From contig NC_089735.1 in NCBI RefSeq assembly GCF_035083965.1, positions 4,180,001-4,244,000 of the forward strand: DNA of 64,000 bases, given 5' to 3'. The stretch comes from Branchiostoma lanceolatum. Lineage: Eukaryota > Chordata > Leptocardii > Amphioxiformes > Branchiostomatidae. The translations under genes were made by a program, and so were the position numbers. The notes under the pieces were generated by a model. The model was not told where the DNA came from, did not search any database, and was given only the letters and a program-made list of their open reading frames with translations. Of the stretch, positions 1 through 64,000 are shown one piece after another (position 1 is the first letter of the stretch; each line of letters starts with the position of its first letter).

Positions 1-150
1 ACAAAACACATTTTACTACAAAAACTTACATTGTACCAGATTTGCTTTTCATTTATAAGAAAATATCAAAAAAATCATTGTCTATTTTCTGGGAATGAAC
101 GTACCCACTGTGGCTCCAAAACACAGAAACACCAGTGCGAAGACCTTCAT
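1..150 (-). CDS. LDLa-CUB paralog 0, first coding exon only (partial gene)
   Basis: The ATG is at 150-148 and the coding exon runs to 105, followed by a GTACGT donor at 104-103; positions 1-104 are intron 1. The exon encodes MKVFALVFLCFGATV, a signal peptide nearly identical to those of the three complete paralogs to the right. Its length (46 nt) and phase (one base carried over) are the same as theirs. A TATA box lies 52 bp upstream of the ATG, at the spacing seen in paralog 3. The remaining exons would lie beyond the left edge. By analogy the product should be a secreted LDLa-LDLa-CUB-CUB protein, but only the leader is visible. It is divergent, head-to-head, with paralog 1. Confidence 0.72.
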
Positions 151-201
151 CTTGTACGAGACCTCTCTTCAGAAAAGCAGGGTAGTATGAACTTCGTTAC
201 C

Positions 202-212
202 GTATTTATATA
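202..212 (-). promoter_or_regulatory. TATA box of paralog 0
   Basis: The minus strand reads TATATAAATAC, 52-62 bp upstream of the ATG at 150. A TATAAATAC sits at the equivalent place in paralog 3 (20061-20071) and a decayed version in paralog 2 (13048-13057), which supports a shared core promoter. Confidence 0.6.
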
Positions 213-271
213 CCTGTATCGACGTGCGCGGAAATCGATAATACTGTTATTTGATCCTGCGTGTTAACATC

Positions 272-319
272 AGTACCTCCGGACGCACACGTCACTCAAA
301 CTGCACCTGTTACTTTCCC
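272..319 (-). promoter_or_regulatory. Upstream block conserved with paralog 2 promoter
   Basis: This stretch matches 13107-13157, upstream of paralog 2. Both contain TACCTCCGGA, then CACGTCACT, then ACTGCACCTGTTA and TTTCCC, in that order and at similar distance from the ATG (about 120-170 bp). It includes an E-box (CACCTG) and a CRE-like ACGTCA. Conservation between paralog promoters suggests a cis-regulatory element; the bound factors are not known. Confidence 0.5.
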
Positions 320-1082
320 TAGTCTGGCAGATACTCTATACGCTGTACAGTTGAAAATAAGGTAAAAGATCACATCCTACCTGCAGTGCATTGATCTGGA
401 ATAGTCCCTAATTCTGTTACAGTACAGTGTCACAATTCTGTCTCGACTGTATACATGCAGTTTACAGTCCATACTGGCTAGCTGCAAATTCCAAACTATC
501 CTAAGTACAGTAATTAGGACAATTCCTCGGGGGCATGTTGACCGAAGAGCTGGTCCTGACAGAAGACTGAACTCCGGGGGCAGTATTAGGTGTTTGAGTT
601 AAACCTTTAATCACATTTCTTCTGTTTCGCTGCTTGCACTGGCTATCTACAACGACACGTGACAAGTATAACACACAGGAAAACGGTAACAGGTGCATTT
701 TGGGTGACTCCTTCCCTCACGTTTGTACGAAAGCCAGGAACGACAAGGGGAGACAATTTCTTCAGACCATTTCCAAGATTTCAAACCCATTTCCAAGATT
801 TCAAGCCCACTCCCAAGCCTTCTCCAAACCCGGGGCAGCATTGGAAATCGAGTCTCGACGCAGCGTTCACTGATGGTTTGGAAAAGGGTTGGAAGTGGGT
901 TTGGAAGGCTTGGAAATGGGTTTAGATTCTTGGAAATGGTCTGAAGGAGCTGTTCCTCCTTGTCATTTTGGGCTTTCGTACGTTTGCCATCAAGAACAAA
1001 TAACATGAATTGTCTAACTCGTCATGCTATAGCCATCAGAAAAACTACAGAGCCCACACTTGTACTAATAGAGCTGTGCAAG
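320..1082. other. Intergenic spacer between divergent paralogs 0 and 1
   Basis: This is the head-to-head spacer. A G-rich/C-rich inverted region at about 715-950 reads as repeated TTTCCAAG on one side and CTTGGAAA on the other, so it could fold; it looks like a decayed foldback repeat. No TATA box was found at the expected distance upstream of the paralog 1 ATG. No gene is supported here. Confidence 0.5.
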
Positions 1083-4000
1083 ATGAAGACGTTCGCGCTA
1101 GTGTTGCTTTGTTTTGTAGCCGCGGCCGGTAAGTTAATTATCTCGGCCCGAGTCTTGCCGTTGTCCTCTATGCATTATACTGAAAATGATTCTTTTGTAA
1201 CATTTGTCAAAATACATACGTGGAAGAGTGTCTAGAGGCTCAGCATGCACCCTAAGTGACGATGCCCTTAGCTTGACATAATAGGTCTTCTGCTATCACG
1301 TCTTTTACGGCATCTTAGAAGCAGACAAAACCGCTCTCTGTGTAGCCAATCTTTTCTGCAATGATATTTGTTATTTCAGTAAAGGGCGGGTTTACAATGA
1401 TTGATGTTTAACTTCAAATTTGTTACCTGATACGTCATCAGGTCAGTTTCACATGATATCAATTTTGACAGAGTCTAACTGACAGAATGAAATTGACGTA
1501 TCAGTGATGCTACGGTCACATTTGCACCGGCGCCCGTCGGGGGTGTAGTCCCGACCGGGCCCCGAAGACACAACGTTGTCCCGGTGGGCTGCCGGACACC
1601 GGAAGAGTACCTCTCGGTGTTCTCACGATTAGCTCACGGTGCCTATTTGTTACCGGGTCCCACGTTGATCTTAACTTTGGTTAGGCCCTGGCCGTGCTCA
1701 AGAATAGCCCGGTAGCCCCACGTGGGAGTAACGCCCGAAAGTGCAAAATAACAGCCCGTGAACTGCCCAGCATGGTTTCTTTTTTACATTAGTGACCTAA
1801 GCATTACTAGCCTGAGTACCAGCCTCCGTAGTGACCGCTGGCTCAAAAAAATAAGTGGCTAGCAAGCGATTTTTTTTTGAGCCAGCGGTCACTACGGAGG
1901 CTGGTACTCAGGTTAAAGCATTACAAGAGTACTTTTGAAATTATTTCCTCAGCGAGACCTTTTAACGGTTCCTATACTGAAGTATAAAAAAACGTCTCTT
2001 GACACCCGTATGGCAATGTTCCAGCTCAGTTCTGCACCGACAGCCAGTTCCAGTGTGCCAACGGTAACTGTATCCCCCCCACATGGGAGTGTGATGACTA
2101 CAACGACTGTGGAGACCATAGCGACGAGCTGAACTGCAATGGTGAACAAAGCATGCCTTATGTTACTGCTATTGAGCGTAAAATACATGATATAAGGCAC
2201 ACAATACCATTTTCTACGCAGTGCCTCGCCTAGCTCTACCTGGGTCCACAGGTCGCCGGAATAATAGTCAACATCGGCCAAATAGACAGATAACATGCCA
2301 GAGGAGTTAGTCCGCTAAAGGGGTTACAGTCGCAAACCTTGTAGAGGCTATATCTCACCCTCGAAGAATTAATAATAGGGATCTTGTACAAAAAATGCAT
2401 CACTAGAAAAAGCATTCTGCTTCATTTCACTGACTGCCTTTTCGTACCTTTTCTACAACAGTTGCCATTGTATTGTATTGTTTCACGCAAAAGTCATCAA
2501 ATAATATACAAACCATCTACTGAGTGGTAGGAAAAATACAGGGTGACTTTACAACGTGCAGTGCCTTTATATTTCGCCAGGCGGCACACAGCAGTGCTCG
2601 GCATCCCAGTTCCAGTGCCTGAATGGCGGCTGCATATTCATCAGTTGGGTCTGTGATGGCGACAACGACTGTGGAGACATGAGCGACGAACAAAACTGCA
2701 CCGGTTGAAAAACTCTTTTATATCTATTTTACATATCTTATTCTATTCACACACAAAACATGTTTCATAAGCACAGGAAAAGAAGCTAAAAGTGCTTATA
2801 TGAATCCTCTGCTCTTTTACACATGTTGATTATATTTGGTGTTATCGATTCTACTTATCAGAGAAAAATGTGCTATTTTCAAGGATAATTCATCGTAAGT
2901 TCTGTTGTATGTTCTCTCCACAGGACCAGGCGGGCTGTCACCGTGTGGCGGGGTCCTGACCGAGTCCACCGGCAGCATCAGGCCTTCATACGACGACAAC
3001 ATGGACTGTGTCTGGACCATCAGCGCCCCCGAGGGCATCTACATCGAACTGGAGTTCACAGCTTTTGATGTCGAGGCTGGTGGAGCTTCCTGCGGGTGAG
3101 ACAGACATCTTTCCCTTAAGACACGGTTACACATAGCCGAACATGGCTCCCGACCACTAGCCAACCAAGGCGGGTGGTAGGTCGGGGGCAGTCTGGCCGG
3201 TTTTAGGTTATGAGTCAAACTTGACTCCCAACACATACTGACTACTGCTGACTTACTCCCAACCACCAACCGACGCATTCCAGACCTCCCGTCAACAGCC
3301 GAATGTTTCGAACATTTAAAAACATTCGGCTGGTGCAGCCCAAGACCAGCCAACCCCGCCGAACACCAGCCGACCGCAGCCGACCTGACTCCCGAACCAC
3401 TCCCAAACGTGGTTGGGGGGAGGTCGGGAGGCCATGGTCGGCTATGTGTAACCGCGGCTCTTAACGTGTTAGACGGTCATTTCACTAGTTACTCATTGAT
3501 ATGAGTTCTAGCTTACACCTGAGCACTTCATCTGTACTTGTCAGCTATGACTATGTTGCTGTCTACGACGGCCCGGACACCACCGCGCCGCTTCTCGCCA
3601 AGCTCTGCGGGAACACCATCCCTGCCCCGGTCCACTCTCACGGCAACGTCCTAACCGTGATCTTCGTCACCGACTATAGCGTCACGATGACGGGCTTCGC
3701 ACTTGTTTACACAACTTCGGACAAACCTCCTGTGCACCGTGAGTTTAAAGTGTTTTGTTAGCTAGCTCATGTTGGATGAAATATATTGAAAGTTTATTGC
3801 AAATTCCTGCCCGTAGGCTAATAGCAAGTTCATGTACATGTAACACGGAGTGGACGGACAGAAAATGATGAACAATGTAACATATGCATATGACTACTCT
3901 AGTCTTAGCTACTAACACTAAGTTCTAACTTATTAGGTTCGGCTTCTTTTTCCAAGACAGTTGAAGACGAATGATCCCACTTGTTCTGTTATATGTGTTT

Positions 4001-5633
4001 TTTTTTATGTTAAGAGGAGAGTAGTTTTCTTTTCGTCTGTAAACGTGGAGAAATTAGGATGGAAAATTGTGGCCTCTTTAAACAGTTCATTTTTTTCGTG
4101 GTCGTAGAATGGGCAACTTGTGTTACTATGTAATATACACATGTTACAGTCACAATCTACAGTGCAAGTGAAATGTTTGTATCCCACCTGACTGATACCT
4201 TTGATACGAGATAGGGCGTAAACAATGCTATTCTTTTGACCTTCCACTTATCTAATACAATTATACAGTTTGTACGTAAGACGGTTTCATTCTACTAGAA
4301 CACTTACTTCAAAAACATCTGGGGCGCCTGTGTATATAGATTGCTATGTTTCTCTGCATCCATGTTTCTGTGTATAGTTTCTGTTTTTACTATGGGTCAG
4401 TTTGTGCCTTGAACAAAATAAAATGAAATTAGAACAAACATCCTTGCTTGGTACGGATGTGCTGCCCTCTTCTTTTCCCTAGTCATTTTAGCGGTCTCCT
4501 TGATAGCCAGACAAACCAAAGTCACACTGTAGGTTTCCATACGCTCTGCCTTCCCCAGCGTCTGGCTGTGGTGGTCCCAAAGAGCTGACCGCTCCCTTTG
4601 GTGACTTCTTCAGCATGAACTTCCCCAACAACTACGATAACAACGCACAGTGCCAGTGGGAGGTGGGCCGGAAAACATTTCATTTTCTTTTTTTTAACCA
4701 AACAGTGCAATTCTTAGGGCCCATTCACACTTGTGTGTATATTCCAGTGCGTATGAGTTGCGTAGTAACATTTCCTTGCTATAGGTAAAGTTTGTAGGGA
4801 AGAAGTTGTTTTCCACTTTAACACACCGTTGGGCAGCCTAGTTATCGAAACAAAGATATGCTTTTTTCGGCCGCACACTTTACCTAAACTCCCAAAAAAT
4901 GTTTATATGCAACTCATGCGGAGTTGCATATACGCACAAGTGTGAAGGAGGCATTAATCTTGAGCAAACCAAACGCGCATGGACTTGATTTACCAATCTT
5001 ATGGGGGACAAATCACTGTGTAGTTGTGATCTACTTGTTTTGTACTTTTACAGTTTTCTGTCTTTACAGATAACGGTGGAGGCAGGGAAAAGGATCAATC
5101 TCGTCTTTCCTGTCTTTGAGCTTGAGGAAGAGAGAGACTGTCCTGGCACTAACGACTACGTGGAAATCTTCGACAACGATGACTCTCTTGGTAAAACCCT
5201 TAGAAGTTGTATTACTTGAATCAGGATTCAGGAACTTCTTATACTTGTTACCTTCGCCAAGAAGGTTATGTTTTACCGAGCGTGTGTCTATGTGCGTGTT
5301 AAGATAACACTGTCATACTTTTGCAATTTGGGTGGAGAAGATGATCAACTGATATAATTTATGCAAACGATGACCTTCTTTGCATGATGAATAAGAAATA
5401 CTCATAATACATCAATCGAAAGGGTTAAAATCATTTGGCAACTCAAATTTGTACTCTAAAATGTGTGCCCTGTTTTTTTTTCCAATCCTTCGCTAGGTCG
5501 TCACTGTGGAAACCTAAACCTGCAGCTACCACCAGTCACTTCTACGTCCAACACGCTGAAGGTGGTGTTCTACAGCGACGGTAGTGCCACTGCGACGGGC
5601 TTTTTGGCGCAGTACACAACCATTGCAAAGTGA
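1083..5633 (+). CDS. Secreted LDLa-LDLa-CUB-CUB protein, paralog 1 (337 aa)
   Basis: There are eight exons: 1083-1128, 2025-2141, 2581-2703, 2924-3095, 3545-3738, 4559-4662, 5070-5190 and 5497-5633 (TGA). The splice phases join into one frame of 338 codons. The leader [15 protein letters not shown] is a signal peptide. LDLa 1 (residues about 18-54) has six Cys and ends [15 protein letters not shown]; LDLa 2 (about 58-95) ends [16 protein letters not shown], keeping the acidic calcium cage of LDL-receptor class A modules. CUB 1 (about 100-217) has [12 protein letters not shown] and CUB 2 (about 220-336) has [10 protein letters not shown], typical CUB strand motifs; acidic residues of the CUB calcium site appear present. 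The product should be extracellular and calcium-dependent; its ligand is unknown. Domain assignment is solid, but the function is not predictable. Its CUB 2 is more divergent than those of paralogs 2 and 3. The donor after exon 3 is a weak GTTGAA. Confidence 0.88.
1523..1778 (+). repeat. Interspersed repeat, copy 1 (second copy at 10560-10838)
   Basis: This GC-rich block starts GCACCGGCGCCCGT and ends ACAGCCCGTGAACTGCCC. Its reverse complement is recognisable along its whole length at 10560-10838 (GGGACCCGGTCGGGAC, CGCCCGAAAGTGC and other blocks). It lies in intron 1 of paralog 1. It carries no coding capacity and is probably a non-autonomous transposon. Confidence 0.6.
1808..1915. mobile_element. 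Foldback MITE with 9-bp target duplication
   Basis: Arms of about 45 bp (TAGCCTGAGTACCAGCC ...) are perfect or near-perfect inverted copies around a short loop. The flanks are AAGCATTAC at 1799-1807 and again at 1916-1924, an exact 9-bp direct repeat. It sits in intron 1 of paralog 1. Confidence 0.8.
3121..3457. mobile_element. Foldback/TIR element in intron 4 of paralog 1
   Basis: The left arm begins GGTTACACATAGCCGA (about 3124) and the right arm ends with its complement TCGGCTATGTGTAACC (about 3437-3452). The interior is full of GACC/CAGCC-like units. It has no ORF. The target duplication is unclear. Confidence 0.6.
4717..4953. mobile_element. Harbinger-like MITE, copy A
   Basis: The ends read GGGCCCATTCACACTTGTG and, inverted, CACAAGTGTGAAGGAGGCA, flanked by TTA on both sides (4714-4716 and 4954-4956). 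A TTA target duplication is the habit of PIF/Harbinger elements. A homologous copy lies at 32339-32576 in the zinc transporter gene. This copy is in intron 6 of paralog 1. Confidence 0.65.
5248..5452 (+). repeat. Short copy of the TTACCTTCGCC repeat family
   Basis: It begins TTACCTTCGCCAAGAAGG and ends GGGTTAAAATCATTTGGC, as does the longer copy at 41835-42977; a related start is at 33973. It lies in the last intron of paralog 1. It is non-coding. Confidence 0.6.
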
Positions 5634-5751
5634 TGAAAGTGAACACTCAAGATTCTAGAAAATGTGACTCTGTGTATATTCATTTACAGGGTACAGGGTA
5701 TTCGTCATCGAGGAAGATACCAATGGTGTCAAATAACACCAAAACGGACAC

Positions 5752-5757
5752 AATAAA
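5752..5757 (+). promoter_or_regulatory. Polyadenylation signal of paralog 1
   Basis: AATAAA lies 119 bp after the TGA of paralog 1, in an AT-rich context. The 3'UTR would be about 140 bp long. Confidence 0.55.
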
Positions 5758-6164
5758 TGTTTCCATGTCAATACAAATGTGTGAGATGCGTTTATAGACA
5801 TGCATTATAACTGTACATGAAATGTAAGTATAGATACGATGCTGAAGAAATGAGACATGCATGCAAAGATATTTGACGGCTAAAGTCGATTATTTTCCAC
5901 AGAAATCATGTCCCATGCATTTGACAAATGTCCTGAAATAATTCTGTTCCAGATCAGTGTGTTATAATTTTTTTCTCGATCGTCTTTCGACACAGCGGTC
6001 ATAAGTCAATATCAGATGGGGGTACTTTTATATAGCTATTTTTGTTCTCTCGCACCAATGCATTGTCACTTGTCATAGTGTAGGTAGCCGTAATAACTCT
6101 CAAGAACCACAAAATTGTCACACCTGTGTAACAGTGGGGATCAACCTCCACTAACTGACCAGTC

Positions 6165-6360
6165 TAACCGGTCCGGACCTTTTAGTCTAGTGGTTAGCGC
6201 GTTGATTTCCCAAGCCGTGCGGATCGGATTGGCGCGGGTTCGAATCCCGGGAGCGGCTTACTCGCCCTTTTGGGTTTTTACACCTGCACCGAGGAAGGAC
6301 GCATGGTGACAGGGGCTCACCCCAACAGACGCCATTTTGACTGTCACGACCTCTGACCTT
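6165..6360 (+). mobile_element. tRNA-derived SINE
   Basis: The head has an A-box-like TAGTCTAGTGGTTAGCGCG and a B-box GGTTCGAATCC in tRNA order and spacing, but no clean acceptor stem. It therefore looks like a SINE promoter rather than a working tRNA gene. The body runs on into GAGGAAGGACGCATGG. Confidence 0.5.
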
Positions 6361-6678
6361 TGCAGATAGTATGTTAGACTCCCATACTCTAATTGTGTAT
6401 CTAAAGACATTTACGGAGAGAATTACGTCTTTTGTTATACGATGTGTACTTAATGCACCTAATAAGAACATTTCAGGGCTGTTTTTCACAGTTGTGGGAC
6501 GAAAATAAAAGACAATGCGTCTCTCTTGATAGAAGATTCTATGGAAAAATGTAACGTTAGACCGAAGACAATCCCATTGGAATCTACATTTATTTCACTC
6601 TACTTGTACCTTTCTGCATCAAAACAATTCGCATGTATGTGGAGAAAAAATCAACATTCGCCAGAGTACTTCAACAAC

Positions 6679-6684
6679 TTTATT
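6679..6684 (-). promoter_or_regulatory. Likely polyadenylation signal of paralog 2
   Basis: AATAAA on minus. The sequence just upstream in transcript sense (6690-6812) resembles the 3' region of paralog 3 (14590-14702), sharing CCCCTGGAATGACAAATG on the plus strand, so both look like ends of homologous 3'UTRs. The paralog 2 3'UTR would then be about 780 bp long and include a SINE. Confidence 0.5.
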
Positions 6685-6837
6685 GGGGTCTCTTTTATAT
6701 GATAATCATAATGCCGCGCCGATTTTGTTGTCCTCCAGATGGAATTTGTGATCTTCGAACAATCTCGCTGATAGTCAGACAGCTTCACACCTCAGGACCC
6801 CTGGAATGACAAATGTGTGGTCAGTCTTTCGTGAAGA

Positions 6838-7262
6838 AATTTTTGCAGTAAGAATAGAACTATCTTTGCGTTCAATTAACTTATGTAACACATCCATAGT
6901 TTCGTGTTTTGCTTGTTTGTATTGCATACCCGGTAGACCGGCTAACGGCGTAACACACCAGGTTTGTACTGAAAAGTACAAGCTGCACATCCCCACAGGT
7001 GTATTTGATCCACTCACACCGGGAAGGACCACCTACTCTTTCCGAGTAAGTGGTGGGTCCTTTTACGTGCTCGTGGTGTAAATCTTCTCAGACATCTAAC
7101 GTCCTATCCGAGGGACGTCCCTAACCGAAGCTAGATACTCATTTTCACCAGAGTGAAGCGAGGAAATTCGTGTTAAGTGCCTTTCCGAATGACTTCATGG
7201 GTTCTGCGCCAAACATCCTGCCATTACGCAAGGTGTCGCCATGTGAAGCATTTAGCATGTCT
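6838..7262 (-). mobile_element. tRNA-derived SINE (family S1) inside the paralog 2 3'UTR
   Basis: The body is shared with 57575-57893 and 12490-12780: CCGGGAAGGACC, CCTATCCGAGGGACG, GTGTTAAGTGCC. The decayed tRNA-like head is at the right end (GCCAAACATCCTGCCATTACGC). The segment 6838-7003 is also present almost unchanged at 9000-9170. Confidence 0.6.
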
Positions 7263-7461
7263 TTCTTGCTTGCTTGCTGGCAGCCTTGCTGAGATTTAAA
7301 TCATTTCTGCCTTGTTTGCTATACATGTATGTAGCGACTAACTAACATACAATATAATGCTAGACGTTAACCATACCAGCAACAAGTCCAAATCTGTCAC
7401 GGTATCAAAACCAGCGATAGTGAAAGAAAAGAAATCACCTCAAGTGTTTGCCTAATGTTGC

Positions 7462-10400
7462 TCACGGGATGGTCACATACTGCGCCATAAAGCCCGTCGC
7501 AGTGGTGCTACTGTCGCTGTAGAACACCACCTTCAGCGTGTTGCCAGTAGAAGTGGTCGGGGGCAGCTGTACGTTGCCGCAATGGCGACCTGACAGAGAA
7601 TTGAAAAAGTGTAACTAGAAAGGCACACATTTAGTGGACAATAGACTTTAGTATACAAATGGATGGAAGAAATTTGCTCAGTGTGTTGTTTTATAGACGT
7701 TGTTGAAACACCAGCAAGTTAAACCTACCTTGAGAAACGTCGTTCTCGAAGATTTCCACGTAGTCGTTGGACTGAGGACAGAGTCTTTCCGGTTCAAGGT
7801 CAAAGGCGGTGAAGATGAGGTTGATCCTCATTCCCGCCTCCACCTCGATCTACAAAGAAAGAAAACATCAGCAATCATAGAAGCATGGATATGGTTTTCA
7901 TTTACAAACAGCTAAGATTCACACTGGACGAAATGGCCTCGGATCATGACGTATCCGGACAGGAGAACTCGGAGATCCGGAACCTCAGATCCGTAAGAAT
8001 CCAGACGGTTACGGGGGCCGTATTGTACTAAAACAACTCAAATTTACCTACATTAAACTACATATGCAAGTGGTACACTGATGTGGTATACCACTTGCAC
8101 ATGCAAGTTAATTCAGGTAAATTGGAGTTGTTTTAGTACAATACGGTCCCCGTATCCGTCTGGATTCTTACGGATCTGAGGTTCCGGATCTCCAAGTTCT
8201 CCTGTCCGGACACGTCCGGATCCGAGGCCATTTGGTGCAGTGTCATTTACACTGAACAATGGCCCAGAGAGTTTTATCATATTTAGAATAAGAGGCTTTG
8301 TTGCCCACCTCCCACTGGCACTGCGCGTTGTTGTCGTAGTTGTTGGGGAAGTTCATGCTGCTGAAGTTGCCGGTTGGATCAGTCAGCGACTCGGGACCGC
8401 CACAGCCAGACGCTAGTGAAGACATTGTTTTATGAGTACATGTATATAAACTGGGGAACAAAACTTGTGTGAAAATGAAGCCTACAACATTTTACATATG
8501 AACTCGCCTGACATCATCATGAACCTGGTATGTCCTAATGTTATACACTCCTTCACGTTTGGGACCGCATTGTGAACACCCCATGAACTATCTATGTATA
8601 TATGTAACGTGTTAAATACTTTACTTTTGTGACCGCATCTGTTAGCAGCGACACCTAGCTGCAGTGCGAAATACAGCCAGTCAGTCTTGCCCTGAGGAAG
8701 GTGACAGATGGTCGTCGACACGTCGGTTGAACAAAACACTTGGTTCCTTTTTATTCAGAGACTTACCAACCTAATGAAACTATTCACGTATGTCCCAATC
8801 AGCAGACCAATATGCGAATCGGCACTATCGGGTATAGAATGGGTAGCAAAGCAAACTCACGTAGCCTCCTTCGCAGACTTCCTATGAACAGCGGTGTTTA
8901 TATTGGGGGGGGAGGTTCTCTAAAGGGAGTTGTGTAGTCAAGGGAGTTGTGTAGACGAGGGACGACGCTGTTCATTTCCAAATGAACAGCGATAGTGCCG
9001 AAATTTTTGCAGTAAGAATAGAACTATCTTTGCGTTCAATTAACTTATGTAACACATCCATAGTTTCGTGTTTTGCTTGTTTGTATTGCATACCCGGTAG
9101 ACCGGCTAACGGCGTAACACACCAGGTTTGTACTGAAAAGTACAAGCTGCACATCCCCACAGGTGTATAAACAATATAAACACCGCTGTTCATAGGAAGT
9201 CTGCGAAGGAGGCTAAAACTCACGGTGCACGGGATGCTCGTCGGTGGTGGTGTAGATCAGCCTGAAGCCGGTCTCTGTGACGCTTCTATCGGTGACGAAC
9301 CTGACGGTCAGGATGTTGCCGTGAGAGTGGATCGGGGCCGGGATGGTGCTGCCGCAGAACTTACCGATCAGCTCCGCGCTGGTGTCGGGGCCGTCGTACA
9401 CGGCAACGTAGTCATAGCTGGAAATCACACGAGCAGCGGTTAGAAAGAGTAACTCACGGTAATGCTTACTTCAAACACAAAGTGTAGACTCGGAACATGG
9501 TGAGTTTGTTCCTTGTGTTGGAAAATAAGTTTAACTTTGTTATGATGTTGTCAAGCAACATAGACGCTCTTTCAATTTCGTTTTAGTTACTTATTGTTCC
9601 TTGCGTTGGAAAATAAGTTTAGCCTTGTCTTGATGTTATCAAACAACATCGACAATATTTCCAACTATGATAAAACACTTGTTTTATTGCAACTTTTATT
9701 GACAATACATGGTGGCAACACACTCAAGTCGCTGACTTAGGCCCAATTTACACTTGCTCTGTGAAATTGTAGTACTACACATGGTAGTCTACTACTGTAG
9801 TAGACTGCAGATTGCCTTCGACTTTACACTCACTGACAGGAAGCCTAACAGGACACCTGCTGTTCCTGATTGCCATGAAACTGTAGTGACCTATTGTGAC
9901 CTTTGAAAAATTGCGGGAGGGAATTTCAGCATGTTTTTTATTTGTGAAAAGGTAGGGGTTTTATCTGATGCGAAATACCAAGAAAAGGGGCCTGACAGCT
10001 CTGTTTTACTGAGAAAACTAGAGAATGACCGCAGATAACCCGAAATGGAACACGCGATCAGTTCGAATTACGCCAAATCAAACATGGTTGTTGGCTTCGA
10101 AGTGTAGTCTACTACCTCTGTACTACAGTTTCGCTTTACACCCGGTTCGAAGTCTCACAGAACCTCCGCCGAAGTGTAGTACTACTACCCCCGAGGTTGT
10201 AGTAGACTTCTGCAGTAGTTTTCTTTTTACACCCAGAAAAAAGCTGTAGTCCAATACAGTAGTAGGCTACCATGTGTAGTACTACAGTTAAAAGGACAAG
10301 TGTAAATTGGGCCTTAGTTTCATGCCGCCACCAAAGAACAATGAATAAATATAAAGAAAGAAAAGCTAATTTTTAGTTCTGATACTAGTAGTCTGGAGTC

Positions 10401-12994
10401 CAGCCTTGCTAGCTTTGGTCCCCTTCTAACGGTTGCTGCTCCGCCAAAGCTACCAAGGCTGGACTCGAGGCTATGGTTCTGACATATGTGGGCAGGCGTT
10501 CTCAAAAGAACGTTCGTCTTATTATGCTTAGGTCCCAATTGGAAAAAGGGGTCCTGCAGGGTAGTTGACGGGCTGTTTTTTTAGCACTTTCGGGCGTGAC
10601 CTCTACGTGCCCCGTGGGATACCCTGCGACTGCCGGGCTATTTTTGTGCCCGGCCGGGACCGCGAATCATTTTAACTCGGACTTAAAATCAACAAGGGAC
10701 CCAGTAACAAATAGACGCCGTGAACTAACCGTGCGAACACCGGGAGGTACCCCCGCGGTACCCGGCAGTCCACTGGGACAAATTTGTGGCTTCGGGACCC
10801 GGTCGGGACTATACCCCTTACGGGCACCGGTGCAGTAGAGCGATCTTAGTGAGTTCGACGTCCTAGTGGAATAGACCGATCCTGTCGAACACCATATCGA
10901 ACGAATAGAAGACCCATAGAACCCCCTGTTCTATTCAGAACACCTCCGTCAAAAACAGCGTTGGCGGGGCAGAAATGGCACGTGTAAAGCAGGGTACTAA
11001 ACCGAAGTCAGTGGCATTATTTTCAACCTAGCCGGGGCGGCCATGTTTGGTCCGTCAAACCCTGTTTTTGACGGAGGTGTTCGAAATCGAACAGGGGGCG
11101 TGGCTTTGGGATCGGTCTAATGGGGCCTAAATATTACCTGCAGGAGGCTCCGCCATCCTCGATGTCAAAGGCCGTGAACTCCAGCTCGACGAAGAAGCCC
11201 GCGGGTGCGCTGATGGTCCAGATACAGTCCAAGTTGTCGTCGTACGCTGGGCTGATGCTGCCGTAGGTCCCGTTCAGGTTGCCCCCACACGCCGCCAGCG
11301 GGGTGGATCCCCCCGGTCCGCCGTTGCAGTTCTGCTCGTCGCTCATATCGCCACAGTCGTTGTCACCGTCACAAACCCAGCTGCTGTATATGCAGCCGCC
11401 ATTCAGGCACTGGAACTGGTTTGACAAGCATTGGCTGCCACCGGTATCTGCCGAAAGGAAGCAAAGGTTACCCTTTCCATCACTAGTGCTGCTAGGGTCA
11501 CATTTCCTAACCGGGTCCCGGCCGGAATGTTTACGGAAATAGAAAGATCAAAGTGTATGTCTTTGAATTTGCACAAGCTATGCTCTTAAATAATTTTGGG
11601 TACGTTTTATGTTTTAGTTGTCTTTTATATCATACTTTTCGTTCCCAAAGACTGCCCGGCCGGGGCCCGGATTGGAAATGTGACCCTAGCATACGAAAGC
11701 TAACCCCATACCGAGATTCAGGTAAGTTTTGGCTGTCACTTCATGATGCAGGAACCCGATCGAAATTTACATTTGTGGGCAAAAATAACTACTTGAACGG
11801 GTGCATCACAAAAATATGAAAGAAAACCTGGGATCCACAGATGCTCAAGGCACCCTCTGCCAAATTTCAGGTCATTTAGAATTGATACCAAACACATGAG
11901 CCCGAAACATACATTTTTGGTCCAAGAATAAAAACTTTAAAAATCCCAAGATTAATCATTTTTCAATGAAGTATGTAAAATGTATGCATCAAGTCCCGTG
12001 GGCATAAATCCTTGGCAAATTTCAGATCATATGATTTTAGTACCAGGGCACATGAGCAAAAAATAAACATTTGTGGTCTAAAATGGCATAAAAATCAATT
12101 GAATAATGTCAAAGGTTTGAATAACAAAGAATTCCAGGTCTCTGGGCTGAAAAACCACCGAGTTGAATCGATCCATTTGACCAAAAAGCAGGGGGGGGGG
12201 AGGAGAAGAAGACACAATAATATATTTCCATCCCATACCTGTGCTATGGGTGAAACATGATTTACAAGACTTTATTTACCTGCGCAATTCTGCTCGTCGC
12301 TATTGTCTATACAGTCGTTGAAGTCATCACATTCCCAGAGGAGGGGGATACAGTTACCGTTGGCACACTGGAACTGGTTGACAGTGCACACCTGGGCTGG
12401 AAAAATGTCAGACGATGTTAGCTATGAAATATTGTAATGATTGATGTCAACAGTCAATGGTTTCACACATACCCAGACTATAAGGTTTGAACCATTCACA
12501 CCGGGAAGGACCCCTACACTTTTCGATACGAGTGGCGGGTTCTTTTACGTGCTCGAGGTGTGGCTCTCCTCAAACGTGGGACCTCCACTTGACGTCCTAT
12601 CCGAGGGACGGCCCTAACCGACGCTAGGTACTCATTTAAACCTGAGTGAAGTGAGGAAAGTCGTGTTAAGTGTCTTTCCCGAGGGCACAAGGTCAACGGG
12701 AACAAATCAGGGGACCGCGGATTTGAACCCAGAACCTCTGGGTTCTGGGTCAAACACCCTGCCACTGCGCCACCGCGACGGTACTAAACGCCACGCCACG
12801 GATATCATCATCTCTAACATATGCCATCTTATCATATGCATGTAGCTGATATAATGTGATACCGTCTTAAAACAAGACTTGATGGAAATAAACTATACAC
12901 ATGGAAGAAAACTTTAGGACTGTTGAAACAGGTGGAGAAGTAACTTACCGGCTGCGGCTCCCAAATAGAGTAATACCAGCGCGAAAGTCTTCAT
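7462..12994 (-). CDS. Secreted LDLa-LDLa-CUB-CUB protein, paralog 2 (339 aa)
   Basis: The exons in transcript order are 12994-12949, 12396-12280, 11447-11138, 9417-9224, 8412-8309, 7849-7729 and 7589-7462 (TGA). They sum to 340 codons with matching phases. The leader is [15 protein letters not shown]. LDLa 1 ends [15 protein letters not shown]; LDLa 2 ends [15 protein letters not shown]; a short Gly/Pro linker ([10 protein letters not shown]) leads into CUB 1 ([18 protein letters not shown]) and CUB 2 ([13 protein letters not shown]). The protein should be secreted with calcium-binding modules; its partner is unknown. Unlike paralogs 1 and 3, LDLa 2 and the first half of CUB 1 share one 310-nt exon, so an intron is missing. 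The CUB 2 exon 8412-8309 is identical to its paralog 3 counterpart. The CUB 1 donor at 9224/9223 lies inside a duplicated transposon target (see 8862-9215). Confidence 0.88.
7931..8234. mobile_element. Long foldback element
   Basis: It begins ATGGCCTCGGATC and ends with the complement GATCCGAGGCCAT. Arms of about 120 bp include CGGATCTCCGAGTT-type and AGTACAATACGG blocks in inverted order, with a further small palindrome (AAGTGGTA / TACCACTT) at the centre. It lies in the intron between the two CUB 2 exons of paralog 2. Confidence 0.75.
8862..9215. mobile_element. TIR element whose target duplication copies a splice donor
   Basis: The left end TAGCCTCCTTCGCAGAC... and right end ...GTCTGCGAAGGAGGCTA are inverted copies of about 45 bp. 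The flanks AAACTCACG at 8853-8861 and 9216-9224 are an exact 9-bp direct repeat. On the minus strand that repeat is CGTGAGTTT, the donor of the CUB 1b exon of paralog 2. The interior holds a piece of S1 SINE (9000-9170). Confidence 0.82.
9740..10313. mobile_element. Harbinger-like MITE with TTA target duplication (574 bp)
   Basis: The ends are GGCCCAATTTACACTTG and its exact complement CAAGTGTAAATTGGGCC, flanked by TTA at 9737-9739 and 10314-10316. Subterminal GTAGTACTACA / GTAGACT motifs are repeated in both orientations. There is no transposase ORF. It lies in the intron between the CUB 1 exons of paralog 2. Confidence 0.8.
10386..10476. mobile_element. Foldback element (TAGTCTGGAGTCCAGCC type)
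   Basis: The arms TCTGGAGTCCAGCCTTG and its complement enclose a short loop with GCTTTGG / CCAAAGC. The flanks TTCTGATAC and TTCTGACAT agree at 7 of 9 positions. It is related to copies near 21615, 22070 and 24850. Confidence 0.65.
10560..10838 (-). repeat. Interspersed repeat, copy 2 (see 1523-1778)
   Basis: Reverse complement homolog of the 1523-1778 repeat, with the same order of blocks. It lies in an intron of paralog 2. Confidence 0.6.
10921..11100. mobile_element. Foldback element
   Basis: CCCCCTGTTC..., AACACCTCCGTCAAAAACA on the left and TGTTTTTGACGGAGGTGTT, GAACAGGGGG on the right are inverted copies around about 100 bp of loop. Confidence 0.65.
11491..11690. mobile_element. Foldback element upstream of the LDLa2-CUB1 exon of paralog 2
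   Basis: GCTAGGGTCACATTTCC plus CCGGGTCCCGGCCGG on the left is mirrored by CCGGCCGGGGCCCGG and GGAAATGTGACCCTAGC on the right. It starts only 44 bp from the acceptor of exon 11447-11138. Confidence 0.65.
12490..12780 (-). mobile_element. tRNA-derived SINE (family S1)
   Basis: The tRNA-like head is on the right: the minus strand reads GTCGCGGTGGCGCAGTGGC and ends its B-box at GGTTCAAATCC. The body (CCTATCCGAGGGACG, GTGTTAAGTGTC, GGGAAGGACCCC) is shared with the copies at 6838 and 57560. It lies in intron 1 of paralog 2. Confidence 0.7.
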
Positions 12995-13047
12995 CGTGAA
13001 TAGCTCAGTTTCTGGTTCGGAGTGAGCGGTGTGTACGTGTGGTATCT

Positions 13048-13057
13048 GTATTTGTAC
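13048..13057 (-). promoter_or_regulatory. Degenerate TATA box of paralog 2
   Basis: The minus strand reads GTACAAATAC, 54 bp upstream of the ATG, aligned with GTATAAATAC of paralog 3. It has one substitution in the TATA core. Confidence 0.4.
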
Positions 13058-13106
13058 CGATCCGTACAAATATTACGTCTTGTTTGTCCGGGGCAGCAAA
13101 CGGTGA

Positions 13107-13157
13107 TACCTCCGGAGGCGGAGGTACACGTCACTTAGACTGCACCTGTTATTTTCC
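13107..13157 (-). promoter_or_regulatory. Upstream block conserved with paralog 0 promoter
   Basis: Same ordered motifs as 272-319: TACCTCCGGA, CACGTCACT, ACTGCACCTGTTA, TTTCCC. Confidence 0.5.
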
Positions 13158-13237
13158 CGCGCCCTGTGTGACCTTGTATGCCATCACAGATACCAGTGTA
13201 AATAAGTAGTGGCAGAGGGCACCGTGGTTCAGTATAG

Positions 13238-13480
13238 TCCCCCTCTCACTGGACCCGCGGCACGCTGGCGGCGTCACTGCGGCCGATCGAATTGACAAAG
13301 CACTCAACGAATTTCATGGACAAAAAACGAATCTTTTTAAGCTCTGTGTGTTTTGTTGTCTTTTTGTCATACCTGTACGTTTTGAACGATATTCCCATTA
13401 TAAAGTCAAGGATAACACAAATCCAGTTTAGGACGCAGCGACGCCGCCAGCGTGCCGCGGGTCTGGTGAGAGGGGGGCTT
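13238..13480. mobile_element. CTCACTGG-family MITE, copy 1
   Basis: The ends are CCCCTCTCACTGGACC / GCCGCGGGTCTGGTGAG (imperfect inverted repeats). The interior holds GATATTCCCATTATAAAGTC. Homologous copies are at 35841-36092, 51321-51560 and 56158-56495. It lies between paralogs 2 and 3. Confidence 0.7.
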
Positions 13481-13600
13481 AAGAATTCAACTGTCCGATA
13501 TGAGACTAAGCTAACGGGGTGTTTCTGACACACAACGTTAAAACCTTGCTAAACAGAACACTTTTAAAAGTTCAGGGATGTGGCTTCGGTTGGATATGTA

Positions 13601-13771
13601 CTGTAAATGAAGAAATGTTCGCGGTGGTTTTATGTTCGCGAACATTTTTGTCCAATACTATAGCAGTATTTGACCATAGCGCTGCCGCAAACTTAAAACC
13701 ATCGCAAACAGCTGCAGTCCATTTTCGAATTAACGCGACTTAAAACCACGCGAAATTAGATGCATTTACAG
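13601..13771. mobile_element. Tc1/mariner-type MITE (TA-CTGTAAAT ends), copy 1
   Basis: The ends CTGTAAATGAAG and its partial complement ATTTACAG are flanked by TA on both sides. The interior carries the AATGTTCGCGG / TTCGCGAAC and AAAACCA blocks also found at 60955-61162 and 63225-63440. Confidence 0.7.
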
Positions 13772-14330
13772 TACACCAACGATATCTTTAGGATATTTTC
13801 GAATCCCTTTTACTTTCCATTGTGATGCTCATATTGAATATGATTTCTTTATAAATTATAAACCATGCATGGTTAACATTGATCATGTATAGCGTTATCA
13901 CACTTGTAATATAGTATAATCATACTTATCATGTTTACAACTCAGAATTCATGTTGTAATTCGTCTTCACTTTCATTTGTTTCATTAGGATTTATGGTAT
14001 AATTTTAATTTTTTCTTTTTTTTAAATTTTGCTTAGTTTCGATTATGTACAATTTAAGAAAATACTATTGTCTAGTTTCAAGGGGGGCACAAAAAGCCAC
14101 ATAGGGTTCTGCCCCCGCCCCCACCCCACCCCGCATGTTTTTTGCCCTGTTTATCTTTGTTTTTAAATATTTGTATATATGCGAATAAACAATAAACAAA
14201 AATGCAATAAACAATACTTTATATCTTCACATGTGGCCTTTGTAGTCAAGTAGTTATTGATTAACCTTTACCAAGGTCGTTCATTCCTCCACTACGACAA
14301 ACTGTATTTCAGACTTCCGAAGATAATTAA
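13772..14330. other. AT-rich spacer without recognised features
   Basis: An AT-rich, low-complexity intergenic stretch between paralogs 2 and 3, with a C-run near 14110. Nothing coding or structured was recognised. Confidence 0.4.
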
Positions 14331-14435
14331 CCAGGTTGGTAGAACATCGGATATTGGAGTTTTCTTTTCATTCACAACCAATAGATTCTCATCTGCTGAC
14401 GTTTCGGTGTCTCCTCAGAGCTTCTAACTGGAATA

Positions 14436-14465
14436 CTGAAGATGTCTGACAGACACCGAAACGTC
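14436..14465 (+). ncRNA. Hammerhead-like core (CTGAAGA - stem - GAAACGTC)
   Basis: CTGAAGA, a small hairpin (GTCT / AGAC) and GAAACGTC follow one another, which fits the catalytic core order CUGANGA - helix II - GAAA. It lies in a foldback-like repeat (about 14335-14515). Helix III and the cleavage site are not resolved, so activity is uncertain. Confidence 0.35.
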
Positions 14466-14575
14466 AGCAGGTGAGAATCTACTGGTCGGGAAAATAGAAA
14501 ACTGCAATATCCTGTATATCAGACTGTAGTCAACAGACACAACATCCAAGTCTTTCTCAGTCTTTATCGGGACCC

Positions 14576-14581
14576 TTTATT
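14576..14581 (-). promoter_or_regulatory. Likely polyadenylation signal of paralog 3
   Basis: AATAAA on minus, about 600 bp after the stop at 15185. It is followed in the 3'UTR sense by sequence homologous to the paralog 2 3' end. Confidence 0.5.
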
Positions 14582-15184
14582 CAATAAACGAACACAAGTT
14601 TCATTGTTATCCAGATGTTTGTGATCTCAAACAGTCTCCTTACGCTTGACACTGCGAGCTATGCACAGCCCCACACGTCTTGTCCCCTGGAATGACAAAT
14701 GATATACTCTATTAGGCCTAGGCTTGCTCCTGAAGTTTATTTTGTTTACCTTCATGGAAGGGAAACATATCATTTTCACTTCGTTTCTTACTCTTCTTCT
14801 TCTCCAAACAAATAAGGTCAATGACCTGGACCAGACTGTCACCATGGTTACTGGTAAAGTAGCAGACACACCATGGCGTTGCTTATGTAGCAAGTGGCAG
14901 GACAGAGCTGTTCATCATAATTATGAATGCGTTGGAGTAAGATTAGACCAAGCAGTAGTTAAACATTACAATGTGAAAGTAAACACTATGTATTTGCTTG
15001 CAAATATTTCTAGTGAAGTACTATTCTCCTGATATAGTATTACTCAATACAGGATACTTGCTCATGATTATTTGGCATCAATTCAAAATCTACGTTAATC
15101 CGTCATTAATGACTAGATTATTCACAAACAAAAACAATGATGAAAGAGGGAAATACCTTCAGAATTCACGTCTGACGTGGTTGC

Positions 15185-18100
15185 TTACGGGATGGTCACG
15201 TACTGCGCCAAAAAGCCCGTGGCAGTGGTGCTACTGTCGCTGTAGAACACCACCTTCAGCGTGTTGCCGGTAGAAGTGGTCGGGGGCAGCTGTATGTTGC
15301 CGCAATGGCGACCTACCAGAGAATTGGGAAATACAAAAGGACACATTTTAGTGAACAATGTAGCATATTGTTCTTGTCCATTCTGTTAGATAGGATTGTC
15401 CACCTGACACGCTCGTTGTACTCCTTCAAAGCAAAAACTTGGAACTCCCTTGGGAACCCTTTTCTGTATAACTTCAGTAGTTGCCATGAGACAGAATTGT
15501 AGGCTTAGGTAAAACCTAAATAAGCTCTAGTTCATTTGTAAGTACTAAGAAATTCCATGGTGTTAAGAATCTTGTATTGCAATACATAACAATAACAATA
15601 CAATTGTGTTAAAATATTTTACGATATGAAGTAAATATGAATGTAGTTTTTAACCTAGTAACCTGTTGATTGTTTAACATATTGGTTGTATTTTTCACAA
15701 GGTTAACCATTAGTGATAGCTACCCGCTAATTGAGCAACCTTGGCTCACGTGTGTTCAAGCCAAACAAACAAACAAACAAACAAATAAAATAAAGAGTTG
15801 CGTGTATGGTTTACCAAGAGAAACGTCGTTCTCGAAGATTTCCACGTAGTCGTTGGACGTTGGACAGAGTCTTTCCGGTTCAAGGTCAAAGGCGGTGAAG
15901 ATGAGGTTGATCCTCATTCCATCCTCCACCTCGATCTACAAAGAAAAGCAAAATGCAAAATAAAATCATAGAAATGCAGATATTTGACGATCATGCAGCC
16001 ACTTCCTCATTGGTCAATTCTCTAATTATAAGGTAATCATTGGCTAAACTGCTAATTGTGATTGACATTTAGTATTGGTCTAATGTTTGCCACAATGGCC
16101 TCGTTTTCATTCTATCATGGCCGCCGCGTGAGAAAGGTCTAGCTGAATGTAAGAATCATGAATATTGAAGACTGGCCCATGCTTTTATATATTATATCGC
16201 AAAAGAAATGATTTCCAGCCCACCTCCCACTGGCACTGCGCGTTGTTGTCGTAGTTGTTGGGGAAGTTCATGCTGCTGAAGTTGCCGGTTGGATCAGTCA
16301 GCGACTCGGGACCGCCACAGCCAGACGCTAGGGAAGATATTGTTTTATTAGTACATGTATATAAACCGCGTAACAACAGAAAATCGGTCGAATAGCCGTC
16401 CTGCAAACATCGTGATAGTAAAGAAACCAACTTTATCACGGTGGTCCCGTATGCAATTTCTTTGCTGTTTCTGTATCATGGTATATTTTCAAAGGGAGAG
16501 GTTCCTAGCCCTTAATGCCTTCCCCCTTTAACGTGCGCGAGGCACCTCCACGTAAAAGGGACCCACATTTTGCGTTCCTTCCGGAAGACGGTGCAGCCCC
16601 AATCAAGATGTTCTGATCCCTGAACTTGAGCCGGGGTTTCCCAGTTACCGATTAATTGGAACCAGGAGCTCAACTATGAGGCTGCTACCGGTTGATCTAC
16701 ATGGACATCTCTTATGAAGCGAGAAGACAGCGGTACAGTCATGAGCAAAAGACGACCTCAACGTTAGCAATTATCGTGATTAAAGATTCCATGGAATAAC
16801 GTCTTACTCATTTCTTCATAGACCAATCGGAACGTTAGGATACTCCAGTCTTAAAAAGATATGGACAACAGAATTCTTTATACACAACCAGGTGTCTTAT
16901 TCACACCGACATTTCGGTGACCGTCTGTCACCTTCCTCAGGGCAATTATGACTGGTTCACATTGAACTGCAGCGATAGGTGTCGCTGCTTACAGATGCGG
17001 TCCCAATCGTTATTTAGAAGACATGATCTGGCTATCAAACTGTTGTAAACTCACGGTGAATGGGATGCTCGTCTGTAGTTGTGTAGACAAGAACGAAGCC
17101 GGTCTCAGTGACGCTTCTGTCGGTTCGGAACCTGACGGTCAGGATGTTGCCGTGAGAGTGGATCGGGGCCGGGATGCCGCTGCCGCAGAACTTACCGATC
17201 AGCTCCGCGCTGGTGTCGGGGCCGTCATACACGGCAACGTAGTCATAGCTGGGAATTGGATAAGTAGCGGTTAGAAACAGCGTAGGGCATTACGCATTAC
17301 ATAGGTATAAAAATTGCTTCCAACTCAAATAATATTTTTGACCGGATCTGCAATCTGCTTCAATGTTACTGACGCAAACGCCTTTGTAGGACTGAAATCA
17401 ACATCGCACTAATCTCCAAGCAGATCTACACGTTGCACCGAAAATCGTATATGCTAGCCAGATAAGCTCCAGTCAGCCAGATAAGCTCCTTTTCTGGCTG
17501 ACTGGAGCTTATCTGGGCTGAGAGGAGCTTATCTGGGCTGAGAGGAGCTTATCAGGCTGACTGGAGCTTATCTGGCTAGCGTATACGATTTTCGGTGCAC
17601 CGTGTAGATCTGCTTGGAGATTACATTGCACAACACATTGGGATAATTCATTCTCAAGAAGATATGTTTCTTTACATTTGTGACAAATTTCAACTCATTC
17701 CATACCAAAATGAACCAGCTATGGCACAAAAGGTGTTTTAGACCCCCCCTCGTACGTCAACTGTACATACGTACATGAAGGTCACGTGCCCAAACCGATC
17801 GGGGCAGTCATGGTGAAGAAGATTGGAGATTCGATCGGATGATGCTTTTTTGGCAAGACATCAGTCTTACCTGCAGGATGATCCGCCTCCTTCAAGGTCA
17901 AAGGCCGTGAAATCCAGCTCAATGTAAAAGCCTGTGGGTGCGCTGATGGTCCAGATACAGTCCATGTTGTCATCGTACGGAGGGCTGATGCTGCCAGTCG
18001 TCTCGTTCAGGAACCCTCCACACGTGGTCAGAGCGGTACCGCCTTCAGAAGAAAACAATACCATACCATTAGGCTCGCCCCTGAGGTCTCGCCAAAATAA

Positions 18101-20005
18101 GTAATCTAAGTTCTAGTACATCCGTAGAATATTTACAAATTCTTTTTAAATCTCATGCAGCATTCATTTTTGTTGTGAATTTCTCGCTAATTCTGTCCAT
18201 GCATTTTCTGCCTTCCTGTAGGACTTTTGATGCGGGCCAAACTAGTCTCCTGTTACACCATTTTCCTCCTCACACCCTGCCATCTTGGACTCGGGCCAAC
18301 GGGATCCAAGACAATAAGATACACACCAAGACAACGTTTTCCCGGAGGTGAAAAAGCAACGCTCAGCTCTATATATTTTGGAAAGTTGGCATACTTTCTT
18401 TAGGAGTCAAATAAAAATGTCAATGGTAATCAGCAGGACTTCAGTACCAACCATTGCAGTTCAGTTCGTCGCTGATGTCATTGCAGTCGTTGTCACCGTC
18501 ACAGACGTAGTCTTCATTGATGCAGTTGCCGTTGGCGCACCCAAACTGGCCGTCGCCACATCCTCCATCTGTGGAAATGTAAAAGTTATTATCATGAGGG
18601 CTACGTTGTAGGTGCCGCTTGGGGGTGGGTTTGTAGACAGCATAACTCGAGAAGTTGTAAATGGTTCTTGATGATATTTTGTATGTGGGTAGGAGTCGGC
18701 AAAATTAAAGCTTTTTCGAGCAGCTTTTTACGGTAATGGGGGAGAAAGGTAGTTTTGGCGACGCCTCAAAGACGGAGCCGTTAATGCAGTACTGCGATTG
18801 AGTTGCCAAATATTAAAAAATTGCCACGCAAGCATTTCCTAGGGAATTGGTTTTTGTTCATTCTGTTTCCTCATCCGTGTCATATAAGTCAATGGTAACC
18901 ATACTGTGAAATAGTCCGATTGACAGAAACACATTATTCCTGAGCGCCGAACATTTATTTTCGTACTCTAATGTACAGCGTTTAATTCCAGCTGTATCGA
19001 GTATGTGACAGAAAATATGGCAACACTCATGTGCGGAAATCAAAGATTTCACTCACTGGCGCAGTTCTGTTCGTCGCTCATGTCTCCACAGTCGTTGTCG
19101 CCATCGCAGATCCAGTTGTTGGGGATGCAGCCGTTGTTGGCGCACTCAAACTCGTCGAAAAAGCATAGTTGAGCTAAAACGGTGTCATACGCATGTCAAA
19201 TCTTAAGAATCTTGTTTAATCTTATTGTAGGTATCTGAACATCATTCAAAACTGTCGGCATTGCCTGAACAGAATACTGTACAACAGATTTGAGCTGTGT
19301 GCAGTGCCACGTTGTCCCTGTCTGTCCAAAAGCAAAATAAGTTTAAAAAAAAAACAGATTTGAGCGAGGCTACGACAGAACCTACAGAAGACAAGAATCT
19401 ACGCCAACCGTCACAAGACGGTTCATCCACGGCTGTCGCGAGAATACTCTACGATCGACGTCGTAGCTCGGTCGTACGATGTACGCAAGGGGGGCTTTGT
19501 CGGTCCCCTGAAAGTGCATGGTTGTGGGAGCTAGCGCACTGCCACTTACATGTATGTAATAATGTTATTCTTAAACCAAAAATATAACAGAAACAAATGA
19601 AACATCGCTGATGTTTTGCCAAATAATCTACTTGCAAACCGACCGATTAGCACAAAACAATTAAGCACGGAGTACATTATGAGCTTTTCATAATCCACCA
19701 CGGATACATTATCGAGGATTCCTTCGCAGATTTCTAGGAGCGCCGGCGTTGTTTTTCTGGGGGGGGGGGGGCACTGATTCGCGATTTTCCACATGGGCAG
19801 TGTACTGTAATGTCGTTGGAGATAGTTTTCGCACGCCTTGCTCCAAGGAGTCTGCGAAGGAGGCTACGTTAACGTAATAACGAACTTTATTAAGTTAAGA
19901 AAATATATTATTAGATAAATAAATGAGCTTGAAGAAAAGTGTCTTAGAGACTATCTTACCGGCTGCGGCTCCGATACAAAGCAACACTAGAGCGAACGTC
20001 TTCAT
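15185..20005 (-). CDS. Secreted LDLa-LDLa-CUB-CUB protein, paralog 3 (332 aa)
   Basis: The exons in transcript order are 20005-19960, 19173-19057, 18568-18452, 18042-17871, 17248-17055, 16327-16224, 15935-15815 and 15312-15185 (TAA). They give 333 codons with consistent phases. The leader is [15 protein letters not shown]. LDLa 1 is ECANNGC...[16 protein letters not shown]; LDLa 2 ends [19 protein letters not shown] 1 contains [21 protein letters not shown] 2 contains [12 protein letters not shown]. It has the same intron positions as paralog 1. The CUB exons are almost identical to paralog 2 (the 104-nt exon 16327-16224 is identical), while the LDLa exons differ strongly. It should be an extracellular, calcium-dependent binding protein; the ligand is unknown. 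The donor after LDLa 2 is a weak GTTGGT. A consensus TATA box lies 56 bp upstream. Confidence 0.88.
15762..15792 (+). repeat. (CAAA)n simple repeat
   Basis: About six CAAA units followed by AAATAAAATAAA, just downstream of the CUB 2b donor of paralog 3. Confidence 0.7.
16490..16705 (+). mobile_element. SINE-like repeat
   Basis: It contains TTTAACGTGCGCGAGGC (compare GAGCACGTTAAAGAACCC near 33075) and, near 16650-16700, a reversed tRNA-like head whose minus strand reads GATCAACCGGTAGCAGCC. It is non-coding and lies in an intron of paralog 3. Confidence 0.45.
16908..16940 (-). ncRNA. Hammerhead-like core, family A
   Basis: The minus strand reads CTGAGGA, then GGTGAC / GTCACC as a 6-bp helix around a short loop, then GAAATGTCGG. 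Positions match CUGANGA - helix II - GAAA. Decayed copies are at 8692 and 34940 (plus). It is embedded in a dispersed repeat ending in AATAAGACACCTGGTTG. Confidence 0.4.
17411..17623. mobile_element. CTCCAAGCAG foldback element, copy 1
   Basis: The ends AATCTCCAAGCAGATCTACA and complement are near perfect; the arms continue through CGTATATGCTAGCCAG. The interior has five repeats of CTGGAGCTTATCTGG type. The flanks CATCGCACT and CATTGCACA share 7 of 9 bases. It is a close homolog of 29254-29414. Confidence 0.8.
19715..19865. mobile_element. TIR element related to 8862-9215, in intron 1 of paralog 3
   Basis: CCTTCGCAGATTTCTAGG at the left and GTCTGCGAAGGAGGCT at the right are inverted. The flanks ACATTATCG and ACGTTAACG agree at 7 of 9 positions. 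The interior has a run of 12 G. Confidence 0.6.
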
Positions 20006-20060
20006 CTTGTACGGTTCACCTGTGTGTCTGAGAAATTCAAGGAGGTGTGATCTTGGTATC

Positions 20061-20071
20061 CGTATTTATAC
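20061..20071 (-). promoter_or_regulatory. TATA box of paralog 3
   Basis: The minus strand reads GTATAAATACG, 56 bp upstream of the ATG at 20005. Confidence 0.6.
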
Positions 20072-20349
20072 CCACACCTGCAAGTACAGATAAAACATGC
20101 TATTTATTCGGGGAGTTCAAACAACGGCACGGATGTAAATATACGGACGCCATCCGAAATGCAAATGTTGCTTTTCCTGTGTGATATGCCGTTGTCTGTG
20201 CAGCTACCAATGTAAACGGAGCGGTCACAGTCATCGTAGGCTGTCGTGCGATTTTGATGTCGTAGACTTTTCAAGCAGGCTGTGACAGAACCAACCGCCG
20301 ACAACGATATTAGACATCCTTTTCGGTAGCAAGACAGATAAGCTTTTGT

Positions 20350-20697
20350 GGGGTCGTGTGGCGCAACGGCAGATCGTTCGGCTCAGAACCAAGAGGTTCC
20401 GGGTTCGAATCCTGTCCTGTCACCGATCTTGTGCTCTTGGGAAAGGTACTTTACACGACTTTCCTCACTCCACCCAGGCGTAAATGGGTACCTGACTTCG
20501 GTTGGGGAAGGTTGTATTGAGGTCACCTAGTGGCGCCGAATTGCAGCCACCCAGACCCTTGCGACAGTTCCACGTAGTGCAAGTGTGGACAAGATATGTA
20601 CATGTATATGCGTTAACCTGTAAACCCTGCATCAAGTCAGCGCTACCATTGCGGGTAATTTCTGACCAATAAAAACCATCATTATTATTATTATTAA
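20350..20697 (+). mobile_element. Full-length tRNA-derived SINE
   Basis: The head GTGTGGCGCAACGGCAG (A box) and GGTTCGAATCC (B box) is followed by a body and a (ATT)n tail (20680-20694), the classic SINE order. It lies about 345 bp upstream of paralog 3. Confidence 0.75.
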
Positions 20698-20901
20698 ATT
20701 GTGTACGCACGTGCGCCTATCCCAAGAAAGGCCTTAGTTTGTAGTCGTACGATGATCGCACGATGAATGCGACCAGGCCTGTAGGATGGCGTTGAAGTAC
20801 AACAAAAATTTGCATGTACGAACCATGACGTAATTTAGGGTATGTTACACATTGGGGACTTTTTTCTGACTTGAGTTAATAGACAAAACGCCATGCCAAA
20901 C

Positions 20902-21053
20902 TACTCTCCAAGCAGAGGTTGGTGGGGGGGAAGGGGGAAAGATTGTCACCTTTGTATCCTGTGCCCCGTTTTCTGGTTGGGAGAGCCAACATAAAACGGG
21001 GCACAGGATAAAAAGGTGACAATCCCCCCCTCCCAACCTCTGCTTGGAGAGTA
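20902..21053. mobile_element. CTCCAAGCAG foldback element, copy 2
   Basis: TACTCTCCAAGCAGAGGTTG and complement form the ends. The arms include ATCCTGTGCCCCGTTTT and its complement. Exact 9-bp duplication ATGCCAAAC at 20893-20901 and 21054-21062. Confidence 0.88.
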
Positions 21054-23569
21054 ATGCCAAACAGTATTACGTTTTGGGGCTAGCAAGGCGTAAGGACCTT
21101 TGAATCTCCGAGCAATCGGCACTACCCCTTTAACGTTAACGCTTGTAGTTGAACGGTTCTCTAGTCATAGGCCGTGACGTCATAGTCGGCCTGCTATCAT
21201 CCTACATTACGCGTGTAATATGACCTTTGGGGGTAGGTTATCATACAAAGGGACATAGCGCCGGAATATAGCGCCATTATACGGAAAGGTCCTCTGCAAA
21301 GTTCGCCGCATAAAAATGCAGTGCGTGCTTTTAAGTAGCAACTTTTTTTGTATAAGGAGAAAAACAATCATAGTCGAAGTAGCTAACGTCAAACCGTTCT
21401 TTGTTGTCTAAACTATCTATGGTGATTTAAGTTTTGAAACTCTTACTAGTTTTGGGAAGGTTTGATACAGCTAAGAAGGTCTAATTATTCTTTAAAGCCT
21501 CATTGATTCAACCCAGGGACCCCCCGCGCCGACACTACATTTTCGCACCGTCAAACCTTGTGATTTGATTCAACCAAGGAGATTTAATAATCAAAGCCTT
21601 CTTGATACAGCCCAGTAGCCTGGAGTCCAGCCTGTTGGCTGACTCATCATTGTTAGCTTTGGTACGCTCCCAACGTCTGTTACCCCCCCCCCCCCAAAGG
21701 TAGCCTGTTCCCCGTCTCTACGGGTCGGCTTAGGGGTGTTTTACCGGGCCCAGTCTGATATATTGAATCGTTTCTGTCAGCCTGTCTACTTAGCTGTCGT
21801 AGAGAGTTTCGCAGTCTGTCTACTAAGATGTCATAACGAGTTTCGCCGCCACCTTCCGAAGCGAGCTAATTAAATCAAGGCCGTAAACCCGCCACGAGGG
21901 GCTAAATTGTCTGGGTGGGCGGGTACCACTCCCAGCGCCGTAGAGATCCCGGGGAGCTCCAGATGGTATGGTTTCCAGGCTACCAAAAAGGCGGGGAAAG
22001 CGAACAAGGCTGATAATGCATTGACGTGCGAAAAGGTAGCGTAGGCGCGGGAGGTGGCTGGGTTGTTAGCCTGGAGCCCAGGATGTTAGCTCTAGCGGAC
22101 GTTGGGAGCGGGCAAAAGCTATCAAGGCCAAAGGATGACAGCTAACAGGCTGGACTCCAGGCTAACAACCCAGCCACCTCCCGCGCCGACGCTACCTTTT
22201 CGCACGTCAATGCATTATCAGCCTTGTTAGCTTTGGCCCGCCTTGTTGGCGCGGCTAACGGACGTTTGGAGCAGGCCAAAGATAACAAAGATAACAGGCT
22301 GGATCACCATAGATAGCTTAGATAACAAAGAACGGTTTGACGTCAGCTACTTTTAAAAGAGCCTATATATCGTGTGCGTGAGTTGGAACAAAAAGAAGGT
22401 ATACTACGCAGTGCCAAATAACATATCCAATGCGACATGCATGATGCTTCCAGGCAACTTGTTGTTACGGCTTCAGTCTGTTGTGTCGCTGGATGCCAAC
22501 CTATTTCATTTCTTGTATAAAGGAGATTCGTGACTAGGGATGATACTTATGCCGTTCTTCATTGCCCGTGAGAACTGGCTTTAGCATAATACACCTCGAC
22601 ATGTGGACATGACTCAAAGTGGACCATAATTGGTAGCGCACGATAAGTGGTAGCGCTAAGTTAGATAATAAAAAATGCACATAAATCAAAGCAGCCTACA
22701 GACAGATGATAGTAAAGTGATAAATTCACTATGTTTGTTCCACTCGTGGTTTACTTGGCGCGGTGTTGTGCAGCCAATTTCCCCAAAACCGAGCGACACG
22801 TGAAGTTCACGTGATCAACGCATGGCAATAATGCATTGACGTGCGAAAAGGTAGCGTCGGTGCGGGAGGTGGCTGGGTTGTTAGCCTGGAGTCTACTAGG
22901 ATATTAGCTTTGGCCCGCCTTGTTGGCGGCTAGCGGACGTTGTGAGCAGGCCAAAGCTAACTAACTAACTAACGAACGTAGTGCTACCAGTTATCGCGCG
23001 CTACTCATTATGGTCCACTTTGGGTCATGTCCACATGTCAAGGTGTATTATGCTAAAGCCAGTTCTCATGGGCAAGGAAGAACAGCATAAGTATGATCCT
23101 TAGTCATGAATACTAGTATGCTTCATACAAACAATTAAATAGGTTTGCACCCAGCGACACAACAAGATTAACTCCTGAATCCGTAACAACAAGTTACGTG
23201 GAAACCTCATGCATGACGCATTGCATATGTAATTCGACACTGCGTATTTCATCAGTTTTTTTCTAACTCACACGATAGCTAGAATCTTTTAAAAGTAGCT
23301 GACGTAAACCCTTCTTTGTTATCCAAACTATTTATGGTGATCCAGCCTGTTAGCTGAGTTATCCTTGTTAGCTTTGTCCCACTCACATCGTCCGTTAGCC
23401 GCGGAAACAAGGCGGGCCAAAGATAACAAGGCTAACGAAGCATTGACGTGCGAAAAGGTAGCGTCAGCGCGGGAGGTGGCTGGGTTATTAGCCCGGATTT
23501 ACGGCATGTGTTTGCTCATTTTATAGCTGCTTAACTTGATTTACAGTATGGCAGAAAACCTTTTTGGGG

Positions 23570-23846
23570 TAGCCTCCGTTGCAGGCTTCTCCCACCGGCG
23601 ATTTTTCAACTTATCGGACCAGATTCTTTGGGTGGGGGGCAGTATCTGCTTGGAGACCGTATCTGCTTGAGGCCCCGTATCTGCTTGGGATCCTGTTCCA
23701 CACGGCGGTTACAGGATCCCAAGCAGATACGGGGCCTCAAGCTGATACTGTCTCCAAACAGATACGCCCCCCCCCCCCAGACAAAGAATCTGGTCCGATA
23801 TTAAAGTTGAAAAATCGCCGGTGGGAGAAGCCTGCAACGGAGGCTA
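23570..23846. mobile_element. Foldback element with 10-bp target duplication
   Basis: Arms of about 60 bp or more (TAGCCTCCGTTGCAGGCTTC... and complement) continue inward through repeated ATCTGCTTGG motifs. The flanks are CTTTTTGGGG on both sides (23560-23569, 23847-23856), exact. A truncated relative without the right half lies at about 25477. Confidence 0.85.
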
Positions 23847-24105
23847 CTTTTTGGGGTGGAAATGGACGAAGATTGAAGCGGCGCGGGTGTCATCCATATG
23901 CTAGTAATCAAATCAACATGGCCTAACGTACATGTAGCGTTCCAGTTATCGTGCGGTACCAATCATGGTCCACTTCGGGTCATGTCCACGTGTCGAGGTG
24001 TATCATGCTAAAGTCAGTTCTCATGGGCAATGAAGAACGACATAAGTATGATTCGTAGTCACGAGTCTCCTTTATACAAACAATAGAATAGGTTTGCATC
24101 AAGCG

Positions 24106-24578
24106 TAGGGGTGGGTACCGGTACCGTGTACCGGTACAAAACCGGTATTTCTTAATGGACCGGTCCAAAAAAACCGGTCCGTAAAAAATCAGTGGACCGG
24201 CCTATGGACCGATTAGAAAATTCATAGTACCAGGCTACAAGTAGGCGGCCACATAACTGGTCTAAGAAAATACAAAACAGCAGATTTAACGAATCGAAGA
24301 CGTTAGCTGTGAATCATATCTAGAAACACTTAAAGGATGAGTAAACAGACGGCGTGGAGAGCATAGTTATATTTTTGAGACAAAGTGCAAACCTAAGAAA
24401 TTATATCGTTCCTGACATGACGTTTATTTGGAGACTTTTACGTGTGTCTCGCTCTCCAAAATATGATGTACTGCGACACTTCTATAATCAGGTACAGGTA
24501 CAGGTCCGGACCTGGACCTGACCCTCTGGACCTGGACCTGGACCGGACCTGAATGTTATGTACCGGTACCCACCCCTA
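24106..24578. mobile_element. Non-autonomous hAT-like element (473 bp)
   Basis: The inverted ends are TAGGGGTGGGTACCGGTAC and GTACCGGTACCCACCCCTA. The flanks ATCAAGCG (24098-24105) and ATCCAGCG (24579-24586) are an 8-bp duplication with one mismatch, as expected for hAT. The empty site is seen at about 23140 (GCACCCAGCGACAC). Subterminal CCGGTCC / GGACCTGG motifs are repeated many times. Confidence 0.85.
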
Positions 24579-25716
24579 ATCCAGCGACACAACAAAATTA
24601 ACTCCTGAAGCCGTAACAACAAGGTACATGGAAATGGCATGCTTTACGCATTGCATATGTAATTCGACGCTACGTATTTCATCAGTTTTTTTTTCTAACT
24701 CACACGATAGATAGAATCTTTTCAAGGCGTTAACCCTTCTTTGTTATCTAAGCTGTTATCTATGTTGATTAGAGTTTTGAAGCTGCTTTTACTTTTTTGA
24801 AGTTTTGATTCAACCAAGGAGATTTGATAATCATATCCTCCTTGATACAACCCAGTAGCCTGGAATGAAGCCTTGTTAGCTTTGGGACGCCTTGTAGGCG
24901 GCTAGCGGACGTTGGGAGCGGGCCAAAGCTAACAAGTATGACTCAGCTAACATCCTGGACTCCAGGCTAACAACCCAGCCACCTCCCGCACCGACGCTAC
25001 CTTTTCGCACGTCAATGCATTAATGCCATGCGTTGATCACGTGAACTTCACGTGCCGCTCGGTTTCGGGGAAACTGGCCGCACAACACCGCGTCAAGTAA
25101 ACCACAGGTGGGACAAAGATAGTGACGTAACTACTTTACTCTCATTTGTCTGTAGACTACTAAAATTATGTGCATGTTTTTATCATCTTTTATCACTTTT
25201 TCTAACTCTCACAATAGCTAGCATCTTTTAAAAGTAGCTGACACCAAACCTTTCTTTGTTATCTAAACTATTTATGGTGATCTTATTAGCTTTGCCCCAC
25301 TCACGAAGTCCGCAAACAAGGCGAGCCAAAGCTAACAAGGCTAACGATGCATTGACGTGCGAAAAGGTAGTGTCGGCGCGGGAGGTGGCTGGGTTATTAG
25401 CCCGGATTTACGGCATTTGCTCATTTTATAGCTGCTTTCCACGATTTACAGTATGGCAGAAAACCTTTTTGGGTAGCCTACGTTGCAGGCTTCTCCCACC
25501 GGCGATTTTTCAACTTCACGTGCCGCTCGGTTTTGGGGAAACTAGTACTGGCTGCACAACACCGCGTCAAGTAAGCCACAGGTGGGACAAACATAGTGAC
25601 TTTACTACTTTACTATCATTTGTCTGCTTTAATTTATGTGCATTTTTCTGATCTATGTTCTTCAAGCAGAGCCCTAGAACAGTTTTTGGTTATAGACCTG
25701 TATAAATGCATGCTCA

Positions 25717-25883
25717 CACGGCGTTAAACATGGAGATAAAAAGTTGCAGACCATTCATTGTTGTTTTTAGGAGAGATCATTTTCATCTCTCCTTAAAACA
25801 ACAATGAATGGTTTGCAACTTTTTCTCCCCTAAAAACAACAATGAATGGTCTGCAACTTTTTCTCTCCCTGTTTAACGCCGTG
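25717..25883. mobile_element. Foldback element
   Basis: CACGGCGTTAAAC and GTTTAACGCCGTG at the ends; AAAAAGTTGCAGACCATTC and its complement occur as an inner triplicated inverted motif. Confidence 0.7.
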
Positions 25884-25889
25884 CATCAT

Positions 25890-27600
25890 ATTGGCTCTGT
25901 CCGCGCGGTTTTTAAGATGAATAGCGTCTGAAATCAATCTATCTGTAGATAAGGGGAGGTTTGCACAAAAGCTTCGCACGATTAAAGCGAGAGCAGGTCG
26001 AAGAAAGGTTGGCGCCAAAATGCCGCCGTTACCAGGGCCAATGTCCGCTGAACTCTTCACGCCTCGCGCGACCTACTCGGTTACCTGGCAGGTTTATGGT
26101 ATCTCTATCTAAGTAAATCGTACCACATTGGGGTCGGTACGTATTGACTTAGTGGGTAGCAGAGTTAAATGTTAACTTTAAAGAGCTAGCCTTGTGGTGT
26201 TGTTGCCGACGTATTCATCACCATTCTCAAGGTTCTGTGTCGGATACAACCTTCGCCGGTCTAGGTCTGCCACCGGCCCTGTAAGTAACCCTTTTCTTCC
26301 GATCTTATTTCATCACATTATATACTAACGTTTGAAAATATGTTGCATGCAGAAGTCCGTAACTGAACTGAAGGGGCCGACGGGTGCTAGTTTGTGGTAA
26401 CCACGAGCATAGTGGTGCGTTGCACAGTAGGCAGTGCAAACTGGTCCCAGCAAAAGTCAATATACCGAGTCAGACATCTTCGGTACAAACTTATCTGTGA
26501 GGCGCACATATTATCTAAGGACTGTGTGTTTATTTGGATTGGCTACATTTTCGTGTGCCCCAATTGTTCTATAGCTCCAATGGCGACAGTCCTATCTTCC
26601 GACACCCCTATGTTCCGACACCCATACATGTACGTTCGGACACCTACGTTAGGGTTACGGTTAGGCACGTATAGGGTGTCGGAACTGTAGGGGTTTATTA
26701 ACTAATGGCGGCAACCTTGCCCCCCTCCCCACACAGTATCTAGTCATTAACAGGTCAACCATGAATGATGTTATCCGGTCTGGTTACAGTATGATAAAGA
26801 TCAAGGGACCTTCAACTAGCCAACCACGTCAGGTGTGGCTCCACGGTTCCAGTATATGTCAGTAACGTACGCAATCCGATAAAAAATGGGACAAAAAGAA
26901 GGTGTCCTTTTGTCAGGAATAAAACTTTCAGACCAAGAAAACATAAATGCTAACCTGCTATGACAACTGTCTATAAATACATTTAATACAATTTTTAGAC
27001 GCCCATTCTACAAATACCTCGCAGCTAAATAATCAGAGCACTTGCATTCTTCCTTTTTGGCTTCAAAGTGCCAGCTGACGATCATTCCACTACTAGTATC
27101 TCATGGGCGTGCCGAAAATCTAGATATGGAGAAAGGTCATGTTTATAAACTAATTCAACAAGTATAAAGTGTGTCCTGCCATAGATACCCCAAAACTGCC
27201 AATATTTCACCCAAAAAGAATCCTTACAGGAAAGGCATTTCATGGTTTTATCATTATTTTTCTCTGTTTAATATTGTGAGGCACAGCCGCAGGCATCCAA
27301 CTGTGTACGGTGTCCAAGGTAAGGCCAAGGTCGTTTGCTTGACCTTGATAAAGCTCACGCATGCCCAATGTCAGGCACCAAACATTTCGTCGGCCTTTAA
27401 CTGAGCCTGATCGAGCCCTGTATCCATTAACGTTACCTATAACGTTAGGCAATCTAGGCACTGAATATCAGGTAAAGCAACGAACAGTTATTGCCGCTAC
27501 GAACTGTCAGTAGATAATGACTTGTATGTATTCTTTATAGATATGTTTTCAACGTTTCAATATTGTTTTAATTGTGCCTTGCTAGTATTCGTGCGTATTC
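25890..27600. other. Intergenic stretch with little recognisable content
   Basis: No exon with good splice context was found. A short repeat with CCGACACCCCTATG / TAGGGTGTCGGAA inverted motifs lies at about 26600-26690. The rest is unannotated unique-looking sequence. Confidence 0.4.
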
Positions 27601-27624
27601 ACGCGTAACAGGTGCCTCCAATGC

Positions 27625-27728
27625 ACCATAATTCTGTACAATGTACTCATCACTCAATGTGCATAATTCTGTACAATGTACTCATCACCCAATGTACATA
27701 ATTCTGCACAATGTACTCAATGTACATA
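27625..27728 (+). repeat. Short tandem repeat, about 36-bp unit, three copies
   Basis: CATAATTCTGTACAATGTAC followed by TCATCAC(C/T)CAATGT is repeated three times with minor changes; the last copy is shortened. Confidence 0.7.
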
Positions 27729-27775
27729 GTGCTGAGGCAAAGAGGTAAGCGGACAGAAGTCAGAACAAAATTTTC

Positions 27776-27960
27776 ACTGTAGTTTTAAGCTCGCGGTGAA
27801 GAGGGCACCGCGAAATCGCGAACATAAAGATGTAGGTAAAGCAGTCCTCCTCAATTGAAGTGAAGCGTATTGCTTTTTCAAGTACATGTACGTACATGTA
27901 GCTAGTATAGTGCTTTGCTACGGCTCGTAAAACCCCGCGAAAGGGTCAAGATTTACAGTG
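27776..27960. mobile_element. Decayed CTGTAAAT-type MITE next to the zinc transporter start
   Basis: The ends are ACTGTAGTTTTAAG... and ...GATTTACAGTG with inner CGCGGTGAA / CCCCGCGAA motifs typical of the 13601 family. It lies 67 bp upstream of the ATG at 28027, so it may overlap the 5' UTR or promoter. Confidence 0.45.
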
Positions 27961-28026
27961 TATGTTTGCTCTTTTTGCCCCATACAGAATCTCCGTCCTA
28001 CCCACTGGACGTAACCAGGTGTAAGG

Positions 28027-31000
28027 ATGAAGGGAGCACTGTTGGTCGGTGTTCTTGTTGTACTGTGTGGGCTTGTCGCCCCGCAACATGAAGGTCACGA
28101 TCATGAACATGGAGAAGACCCTTTCAACGCCGTTCTACGCCTACTGGGAGGAGACGAACACCAGAACTTGACGTTCGACATGTCCAAGGTGCTGGTGAAG
28201 ACGATGTTGGACCGGGTACGGTGCATAAGACTGGAGGCCGACGAAGAAAGGAATTTCACTTGTGACGAGGTAGGAAGGACATGTATTTTCCACTTGATGG
28301 GTTGCACGAACTTGTATGAAACCAGAATGGACTTACTTGATTAACTTATATGGATGTTATGAATGAAAACAGGAAAACAAATGTAAGGATGAAGGATTTA
28401 GTACACATGTAATATTAGTACACATGTAATATTAGTTGAAATAAAAACAACATGCACAATCGTACATGTACAATCGGCATTTGAATATCTGTGAATACAC
28501 ATGTATCCGTATTAATCTAAAAAGGGAGGAAGAAGTTTAATTTTTGCAACAGGTACACTTTATGGCAACTTGAACATACATTGTAGTTGAACTTTTGCTA
28601 ATACATGTATCTAATCATTTTTAAGAACTAATCTACTTTATGAATAACGGACAATCTATCTATGCATGCTAAATTCTCTAGAACATTATGCTGCGTCAGG
28701 AACGTATAACAAGGAACAGGTTTAGGACATCGTTGTAAAGTTTTAAAGGGAGAATTATGAGTCAGATTTAAACAAAGATAAGTCATGTCACTCATGTCTG
28801 GCTGGTGTGTAATTTGCATAAAGTTGGTATGCGGGAACGTGGCAATGAATAGTATATGAAAACGCTATTTGCTTTATCAGCTATCCATTATGCACAAACT
28901 GTCAATTATAATGGGCAACGTCCGTCCTTGAAGTGCCCAAATGTCTGAAATATCCAGGTTACTATATGGTTGTTGATTGCAAAGGGCGATAACTATTGCA
29001 ATGATTTACCACAACTATACCTCCGCCAGGGACCAAGCAAACAAGCTACTTAAATCATCTTTTGTATCATTGTCTCAAAGAGACAAGGTATGGTTACAAT
29101 CATACAGAGTAAACATGGTAAAATGTAACGTTTACCCAACCAAGGTCATTGCTTACGTAAATCTAACAGAAGTGCGCTACTTGTTTGTAGTTCTGTACAA
29201 ACGTGTCAAGAATTATGCTTGTCGAGCATTATTGGACCCATGGTGAATAACATAATCTCCAAGCAGATTTACACGGGGCGCTGAAAATCGTATATGCTAG
29301 CCAGAGAAGCTCCAGTCAGCCCCGTAGGCTAGCTGGAGCTTATCTGGCTGACTGGAGCTTCTATGGCTAGCATATACGATTTTCAGCGCCCCGTGTAGAT
29401 CTGCTTGGAGATTAGAATGACATGCCATGTTTCATGTTGCACAGCACAGAAGTGTGTGTGTGTGTGGGGGGGGGGGGGGCAGAAAAGAGAGAAACGTTAG
29501 AAAATAGAAATCTTTTATTGACATAACAAAAGTACAGCGACTTTCGAAAGGTCATCTACAACTATACATACAAACAAGTGGATTGTAATGAACTAATCTA
29601 CGTACAAGTATATGAATGAATCAACATGTTGAGTCTGGCGTATCACTTATACTACTAGTTCTAAGTTCTATACATTCTTTGATATATTTCTTTATTGTAC
29701 ACAGTAAGGGTTATCTCCTCCTAGAATCTTCTTCAAAGATAGAATGTACTTGCACTTATCTATAGGATGGGATGTATCAAATTCTGTTGAGCAACCGGAA
29801 TGGATAGCGACAAATTTACCATGACTGGCAGGCGAACAAGAATAGGGGGCGCAGGGGGTACATAAATACACGAGAGTTGACAACAATACAAACGTACGCT
29901 CTCATTTAAAGGGCAATCAACAAAGGTATCGATGTGTAATTCTCATGACCATTTTTTAAATCTCAGTGCAAGGTTCTTGTACATATGGAATATTCTCCTT
30001 GGAGACTCCTTCTGATCACTTCTAGCTAAGTTTATTCTTTTAAGTTCGTTTCATTCAGACCCTTGTTATGCCTTGCCTAGTGGCACATATAGTGCAACTG
30101 TGAGGCTGTTGCCAGTTGATAGGGACATACCTTTATGCATGGTTAACAATAGATTTAAAAAAACACCTCCCCGCGCATAGAAATCGATAGGCTTTGTTGA
30201 AGGGCTACATATTCTCCAAGCAGAGGATTCGGTCTTGGGGCTAGTAGTGGTCGCGATTTTTAACGTCTCCCTCCCCTAGTTCAGGCGTTCAAAATCGCGG
30301 CCACGGCCAAGCCCCCGGACCAAAACTTCTGCTTGGAGCATAGAGTCTACACAGATATCCTCAAGGGAAACAGATAAACAAATAAACAAACAATAACATA
30401 AAAAACATTGTCATTTCACAGTGTCTGACGGCCGATGGCTTGATTAAGCTGTCTCTTGGCGACTCGACCGACACAAGCGTGCCCGTAGGTGAGGAAGACT
30501 TTCACAAGATGGCCGTGGTGCTGACTGTCTTTCTGACGGACCTGTCTGCGCATGACGTCTGCACCGAAGACCCTGGCGGCAAGGGCTATACGGCAATGGA
30601 GGGCAGGCTAATGTCGTACACACACGCTAAGTTTACTCTCCGCAGCTACCAACAGGTCTTGGAAGACATCAACAAAAACTATCGAGTGGAGAACTGGGGC
30701 AAGGTAAGATCACGAAACGAGACAAAAATGCATGCTGTATTGTTAGCCTCTGTGGTACTATATCCCAATACAAATAAACAAAGAAAAAATGATAATCATA
30801 TTTCATTGGTACTAGTAGGTTTCTATTTGGTTGCCAATATATAACTACGGTGGCCCGATTGTGTCAATTACACAAATGACTGTCGCCTACGCAAATGACT
30901 GTGTCGTCAACGCACTTTACATTAGCCCAAATGTCTTTGTTGTCTACGCAAATGACTGTGTCGTCTACGCAAACGACTGTGTCGTTTAATTTCGCAAATG

Positions 31001-34000
31001 TCGGTGTCGCTTACGCAAGGAGGTTTAAACCTCCTAGGTTTACGCAACTGAACTGACTGTTGTCTTCGCAAATAACTGTATCGTCTACGCACAGAAGTGT
31101 TCGCAGACGACGCAGTCATTTGCGTACACGACACAGACATCTGTGTAGATGACACAGTCGTTTGCGTACACGACAAAATAGGGGAAATGGGCTACCGTAG
31201 TTTAGTTAGTGCTGGTTGTGAAACAAGAAATCGAAGATCTCATGCTTCCATGAGAGATTCATATTGTGAATTTCCGAATGCCACAGCACTAGTCTTATGC
31301 TATAACAGTTGATGCTAAATCTGGGAAATGGGCCACGTACTACTAAACTACGTCGGACAGTGTTTCACTGCAGAGTCGGTGTTTGAGGAGCTCCACATCA
31401 ATACCAGTGAGGCTAGCGGAGGGGCGTCCTACGACGAGCTGAAGGAGATAGCAGCAATAACCGTGGCCAACGTGCTGGAGGGGCTGTGTATAGGGGTTGC
31501 CGAGCTACCGGAGAAAAGCTTCTTCGTAGACAGTCTTTTCGAAAGTCTCAACGTAACCAACGGCACCATCACAGTCGAGGGTGTGTCATTTTGAGTTCAT
31601 TTTGATAGATTAGACTGCAGGTCATAGAGCACTTACTACCATGCCTTAATCATAATTAGCCACCCAAAAATCAAGACCACATCACGTCCAGGTCAAAAGA
31701 TATAAAAATATACAAAAGTTCTGCTGCAGTACCAAGGTCACATACCAGGGGGCCCAAAATCGACCTTGAATTTTGGCTTCACAACACCCGCCCACATACT
31801 AAATATCATTGTAATTCATGAAGAGGCTCCTGAGTTATGCTGACTGGAGTGGTGTGGAAACACAAACAAACAGACAAACAGACAGACAAACAGACACACC
31901 CAAAACTATATCTCTATTTTTCATGGAGATAATAAGGTATTGACGGATCATTGATCCCGAAGAAGGCGACAGTGGTCGTTGGAAATTTGATCCGTGAATA
32001 CCTTAGTGTTGGAAGAAAGTTTAGCATTGTATTATGATTACTACCAACCCAGATAAGCCTCCATGATGATAAAAAGTGTTCATGTGATTATTATCTATCA
32101 TGTCTGCATCGCAGCCCTTGAGCACGTCCTGTCGGTGTTGGGTGTCGGTGGGGAGGCCCCGCCGGAGCCGGAGGTGGACGACGGGCACGATCACGACGAC
32201 CACGCCGGGCACGACCATAGACGGAGACGCCAACTGCCACCGCTGACACGGGCAGACGAACACGACCACGACCACGACCACGCCCACGACTTCGAACACA
32301 CTGTGAGTACGACTGTTCTTTTTGTCTTTACAGTATTAGGGCCCTGTTACACTTGTGCGTATATTCAAGTGCGCGTGAGTTGCGCATTAACATTTTTTTG
32401 GGGTTAAGTAAGGTTTTCGTGGAAAAGTTGTTTTCTACTTTGATCCACCGTTGTGCAGCCTGCCCGTTATCGAACCAAAGAAATTACTTCTTCGGCTGCA
32501 AACTTAACCAAAACCAAAAACATGTTGATACGCAACTCATGCGGACTTGTATATACGCACAAGTGTGACAGGAGCTTTACGCGGCACAACGCCTCTACTC
32601 TCCAAGCAGAGGATTGGGTCCGGCATATAGTGAGGAAATAGGCGTTTTTACCAAGGGCACAACGCACGGAGCTTCTTGGATACGCTTACTAGAGGTATGT
32701 TGTACTCTCCAAGCAAAGGAGTGGATCCGGCTGGTTTTTGACGTGTTTTAGGCGTTTTGTCGGGCTTCCTACATTGTCTCGATTTCTTTTTGTCACCCAC
32801 CCACCCACACACAAAAAAAAGAGACAAAGTAGAAAGCCCCCCAAAAAACGCCTAAAACACGTCAAAAACCAGCCGGATCCACTCCTTTGCTTAGAGAGTA
32901 CAACATACCTCTAGTAAGCGTATCCAAGAAGCTCCGTGCGTTGTGCCCTTGGTAAAAACGCCCATTTCCTCACTATATGCTCAGGGGTGATATGAGTACC
33001 TAGGACGTCCTCTCGGATATGTCATGTAAAGCCAGAGCTCCTTTGTTAGATAGAGGAGAGCCACGCCTCGAGCACGTTAAAGAACCCACCACACTTATTG
33101 ATCTTGATGGGAGTGAATCAAGCCTATCTAACGCCACTTGTACTTAACGTACAAAACTGGTATATTGCGGGTCAAGGCCGCTATACCAGTTATACGATAC
33201 AACCAACCAACCAACCAACCAACCAACCAACCAACCAACCGACCGACCAACCAACTAAATGATCGACTAACTAACTAACTAACCAACCAACCAACTAACT
33301 GATTGATTGACTAACTAACCAACTAACTAACCAACCAACCAAACAACTAACGAACAAGAAACAGGAATCACTAATAACGTAATAATACCTTTACGCAGTG
33401 CTTTAATTCAGCCCAGCTGATGAAACTGTTCCTGGTTGAGGCGGAGATGGGGGTGACCCGTGCCCAGTTCAGCGCCATGGCGCCCGCCCTCCTACAGCAG
33501 GTCTACAGCAGCGTCTGTGTAGGGGAAACGCCGACTGTGAACGCAACGGCCGCTCCGGTGGTCAGAGAACTCACTATGCTGGAAAGTAAGTTGACAGAGA
33601 TGGATCATCATAGATTGTCGCAATGTATCTCAGTCCAGTTCAGCGCAACTTCGTTTGCTTCCCGCAGGTCCGAGTCTGTGCAGGTAGGTGAGAGTCTGCA
33701 GCTGTTCATCAGGTGTTGCAGGGGTTTGGGGGTCCTCGCCGCAGCCGCAGGCTGCACTGCTGATCTTCCCCCACCGTAGCAGGTTGTCCCCTGTCACAGA
33801 GATGGATTAGAACCTGCGACCCATAGATTTCTAGGCCATCCCTTTACCAGTTGAGCTAACAGGGCATTTGGAATACACAATGCAGTTATCCAAACAAATA
33901 CCTACATAGCCTGCCAATAACACTTTGCACTATTGACAGGGAACAGCCTTAGCCATAATCAAGTAAAACTTGTTACCTTCGCCAAAAGGTTATGTTTTCG

Positions 34001-37000
34001 GTTTTGCTATGGTGGAGTGGCTGTGGATGCATGTGTGCTTCATGTACACAGCATAAGTCGAGAATCTGTCGATGAATGTTCATGATATTTGGTAGGTGTC
34101 AAAGAGGCGAAGGTCAAGTTCGATAATGGGCTTCCTGGCGGCTTCATATGGTACTGCAGCGGACTGTGTATGTATGTGTGTTTGTATGTTACCAGCATAA
34201 CTCGAGAAGATATGGATGGATCTTCATGATTTGCATTTATTCGGTTATTCTTTTTTTACTTTGATGAAGGGATATGAAGGGATATACAAAAGATGTGTTA
34301 TGATCTATAAGCCTAGATCTGCAAGATTGTGATGTCAACACAATGTGGTATAAGAGGGGAACAAAACCTTTTGGAGGAGGTATGATGCGCTAACTTATTT
34401 GTTCTAGACTAATGGTAAGCGCTCAACCACCATAGGTATGAAAAGAAACATAGCATCTGATTTTATAGCAGCTAGAAAACGACTTGCCTTTCTCCTCCCA
34501 CGGCGTATGGGTACGGGAGCTGAAAGGTTAACTTGTTTGTTCTAGGAATCTGAAGGAAAACGCTCAACCAGTATAGATATCTTGCTGCAGTGAAATAAGT
34601 TGCTATGAAGGTATGAAAGGAAACATATCTAATTTCCATGCTGTAAGATAACGACTCATCTTTCTCCTCCCACAGAATACGGATACGGGACGCTGTCTGT
34701 CTTCCTCATCAGCCTGTTGGCACTTCTCGGCCTCTTGGTTCTGCCCATGGCGGGATCCAGTGTCTACAAGTGTCTTGTGCAGTTCGGGGTTGGTCTGGGA
34801 GTCGGGGCGCTGTCAGGGGACGCTCTCCTGCACCTGCTACCACAGGTGAGCTCTGGAGTATATATTTGTAAACACTTTATATTTGGTATCTCGTCTATAA
34901 ACAGCGACACCTGTGATGTATGAACCTGTCAGAATTACCCTGAGGAAGGTGACAGACGGTCACCAAAACGTCGGCGTAAATAAAACACTTGGTTGTGTAC
35001 AAAGAGTATTTTCAGTTAAGGTCTAGAGTACCTAGAACAGATACAGCCAGGTACATTTGTACTTGAACTCACTGTGCAACACTATGATTTTCAGTAATTT
35101 TAGAGTTGGTTAAAATCCTCCCACACCATTATTGATGTCCGTTTCATAGCCCTGGGCCACACTGTGGTGCAATCACTGTAGCAGGGGGCTCGTCTACTGG
35201 CAGTGAAGTGTGTTTAACTTCCATACTGTTTCAAAAGTATGTACCATTTTTATAAAGTCTTTGGTATGACTCAATGCGCCTCTTGTCCATCCAGAGGTGT
35301 CCTACCTGGGGCTTGAACCCCAGTCCTTCTGGTCCAAGTAATTTGAACCAGATGTGGTGAGAGACAGACCACTACACCACAGGGACACCCCCAATTTTAG
35401 AGTACAGTACTGAATATCCAGTCGAGTGGCGTCGAATGGCTGAGTGGCTAGGCTAGCGGACACGAGATCGTGAGATCATGAGTTCGATTCCTGGCATACA
35501 GACAAACCAGACGTTTTGTCCTGGGGCAAAACACTTAACACGACTTTCATTAGTACACCCAGGTGTTCAATGGGGTTTCGATTTGGGAGGTAAAAGGCGG
35601 TGGAAGGAGAGGGGTGGTCTCCGTCTTCCAATACCGTGTACTAGACACAGTGGATTAACAACCCACTGCCTTTACGGCTATGGGGTGGATGTCGGATGCT
35701 TCGGCACCTGGATAGCTCGGCCCCTAACCTTAACCCTAACCATACCCCGAGTCATCCTAGACCTGGTGCCGACTCGTCCTGATCGGCTAGGGGCCCAACT
35801 GTGCAGGTGCCGAAACGTCCTAATGCCGACCATTACCCTAAAGCCCCCCTCTCACTGGACCCGCGGCACGGTGGCGCGCGGCGTCGCTGCGTCCTAAACT
35901 GGATTTGTGTTACCCTTGACTTTATAATGGGAATATCATTCAAAACGTACAAGTATGACCAAAAAGATAACAAAACACACAAAGCTTAAAAAGATTCGTT
36001 TTTTGTAGATGACATTCGTTGAGTGCTCTGTCAATTCGATCGGCCGCAGGGACGCCGCCAGCGTGCCGCGGATCCAGTGTGAGGGGGGCTTTAAGCCCCC
36101 GTCACAAATATGAAATTCAGCTCAGCCGACTTGTTGGCGAGCTTCAAATGTGCATTTTCGGCCGAATTACGGCCGATGGTACCATCTCATGGGGGATTTT
36201 TAGTGTTCGACCGACGTCACCCGAGACTACAAATTCATTGGAAAATACGGTCGACGCTCGAAATTCGGCGAGCTTCGGGCGATCTACAAATTCGGCCGAC
36301 GCTCGCATGAATTGTGACGCCGGCTTTTCCACAGTTCTTTGCATCACATCTATAATACCTTGTCCCTCCACAGGCTCTGGGTCTGCATGGAGACCATGCT
36401 GATCATGCAGGCCACGACCACGCAGCCGACATGGCCTACATGTGGAAGATCCTGGTCGCCATGGGCGGCATATATTTCTTCTTCGTCTTCGAACGAGTCA
36501 TGAGTTTCGTCATGCCCGGGGGCCATGGCCACTCTCATGGCCACCAGGAAGTTAGATCATTTATAATAATCTTTATTGCACGTTCATTCCCCAGGGGGAT
36601 AAATGCACTGGAGGCCCCAGGGGGCCATACATGGGGTAATTGATAGAATAGAATAATAAGAATAACGTTAACGTTCACGTTCACGTCTAGTACAATACTA
36701 AGCACTATACTAAATGTCCTACTGTATATCTAGGTTCTAGTGGCTTCTTCTCTCTTTTTAAAACACATGGCAACATTATTACATACTTCGTCCATTACAT
36801 TAACACCTGTGCATGACATCAAGTATCTAAAAGTATTTGGCTTTGATATTGTCTTACATGTCTTGTCAATCTTAAAGACAAACTACACCAGGGCGTGGAT
36901 AATTAGGCCATGTTGATTCGATTATATGGATGACATCCGTGCGCGCATTGATCCGTGCGCGCATAGATCCGTGCGCGCATAGATTTTCGTCCGTTACCAA

Positions 37001-37840
37001 AAAACGTTTTTGGCCATACTGCAAATCGTGCAAAGCAGCTGCAAGATGAGAAAACATATGCCATAGCATGGTAGATTGCATTAAAAAACATGTCGGAAAT
37101 GGATACTGATATCGAAAAAAGAGTCAATTCCAAAATCAAAGAAGAAGTTGTGAAGAATCTAATGTTCGGGATACCATACTCTTGTGTTTAGTCATTAATG
37201 TTCAACATTCATGGCAACTTAGATTTCATAATGAAGGCAACTTTTTTTCGCCAAACTTTCTCGTTCACTCCAGGAGGAGCCAGTGATTGAGAATGTGCAG
37301 CTGCGCAAGATGAGCCAACTGCCACCAGAACCGAGCATGGGTTCCAAGAACCTCTCTATATCCAAGCAACAATTGGTGGGTATACAGCAGTTTCTATTTG
37401 CGTGAAAAGCCGAGATTGTGTTCATAATAGGGCTGTTGTCTTCATTGTACAAGCCGAGAGAGATATCATACATGTAATACCAAGTCTTTACTACTTTAAA
37501 GGACAGCACTTTACTTTTCTCATGAACATCAACGTATGCTACAACATTTATTTACTGATGATATGTGTTACCGTAGACTAACGGACATAGTACAACAACG
37601 CTGGACGTGGTCCCCGAGATGACTGGAGAGGAGGACGCTTGTACCTGCTGCACAGGTTAGTGTGATCACTGAAATGATCAAACTGGAACATGTTAACAAA
37701 TGTAGCTAAAAAGGACACACATAAGACCAAACTCATCATTGTGTCTATGCGCGTGTGTATGTATGTTTGTCTGTGTGTGTGTGCACGTCTGTGTTGGTGC
37801 GTGTGCACGTCTGTGCTGGTGCGTATGCCTGTGTTTATGA

Positions 37841-37889
<49 letters not shown>

Positions 37890-37958
37890 TGTATGTATGT
37901 ATGTATGTATGTATGTATGTATGTATGTATGTATGTATGTACGTACGTACGTACGTAC

Positions 37959-38050
<92 letters not shown>

Positions 38051-39790
38051 GTGTGTGTGTGTGTGTAGGGATGTGTGTACACGCGTATGTCTCTATGTGT
38101 GTTTGAGTGTCACGGTGCGTTTGCGCATGTCCGTGTGGGTGAGTATGCGAGTGTGTACAGTTATGAGGGTATGTCTGTTTTCTTGTGTGCGCTCGTTGTC
38201 CGTGTCGGCCACTAGCCTCTACCAGTCTCCGCGGGTCGCTGGGAAAATAGTAGAAATTGGCCAAATAGAGTCAATTGTATGAAGGGAGTCGGCTACAGAG
38301 AGAGGTCTAATAGGCAACCCTAACTGCGGATGGGAATGTTATCCTCCATGGCCAAAGTCCCCCGGCAAATGTTCTCTCTATTTCCGACGCGGTTAGTCTG
38401 GTAGAGACTTGTCGTCCACGGCACAGGGCACTTGTTGTTGACCATTGACATGTGCGATGTTCCGTATCATCAGGATGCACTCCCACGGCGATGATGATCA
38501 TCTTCAGCGATGTTCTGCACAACCTGACGGACGGCCTGGCCCTGGGCATCGCCTTCAGCGGAGACCTGGCTGTCGGCCTCTCCACATCGATCGCCGTCGT
38601 GGCGCACGAGATACCACATGAACTAGGCAAGCTTGCGCCGATAATTCTTTAAAATACATTTTCTGGCATCAGTTCTTTTTAAGTATATTAATGTGCTAGC
38701 CTGAGTGTCATCCTGTTTAGTTAGAGGCTCTGGTCTTCACAGAACTGTGAAGGCAGAGCCTGTAACTAAACAGGATGACACTCAGGCTAGGTATGAGCAT
38801 GGCAGAGTTTGACTTCCTACTCACATTAGAATTCGGACTTACCGAATGTCCAGCCTTCGTCAGCATGACCGACCCAATTGCTTGACACGTGACGTTGCGT
38901 TCTGCCTGACGTGACTTATCATATTCAAGTAGTAGTTGATTCATATCAACCATCTCCGTGTTTCATTTTAATCATTTAGTGCAACAGCGATATCACTTTT
39001 ATCACATACGGATTGTTACAGGTGACTTCGCCATGCTGTTGAGGTGTGGCATGAGCTACAAGGGCGCCATTCTGTGGAACCTGTTCGCGGCCTGCTGGTG
39101 CTTTGTGGGGCTGTACATCGGACTGGCCATCGGAGCGAGCTTCGAAGTCAGGCAGTGGCTCTTCTCTCTCATCGCCGGCATGTTTCTCTACGTGTCCCTG
39201 GTTGACATGGTACGTCGTTGCTACATGCTGTTACACAGTGCCGTTTAAATGCATGATGTACATTGCTGTTGAATAAGAAGTATTCGCTTAATCGGATAAA
39301 AACACCTCTGCAGTTTCAAAACAATATGCTAGGGGATCAAATCTTCTACCACTTCTCCCCGGCCCCGCCGGTATCAAAGCACACCATACCCAGTACCGTG
39401 TCTCTAATGGAAAGCCAAGGAAAGCTGCTCGGAGGCTTTCGGGGTCGCAAAGATTCGCAACATACACCTACCTGCATACTAGTAACGTTACATCATCACA
39501 AGTCAAGCATGGCAACGACTTCAAATCTTCATTTTATTCACATATACTATTAAACGGACACACAGTCTGTGAAAACAGTACCTCCGCTTCACCGAGATAA
39601 TTACCAACGATGAAATGACTTACTCTTATCTTTCCTTCCTTCCTAGCTCCCCGAACTGTTACACCACAAGTCCAAGTCACCCGTAGCGACCTTCATCGCA
39701 CAGAACATCGGCTTCATGATGGGGGTGGCCGCTCTGGTGCTGCTCGCCACGTACGAGGAACAGATACAAGTGTCAGTCACTCTTGGATAG
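28027..39790 (+). CDS. slc39a12/slc39a4-like: ZIP-family zinc transporter, ZIP4/ZIP12-like (710 aa)
   Basis: There are twelve exons: 28027-28269, 30422-30703, 31361-31580, 32115-32302, 33399-33585, 34676-34845, 36374-36550, 37274-37375, 37577-37655, 38474-38626, 39022-39209 and 39647-39790 (TAG). They total 711 codons in phase. A signal peptide starts [15 protein letters not shown]. The ectodomain (about 20-375) has a His/Asp-rich segment ([15 protein letters not shown]) and a PAL motif (residues 340-342) as in LIV-1 ZIPs. [11 protein letters not shown] opens TM1, then [12 protein letters not shown] (TM2), a His-rich loop, [10 protein letters not shown] (565-574, TM4) and HEIPHELGD (594-602, TM5), the binuclear zinc site of the family. 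Length fits ZIP12 (about 690 aa) or ZIP4. It should import zinc into the cytosol. The intron after HEIPHEL has a GC donor; the exon 7 donor GTTAGA is weak. ZIP4 versus ZIP12 orthology is not settled. Confidence 0.92.
29254..29414. mobile_element. CTCCAAGCAG foldback element, copy 3
   Basis: AATCTCCAAGCAGATTTACA and complement; arms through CGTATATGCTAGCCAG. The flanks GAATAACAT (29245-29253) and GAATGACAT (29415-29423) match at 8 of 9. It lies in intron 1 of the zinc transporter. Confidence 0.85.
29453..29480 (+). repeat. (GT)n followed by a G-run
   Basis: GTGTGTGTGTGTG then about 13 G, immediately downstream of the foldback element. Confidence 0.7.
30211..30342. mobile_element. CTCCAAGCAG foldback element, copy 4
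   Basis: ATTCTCCAAGCAGAGGATT at the left, TTCTGCTTGGAGCAT at the right; the inner arms GTGGTCGCGATTTT and complement. Target duplication is weak (6 of 9). It ends 80 bp before exon 2 of the zinc transporter. Confidence 0.7.
30872..31175. repeat. Minisatellite with a head-to-head inversion
   Basis: The unit CAAATGACTGTGTCGTCTACG (21 bp, imperfect) is repeated on the left (30872-31020). The right part (31105-31175) repeats the same unit in reverse (GTAGACGACACAGTCATTTG type). It lies in intron 2 of the zinc transporter. Confidence 0.7.
31640..31935 (-). repeat. Dispersed repeat (ACAAACAGAC / CTCCATGAAAA type)
   Basis: It shares GCAGTACCAAGGTC, CCCAAAATCGAC, an (ACAAACAG)n run and TTTTTCATGGAGATAA with 54650-54873 and the partial copy 54963-55050. 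The reverse strand resembles the start of the TTACCTTCGCC family. It lies in intron 3 of the zinc transporter. Confidence 0.6.
32339..32576. mobile_element. Harbinger-like MITE, copy B
   Basis: It is homologous along its length to 4717-4953 (GTGCGTATATTC, GAGTTGCGCATTAACA, TTATCGAACCAAAG, CGCAACTCATGCGGA). TTA flanks are visible at 32336-32338 and 32577-32579. It begins 36 bp after exon 4 of the zinc transporter. Confidence 0.65.
32596..32981. mobile_element. Two-tier CTCCAAGCAG foldback: element within element
   Basis: The outer arms 32623-32702 and 32901-32980 are inverted copies (GCATATAGTGAGGAAATAGG ... and complement). At their centre sits a second element, 32703-32900, with ends TACTCTCCAAGCAAAGGAG / complement and its own arms (GGATCCGGCTGGTTTTTGAC). 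The outer right terminus is truncated. Confidence 0.8.
33197..33352 (+). repeat. (CCAA)n / (CTAA)n simple repeat
   Basis: More than 30 tetranucleotide units, mainly CCAA grading to CTAA. It ends about 45 bp upstream of exon 5 of the zinc transporter. Confidence 0.9.
33786..33870 (-). mobile_element. tRNA-derived SINE head
   Basis: The minus strand reads GTTAGCTCAACTGGTAAAGG then GCAGGTTCTAATCC, a tRNA-like A and B box. No convincing intact cloverleaf. Confidence 0.45.
33973..34390 (+). repeat. TTACCTTCGCC-family repeat copies
   Basis: TTACCTTCGCCAAAAGGTTATG begins the copy; GATATTTGGTAGGTGTC, CTTCCTGGCGGCTTC and GGTACTGCAGCGGAC match the 41835 copy. It lies in intron 5 of the zinc transporter. 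Confidence 0.55.
34895..34995 (+). repeat. Dispersed repeat with hammerhead-like core, family A (decayed)
   Basis: CTGAGGA, GGTGAC, GTCACC are present, but GAAA has become AAAA before CGTCGG. It is followed by AAATAAAACACTTGGTTGTG, as in the copies at 8692 and 16908 (minus). Confidence 0.5.
35290..35395 (-). mobile_element. tRNA-derived SINE head
   Basis: The minus strand reads CCCTGTGGTGTAGTGGTCTG and, 50 bp on, GGGGTTCAAGCCCC, a tRNA-like A and B box. Confidence 0.5.
35425..35640 (+). mobile_element. tRNA-Ser/Leu-like SINE
   Basis: Head GTCGAATGGCTGAGTGGCT with B-box AGTTCGATTCC, then ACACTTAACACGACTTTC and CACCCAGGTG, the body also seen in the SINE at 20350. Confidence 0.6.
35841..36092. 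mobile_element. CTCACTGG-family MITE, copy 2
   Basis: AGCCCCCCTCTCACTGGACC at the left and its near complement at the right. The interior is the reverse complement of 13238-13480. It lies in intron 6 of the zinc transporter. Confidence 0.75.
37755..38170 (+). repeat. Compound microsatellite (GTAT)n-(AT)n-(GT)n
   Basis: About 18-20 GTAT units, then GTAC units, two AT tracts around TACATA, then a long GT tract and degenerate GT-rich sequence. It lies in intron 9 of the zinc transporter. Long ORFs here are artefacts of periodicity. Confidence 0.95.
38697..38789. mobile_element. Small foldback element (TAGCCTGAG ends)
   Basis: TAGCCTGAGTGTCATCCTG and complement with arms running nearly to the centre (CAGAACTGTG loop). 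It lies in the GC-AG intron of the zinc transporter. Its termini match the element at 1808. Confidence 0.75.
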
Positions 39791-41470
39791 GGTGACGTCA
39801 CGTCCGGTGCCGAGGGTATGGTGTTTGCGCTCACGTGACTATGACGTAGTCCGCCATGCTGGATGATCAAACCAAGTAGATTTGAATCTGTATATATAAT
39901 CATGACATTATTCCAATCGAAGTTTAAAGCCTAATTCTTACAGGAACATCAAACCAGGATGGAGGCTGTGATGTCACGTGCAAACGCCTTATTGGAAAAA
40001 AGATACTATCTTTAATTCTCAAGTAAAACAACTTAAACCTCACAATTTGAAACATCTTGCTCTGTTAATGTGGCTGTTGCTTGGAAGTTGCAGTAATGGA
40101 ATCAAATACAAATGTAAGTAAATTGTGCACAGTAATCGTACAGTTTCAACTATCGTGCTACATGTCGCTTGCCATTGCACTATTTCGTTTCCTGTGTTAT
40201 GATGACTTTGATTATCGTATTTTTTGGTCTTTGTGTGCTGCCAGATGTATCTGTGACAAGTATGTAGTACCCTTATTCGACTCTGTTCTCGCAAATATCA
40301 AGCAGGAGTTTCTTATATCTACTCACTGGAACAAATTGTCTTTTCACTTGATATATGATGTATATAGTTCTATTTCACAGTACGCAGATACAAAATTTCT
40401 ATATTATTTTTGGCACAATTGGTTGACACATTTTGTGTATTCTACTACAGACCTACTAGTGTAAAGGAATTGTTCACACATGGGTTTAGATACTTCCACT
40501 AATGTTGACTTGTCTACGTTTTGGGCTTTAGCTTGACGATGAATAAATGATATTGCTTTTGTCGCATTTTGATGAATGTCTTGGTTTCGAACTAAAGAAT
40601 ATTTATTTTCTCTCGCAAAATCTGCTTGGAGAACAATTCTCATGTTCCAGATCGAAGTAAAGAAAGTATATTCCACAGGGTTCCAGACAAGCTACCAGAT
40701 ACACTCAGAAAGCAAAGAATGGTAATTATTTGCCTTAATGCTTATTTTGGCAATAATGGGGTAATAATGCATCACTGAACAATCAACACATGGGAAGCGA
40801 CCACCTGTTAAACCGCATGCAGACCTGACGGAAAGAGGTCAAGGACCGTTGCGGTCAGAAACAAACTTACGGGAGCTAAGGAAGCTTGCAGCGAATCGGA
40901 CAAAGTGGAAAGGACTGAAGGAAGACTGAATGCGGCTGCAGGATGTTTCCACTACTGTAGCAGCAGAAAACAGTGGACTACTACTACCATGCACTGGATA
41001 TAAATAACTGGCTCAGCCTTACTCCTCCAATTGACGGCGAATTAGTGTACATGGTCTAATGCATGTATATCCTTGTTTCATAGTAGCTCATTTGCAAAAT
41101 GGTCATACAAAACGTCACAATCACATGCATGCTGACTCTCAAAAAACAACCCTGCAGGAGGCTGTGGCCACTGCAAACGATGGAGTCATGACACATAACA
41201 AACAAGCACGTCAGGAAGTTTGGCTATACCAACGGAAAGCATGCAAAAAAAAATTGAATATGTAACCATGTTACTTTGCGAAGCGAAGGTTATTTAAACA
41301 TAAAATTCCACCACACAAGCCTAAGGAGTGCTATGGACAGGCTAGTAAGTTAAGTGCCCCCATGCCTTAACTAAGAAACTCTTCAAATTCCATGACCAGG
41401 ATGCCAATATCAGTTGTAGTTGCCAATGATGTACACTTTATGGTATTCAGCTTAAAATAATCAATGTGAT
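39791..41470. other. 3' flank of the zinc transporter
   Basis: AT-rich. A possible AATAAA on plus is at 40542-40547, far from the stop. The open frame 40081-40464 has no homology that I recognise and no splice or domain support. TCTGCTTGGAGAA at about 40620 is a lone foldback end. Confidence 0.35.
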
Positions 41471-41471
41471 C

Positions 41472-43134
41472 TAAGGCCACACCAATTTTTTGTTGCTTCT
41501 CGGAATAGCCTGTCCTGTTTTTCCCATTTTGAAAAATGAAAAAAAAAATTGGTCGCTATTCCCATTCACACATTTTTATTCCCAATTTTATCATCTGTTC
41601 AGTTGTAAAACTCAATAGTCACTAAAATAGATCAAGGCTTGCACATACCTAAAACTGTGGTCATATTGATCATAAGTTATAATTTTTCATTTATTAAAAC
41701 TGTTTCTCAATATCAATCTATTTATTACATGGCAAAAGGTAATTTAGTTACTGAAATTATAGTACTAGATCAAAGAAATGGGTGCATTGCATAAAATGAG
41801 CCATACAAAGCTGAAATGTGAATAATCCTCTTATTACCTTCGCCGAGAAGGTTATGCAGAGGGTAGCGTTTGTTTGTTTGCTTGTTTGTTTGTCTGTTTG
41901 TAGTGGCACAGAATAACTCAAGAACGCCTTGAAGGATTGTCTTGGTATTTGGTATGTTGGTAGGTTTTGATGAGACCTAAAAACGATTAGATTTTGGGCT
42001 CCCTAGCGGCTTCTTACGGTACTGCAGCGGAACTTCCTGGTTTGATATCTCGTGTTCTGGACATGCTATGGAACTTATTTTTCAGTGGTAGATAGATCTT
42101 TGGACAGAGAGTAAATGGTGTGGGTTTGGGCCCCCTAGCGGCTTTTTTGGAACTGCAGGAGCAGGTTTTGCGTCTGACTTTGAAAGGGAATAGCTCAAGA
42201 AGGGCTTGATGGATGGTAATGATTTTTGCTAGGTAGATAGCTTGAGTGATGATGTACATGATTAGACACCTCTTATGCAAATCAGTATCTAATTTGCATA
42301 ATTAATGAGGAAAGTTTATACATCCGCCAAATTCCATGATAGGACTCTGAAACATGTGACATATGTAACTGAGGAAGAGAGAAATATTAATTGATATGAA
42401 CTATGCAAATGAAGACCTCATTTGCATAATTAATGAGGAAATACTATAACAAGATGGGCTTGATGGATGTTCATTATTTTTGGTATGTAGATAGCTTGTG
42501 GGATGATTAGTATGATTGGACAATAATTATGCAAATCAGATTCTAATTTGCATAATTAATGTGGCAACTTTAAAAATCCGCTTTGTTCCATGATATGACT
42601 ATTCAAATTGTAACTGAGGAAGAGAGAATTGTTTATAGATAGAAAATATGCTAATGTGGGCTAATTTGCATACTTAATGAGTAACTTCTCTAATTCCACA
42701 CTGGCAAATGACGGCAATTTCATACATTCAATACTTTTTTTTGGCATCGGGACGTTATGTGAATGTAAACATCGTTGAATCAAATTATGCTAATAAGGGC
42801 CTCATTTGCATAATTAATGGAAAATATTAGCATAACCTTCTTTGTTGAGCTCATAATTTGTTAAGCTCATACTTTGGACATGTTATATTTTAAGACAATC
42901 AACTGTTATGATTAATAATTGATGAGAAACACTCCTAATACATCAGTCATAAAGGTTAAAATCATTTGGCGAAGGTATGAGGTCGTGGAACTCTAGTTCT
43001 TTAGGTCATGTAAACCCTTATCTTCACCACAGACTATTTGCCCAAAATTTTATTTTCATTTTTTTTTCCCTGTCCCTCCAGTTTTTTTTTCTGAAAAAAT
43101 CCGAGAAGCAACAAATTAAATTGGCGTGGCCTAA
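41472..43134. mobile_element. GGCCACACCAATTT-TIR element, interrupted by another repeat
   Basis: The ends CTAAGGCCACACCAATTT and AATTGGCGTGGCCTAAG are inverted, with inner GTTGCTTCTCGGA / TCCGAGAAGCAAC. The 41835-42977 repeat is inserted within it. Related ends are at 45906-45921 and 54278-54292. Confidence 0.7.
41835..42977 (+). mobile_element. TTACCTTCGCC-family element (about 1.1 kb)
   Basis: TACCTTCGCC and GGCGAAGGTA at the ends. The inside has imperfect tandem units of roughly 150-200 bp with TTTGCATAATTAATGAGG and TAACTGAGGAAGAGAG. It is absent from the neighbouring copy 43157-43579. It is non-coding. Confidence 0.65.
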
Positions 43135-43156
43135 GTACGTAAAAAAAGGATGCATT

Positions 43157-43579
43157 CCAATTTTTTTGTTGCTTCTCGGAATAGCCTGTCCTGTTTTTCC
43201 CATTTTGAAAAAAAAAAAAAAAATTTTGGTCGCTATTCCCATTCACAAATTTTTCCTCCCATTTTAATATCTGTTCAGTTGTAAAACTCAATAGCCACTA
43301 TTAAAACTATTTCTCAATATCAGTCTATTTATTACATGGCAAAAGGTAATTTAGTTACTGAAATTATAGTACTAGAACAAAGATAGGGGAGCATTGCATA
43401 AAATGAGCCATACAAAGCTGAAATTTGAATAATCCTCTTATTCTTTATGTTATGTAAACCCTTATCTTCACCCCAGACTATTTGCACAAAATTTAAAAAA
43501 AAATTTTTTTCGCCCTGTCACTCCATTTTTTTTCCTGAAAAAATCCGAGAAGCAACAAATTAAATTGGCCTGGCCTAAG
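43157..43579. mobile_element. Tandem second copy of the GGCCACACCAATTT element, without insertion
   Basis: It matches 41472-43134 minus the insertion, and both copies are followed by ACGTAAAAAAAGGATGCATT, so the duplication carried flanking sequence. Confidence 0.7.
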
Positions 43580-43659
43580 TACGTAAAAAAAAGGATGCAT
43601 TCACTTTACACCTCATGTTGATGTGATACATAAAATTGCACAAAAAATTGTCAGTCGAT

Positions 43660-45545
43660 GCTTGTATCAGTCCATTTTATTATCTGCAGTATTTACATCG
43701 TTTTAAACAAATAAAAGCAAGTCGCAGACAGACCAAAACAGTCTTGCACATACTACAACATGGGAAGACACCGGGACCTCACAGAGATCACAAGTTGTAG
43801 CTCTTTCATACCAATATCTACGAAACATACGAAACAACGGGAAAGAAAAATATATAGCGAATGCTCACAAAGTGAAGATACATGTATATAAAACAGGTTC
43901 ACTTGCCATGGATATGGTTGTTAAGTCATTGCCGTCAGTTCGTACAAAGTAACAAGACTACGTTTATACACCCTCCGTTTTCCACCATATCTTGTTACAA
44001 ATTCACTTGGTATGTTACACAAATGTACAAGTGTGATATGTAATTCATAACCCCTCCCAGTCCATAAGTTATATCGGTATTGTACACATGATCAAGTCGT
44101 CTCACTATTTTTACCTAGCTAGCTTGAGTACAGAGCCAGAGTGACCACTCTTCTTCTAGGCATAGGAAGGTATCAAAATATCTCTCTGCTTTAGCCTTGG
44201 CATGTTATTCACTGAATCCCAAATCTCTCTATCAAACTAGCCTATCATGCTTTGAGAGCCATCTTGTTGCAAGAGACCCACTGTCAATTTTTATCCCATT
44301 AAGAGTTATGATCTGTTATATGCTAACTTATAAAACAATCTAAAATATCTAAACCTCTGGGTTAAAAGAGTCGAATAATCAGTATTCCGGCTCAAAAAAG
44401 CTTTCCATCCAAACGCATGATCTGAACAAATCGTTGTGCATTTCATAGCATCTTTTGTTACAATCGTATAAGGTTTTATTTCTGCCTTTGTTAAAGCACA
44501 CCAGGGGTGTGCGTGTAGTTGGCAGAAAAGCCATGAGAATTAAACTGTGTGCAACAAAGATTTCTATACTGTACAAAGGGTACTGTTAAGGGTTTATCTA
44601 CCCAACCTCATACAGACCTAACATTGAATCTTTATCATACATAAACATTTATCAAAATATTAGCCCAGCTTTCACACTCAAAAATGTAGACGCACAAGAA
44701 AAGTTCATGGCTTCTGAGATCTGGTGAAGATCCGTTGTTACTTAACACCTCTCCATAAAAGAGGTCGGGTACATATAGACAGCAACAATGCAATGCCGCA
44801 GATGATGATTCCTATGCATCAGCTGCGGACGATGATAATGTGCCATGCACACATTCATAGCAGCCAGTTTCTCCATTGAAACTGTGCTAGGACAAATGTC
44901 AGTTGGGTGGCTTTCACATCAAGCCGTCGCATCAAACACCGAGATGCAAGAAACCCGAGGAAAATACAGAGTGGCCACTTAAGAGTCCTATGGCACTTAG
45001 GTCAGAGAGGTTGTTCAGCTTGTGAAGAGGATTCACCTTTCTGAGCTATATTTTTACACTCACTGCTTCCAGTGGAGTCGGTACACTACAGTATGACTGT
45101 GATTCTCCATGTTGAATCCGTACACACAAACACACACACACAAGACACTTCAAGATGTCCTTGACAACCAGAGAGAACACACAGCAAATCATCACATCCT
45201 GGAGTCTGCTGGTTGGTTCGCTGTAAGGTTTAACATGTAGGAGTGACATGTTCTTCTTGTAGACTTGACGCACGGCCTCTCAGAGGCAAACAGAATTTCC
45301 TCCTTCAGTTCATGAGGAGGGGAATCGTTAGCAGGTTTCATCACAAGTGTTGCTTCAGCACCTTTAATTCTACATCGGGTTCATGTTTTCTCTTCTTTCT
45401 GTCTGTAAAGATTCAACATCCTGGCAACATTTGTGATGTGACTTCTTTGAACGACTGGCAGTGCAGTTTTTCTTGATGACAACTTTTGAACGTTCCTTGG
45501 CAAGACAGTGGTTGTTGTACGCACACCAGTTCCTGACGGCCAGCG
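43660..45545 (-). other. Probable 3'UTR of the RAPGEF2/6 gene
   Basis: The stretch follows the TAG directly, has no recognised transposon, and ends at an AATAAA. The boundaries are inferred. Confidence 0.45.
43676..43681 (-). promoter_or_regulatory. Likely polyadenylation signal of the RAPGEF2/6 gene
   Basis: AATAAA on minus, at the low-coordinate end of a repeat-poor stretch (43650-45545) that would form a 3'UTR of about 1.9 kb. Confidence 0.45.
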
Positions 45546-48500
45546 CTATACCGCAGAAACTTGTTCGTCCTCTTCATCTGAAACACATAAGGACACGCAC
45601 TTGAGAAAAATGTATACAATGATTTTCAATGGCATTTGATGGTACAGAAACAGATGCTATGAGACCTACATGTATTGCGGTAGGTAGTTTTCGAGTTTTT
45701 TCTTAGAACAAGCACGTCAAAATTACTGTACACAGCAGAAAGACAACACACTTTTCATTGACATTCAAATACACAAGATAAAGGATATTTTTTCTTATTC
45801 TTCTCCATTAACTAGAATTCCAAACCATTCCTATTTTAGAAACTTTTTAGAAATTTTCTAAAAAATTTTTTTTTTGGAAAATAAAAATCTGTTAACCAAG
45901 AAATTAAATTGGTGTGGCCTTAGCTGAGATTTTTTTTAAAAGTGAATTGCTGTCACAGAAAAATGTTTTTTGTTTTTTTCTAAATGAGCTTGACAAATTT
46001 TTCTTGCGAGGAATAAGCAACAATTCCCTTGTTGTTATGTAGGATTTGTATCTTAAGTTTCTACCAGCTTTTCTAGCCTCCTACAGAATACACCACACGT
46101 TTCTGGAACTACAAACACAACCATGCAATGATGAGGAAAGAATACAACACAACCAGTGTTCCACCACTGCCTACCACCGTGCCCTGTGGGACAGTCCAAT
46201 ATCACCCCTTGTTTTCTATTTGAGAGATCCCACCAGTGTCTTTTGTCAGTACTCTCCAAGCAGAGGTTAGGCTCCGGCAAGTTTTTGACGTCTTTTTAGG
46301 CATTTTCATTGGGCTGGCGGACATAGAGGTAGCCGGAAAAAATATAAAGCCGAACAAAATGGCCTAAAAAGACGGCAAAAACTAGCCGGAGCCTAACATA
46401 TGCTTTGAGTGTTTTGTCTGTAATAATTTCTTTTGTTTGACAATAGTTGTGTACAGTCACTGGGCAAAAATGCTACAAATTTGCTTTCATTTACTATTTT
46501 AAAAATACTTTTGGGCTGCAGTACAGTTGAAGAGAAATAGAGTTTTAAAGGAGAATTTTATCAAAAACTGCATCCAGAATACATTAAGAACATGAACAAC
46601 AGTGGTAAAACTTAGGATTTATTTTCAATACAGCTACTCATGAAAATTGAGGCAGGATCTCTAAAATATTTCAAAAGCAGTGCTTTCTTACTGAGAGAGT
46701 TAGTAAGAAATACCAAACCAGCTTAGTGTCCATGCATTTCAACAGACAGTGTCTTCGATACTGGACTATCCCTTGTTATAAGCTATAGCCCCAACTTTGA
46801 ACATTTGTTAGCAGTACCGGTTACGGAAGACTAGGGATATACAACTACAACGGATGGCACTGCAACCCCCTGAACACACGACAGCTGTGATTCAAGGAAA
46901 CAACGTACAAACTTTTTTATTGCACTCTCCCCTGACACTGGAGCAAGCATCCTTATACCACTGTGTGCATGACAGAACAGAGATCTGTTAAAAATGATTT
47001 AGAACAGCATGTTGGAGAGAATGCTGGATCATGGCATCTGCTTTCTCTCACGCCAGAGTCTTCCCGCAGCCTTAAGCCAGAGTTATCGACTTCGGCAAAC
47101 CAACTGCTCAAAGTGAATATCGAGCCGTCTTGCTTATAGATGTTAATGAGCTTGCCTTATTTAGCACAAGCCAATCAGCGCGCAGATTACAGTGACTTCC
47201 AATATGGCGGACATACAACATGCGTCAGGGCTAGCGAAGAAAACATGATAATAATTTCTTTGCATATTCGGTCAGTATTCAGTGATACCATGATTGCCCT
47301 TTACCAACAGATCTGACAGATTTTCAATTTGGTACCTGATAAACAAACAGAAAGTACCATCCAATGTTAAGAGCTGTTTATCTTGGTATGAAGATCAAAG
47401 AGTTTGCCTTATTTGGGACCTGAAGACAATTTTTAGGCAATTCTCTGATTGGCTCAGCTAGTTAGTGACCATGCCCCCAATAATCACTAGAGCGGTTTGC
47501 CATAGTCGATACAAGCCTAATGTACGTGAAAGGTTGCGGGGCGACTCTAGTGTGAGAGAGAGGGCATCTGGAATTACAGCACAAATGTAAGTGCCTCATG
47601 AACATTATATAATGATACCCTCCACCAGCATAGAAACACCAGCATTATTCTCTCTACACTAAAAATGACTGGTTATATGGATGCACCTTACACCATATGA
47701 AAACTACTATGCGATAGGATAGGAAAAAGCAGAGAGTCAATTCTTTGACAGCAACATCACAATATATTTCCATACCAAAATCCCACATTAAAATAGTCTT
47801 ATGACCTCCCTTGGGCAATTACTTACAGTGAAGCAAATACTGCCCATTAGATAGCAAAGGGCAGTGGTTCAACACACATAGAGGACTTGAGCCTGAATGG
47901 TTGTTCAATGTGATACATGTATATGTATATGTATAACCAGCTTTCGCTGTGTATGCATAAAGTTGCAGGGCCGATTTTCTCTCTCTGACAGTCAGTCTAG
48001 TACAGACTAAGACACAGTAATGCACAAAGAGATAGCTTCAAGGCCGTTATACAAGTTGATTAATATACAGACACAAAAGCAGTCGCAGCCCCACTCACCA
48101 TCCTCTATTTCAAAGTCGAAGTCTTCGGGATCCTCGGGAGCCATGTGGCTGACGGAGGTCCGAGGCATGGTGTAGGGGTCGGGGTATGACGGCAGCCTCG
48201 CTCTGGGACTGAGGGGGTCAGGATGTACAGGCACTTGGGAGGGGTCAAACGGGTCAGGGGTCACATGGTGGACAGCAACCTGTGCTATTCTGGGGTCGTA
48301 GGTGAGAGTGGTGGTGGGCTGTCTTGGTGGAGGAGGGGGAGGTCTTTTTTCATAGGGTGGGGGTTGGGTTGGCCTGTGGGAGGGGGGTCGATAGGCCGGG
48401 GGAGGTGCATTTGATGCAGAAGGGGATGGAGGTTGTCTGGCGGTTGGTGAGTTCACGTGTGGTCTGCTGCTAGGGGAGGAGGGGGCGGGTAAGCTGTAGG

Positions 48501-51500
48501 AGGGGGACAGAGGGGGGTGGCCAGAGGGGAGGGGGTACGGAGGCTGTCTACCCGACGGGGAGGTGGGTGGATACTGCTTACTGACAGGAGAGCCAGACTG
48601 TTTTGATAAGGGAGATGACGGAAAGTACTTGTTAGTGGGGGTAGAGAGAGGAGAGTTGGTATTGGAGGGGGTTGGAGGCTGTCTGGACTTAGGGGAAGAG
48701 ACATAGGTAGGTTGTCTGGTGTCAGGGGCTGGGTGGGGAGGGTGCCTGATGTCAGGGGGTGGGGGCAAAGGTCGAGGGTCAGGAGTAGGAGGGAGAGGTC
48801 GGGTGGGCTTACTGCTAGCATTTGGGAGAGAAAGAGGAGCGGGGTATCTGCTATCATGCTCTGCAAGAGAAGAAAGCGTTAAGTGTTAAACAAGAACAAA
48901 GTTTAACATAGATTTAAAAGCACAACACCTCTACTTTGGTAACATGCACAAGAAAGCATTACTGAGTGAAACTGTTTCAAGTTAAAAACACATAAACTTT
49001 TCCAATACATTTTAGTCAGTTTAATCAAGGGTGATAGAACCTCCTTGTTTTAATTTACAAAGCATTCAAGCATGCCTGTAACTATTTTGTGAGACCTAAT
49101 GTTGAGACAGGGTTTCCTTGATGTTGCATTTAAAAGGGCGGAAGAGGGTACAGCTGAGGGTTCAACAAATGGACATCTTCTTGTAAAAAGTGACATCAGT
49201 AATATGAAGGGAGCAAGCTTAGTTTTAAGGAGCCCCCGGGAGGAGAATTCATAAATCCTTGACACATTAGCCCCTGAAAACCTGTCGAAATCGGACTCAA
49301 GTAAAACGGAAGAACTTAAATGATTAACTTTGGGGCGTATTTAACACAGTATAATTTGCTTTTCAATTTTACGTTTTGCTTTCCTTTAACTTACCATCTT
49401 TGTCTGCCGTCGGGTTGTCTGCTGTTGAGTAGTACATAGGAGGCACTGACATGGTGGCCTGAACAGGGGGGTTCCTTCTGGGGAGAGGGGGGGATCCCGA
49501 CCCCTGTGACGAGGGGTTGGAGCTGCTGCTGGAGGGGGGTCTGCTTCTGACCGAGGGGGGCGAGTTGGATCCCGAGTCCACAGAGGCGGGCCGACTTCTT
49601 CTCTTCTCCTGCGGTGAACTTGAGCCTGTAATTGATAATGACTGTAAGTTAGATCAGGCATGAAGTGACAATGAACTCCCTTATGGCATACTCTTACTTT
49701 AGTTTGCTCCTTTTTAGAGTGGCTCAAGACTTAACCAAGTCTTTCAGAGAGCCATTTTTGTGTCATGTTGAGGTGTATAACATACTGTGATAGCACATAT
49801 ACGTAAATTAGGCAAGATACAAAACATGTATACTATGCATTACACAAGAAGTACTGAATTACTCAAGAGTACAGAATTCGTTATCAAACAAATTCTGGGT
49901 TATCAAACAAATTCTCCCGAATAGATTGGTATAATGGAGAAAAATATCCAAAAGAACACAGAGGATGAGTTTGCCTTTATCATACAAACATCTGAGAAAC
50001 ACAAAACATGCAGGAATGCCATGCATTGGGGATACAACACTGTTGAACATGTATTAGGTCACCCCGACCAATCAAACCACGTGAAACGCATTGAAACTCA
50101 GATTCGTATCAGCCATGTCCCGACAAATCGCCAGTGAGATGGTGGAAGGTTTCAGCTTCCAAAATATGTTTTCAGATTGACAATTTTGCCACTTTGGAAG
50201 TGATTGAATCCGCCCGCGATTTAACGTTTAAAAAAAAAAGAAGTTCCTACTACCTTTCTCTAAACGTTAAATCGCGGGCAGATTCAATCACTTCCAAAGT
50301 GTCAAAATTGTCAATCTGAAAACATCTTTTGGAAGCTGAAACCTTCCACCATCTCACTGGCGAGTTTGTTTGGTCAGATGTAGTCGTTAACGCAAGTTAG
50401 AAAGCGATTTGTCGGGTCATGGCTGATCATACGAATCTGAGTTTCAATGCGTTTCACCTGGTTTGATTGGTCATGGTGTAGGTACAACACATTGTTCGGA
50501 AGGCCATGGTGCTTGGTACATGTACACGTAGGTTGAGCAGTCTTGATAAATCTGTAACTGATTAATTTTAGGTCCCCCTAGCTGCTTCTTTTGCAAAAGC
50601 AAAAGCTTCATTTGAAGAGGTAGGTGGTTATATACATGAATGTTTCTTTGAGATCAACGAATTGCCCTTTGTCATCCTAGATAGCATGCCATCAAAGTAT
50701 GCAGAACAATGGGAAAATGGATGTAGGTGTAGGACACCGAAATGTTTGAAATACTGGTGAGAGACACTTCCCAATTTTCAAAGATATCGTGCTGAAAGTG
50801 TTACATGTTAACTTGTCACTACATGTCATGAGTAATGTCAATACTTTATTTTGCAAGATGGGATGATATCTATATTTGTCACAGCATCGTAGAGCTGTAA
50901 AGATGATTGACATGAAATAGCTGTTAGGGAATTCAAGTTTCTAATGTCCGTCTAATTCAAGAGAGTTTTGTAATGTAATTGCCATACATTCGACTGTAAC
51001 TGTATAGTAAGAGGTGTGGGATGCTGGACACTTCGGCCCTTTAACAACTCGGCCCATGGTTAATAAGACAAACTCGGCCTTACACCCTGGTCAACTCGCC
51101 TCAACACCCTAACCCTATCATATACCCTAACCCAATTTTCCAAGTAGAGGTTTTGGTCGGGTGGGTAGTAGTGGCCGGGGCGGGGGGAAGGGAGGCCAGC
51201 GTAAAAAACCCCGGCCACTACTACCCCACCCGACCAAAACCTCTGCTTGGAGAATATCCTAACCCAGGCAGAGTTGACCAGGGTGTTGGGCCGAGTTGAT
51301 CAGGTTGATGGGCGGCTGAGTTGGTCTCTCACTGGACCTGTGGCACGTTGGTAACCTTGCTGCGGCCGAGCGATTTGACAAAGCACTCAAAGAATGTCAT
51401 CAATAAAAAACAATTCTTTTTCGCTTTGTGTGCTTTGTTGTCTTTTTAGTTATACTTGTACATTTTGCATGATATTCCCATTATCAAGTCAAGGGTAATA

Positions 51501-54500
51501 TGAATTCATTTCAGGTCGCAGCGAGATCGTCAACGTGCCTCAGTCCAGTGAGACACCTGCTTTAAGGGCCGAATCGTCCTGGAAGTGCATATACTAGTAC
51601 ACAATAGGCAAGTGCAGCTCTGAAACAAGTGGACCAACACACATCACGTGGGGGAGGGGGGCATGTCTACCTCTGGCTGGGTGACCGAGGTTCCCAAGTC
51701 GAGGAAAGTGCCAAGATGACACCATCAACAAAGGAGCCTGGCTCACAAACACTTTCACTTCAGTAGAGAACCCAAGGAAAAAAAAGAGAAAGAAACTCTA
51801 TTGAGTGAGGAGCAGTGCTATGGGAAAATATTAACAAGAATGAAGCATTCTTAAGGATGAAAGCAATCGTTAGACTGAATCAAGGATAGGGAGCAGGTAA
51901 AGAAAGGTACTAATAGGGCCATAATAATGATAAACGAATAAACTACAAAGTTAGTAAGCAATTTACTAATATTCTGTATCTGAGTGTACCCTCTTAACAA
52001 AACTGATCATAAATTATTCTTAGGGAAGATAGAATGACAACATTGTCTTGATCTATTTGAACATTAGGCTTAGGAAAAAAAATGTTGTGTTTCCAGTTAC
52101 CAAACCTACACTCGCAAAAACCTGCTGACCCTAGCAGCAAGGGTATATGAAGGTTTTCGACCTGACATCTGTGTGATGAAATTCAAAACAGACTTCCTGT
52201 ACGTTGATGAAAGTTAGACATCCAGGTAGTAAGATACGCCAAAAATAATTACTCAAGCAACTGGATAAAGTTTTGAAACAGTCAGACGCTTCAGACAGCA
52301 TCCACTGTCTTTCGTCAGTGACTAACGATAGGACTGAGAACACCAGGTTTTATACCAAAACTCTGAATGGGTATGTTAATAAGGTTAAGACAATTTAGGA
52401 TGTCTTGAAGTAGTCTTTAAAAGAAGGTTAATTCAAGACTTCCTGTGTTTCACGCTATGTTAACAGATGAGGGCTCTGAACAGTAAAAATGTGTAGTACA
52501 TGTTGTACTTCTTTGTACAGTCCAGCGTATTAATATACTTGTGCTTGCACAATGTATATCTGTATAATTACAATGTGATGTTGCAAATACCAGTGCCATT
52601 CAGTATTACATTGCTAATATACAGTATACCTGGTGTATGTCTTCAACCAAAATCTAAAAGAAAACAGAATCTCTACCTACCGATGCTAATGTTTTCAGGA
52701 TCGTAACCGGAAATAACATTTTTCCCCAGGCCTTATCTATTGGCAATAAGGGATCTCCCTAAAAAATGAAACAGTGAAGCTCCTGTAATTTTGCTCAAAA
52801 CTCGAGATTCCATTAATTGTAGACTTCCATTTGTGTCTGGAAAAGGCAAAATGCAACAGCTGCCCTCCACTTGATGGGTGCATGCCATCGTCCAGACCTC
52901 CTCCCCGGCGACAAGAATCCTGTGCTTAGCACCCTCCCCCATCCTGCTCTATTTTCTGGGGAGATCCCTGGACAATACGTATATCAAGTAATAATGCAGT
53001 GTTTCTGGAAAACCTACTCATTTGTACGAAGTTCTTGCGTTCCCTGGTTGGAGGCGAGTTCTCCCCGACTGAGCAGTTGCTGATGCTGTCAAAGTTGGAG
53101 ATACTGCCCATGCTCACGCCGGAGTCCGAACCTTCGTACGGGGGAGGCGGCACGTTCTTCGCCGTGGAGACGGGGACCGAAGCTGCAGTAAAAAACATCC
53201 ATGAATAATCTAATCAGGTTGGAGAATCACTGGATAAAAAAGTTCCTTATTCACAACCGAAAAATAGAATCATATCCGACATCAAACCCTCATTAACGTA
53301 GATATATGACCTACAGGCACAAATTTGCTATAAACAATACTGCCGTTATTCGTGAAGATATTCCATTCAATAACTTGTAGGGGGAATGGAGAAATGTAGA
53401 GAAAATATGTGATACAGTGACGCAGTGACGCAGTAGAGCAATGGATGGGTGTCCTTTGTCCATTCAGGGAGAAGAAAAAGGCAAAATGAGCCATGCATGT
53501 GAAAAGCAGCACTCAACAGGGCATGAAATATTTTTTCTGTTAATAACAAACCTGCAACTTTTTTCTAAGTTGCAAATTTCTAGAATTGCCTGCAAAACCC
53601 AAACGTAATACTAATTTGAGTCCAATTCTAGAGAGATTTATTAAGGATAAGTATTACTGTAAAAAAGCAGAAAGCTTTCAGACAGCAATCTTTTATTGAA
53701 AAGAAAGCATTAGGAGCAGTGTGGATGAATTTGACTGTACGATGACTCACGAGATCAGCTATGATTCTTTATTGCATTTCTTAGTTCCTTGCAATTTCAA
53801 TTTTTGAATTTTGATTGCAGATGGATAGGCTGACTGTTGCAAGAAACAGACGATTCTGAGGACAGTTGTCCCCCCGACGACCTGGAGGTCAAGGGACTAC
53901 AATGTAGGTAGGCAGGTAGATAGATATTTACAGCCCTGCTGAAAAATCATTCAACAAAGGATTCAGCCACAGTGATTTGAATTTTGTGGGAAGCAAATTC
54001 TCTGCTACCTTTCATCAGCAAGGACGGGTGGAGAAACCGAGGGAGGGAAAACCAAGAAGACACCACAGGGGAGGGGCGAACATAAAACCCCACTGCGGAA
54101 CATAAACAAGGGCATAAACAACAACAGCAGAAGAAACAATCTTTAACGGAAAAGTTATGCAGCAAAGCAGAATAGAAGCAAAAGAAACCAAGTAGATATC
54201 TTTCACCATCAAACAGAAACCAGAAATTTGATACTAGAAATTGAGGGAAGGACATAACTTACTCAAGCAACTGGATAAGGCCACACCAATTTATTTTCTT
54301 GGTTAACGGAATAAAAAAATTTAAAAAAAAATATGCTAGATTGGAAAAACAACAAGAAAACAGAATCTCAGAGGATTATGTTTTTACTTTGGTGCACACA
54401 GTATCAGGGAGTGAACAGGCTGAGGGTCAGGAGCAAGTTTTCACCCCAGCCTTCTGTTTTCATGATTTTTTTTTGTGCTAAAATTAAAAATCTGTACTGG

Positions 54501-57500
54501 AGTTCAAAGAAAGCCATACCAGTGGAGAGAGATTTTCTCAGATGGTTGCTGTTGAGCGGGATGTCTGTGTCGACACTGTGGCCTCGTCTGACTCGCTGTG
54601 CCTCTGTTCTCCTTCTGCAAAATTATCAAAATGCTAAGAGTTAAGCTACATGTCGTAAAGCCATAGCCGAAAGTTCTGATGCAGTACCAAGGTCGGCCAC
54701 CAGGAGACCCAAAATCGACATTGACTGCCGGGTCCACAACAACTAGCCATATACCAAATATAATCACAATCCATCCAGACTTTTGTAAGATATTGCAATG
54801 GATACGTACACACATATGCACGCACACAGACAAACAGACCGAAAATTATACCTCCACTTTTCATGGAGGTAACAAAACAAAGTGCGCAATTGTTACTAGC
54901 CAGGACCTACATCATTACATACTGTACGTGTAGTATCTACATATCTACAATTATTATAGTGCTAAAGATATTGCAACGGATACGTACGTACATATGCACG
55001 CACACAGACAAACAGACCAAAAACTATACCTCCACTTTTCATGGAGGTAACAACACTGACCTCATCCCAGGACTTCTGCGGAGCCTCGGTGAATGAGAGG
55101 GAGAAACGGCAGGGGAGTTGTCCACCGAGTGTCTGTGTTGCATCATCTTGTTCCCTTTCCTGGCAGCCTCCTCCGACAGAGACAGGAGCTTCTTCAGGGC
55201 TGTGGGTGACTCTGCACCTGTGAAACACAGGTGGGGGGTACACAGGTTTGGAAGGCTGTTACTTTGCGTCACGTGTACATGTCTTGTACTCCACTTGAAA
55301 CTTCATCTGTGTTGGAAATGGTTATTCTGAATCAAAGTTGAACTGTAAATGCCTTCATGAAAATTTTAGACTCACCCAAATTTTCAACTGATCAACTTTA
55401 GTCTATGTCAAGGAATGGGCAATCCACTGAACGTGACCCCACAGAAGCAGTCGATTGCTCATTCCTTCATAAAGATCGGAGTTGATCAGCCGAAAAATTG
55501 GGTAACTACAACTTTTTATGTTGCCATTTACAGTTATCGGCTCTTGTAAATAAGAATACACAGTTCAATAACTTTCAGTCCTTTTACTTGTGTCCAGTAG
55601 GTTTGGGTTTCCACTGCATTGGTTAATTTGCTGACTTGTGAGCAGGATGGTTTGCTAGATGCTTGTATGTAATGATGATGATGGTTTGCTCTTGAATAAG
55701 GTTACTAAAAAGTTAGGGGTTAAGGTTATCAAACAGCCAATGTTGCTTTAATATTGTGGAGCAAAGCAGCTGCTATCCATAAGCGTCAATATCAAATCTG
55801 ACCTGGGATTTTGTAAGAAAGAAAAACGAAACTGCTCTGGACTCTAGTAAGGAAACTTGCATACGTCTACTGCAGAAGAATGCAATAATGTAACACCTGT
55901 TACATAAAGTTTGAAAAGACACTAACATTCCCACGATCCATATAACATTAAGTCAAATGTTACTATTGTAACTTATCATTTTGAGAGAAATTGCACTTGA
56001 AATCGATACAATTTCCCAAATTGTCAGTGTCTTTCCAACTGTGAAGTAACAAGCGTTATTCTGGTTAAAACGTAAAATATAGAGTTCAGCATTTAACACA
56101 AAAGCAGCCATGCCTATGCAAGCACTTTCTGTTAGAGCATTAGTGTCTGCACTTAAGTGGTCATCTCACTGGTCCCATGGCACAACGGCAACATCACTAA
56201 TCTCCAAGCAGATCTATAGGTTGCTAAGACCGTATCAAACTGGCAGAGGAAGTACGTTTTGCTATACAAGCTCCTTCTTCCAGTTGGATACGGTCTTTGC
56301 AATCCATTGGGCCTGCTTGGAGACTAAACATCACTGCGACAGAGCAATTTGAGCCCTCAACAGATCTTCCTACACTTGTATGTTTTGTTGTTTTTAGTCA
56401 TACTTTTACATTTTGCATGATATTCCCATTGTAAAGTCAAGAGTAATCTTATCTATCAGGTCACAGCGAGGTTGCCAAACCAGTGAGATACCTAATTTTG
56501 GGCCTGCAAGAGCATGAGTGCTTGTGCGTTAATTTGAGAAGGTGCACAAAAATGTGATGAGGTGTAAAGCTTTCCGTCAGCCAGTTGAAGAGGGAACACC
56601 ACACCAACTAAAACAAAGGAAATCAGCAAACCCAACACACAAAGTAGCTGTCTCATCCTAAAGGGATAATGAATCGTAAATAAAATAAAATAAAAAATAA
56701 AAAAAAAGCAAAAAAGCAGGAAAGTAGTTGCCAAGCCTTGAGCCCTGAATCAAACTAACCATGCAATTTTAATAAGTTCCGCCCTGATTGGTCATCAGTC
56801 CTGGGCTCTTCCAGACCTGTCAAAATTAAGTCATCTTTGTCATACATAGAGTCTCATGTAATGTTGCGAACACCTGCATCCTTTGTCAGTCATTGCACAA
56901 TTGTGAATAGCCAGGACCTACATCATTACATTCCCCCAGGAATCGTTGAAAAACACCGCCAGGCAATACTGTATTCCTGGTTAAACAAATAAACAAACAT
57001 ACTGTACATGTACTATCTACATATCTACAATTATTATAGCAAGCCTTTTTCAATCAAGTTTGACTTTAGCTGCGTCTTTATGTCGAGCTAATAATGTTAC
57101 ATCTGTTGTGTGGCATCTTGTCATTAGACCAATTTTAATAATCTATTTAATAAGACCATTAGACCAACCGCTGACATTATATGAACATAATCAAAGTGGG
57201 AAAATAGGGCTTTAATTTGAGTCAATCTTACAGAGAATGCCTTAAAGGTTAAACTACTAACTTAGGCTATTATAATTACGGGGTGCAGTGTTTGGCCTTA
57301 CCGAATCTTGGCCCTGGTGGATGGTGTCTTCTTTGCTGCGCAGCGAGGGTGCGGCGCTGGGTGGTATGGCTTGGTGGGACTGTGAGAAGAGAGTTGGACT
57401 TTGGTCCTTCTGGCACGGTGTTGCGCCTCTTCACCGCGGCAGAACTTGTCGGGGCTACGGTAGGGAAGAGAATGGCAAGGGAAGATGTGAATGCGATTTT

Positions 57501-60500
57501 CAATACTGGATCCAAAATAAATCAAAATAGGCTGATGCTCTTGAATCCTTGCCAAAAACATATTTGTTTGTTACTATTGCATACCTGGTTGACCAACTCT
57601 TGGCGTAACACACCAGGTCTGTAATGAACAGTACAAGCTGCATATCCGGAGAGATTTATTTGATCTACTCATGCAGAGATAGACACCTTCTCTTTCCAAT
57701 ATGTGTGGTGGGTTCTTTTACATGCTCAAGGCGTGCCTATCCTCAAACTCCATTTTTCACCTGAGTGAAGTGTGGAAATTTGTGTAAAGTGCCTGTCCCA
57801 AGAGCTCAAGGTCAACGTGACAGTTAGGGGATTCGAACCCAGGACCTCTGAGTTCTGGGCCAAACACCCTACCATTACGCCACACAAATGTATATATCAT
57901 AAATCACAGAATAAAAGTCTTTGAAATCTCTGAAATGTTCCTTACAAGGCTGTTGTGTTGGAGGCGGTTCACACTTATAGGAGAGTTCCCTGAGTTTATC
58001 CTCATCCTCGATAATGGTGAGGTTGGCCAGGTACTGCTTTACCCGGCGAGCCATCATAGCCTGCAACAGGAAAATCAACAATGAACATGTAAACAATGCT
58101 AACTTTCTAACTTTCAATCGCAATATTAGTAGACCATGTATGAAATAATGTTGAAAGTTAAAGATCAAACGAAAGCTGATGTTACCACTTGTAACACAGG
58201 TTTAGAGAGTTTTATAATGGTGAAGATCTGTGTACATGGACATCGTTTTGTTGGCTATACATGTAAGTATAAGGGTGCACTGAAGTGGTGCGACTGTTGT
58301 GACTTCTGCTTGCTTTCCTGACCCCTACCCACATACCATTTATGATTTAGATCCATCTACAATTTCTTGAGATATGCTGTATGGTGTAAAGACTTGCCGA
58401 CTGCTGCCCACCCGTGTCAGGGACCCCGGCAGCAGTATAATCAAAACACTGGATACTACTACTATGCTGTCTACAAGTACACAGAAACACTCACAAACGG
58501 GACCTTAAAATAAACCTTCTTTGGCAAAGGTAACAAAAATGTGCTGTACCTCTTCAAAAACTTTCTTAGGGTTGGGCATTGTGGACGCTCTCCGGTCCTT
58601 CCAGCGCCTTCCCATGGTGGAGATGTCGAATCTCGACCCCGTCATAGCTCCCAGCATGCCTGTGGACTGGCGGTTGTTGCTCGATGTTACACCGCTACTG
58701 CCTGAGCTACTCTCGTACATTGAGGCCTGGTCCTGAAGTGGGGAGGTTACGATTGTTTAGAAAAGGAAATGACAAGGAAGGCATCTGTCTCTGTGAGGAG
58801 AGGGTCACGAGTCCAGCGGTACACGGAAGAAAACGGCCATGCAGACAGGATACGACGCTTCCTAAACACCCCACAGCAGCTATATAGAGAGATGCATGCA
58901 CGAAAGAACAGGGACAAGACTTCAGTTATAGCCACTAGATCTTCTTATAAACCGTCACATCACAACACGCAGGAGCTGTTTGAAAAATGCTTGATCGTCC
59001 AAATGTTTCCTTACATTGTATCAGGGCTGTCTCCATCTTTAGATTTTTTTTCTGTCCCACTCATTGTTTTGGAGACGATGACTTTGTTGTTAATTTTTTC
59101 TGTTAAATCTGTCACTTTAAGTTTACAAAAATACTTTTTCATCGATTTCATGTCATGAACTTCAGATTTTGGAAAGGATGAGGGGAATTTTTTCCCCCTC
59201 CCAACAAGCACATTTCTGTCCCAGGACGGAGGGACGGGTCCTGGAGACAGCACTGCATTGTATACATCTACAACAGAATTTCCTGCTAGACTTAAGGCGC
59301 TTTTTTCAACAATGTAAAAACGAAAGAGTTGTGATCAGAAAAGCTCCTGAAATGTTGCGAGTCACAGTGACATTAGCTAACCAGTACATGTGCCTGTCAG
59401 GGTCATAATACAACGTATAGGTTTCAATATTTAAGGACCAGGATATTTGAGTTAGGGTTTGTTTAAATCTAAAAGTATTTTTTTTGCACAGTGCTCATAT
59501 GTGTAATGGTTACTGTTCGCTCAGAGGAAAGTTGTTTCCTTGTTTGATTTGTTACAATCAAAATGAATTCTTTTATACGTATAAATGACTACTGACAATT
59601 CATATGTTAATTTTTTATCAGGTTTAGCTCTGCGGCACTGCAAAATAAGCAACTTGAATTCAGTCCTAGTATTTCTATACAAGTTCACACATTTTTAAGT
59701 CCTTACGCTGACAGGCACAGAGGGCGACAGTAGTGGACAACCTCTAGTCAACCTTACACACTCATGCCAAATCTTCAGAAAGGATGCTGTAGCTGCATAG
59801 TTTCCATTTAGAAACTTTATTCAAGCCCACGCTCAGACAGGTTTTGCCTGTGTGGCTTCTTCAGTGATAGGGCTCTTGAATCAACGGAAAAAAGGTAACT
59901 ATGCGGCATGAGTGTGTACGGTCGGCTTGAGGTTGTCCACTACATTTGCCTGCTGGTAGGCACAGAGGTTGCACCAACAAGTGGAAGTGTGAGAGACAGT
60001 TACGAGCCCACCAGTGACTACCACCTAACATCAAGTCACCATCTACGAAGTCTTATCATCACCTGTGAGCTCACCACTGGTATAAGGGGAGCCATCATAG
60101 ACGCCCATGACGTCGATACAAGCGCACCTTTTGCCGTAGAACCCCCTCCGGTCATAAACTAGCAGGAACATCATTGAAACATAAAAACTCAGGGGTGCAA
60201 CTTCGCCTGGCAGTACAAAACATCAGGTCTGAACTTACATGTACTGGTCACTAAATACACTAATCATATTCTGAAAGAAGAAAACAGGTTCTAAGGTTCA
60301 GTCAAACCTGCACAGGTGACCACCTCTACATAAGGACCACCAGGCCAATGTGACCACTTTTTGGTGGTCCCTTAAACAATATTCTATTGACACAAGCATT
60401 AAGAATCCTGTCTATAGTGACCACCTGTCCACATAGAGCAGGTTTCATTGGTCCCCTGAGTGGTCTTCTTGGGCAGGTTTGACTGTAGAGCTTTGGATTT

Positions 60501-63500
60501 TACTACAGCAGTGAAGCAAGTGTATAAACATTACATTTCCACCAGATTAAACCTATATTACTTTGTGTCATTTGGAAGAAATCTGAGTCACATTTCTAGG
60601 GGATACTTACATATGGAACAGAACACATCCTCTGAATGTGCCTGACTTCCTTTGCCACCATTCGTAACTTCTCAAAGTTGATCTGGAAAAAAAAGGAAAC
60701 AGGTTATGTTAAAGGAATTTCTACACTCACTGGTGACGGCAATTTTGCATAATTGGTTTTTCTGATAATTATATTTCAAGAGTACACGGTGTACAATAGT
60801 ACATTTACCCTATAGGCTAGCCTATCAAAATATCTAGGTCCACGGTCAAAAATTAGGTGCAGAGATCCTACATTGTATTCAGGGTACATAAAAGTGCACA
60901 TGCACCCAGGATTTCGATTTTTGTAAAGCATACATAACCTTCTTGCAGAAAATACTGTAAATACAGAATCAGTTGCGGTGGTTTTATGTTCACGGTTTTT
61001 GCCGTAAGCTCTTCGCCGCGAGAATAATACCACCACAAATTTTTTTCGTCCTCCTACCCCCTTGTCTACTATTGTCTCAAATGCAAACTTAAAACCACTG
61101 CGAACACTTCATTTTTTCCCTACCGTGAAATAAAAACCATGCAAACCTAGATGCATTTACAGTATACATGTACTCACCAGTCCATCTACTTTGGAGTCAT
61201 TGCCGAGGTGGATGAAGGTGAGGTCCTTCTTGATGATGGGGAAGAGCGGAATGACTGGAGGATGGGCTGCTTCACTGTTCAACAAGTTTCTGTACTTTGA
61301 CATGTTTCTTGATGGATTTATCAAGTCTTCCAGATCCTGAAAAGGGACAAGAAATCCTTGAATGAAAAAAAACAACTGGCCATGCCACCACTGTTCAACA
61401 AGTTTCTGTACTTTGACATGTTTCTTGATGGATTTATCAAATCTTCCAGATCCTGAAAAGGAACAAGAAATACTTAAATAAAACAAAACTGGCCATGCCA
61501 CCACTAGATAATGGTGAGGATGAAATTGTACCAGAAGCTTGTTGTTATGACTCGTATAGAACTCGTCATGCCCTGTCCTCGCATCCTTCACAGCAAAGAG
61601 AGAGATATGCTTTTACAGACTATTACTACTAAGACAAACTTCACCCTATCTGGTACACAGAGCGATATTTTCTATGTACTGTTGTCATGTCCGACTCCTA
61701 TATCCATGTACATAGGTCAATTTCTCCATAAATCATTCGAAAAGCGAGACAGAATTACTCATACATGACTATATATTGTAACAAATACACTGGTTTCGAA
61801 AATATTTTGTACTTAGAATTGTAGGATAGATTAGCCTTGTACCATGTACGATTGTTGAGCAATAAAGTTCACTTCACTTCACTTCTAAAACCCCTTAACC
61901 CTCAAAAACCTGTCAAGCCTTGCAACAGCTCAGAGTGACTTGGTTGAACTGCTGGACGTACCTGAAACATCTTCTCGTACTTGCTGGGTAGTTTGTCCCA
62001 GGTTGACTTGAGTCTGGCTACAGAGCCGTGCCCAAGGCCACTGATAATTGCAAACATGGAGTTGAAGTTCTTAGACTCCTTGCAGTATCCTGGAATGCAG
62101 GAAACAACGGATAAACATTGACGAAGGTAAGACATACAGGTAATAAGATGGATCAAAAAGGCGTGCCTATCCTCAAACTCCAAAAAAAATGACTCAAGCA
62201 ACTGGATAAAATTTTGAAACAGACGTTTCAAACAGCATCAGCTATCTTTCGTCAGTGACTCAATGGGTAAACATGTTTCCCCAACTTCACATATCTATTT
62301 TTGTTTCGGCTCTCTTTGTGACTAGGCATCAATTTTCAGAGATGCCTTGGCTACATACATTAAAACAATACAACAATTGTATATAAAGGGCAGAAATATA
62401 AAAAAAATCAAACACCAAAATCGTTATCCATAATGATTATCATAGTTTGTCTATGTTAGGTCATAAGGTTTGAAAGTCAGGGGTCAAACCGCTCTCCTGC
62501 CCAGCACAACTTCCTTCACATACAGAAGACCTATCTAACAGGTCTTAAAATTATATGCCTGGCCAAGCTAAAACCTCCATGTTTATACTTTATGACCTCA
62601 AAGGTATGGACTACGTCGCAACATCATCTGTAGCAGTAGCATCTTGTGTAGTGGATGTTAAGTGGCTTGTAGCTCTTAAAACAGTAAGATATAACAGTTC
62701 TTTTCGGTTCTGAAATGGAGCTTGCCCTTGGTGCTGAATGACCTTTAAATCTGCAATTTGACTTGCCTGTCCTTGGTGCTGATTTGTCTTCGGACCACAT
62801 GCCATTCAGTACCAAATTTATAACCAACAAAGTTCTACTACTACAAGGAAAAGGATGTTCATCAGTTGCCCTGTGAAAACATGTATAATCTGTTCACTCC
62901 TTGTGTACCTGTCCTTGGTGCCGATTTGTCTTCGGACTATGTGCATACAGTACCAACTTTGCAAGCAACAAAGTTCTACTACACGTACTAAAGGAAAAGC
63001 TAGTTTATCTGGATTCAGTAGTTGCCAAGCTAAAACATGTACAAACTGTTCACTCCTTGTGTACCTCTCCTTGGTGCTGAATGATACTCACTTGCAATTT
63101 TGATGAACTGCTTGATGGTCTTCATCCTTTTCCAGAGGTTATCTTGACTGCAGATCTCGGTGATCACCCAGAACATTTCCTGGTTCACCAGCTAGCAAAG
63201 GACATTTGCATAGTTAACTAACTACTGTAAATGCAGAAATGTTCCCGGTGGTTTTATGTTCGTGGTTTTCATGGTAAGCTGTTTGTCGCGACCCACTGCA
63301 AACATTAAAACCACCGCGAACATTTTTTGCTGGTGTTTCTGTAGCACTACTATTGTTTCAAATGTGAACATAAAACCACCCCATACACTCCATTTTCTCC
63401 CTACTGCAAAGTTAAAACCATGTGAACTTAAATGCATACAATATGTCTTTTTTTTCTGCCATGAGTATCATAGATTTGTTTGCTTTTGCAGTGGTTTTAT

Positions 63501-64000
63501 CTTGTGGTAGGAGGAAAAAGGTTTTCTCAGTGTTCTAAACTGGCAGAGTTCCAAATTTGTAGCCAGCAAAGTTCCAATACTAAAGAAAAATGTAGTTTTC
63601 TATGAAAGGTTACCTCTGAGAAGGTTTCCAAGTTGACTGTGCCCCTTTTACTGTCGAGCTTGAACAGGTCCTCTACATACTCGGTGACATCTATTGAAGC
63701 GTAAACCTGTGAGGAAGGAAATGATGTTAGCAAAAATGATACATCACAGAGGTCTCACAGCATATAACTAAGTGTAGTAATCAAGCACCTAATGTCTTAT
63801 ATATCTAACTGTAACATGTTACAATCAGTGCAAAAAATATTAGTATGAAGACCTACAATAAACTTTGCTTTAGCTTGTCAAAGAATAAAACAACAATATA
63901 ACAGTACAAATAAAATTGGTGCAGAAACAAAATTATAGATGCCACAGGAATTGTTTGATAACAGGGATATCTGTAATGTACAAGATCATGTTGTAAACAG
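45546..64000 (-). CDS. rapgef2/6-like: Rap guanine nucleotide exchange factor, RAPGEF2/6 (PDZ-GEF) type, C-terminal 814 aa; 5' end outside window
   Basis: The exons in transcript order are 63706-63614, 63191-63092, 62089-61962, 61336-61178, 60682-60611, 58732-58550, 58060-57946, 57454-57302, 55217-55061, 54614-54520, 53182-53018, 49625-49395, 48860-48099 and 45577-45546 (TAG). All phases agree. Residues 1 to about 180 of this part form most of the RasGEF catalytic domain: [72 protein letters not shown]. Then come a conserved [12 protein letters not shown] helix, [12 protein letters not shown], Ser-rich NFDSISNCS, and a Pro-rich tail of about 250 residues in one 762-nt exon. The last residues are EEDEQVSAV, a class I PDZ ligand as in vertebrate RAPGEF2. 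It should load GTP onto Rap1/Rap2 at membranes and junctions. The cNBD, RasGEFN, PDZ and RA modules would be beyond the right edge. Confidence 0.92.
46251..46412. mobile_element. CTCCAAGCAG foldback element, copy 5
   Basis: ACTCTCCAAGCAGAGGTTAG at the left, with a decayed right end. The arms CTCCGGCAAGTTTTTGACG and complement. The flanks TTTGTCAGT (46242-46250) and TTTGTCTGT (46413-46421) match at 8 of 9. It lies in the last intron of the RAPGEF gene. Confidence 0.8.
46430..48095. other. Last intron of the RAPGEF gene, no further features seen
   Basis: Apart from the foldback at 46251 and a half element at 45780-45921 with GGTGTGGCC TIR, no exon or repeat boundary is clear here. Confidence 0.4.
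50053..50490. mobile_element. Long foldback element in the RAPGEF gene
   Basis: The inner arms (GGTTTCAGCTTCCAAAA to CGCGATTTAACGTTTA and complement) are about 120 bp. The outer parts (GACCAATCAAACC, CGCATTGAAACTCAGATTCG) also pair, with a short extra insertion on the right. Confidence 0.75.
51135..51257. mobile_element. CTCCAAGCAG foldback element, copy 6
   Basis: ATTTTCCAAGTAGAGGTTTT and GCTTGGAGAATAT ends. The arms GGTCGGGTGGGTAGTAGTGG and complement. Exact 9-bp duplication CCTAACCCA at 51126-51134 and 51258-51266. It is itself inside an element with AACTCGGCC... / GGCCGAGTT ends (about 51040-51320). Confidence 0.9.
51321..51560. mobile_element. CTCACTGG-family MITE, copy 3
   Basis: TCTCTCACTGGACC at the left, CAGTCCAGTGAGA at the right; interior GATATTCCCATTATCAAGTC. 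Confidence 0.7.
52285..52318 (-). ncRNA. Hammerhead-like core, family B
   Basis: The minus strand reads CTGACGA, then AGACAG - TGGATG - CTGTCT (6-bp helix), then GAAGCGTC (one change from GAAAC). It is followed by CTGACTGTTTCAAAA and ATCCAGTTGCTTGAG, shared with 62222-62255. Confidence 0.4.
54650..55052 (-). repeat. Dispersed repeat with a duplicated end
   Basis: 54650-54873 matches 31640-31935. Its right part (GATATTGCAA(T/C)GGATACGTAC to TTTTCATGGAGGTAACA) recurs at 54963-55052. It lies just beyond exon 55217-55061. Confidence 0.6.
56158..56495. mobile_element. CTCACTGG-family MITE, copy 4, split by a foldback element
   Basis: CATCTCACTGGTCCCATGGC at the left and GCCAAACCAGTGAGAT at the right. 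The element 56199-56326 is inserted within, and outside it the sequence matches the other copies. Confidence 0.75.
56199..56326. mobile_element. CTCCAAGCAG foldback element, copy 7, nested
   Basis: AATCTCCAAGCAGATCTATA and CTGCTTGGAGACTA. The arms AGACCGTATCAAACTGG and complement. Exact 9-bp duplication AACATCACT at 56190-56198 and 56327-56335. Confidence 0.9.
57560..57893 (-). mobile_element. tRNA-derived SINE (family S1), nearly complete
   Basis: The minus strand starts with the tRNA-like head (GTGTGGCGTAATGGTAGGG, B-box GGTTCGAATCC) and ends with GTTACGCCAAGAG and TGCAATAGTAAC. The body CACCTGAGTGAAGTG and GTAAAGTGCC matches the copies at 6838 and 12490. It lies between two RAPGEF exons, 53 bp from exon 58060-57946. 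Confidence 0.75.
59733..59942. mobile_element. Foldback-ended element
   Basis: GTAGTGGACAACCTC and GAGGTTGTCCACTAC ends; inner CACACTCATGCC / GGCATGAGTGTG. The short repeat AGGCACAGAGG lies outside on both sides. Confidence 0.6.
60298..60488. mobile_element. MITE with CAGTCAAACCTGC inverted ends
   Basis: CAGTCAAACCTGC at the left, GCAGGTTTGACTG at the right; inner GTGACCAC and GGTGGTCC motifs in both orientations. It lies in a RAPGEF intron. Confidence 0.7.
60955..61162. mobile_element. CTGTAAAT-type MITE, copy 2
   Basis: TA-CTGTAAATAC at the left, ATGCATTTACAG-TA at the right. Interior GCGGTGGTTTTATGTTC and CAAACTTAAAACCAC as at 13601 and 63225. It ends 16 bp from exon 61336-61178. Confidence 0.75.
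61389..61504 (-). pseudogene. Tandem partial copy of a RAPGEF RasGEF exon
   Basis: The 116-bp unit 61273-61388 (5' part of exon 61336-61178 plus upstream intron) is repeated at 61389-61504. The copy keeps the acceptor and 21 codons ([19 protein letters not shown] then NS), with one synonymous change (GAC to GAT), and then runs into intron sequence. It lacks the rest of the exon. Confidence 0.85.
62222..62255 (-). ncRNA. Hammerhead-like core, family B (intact GAAAC)
   Basis: The minus strand reads CTGACGA, AGATAGC - TGAT - GCTGTTT, GAAACGTCTG. The conserved core positions are all present. The same tail as 52285-52318 follows (TTTTATCCAGTTGCTTGAGT). Helix III and the cleavage site are not certain. 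Confidence 0.42.
63225..63440. mobile_element. CTGTAAAT-type MITE, copy 3
   Basis: CTGTAAATGCAGAAATG at the left, GTGGTTTTATGTTCGTGG, ACATAAAACCACC; decayed right end (AAATGCATACAA). It starts 34 bp from exon 63191-63092. Confidence 0.6.

What the first reader, a model, noticed from the sequence alone, without database searches (positions are those of the whole stretch)
17411..56335. A foldback family with one shared end, changing interiors and 9-bp duplications
At least seven elements (17411, 20902, 29254, 30211, 46251, 51135, 56199, plus the double one at 32596-32981) end in CTCCAAGCAG and are near-perfect hairpins, yet their interiors are mostly unrelated. Target duplications are 9 bp: exact for ATGCCAAAC, CCTAACCCA and AACATCACT, and 7-8 of 9 for three others. 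Elements with TAGCC ends (1808, 8862, 23570) also give 9-10 bp. A 9-bp duplication fits Mutator-like transposases (established knowledge). Near-identical arms around unrelated cores suggest that new hairpins form repeatedly from captured or copied sequence.
Basis: partly seen in the sequence, partly recalled or inferred. Interest (0 to 1): 0.72.

Follow-up and report, generated by a model that had tools for sequence, protein, structure and literature searches.

The report
Hairpin transposons sharing one end
Several short hairpin-shaped jumping-DNA pieces in this animal genome share the same end but differ inside, apparently because the two halves of a hairpin are recopied from one another; this is a new family of a known kind of mobile DNA.

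Summary
The window is animal genomic DNA. Eight CTCCAAGCAG elements (full end TANTCTCCAAGCAG) and three TAGCC elements are palindromic or long-TIR insertions. Nine of ten testable elements carry flanking duplications better than all 90 flank swaps. Paralogous host-repeat copies lacking the element lie in the window for A8, B1 and, less cleanly, B3. The duplications are 8-10 bp rather than strictly 9; in the TAATCTCC subfamily 8 bp fits as well as 9.

The interiors are not mostly unrelated: 17410/29253 (weakly 56198), 30210/51134 and 32703/46250 are related; 20902 stands alone. Between relatives, the two arms of one element have changed together. The 32596 element shows copying best: an inverted copy runs 80 bp past its inner ends. 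Capture of outside DNA is shown once, in the TAGCC element at 8862, whose core is a perfect 169-bp copy of 6836-7004. No CTCCAAGCAG element shows capture in this window.

I read them as non-autonomous foldback/MITE elements, most likely moved by a MULE-type transposase. That class is inferred from duplication length only; no transposase was found and no genome is held. New member of a known kind.

The parts
17410..17623 (.). A1, hairpin element, alpha subfamily, ends TAATCTCCAAGCAGATCTACACG; extra tandem units in the right half
   Evidence: duplication ACATCGCAC/ACATTGCAC 8/9 (or 7/8 with symmetric ends)
20902..21053 (.). A2, hairpin element, delta (alone), ends TACTCTCCAAGCAGAGGTT
   Evidence: duplication ATGCCAAAC 9/9 with symmetric ends
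29253..29414 (.). A3, hairpin element, alpha subfamily, related in interior to A1
   Evidence: duplication GAATAACAT/GAATGACAT 8/9 (or 7/8 with symmetric ends)
30210..30342 (.). A4, hairpin element, beta subfamily, related in interior to A7
   Evidence: duplication weak (6/9 in register, by eye)
32596..32984 (.). A5, composite hairpin: outer end on the left only (32596-32622), 80-bp spacer, inner gamma element 32703-32900, inverted spacer; arms 32623-32764 and 32839-32980 are 138/142 identical. The right limit is not determined
   Evidence: folds at -192.5 kcal/mol, z -42; no duplication found
40615..40635 (-). Lone family-A end (TGTTCTCCAAGCAGATTTTGC), no partner arm seen
46250..46412 (.). 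A6, hairpin element, gamma subfamily, right end decayed
   Evidence: duplication TTTTGTCAG/TTTTGTCTG 8/9, boundary uncertain
51134..51256 (.). A7, hairpin element, beta subfamily, left end decayed, inside an older inverted repeat 51066-51327
   Evidence: CCTAACCCA 9/9 shifted, 8/9 in symmetric register
56198..56326 (.). A8, hairpin element, distant alpha subfamily
   Evidence: AACATCAC 8/8 or AACATCACT 9/9; paralogous empty sites at 51322-51378 and 13244-13308
1808..1915 (.). B1, TAGCC-ended hairpin element
   Evidence: AAGCATTAC 9/9; paralogous empty site at 10502-10590 (-)
8862..9215 (.). B2, TAGCC-ended element, 44-bp perfect TIRs, core not palindromic
   Evidence: AAACTCACG 9/9
9000..9168 (+). 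Core of B2 acquired from elsewhere: 169-bp perfect copy of 6836-7004
6836..7004 (+). Source-type locus of the B2 core, in and beside a SINE-like repeat that continues to about 7229
23570..23846 (.). B3, TAGCC-ended hairpin element; partial duplicate at 25474-25516
   Evidence: CTTTTTGGGG 10/10; paralogous copy of the host repeat without the element at 36969-37065 (-), with a 4-bp gap at the junction

Best explanation
These are non-autonomous palindromic DNA transposons (MITE/foldback class) in two end-families, moved in trans by a cut-and-paste transposase making 8-10 bp target duplications, most likely of the Mutator-like (MULE) superfamily. The outer 20-27 bp are held constant because the transposase binds them. 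The rest is free to change, but it changes symmetrically because one arm is recopied from the other, by template switching in the hairpin or by repair across the palindrome. Mutations and indels therefore spread to both arms, and subfamilies drift apart behind a common end. Sometimes the copied tract overruns the old boundary and makes a longer hairpin with a new interior, as in A5. Shown here: insertion, shared ends, subfamilies, symmetric divergence, the A5 inverted copy. Inferred: the transposase class, binding at the ends, and which repair route recopies the arms.
For: Insertion: duplications in 9 of 10 testable elements beat all 90 flank swaps; joined flanks of 3 of 11 elements (B1, A8, B3) align across the junction to other copies of their host repeats. 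Shared ends: scored with a profile built only from the other elements, 13 of 17 ends score 17.6 or more, above the best site in any of 15 shuffled windows (16.3); the four that do not are the right ends of A5i, A6 and A8 and the left end of A7. Symmetric divergence: columns where both arms of one element agree but differ from both arms of its relative number 4 (A1/A3), 4-5 (A4/A7) and 10-12 (A5i/A6), against 0, 1 and 0-1 columns of the pattern expected if each side kept its own history; simulated independent arms give means of 0.02-0.85, largest 6. A5: the inner element's flanks are 80-bp inverted copies of each other (79/80) rather than target duplications, and arms of 142 bp are 138/142 identical although the inner part is only 73-80% like A6. 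Template switching is reported to create and repair stems (PMC8794818, abstract and start of the introduction seen) and to homogenise inverted-repeat arms (PMC8604942, abstract start in the search listing). All 14 MULE families of Aedes aegypti are said to have 8-9 bp duplications, and their derivatives shared ends and heterogeneous interiors (PMC5225508, passages).
Against: No transposase or autonomous copy: 145 ORFs (of 843 of 40 aa or more outside the microsatellite) gave only host domains and two weak matches that I take as chance in Pfam. Duplication length alone does not fix the superfamily; Merlin (8-9, recalled) and hAT (8, recalled) overlap part of it, and in family A only A2 shows 9 bp with clearly symmetric intact ends. 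For A4/A7 the simulated maximum (4) equals one of the two observed counts, and single-arm or other irregular columns (24 of 59-60) far outnumber symmetric ones. Seven of the 12 A5i/A6 columns (43 and 48-61) adjoin a shared T-run indel and are fewer events than columns. Symmetric differences could have arisen in palindromic master copies rather than in these copies. A5 has no target duplication. Only 11 elements in one window were studied.
Confidence: 0.6

Rival explanations
1. Capture: interiors are pieces of host or other repeat DNA picked up between the conserved ends, as in Pack-MULEs, and then made into hairpins.
For: B2 carries a 169-bp perfect copy of 6836-7004, cut off inside a repeat that continues at the source and at 57.5 kb. 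The A5 spacer has no match elsewhere in the window at E 0.01. Cross-subfamily interiors are not significantly alike.
Against: None of the eight A elements has an interior match outside the elements at E 0.01 (this window only). Six of eight A interiors, or seven with A8, have a relative among the other A elements. B2, the one clear capture, is not a hairpin.
Confidence: 0.2
2. Ordinary MITE subfamilies: each subfamily is a deletion derivative of a different long-TIR autonomous element, and the arms look alike simply because each founder was a fresh palindrome; no continuing recopying.
For: Subfamilies exist. Single-arm changes are common (4-7 columns in A1/A3, 19-20 in A4/A7, 5-8 in A5i/A6), as expected after insertion.
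Against: Symmetric differences inside one subfamily still need recopying in the founder line. A5's inverted flanks are not explained by insertion.
Confidence: 0.3
3. Same kind of element, but another superfamily (Merlin, hAT or P-like) rather than MULE.
For: The alpha subfamily reads as 8-bp duplications with symmetric ends (A8 8/8, A1 and A3 7/8). The ends begin TA, which is not a MULE hallmark as far as I recall.
Against: B1, B2 and A2 have exact 9 bp with symmetric ends, B1 also against a paralogous empty site, and B3 has 10.
Confidence: 0.3
4. The hairpins are not transposons but local inverted duplications made by replication errors.
For: A5 shows that inverted duplication happens, and most of the 41 inverted repeats in the window have no clear duplication.
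Against: Shared ends at dispersed sites, target duplications and paralogous empty sites.
Confidence: 0.03

Closest known systems
Tm1, Mutator/Foldback family of root-knot nematodes (PMC3169594, passages seen)
   Same: Foldback-like inverted ends, MITE-like members, 8-10 (mostly 9) bp duplications in 45 of 53 complete elements, arms 93% identical on average; its authors suggest that some copies acquired host sequence.
   Different: Tm1 has tandem-repeat TIRs and one copy encoding a Phantom-type MULE transposase; end motifs differ; here no coding copy is known and elements are 108-389 bp.
Muta families of Aedes aegypti (PMC5225508, passages seen)
   Same: 8-9 bp duplications, both lengths within one family; non-autonomous derivatives with the same ends and heterogeneous interiors including host fragments.
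   Different: Autonomous copies known; mostly long TIRs with subterminal tandem repeats; not described as whole-length palindromes in the passages seen.
Galileo of Drosophila (PMC3573991, passages and part 1 of the Discussion seen)
   Same: Arms kept alike within a copy; proposed copying of one TIR onto the other with a tract that overruns into the interior, as A5 looks.
   Different: P-element superfamily, 7-bp duplications, two-TIR copies of 1.7-2.2 kb on average.
Tetris/DAIBAM foldback elements of Drosophila virilis (PMC4079207, passages seen)
   Same: Non-autonomous foldback with 8-10 bp duplications, assigned to Mutator on duplication length and analogy; DAIBAM, a MITE, shares only the final portions of the TIRs.
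   Different: Much longer (TIRs up to 1,735 bp), with 220-bp tandem units.
LanceleTn MITEs of amphioxus (recalled; paper not held)
   Same: Possibly the same kind of host; not compared.
   Different: Not tested: no sequence was available.

Membership tests
Non-autonomous DNA transposon (MITE/foldback class) | Terminal inverted repeats bounded by target-site duplications | tested here: met
   9 of 10 testable elements (A4 fails, A5 not testable)
Non-autonomous DNA transposon (MITE/foldback class) | Empty target site exists | tested here: met
   Paralogous copies of the host repeat without the element for A8, B1 and, with a gap at the junction, B3 (3 of 11)
Non-autonomous DNA transposon (MITE/foldback class) | High copy number in the genome | not testable with these tools
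   No whole genome is held
Foldback (FB-like) element | Inverted repeats make up most of the element | tested here: met
   A elements, B1 and B3 are palindromic over most of their length (five elements folded); B2 is not (44-bp TIRs)
Mutator-like element (MULE) | MULE (DDE) transposase in an autonomous copy with the same ends | tested here: inconclusive
   None in 145 ORFs of the window; genome not available
Mutator-like element (MULE) | 8-11 bp, mostly 9 bp, target duplications | tested here: met
   8-10 bp; register ambiguous for A1, A3, A8
Mutator-like element (MULE) | Ability to carry captured sequence (Pack-MULE) | tested here: met
   B2 only; not a defining feature on its own
hAT | 8-bp duplications throughout (length recalled) | tested here: not met
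   A2, B1, B2 9/9 and B3 10/10; for family A this rests mainly on A2, since A1, A3 and A8 also read as 8
Merlin | 8-9 bp duplications and a Merlin transposase (recalled) | tested here: inconclusive
   Length fits except B3; no transposase seen

The most novel reading that the evidence does not exclude
The palindrome is the engine of renewal. Hairpin recopying between arms, with occasional overrun into neighbouring DNA, keeps generating new symmetric interiors behind a fixed transposase-binding end, so one family continually founds new non-autonomous subfamilies without needing gene capture. A5 would be an intermediate in which a half-element plus 80 bp of flank was turned into a new 142-bp arm.
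Probability: 0.3. Interest if true: 0.55.

Novelty: new member of a known kind. Interest (0 to 1): 0.35.

Why it matters
How MITE families keep identical ends while their interiors change is usually explained by deletion or capture (from general knowledge). These elements suggest that symmetric recopying within the hairpin contributes, and they give a countable signature: columns where both arms agree within an element and differ between relatives. The idea itself (TIR exchange in Galileo, template switching in stems) is already in print, so the gain is an accessible test case rather than a new principle.

Tried and rejected
Genome-wide test: not possible, no genome held. Collection scans for copies elsewhere: zero in viral contigs for four patterns; three in genome contigs, rejected as chance because none carries a second exact end, an inverted repeat at the site or any similarity to the window at E 0.001 (stretches of L001 and L002 also read by eye). 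Relationship between the A and B ends (both TANNCTCC...GCAGA): unproven, shuffle p = 0.26. B3's internal CTCCAAGCAG copies as nested A elements: rejected, the site scores 6.5 where each of 20 shuffled windows has 6-25 sites above 6. That same scan counts 31 sites above 6 in the real window, known ends included, so I did not use it to claim further copies. Rfam at gathering threshold and the tRNA scan: nothing.

Papers: the end sequences were searched as text (one plant paper in the listing, not opened; the 10-mer in 246 papers, 40 listed, none opened, unrelated by title). Amphioxus/Branchiostoma searches listed 0, 9 and 3 papers; none looked to be about such elements by title or abstract start, and none was opened. 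The listing was likewise not opened beyond Tm1. Species: I suspect a lancelet from recall, but no call supports this.

Beta-gamma interior similarity (TTTTTRACGTCT) looks suggestive (p 0.013-0.037 in three comparisons) but does not survive 128 comparisons. The A1/A8 and A3/A8 symmetric counts (20 each) rest on a weak alignment and are not used.
Full report
WHAT THE WINDOW IS. No whole genome is held for it. Stop-to-stop ORFs match CUB and LDL-receptor-A domains (about 1-20 kb), a ZIP zinc transporter (about 28-40 kb) and a RasGEF domain (about 61-62 kb, minus strand) (positions of unlabelled hits judged from the translations). It is animal genomic DNA; the species was not determined.

THE OBSERVATION. 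CTCCAAGCAG occurs 15 times exactly, and 23 times with up to one mismatch against 3.27 expected for the latter. The full end is TANTCTCCAAGCAG. I count eight family-A elements: A1 17410-17623, A2 20902-21053, A3 29253-29414, A4 30210-30342, A5 32596-32984 (composite, right limit undetermined), A6 46250-46412, A7 51134-51256, A8 56198-56326, plus a lone end at 40635 (-). Family B (TAGCC ends) has B1 1808-1915, B2 8862-9215, B3 23570-23846. All but B2 are palindromes over most of their length. The five that I folded as single strands (A4, A7, A8, B1, A5) lie 9 to 42 standard deviations below shuffled sequence. Scored with a profile from the other elements only, 13 of 17 ends exceed the best site in 15 shuffled windows; the right ends of A5i, A6 and A8 and the left end of A7 do not, and are placed by pairing with their partner arm.

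TARGET DUPLICATIONS. With both ends set by the conserved terminus: A2 ATGCCAAAC 9/9, B1 AAGCATTAC 9/9, B2 AAACTCACG 9/9, B3 CTTTTTGGGG 10/10, A8 AACATCAC 8/8, A1 CATCGCAC/CATTGCAC 7/8, A3 GAATAACA/GAATGACA 7/8. A7 gives CCTAACCCA 9/9 with shifted ends or 8/9 in register, but its left flank already repeats CCCTAACCC. A6 gives 8/9 with an uncertain right boundary. A4 gives 6/9. A5 has none that I could find by eye. Scored mechanically, 9 of 10 elements (A5 left out; A7 with misplaced boundaries) beat all 90 swaps of left and right flanks, whose best score was 5; A4 is the exception with 4. Of 41 inverted repeats in the window, 11 have a duplication with p below 0.03: eight are elements of these families, three are not (725, 10389, 59718).

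EMPTY SITES. Joining flanks after removing one duplication copy and searching the window gave five junction-spanning matches, from 3 of 11 elements. B1 against 10502-10590 (-) is gapless at the junction with 9 bp removed, with a 5-bp gap four bases beyond it; a second B1 match at 59095-59149 is weak (E 0.055) and was not followed. A8 against 51322-51378 and 13244-13308 is gapless with 8 bp removed; the same joined sequence results from 9 bp if the T is counted to the target, so this does not separate 8 from 9. B3 against 36969-37065 (-) aligns across the site, but with a 4-bp gap (GGGG) right at the junction, so it shows the absence of the element rather than the exact length. These are paralogous repeat copies, 71-76% alike, not alleles.

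INTERIORS. Whole-element comparison pairs A1 with A3 and more weakly A8, A4 with A7, and the inner A5 element with A6; A2 matches others only in and near its ends. Beyond the first 27 bp, 11 of 128 arm comparisons reach p below 0.01, all inside the pairs A1/A3, A4/A7 and A5i/A6; A8's link to A1 and A3 is not significant there; beta-gamma similarity is suggestive only. Family-A interiors have no match elsewhere in the window at E 0.01.

ARMS CHANGE TOGETHER. In four-arm alignments I counted columns where both arms of one element agree and differ from both arms of its relative (symmetric), and columns where arms match across elements instead. A1/A3 4 and 0, A1/A8 20 and 0, A3/A8 20 and 0, A4/A7 4 and 1, A5i/A6 10 and 0; the A8 rows rest on a weak alignment and I do not lean on them. 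One search, with 60 and 75 nt of arm: A1/A3 4 and 0; A4/A7 4-5 and 1; A5i/A6 12 and 0-1. Columns with a change in one arm only, or otherwise irregular, number 4-8, 24 and 9-21. Simulated independent change from a shared palindrome gives 0.02-0.85 symmetric columns on average and at most 6; for A4/A7 the simulated maximum of 4 equals the lower observed count. In A5i/A6, columns 43 and 48-61 (7 of 12) lie around a shared T-run indel, so the number of events is smaller than 12. Symmetry has thus been re-imposed after mutation, in these copies or in their founders; A4/A7 alone would be weak evidence.

THE COMPOSITE ELEMENT A5. From left to right: a 27-bp outer end, an 80-bp spacer, an inner gamma element 32703-32900, then the spacer inverted (79/80), ending exactly where the outer end would begin. 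Arms 32623-32764 and 32839-32980 agree at 138 of 142 positions. The inner element is flanked by inverted copies of the spacer (GGTATGTTG / CAACATACC), not by a direct duplication. An insertion exactly in the centre of a palindrome without duplicating its target is unlikely; an inverted copy of a half-element with its flank is the simpler account. Galileo authors describe one TIR being copied onto the other with a tract that runs into the interior (PMC3573991, passages).

CAPTURE, IN FAMILY B. The core of B2 (9000-9168) is a perfect 169-bp copy of 6836-7004. From 6908 to 7229 and 57563 to 57880 the surrounding repeat continues past the point where B2 stops, into what I recognise from recall as a reversed tRNA-like promoter, so B2 holds a truncated fragment; whether its donor was this locus or an identical copy elsewhere is open. 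This is Pack-MULE-like acquisition by an element with 44-bp TIRs and a 9-bp duplication.

MECHANISM. Shown: insertion, common ends, subfamilies, symmetric change, one inverted over-copy, one capture. Inferred: a transposase acting in trans on the outer 20-27 bp; recopying by template switching or palindrome repair, for which published work gives precedent (PMC8794818, abstract and start of introduction; PMC8604942, listing). The MULE assignment rests on duplication length and on analogy with Tm1, Muta and Tetris (PMC3169594, PMC5225508, PMC4079207, passages). Muta1 is reported to make both 8- and 9-bp duplications, which would absorb the ambiguity seen here. No transposase turned up in 145 ORFs of the window.

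VERDICT. A real and coherent set of foldback MITEs, a new member of a known kind, with a good example of hairpin recopying. The claim that captured sequence repeatedly makes new hairpins is not supported for the CTCCAAGCAG family in this window.

Noticed in passing
22000-25650: Dense mosaic of inverted and direct duplications built of TAGCCTGGAGTCCAGCC-type units (arms up to 204 nt at 91%); roughly 23470-23614 recurs at roughly 25375-25516 with part of one B3 arm.
   Followed up: partly
6908-7229 and 57563-57880 (minus strand): Two copies of a repeat with a tRNA-like head by recall (TTCGAACCC box at 57.8 kb), possibly a SINE; ARAGORN called no tRNA.
   Followed up: partly
13236-13308, 35839-36093, 51322-51557, 56168-56350: A repeat with CTCTCACTGGACC or close variants recurs at several places, some in inverted pairs; it is the host of A8.
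   Followed up: partly
4714-4957, 9735-10318, 32343-32572: Inverted-repeat elements with GGGCC/AGGCC..ACACTT-type ends, resembling PIF/Harbinger MITEs by recall.
   Followed up: no
7921-8243: A 323-nt palindrome, 88% symmetric over its whole length, without a convincing target duplication (7/8 off-register, p 0.09).
   Followed up: no
38696-38790 and 10389-10473: TAGCC/TAGTC-ended hairpins without a clean 9-bp duplication (10389 has 8/9 off-register).
   Followed up: partly
19716-19868: Probable decayed TAGCC element: GGATTCCTTCGCAGA on the left, GGAGTCTGCGAAGGAGGCTA on the right, duplication at best 6/9 by eye.
   Followed up: partly
8966-8991: Inside B2, a small palindrome CGCTGTTCATTTCCAAATGAACAGCG repeats part of B2's own TIR (ATGAACAGCG), perhaps another template-switch trace.
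   Followed up: no
59718-59955: Inverted repeat with exact direct copies of AGGCACAGA near its ends, left arm starting CAGAGGGCGACAG; family not identified.
   Followed up: no
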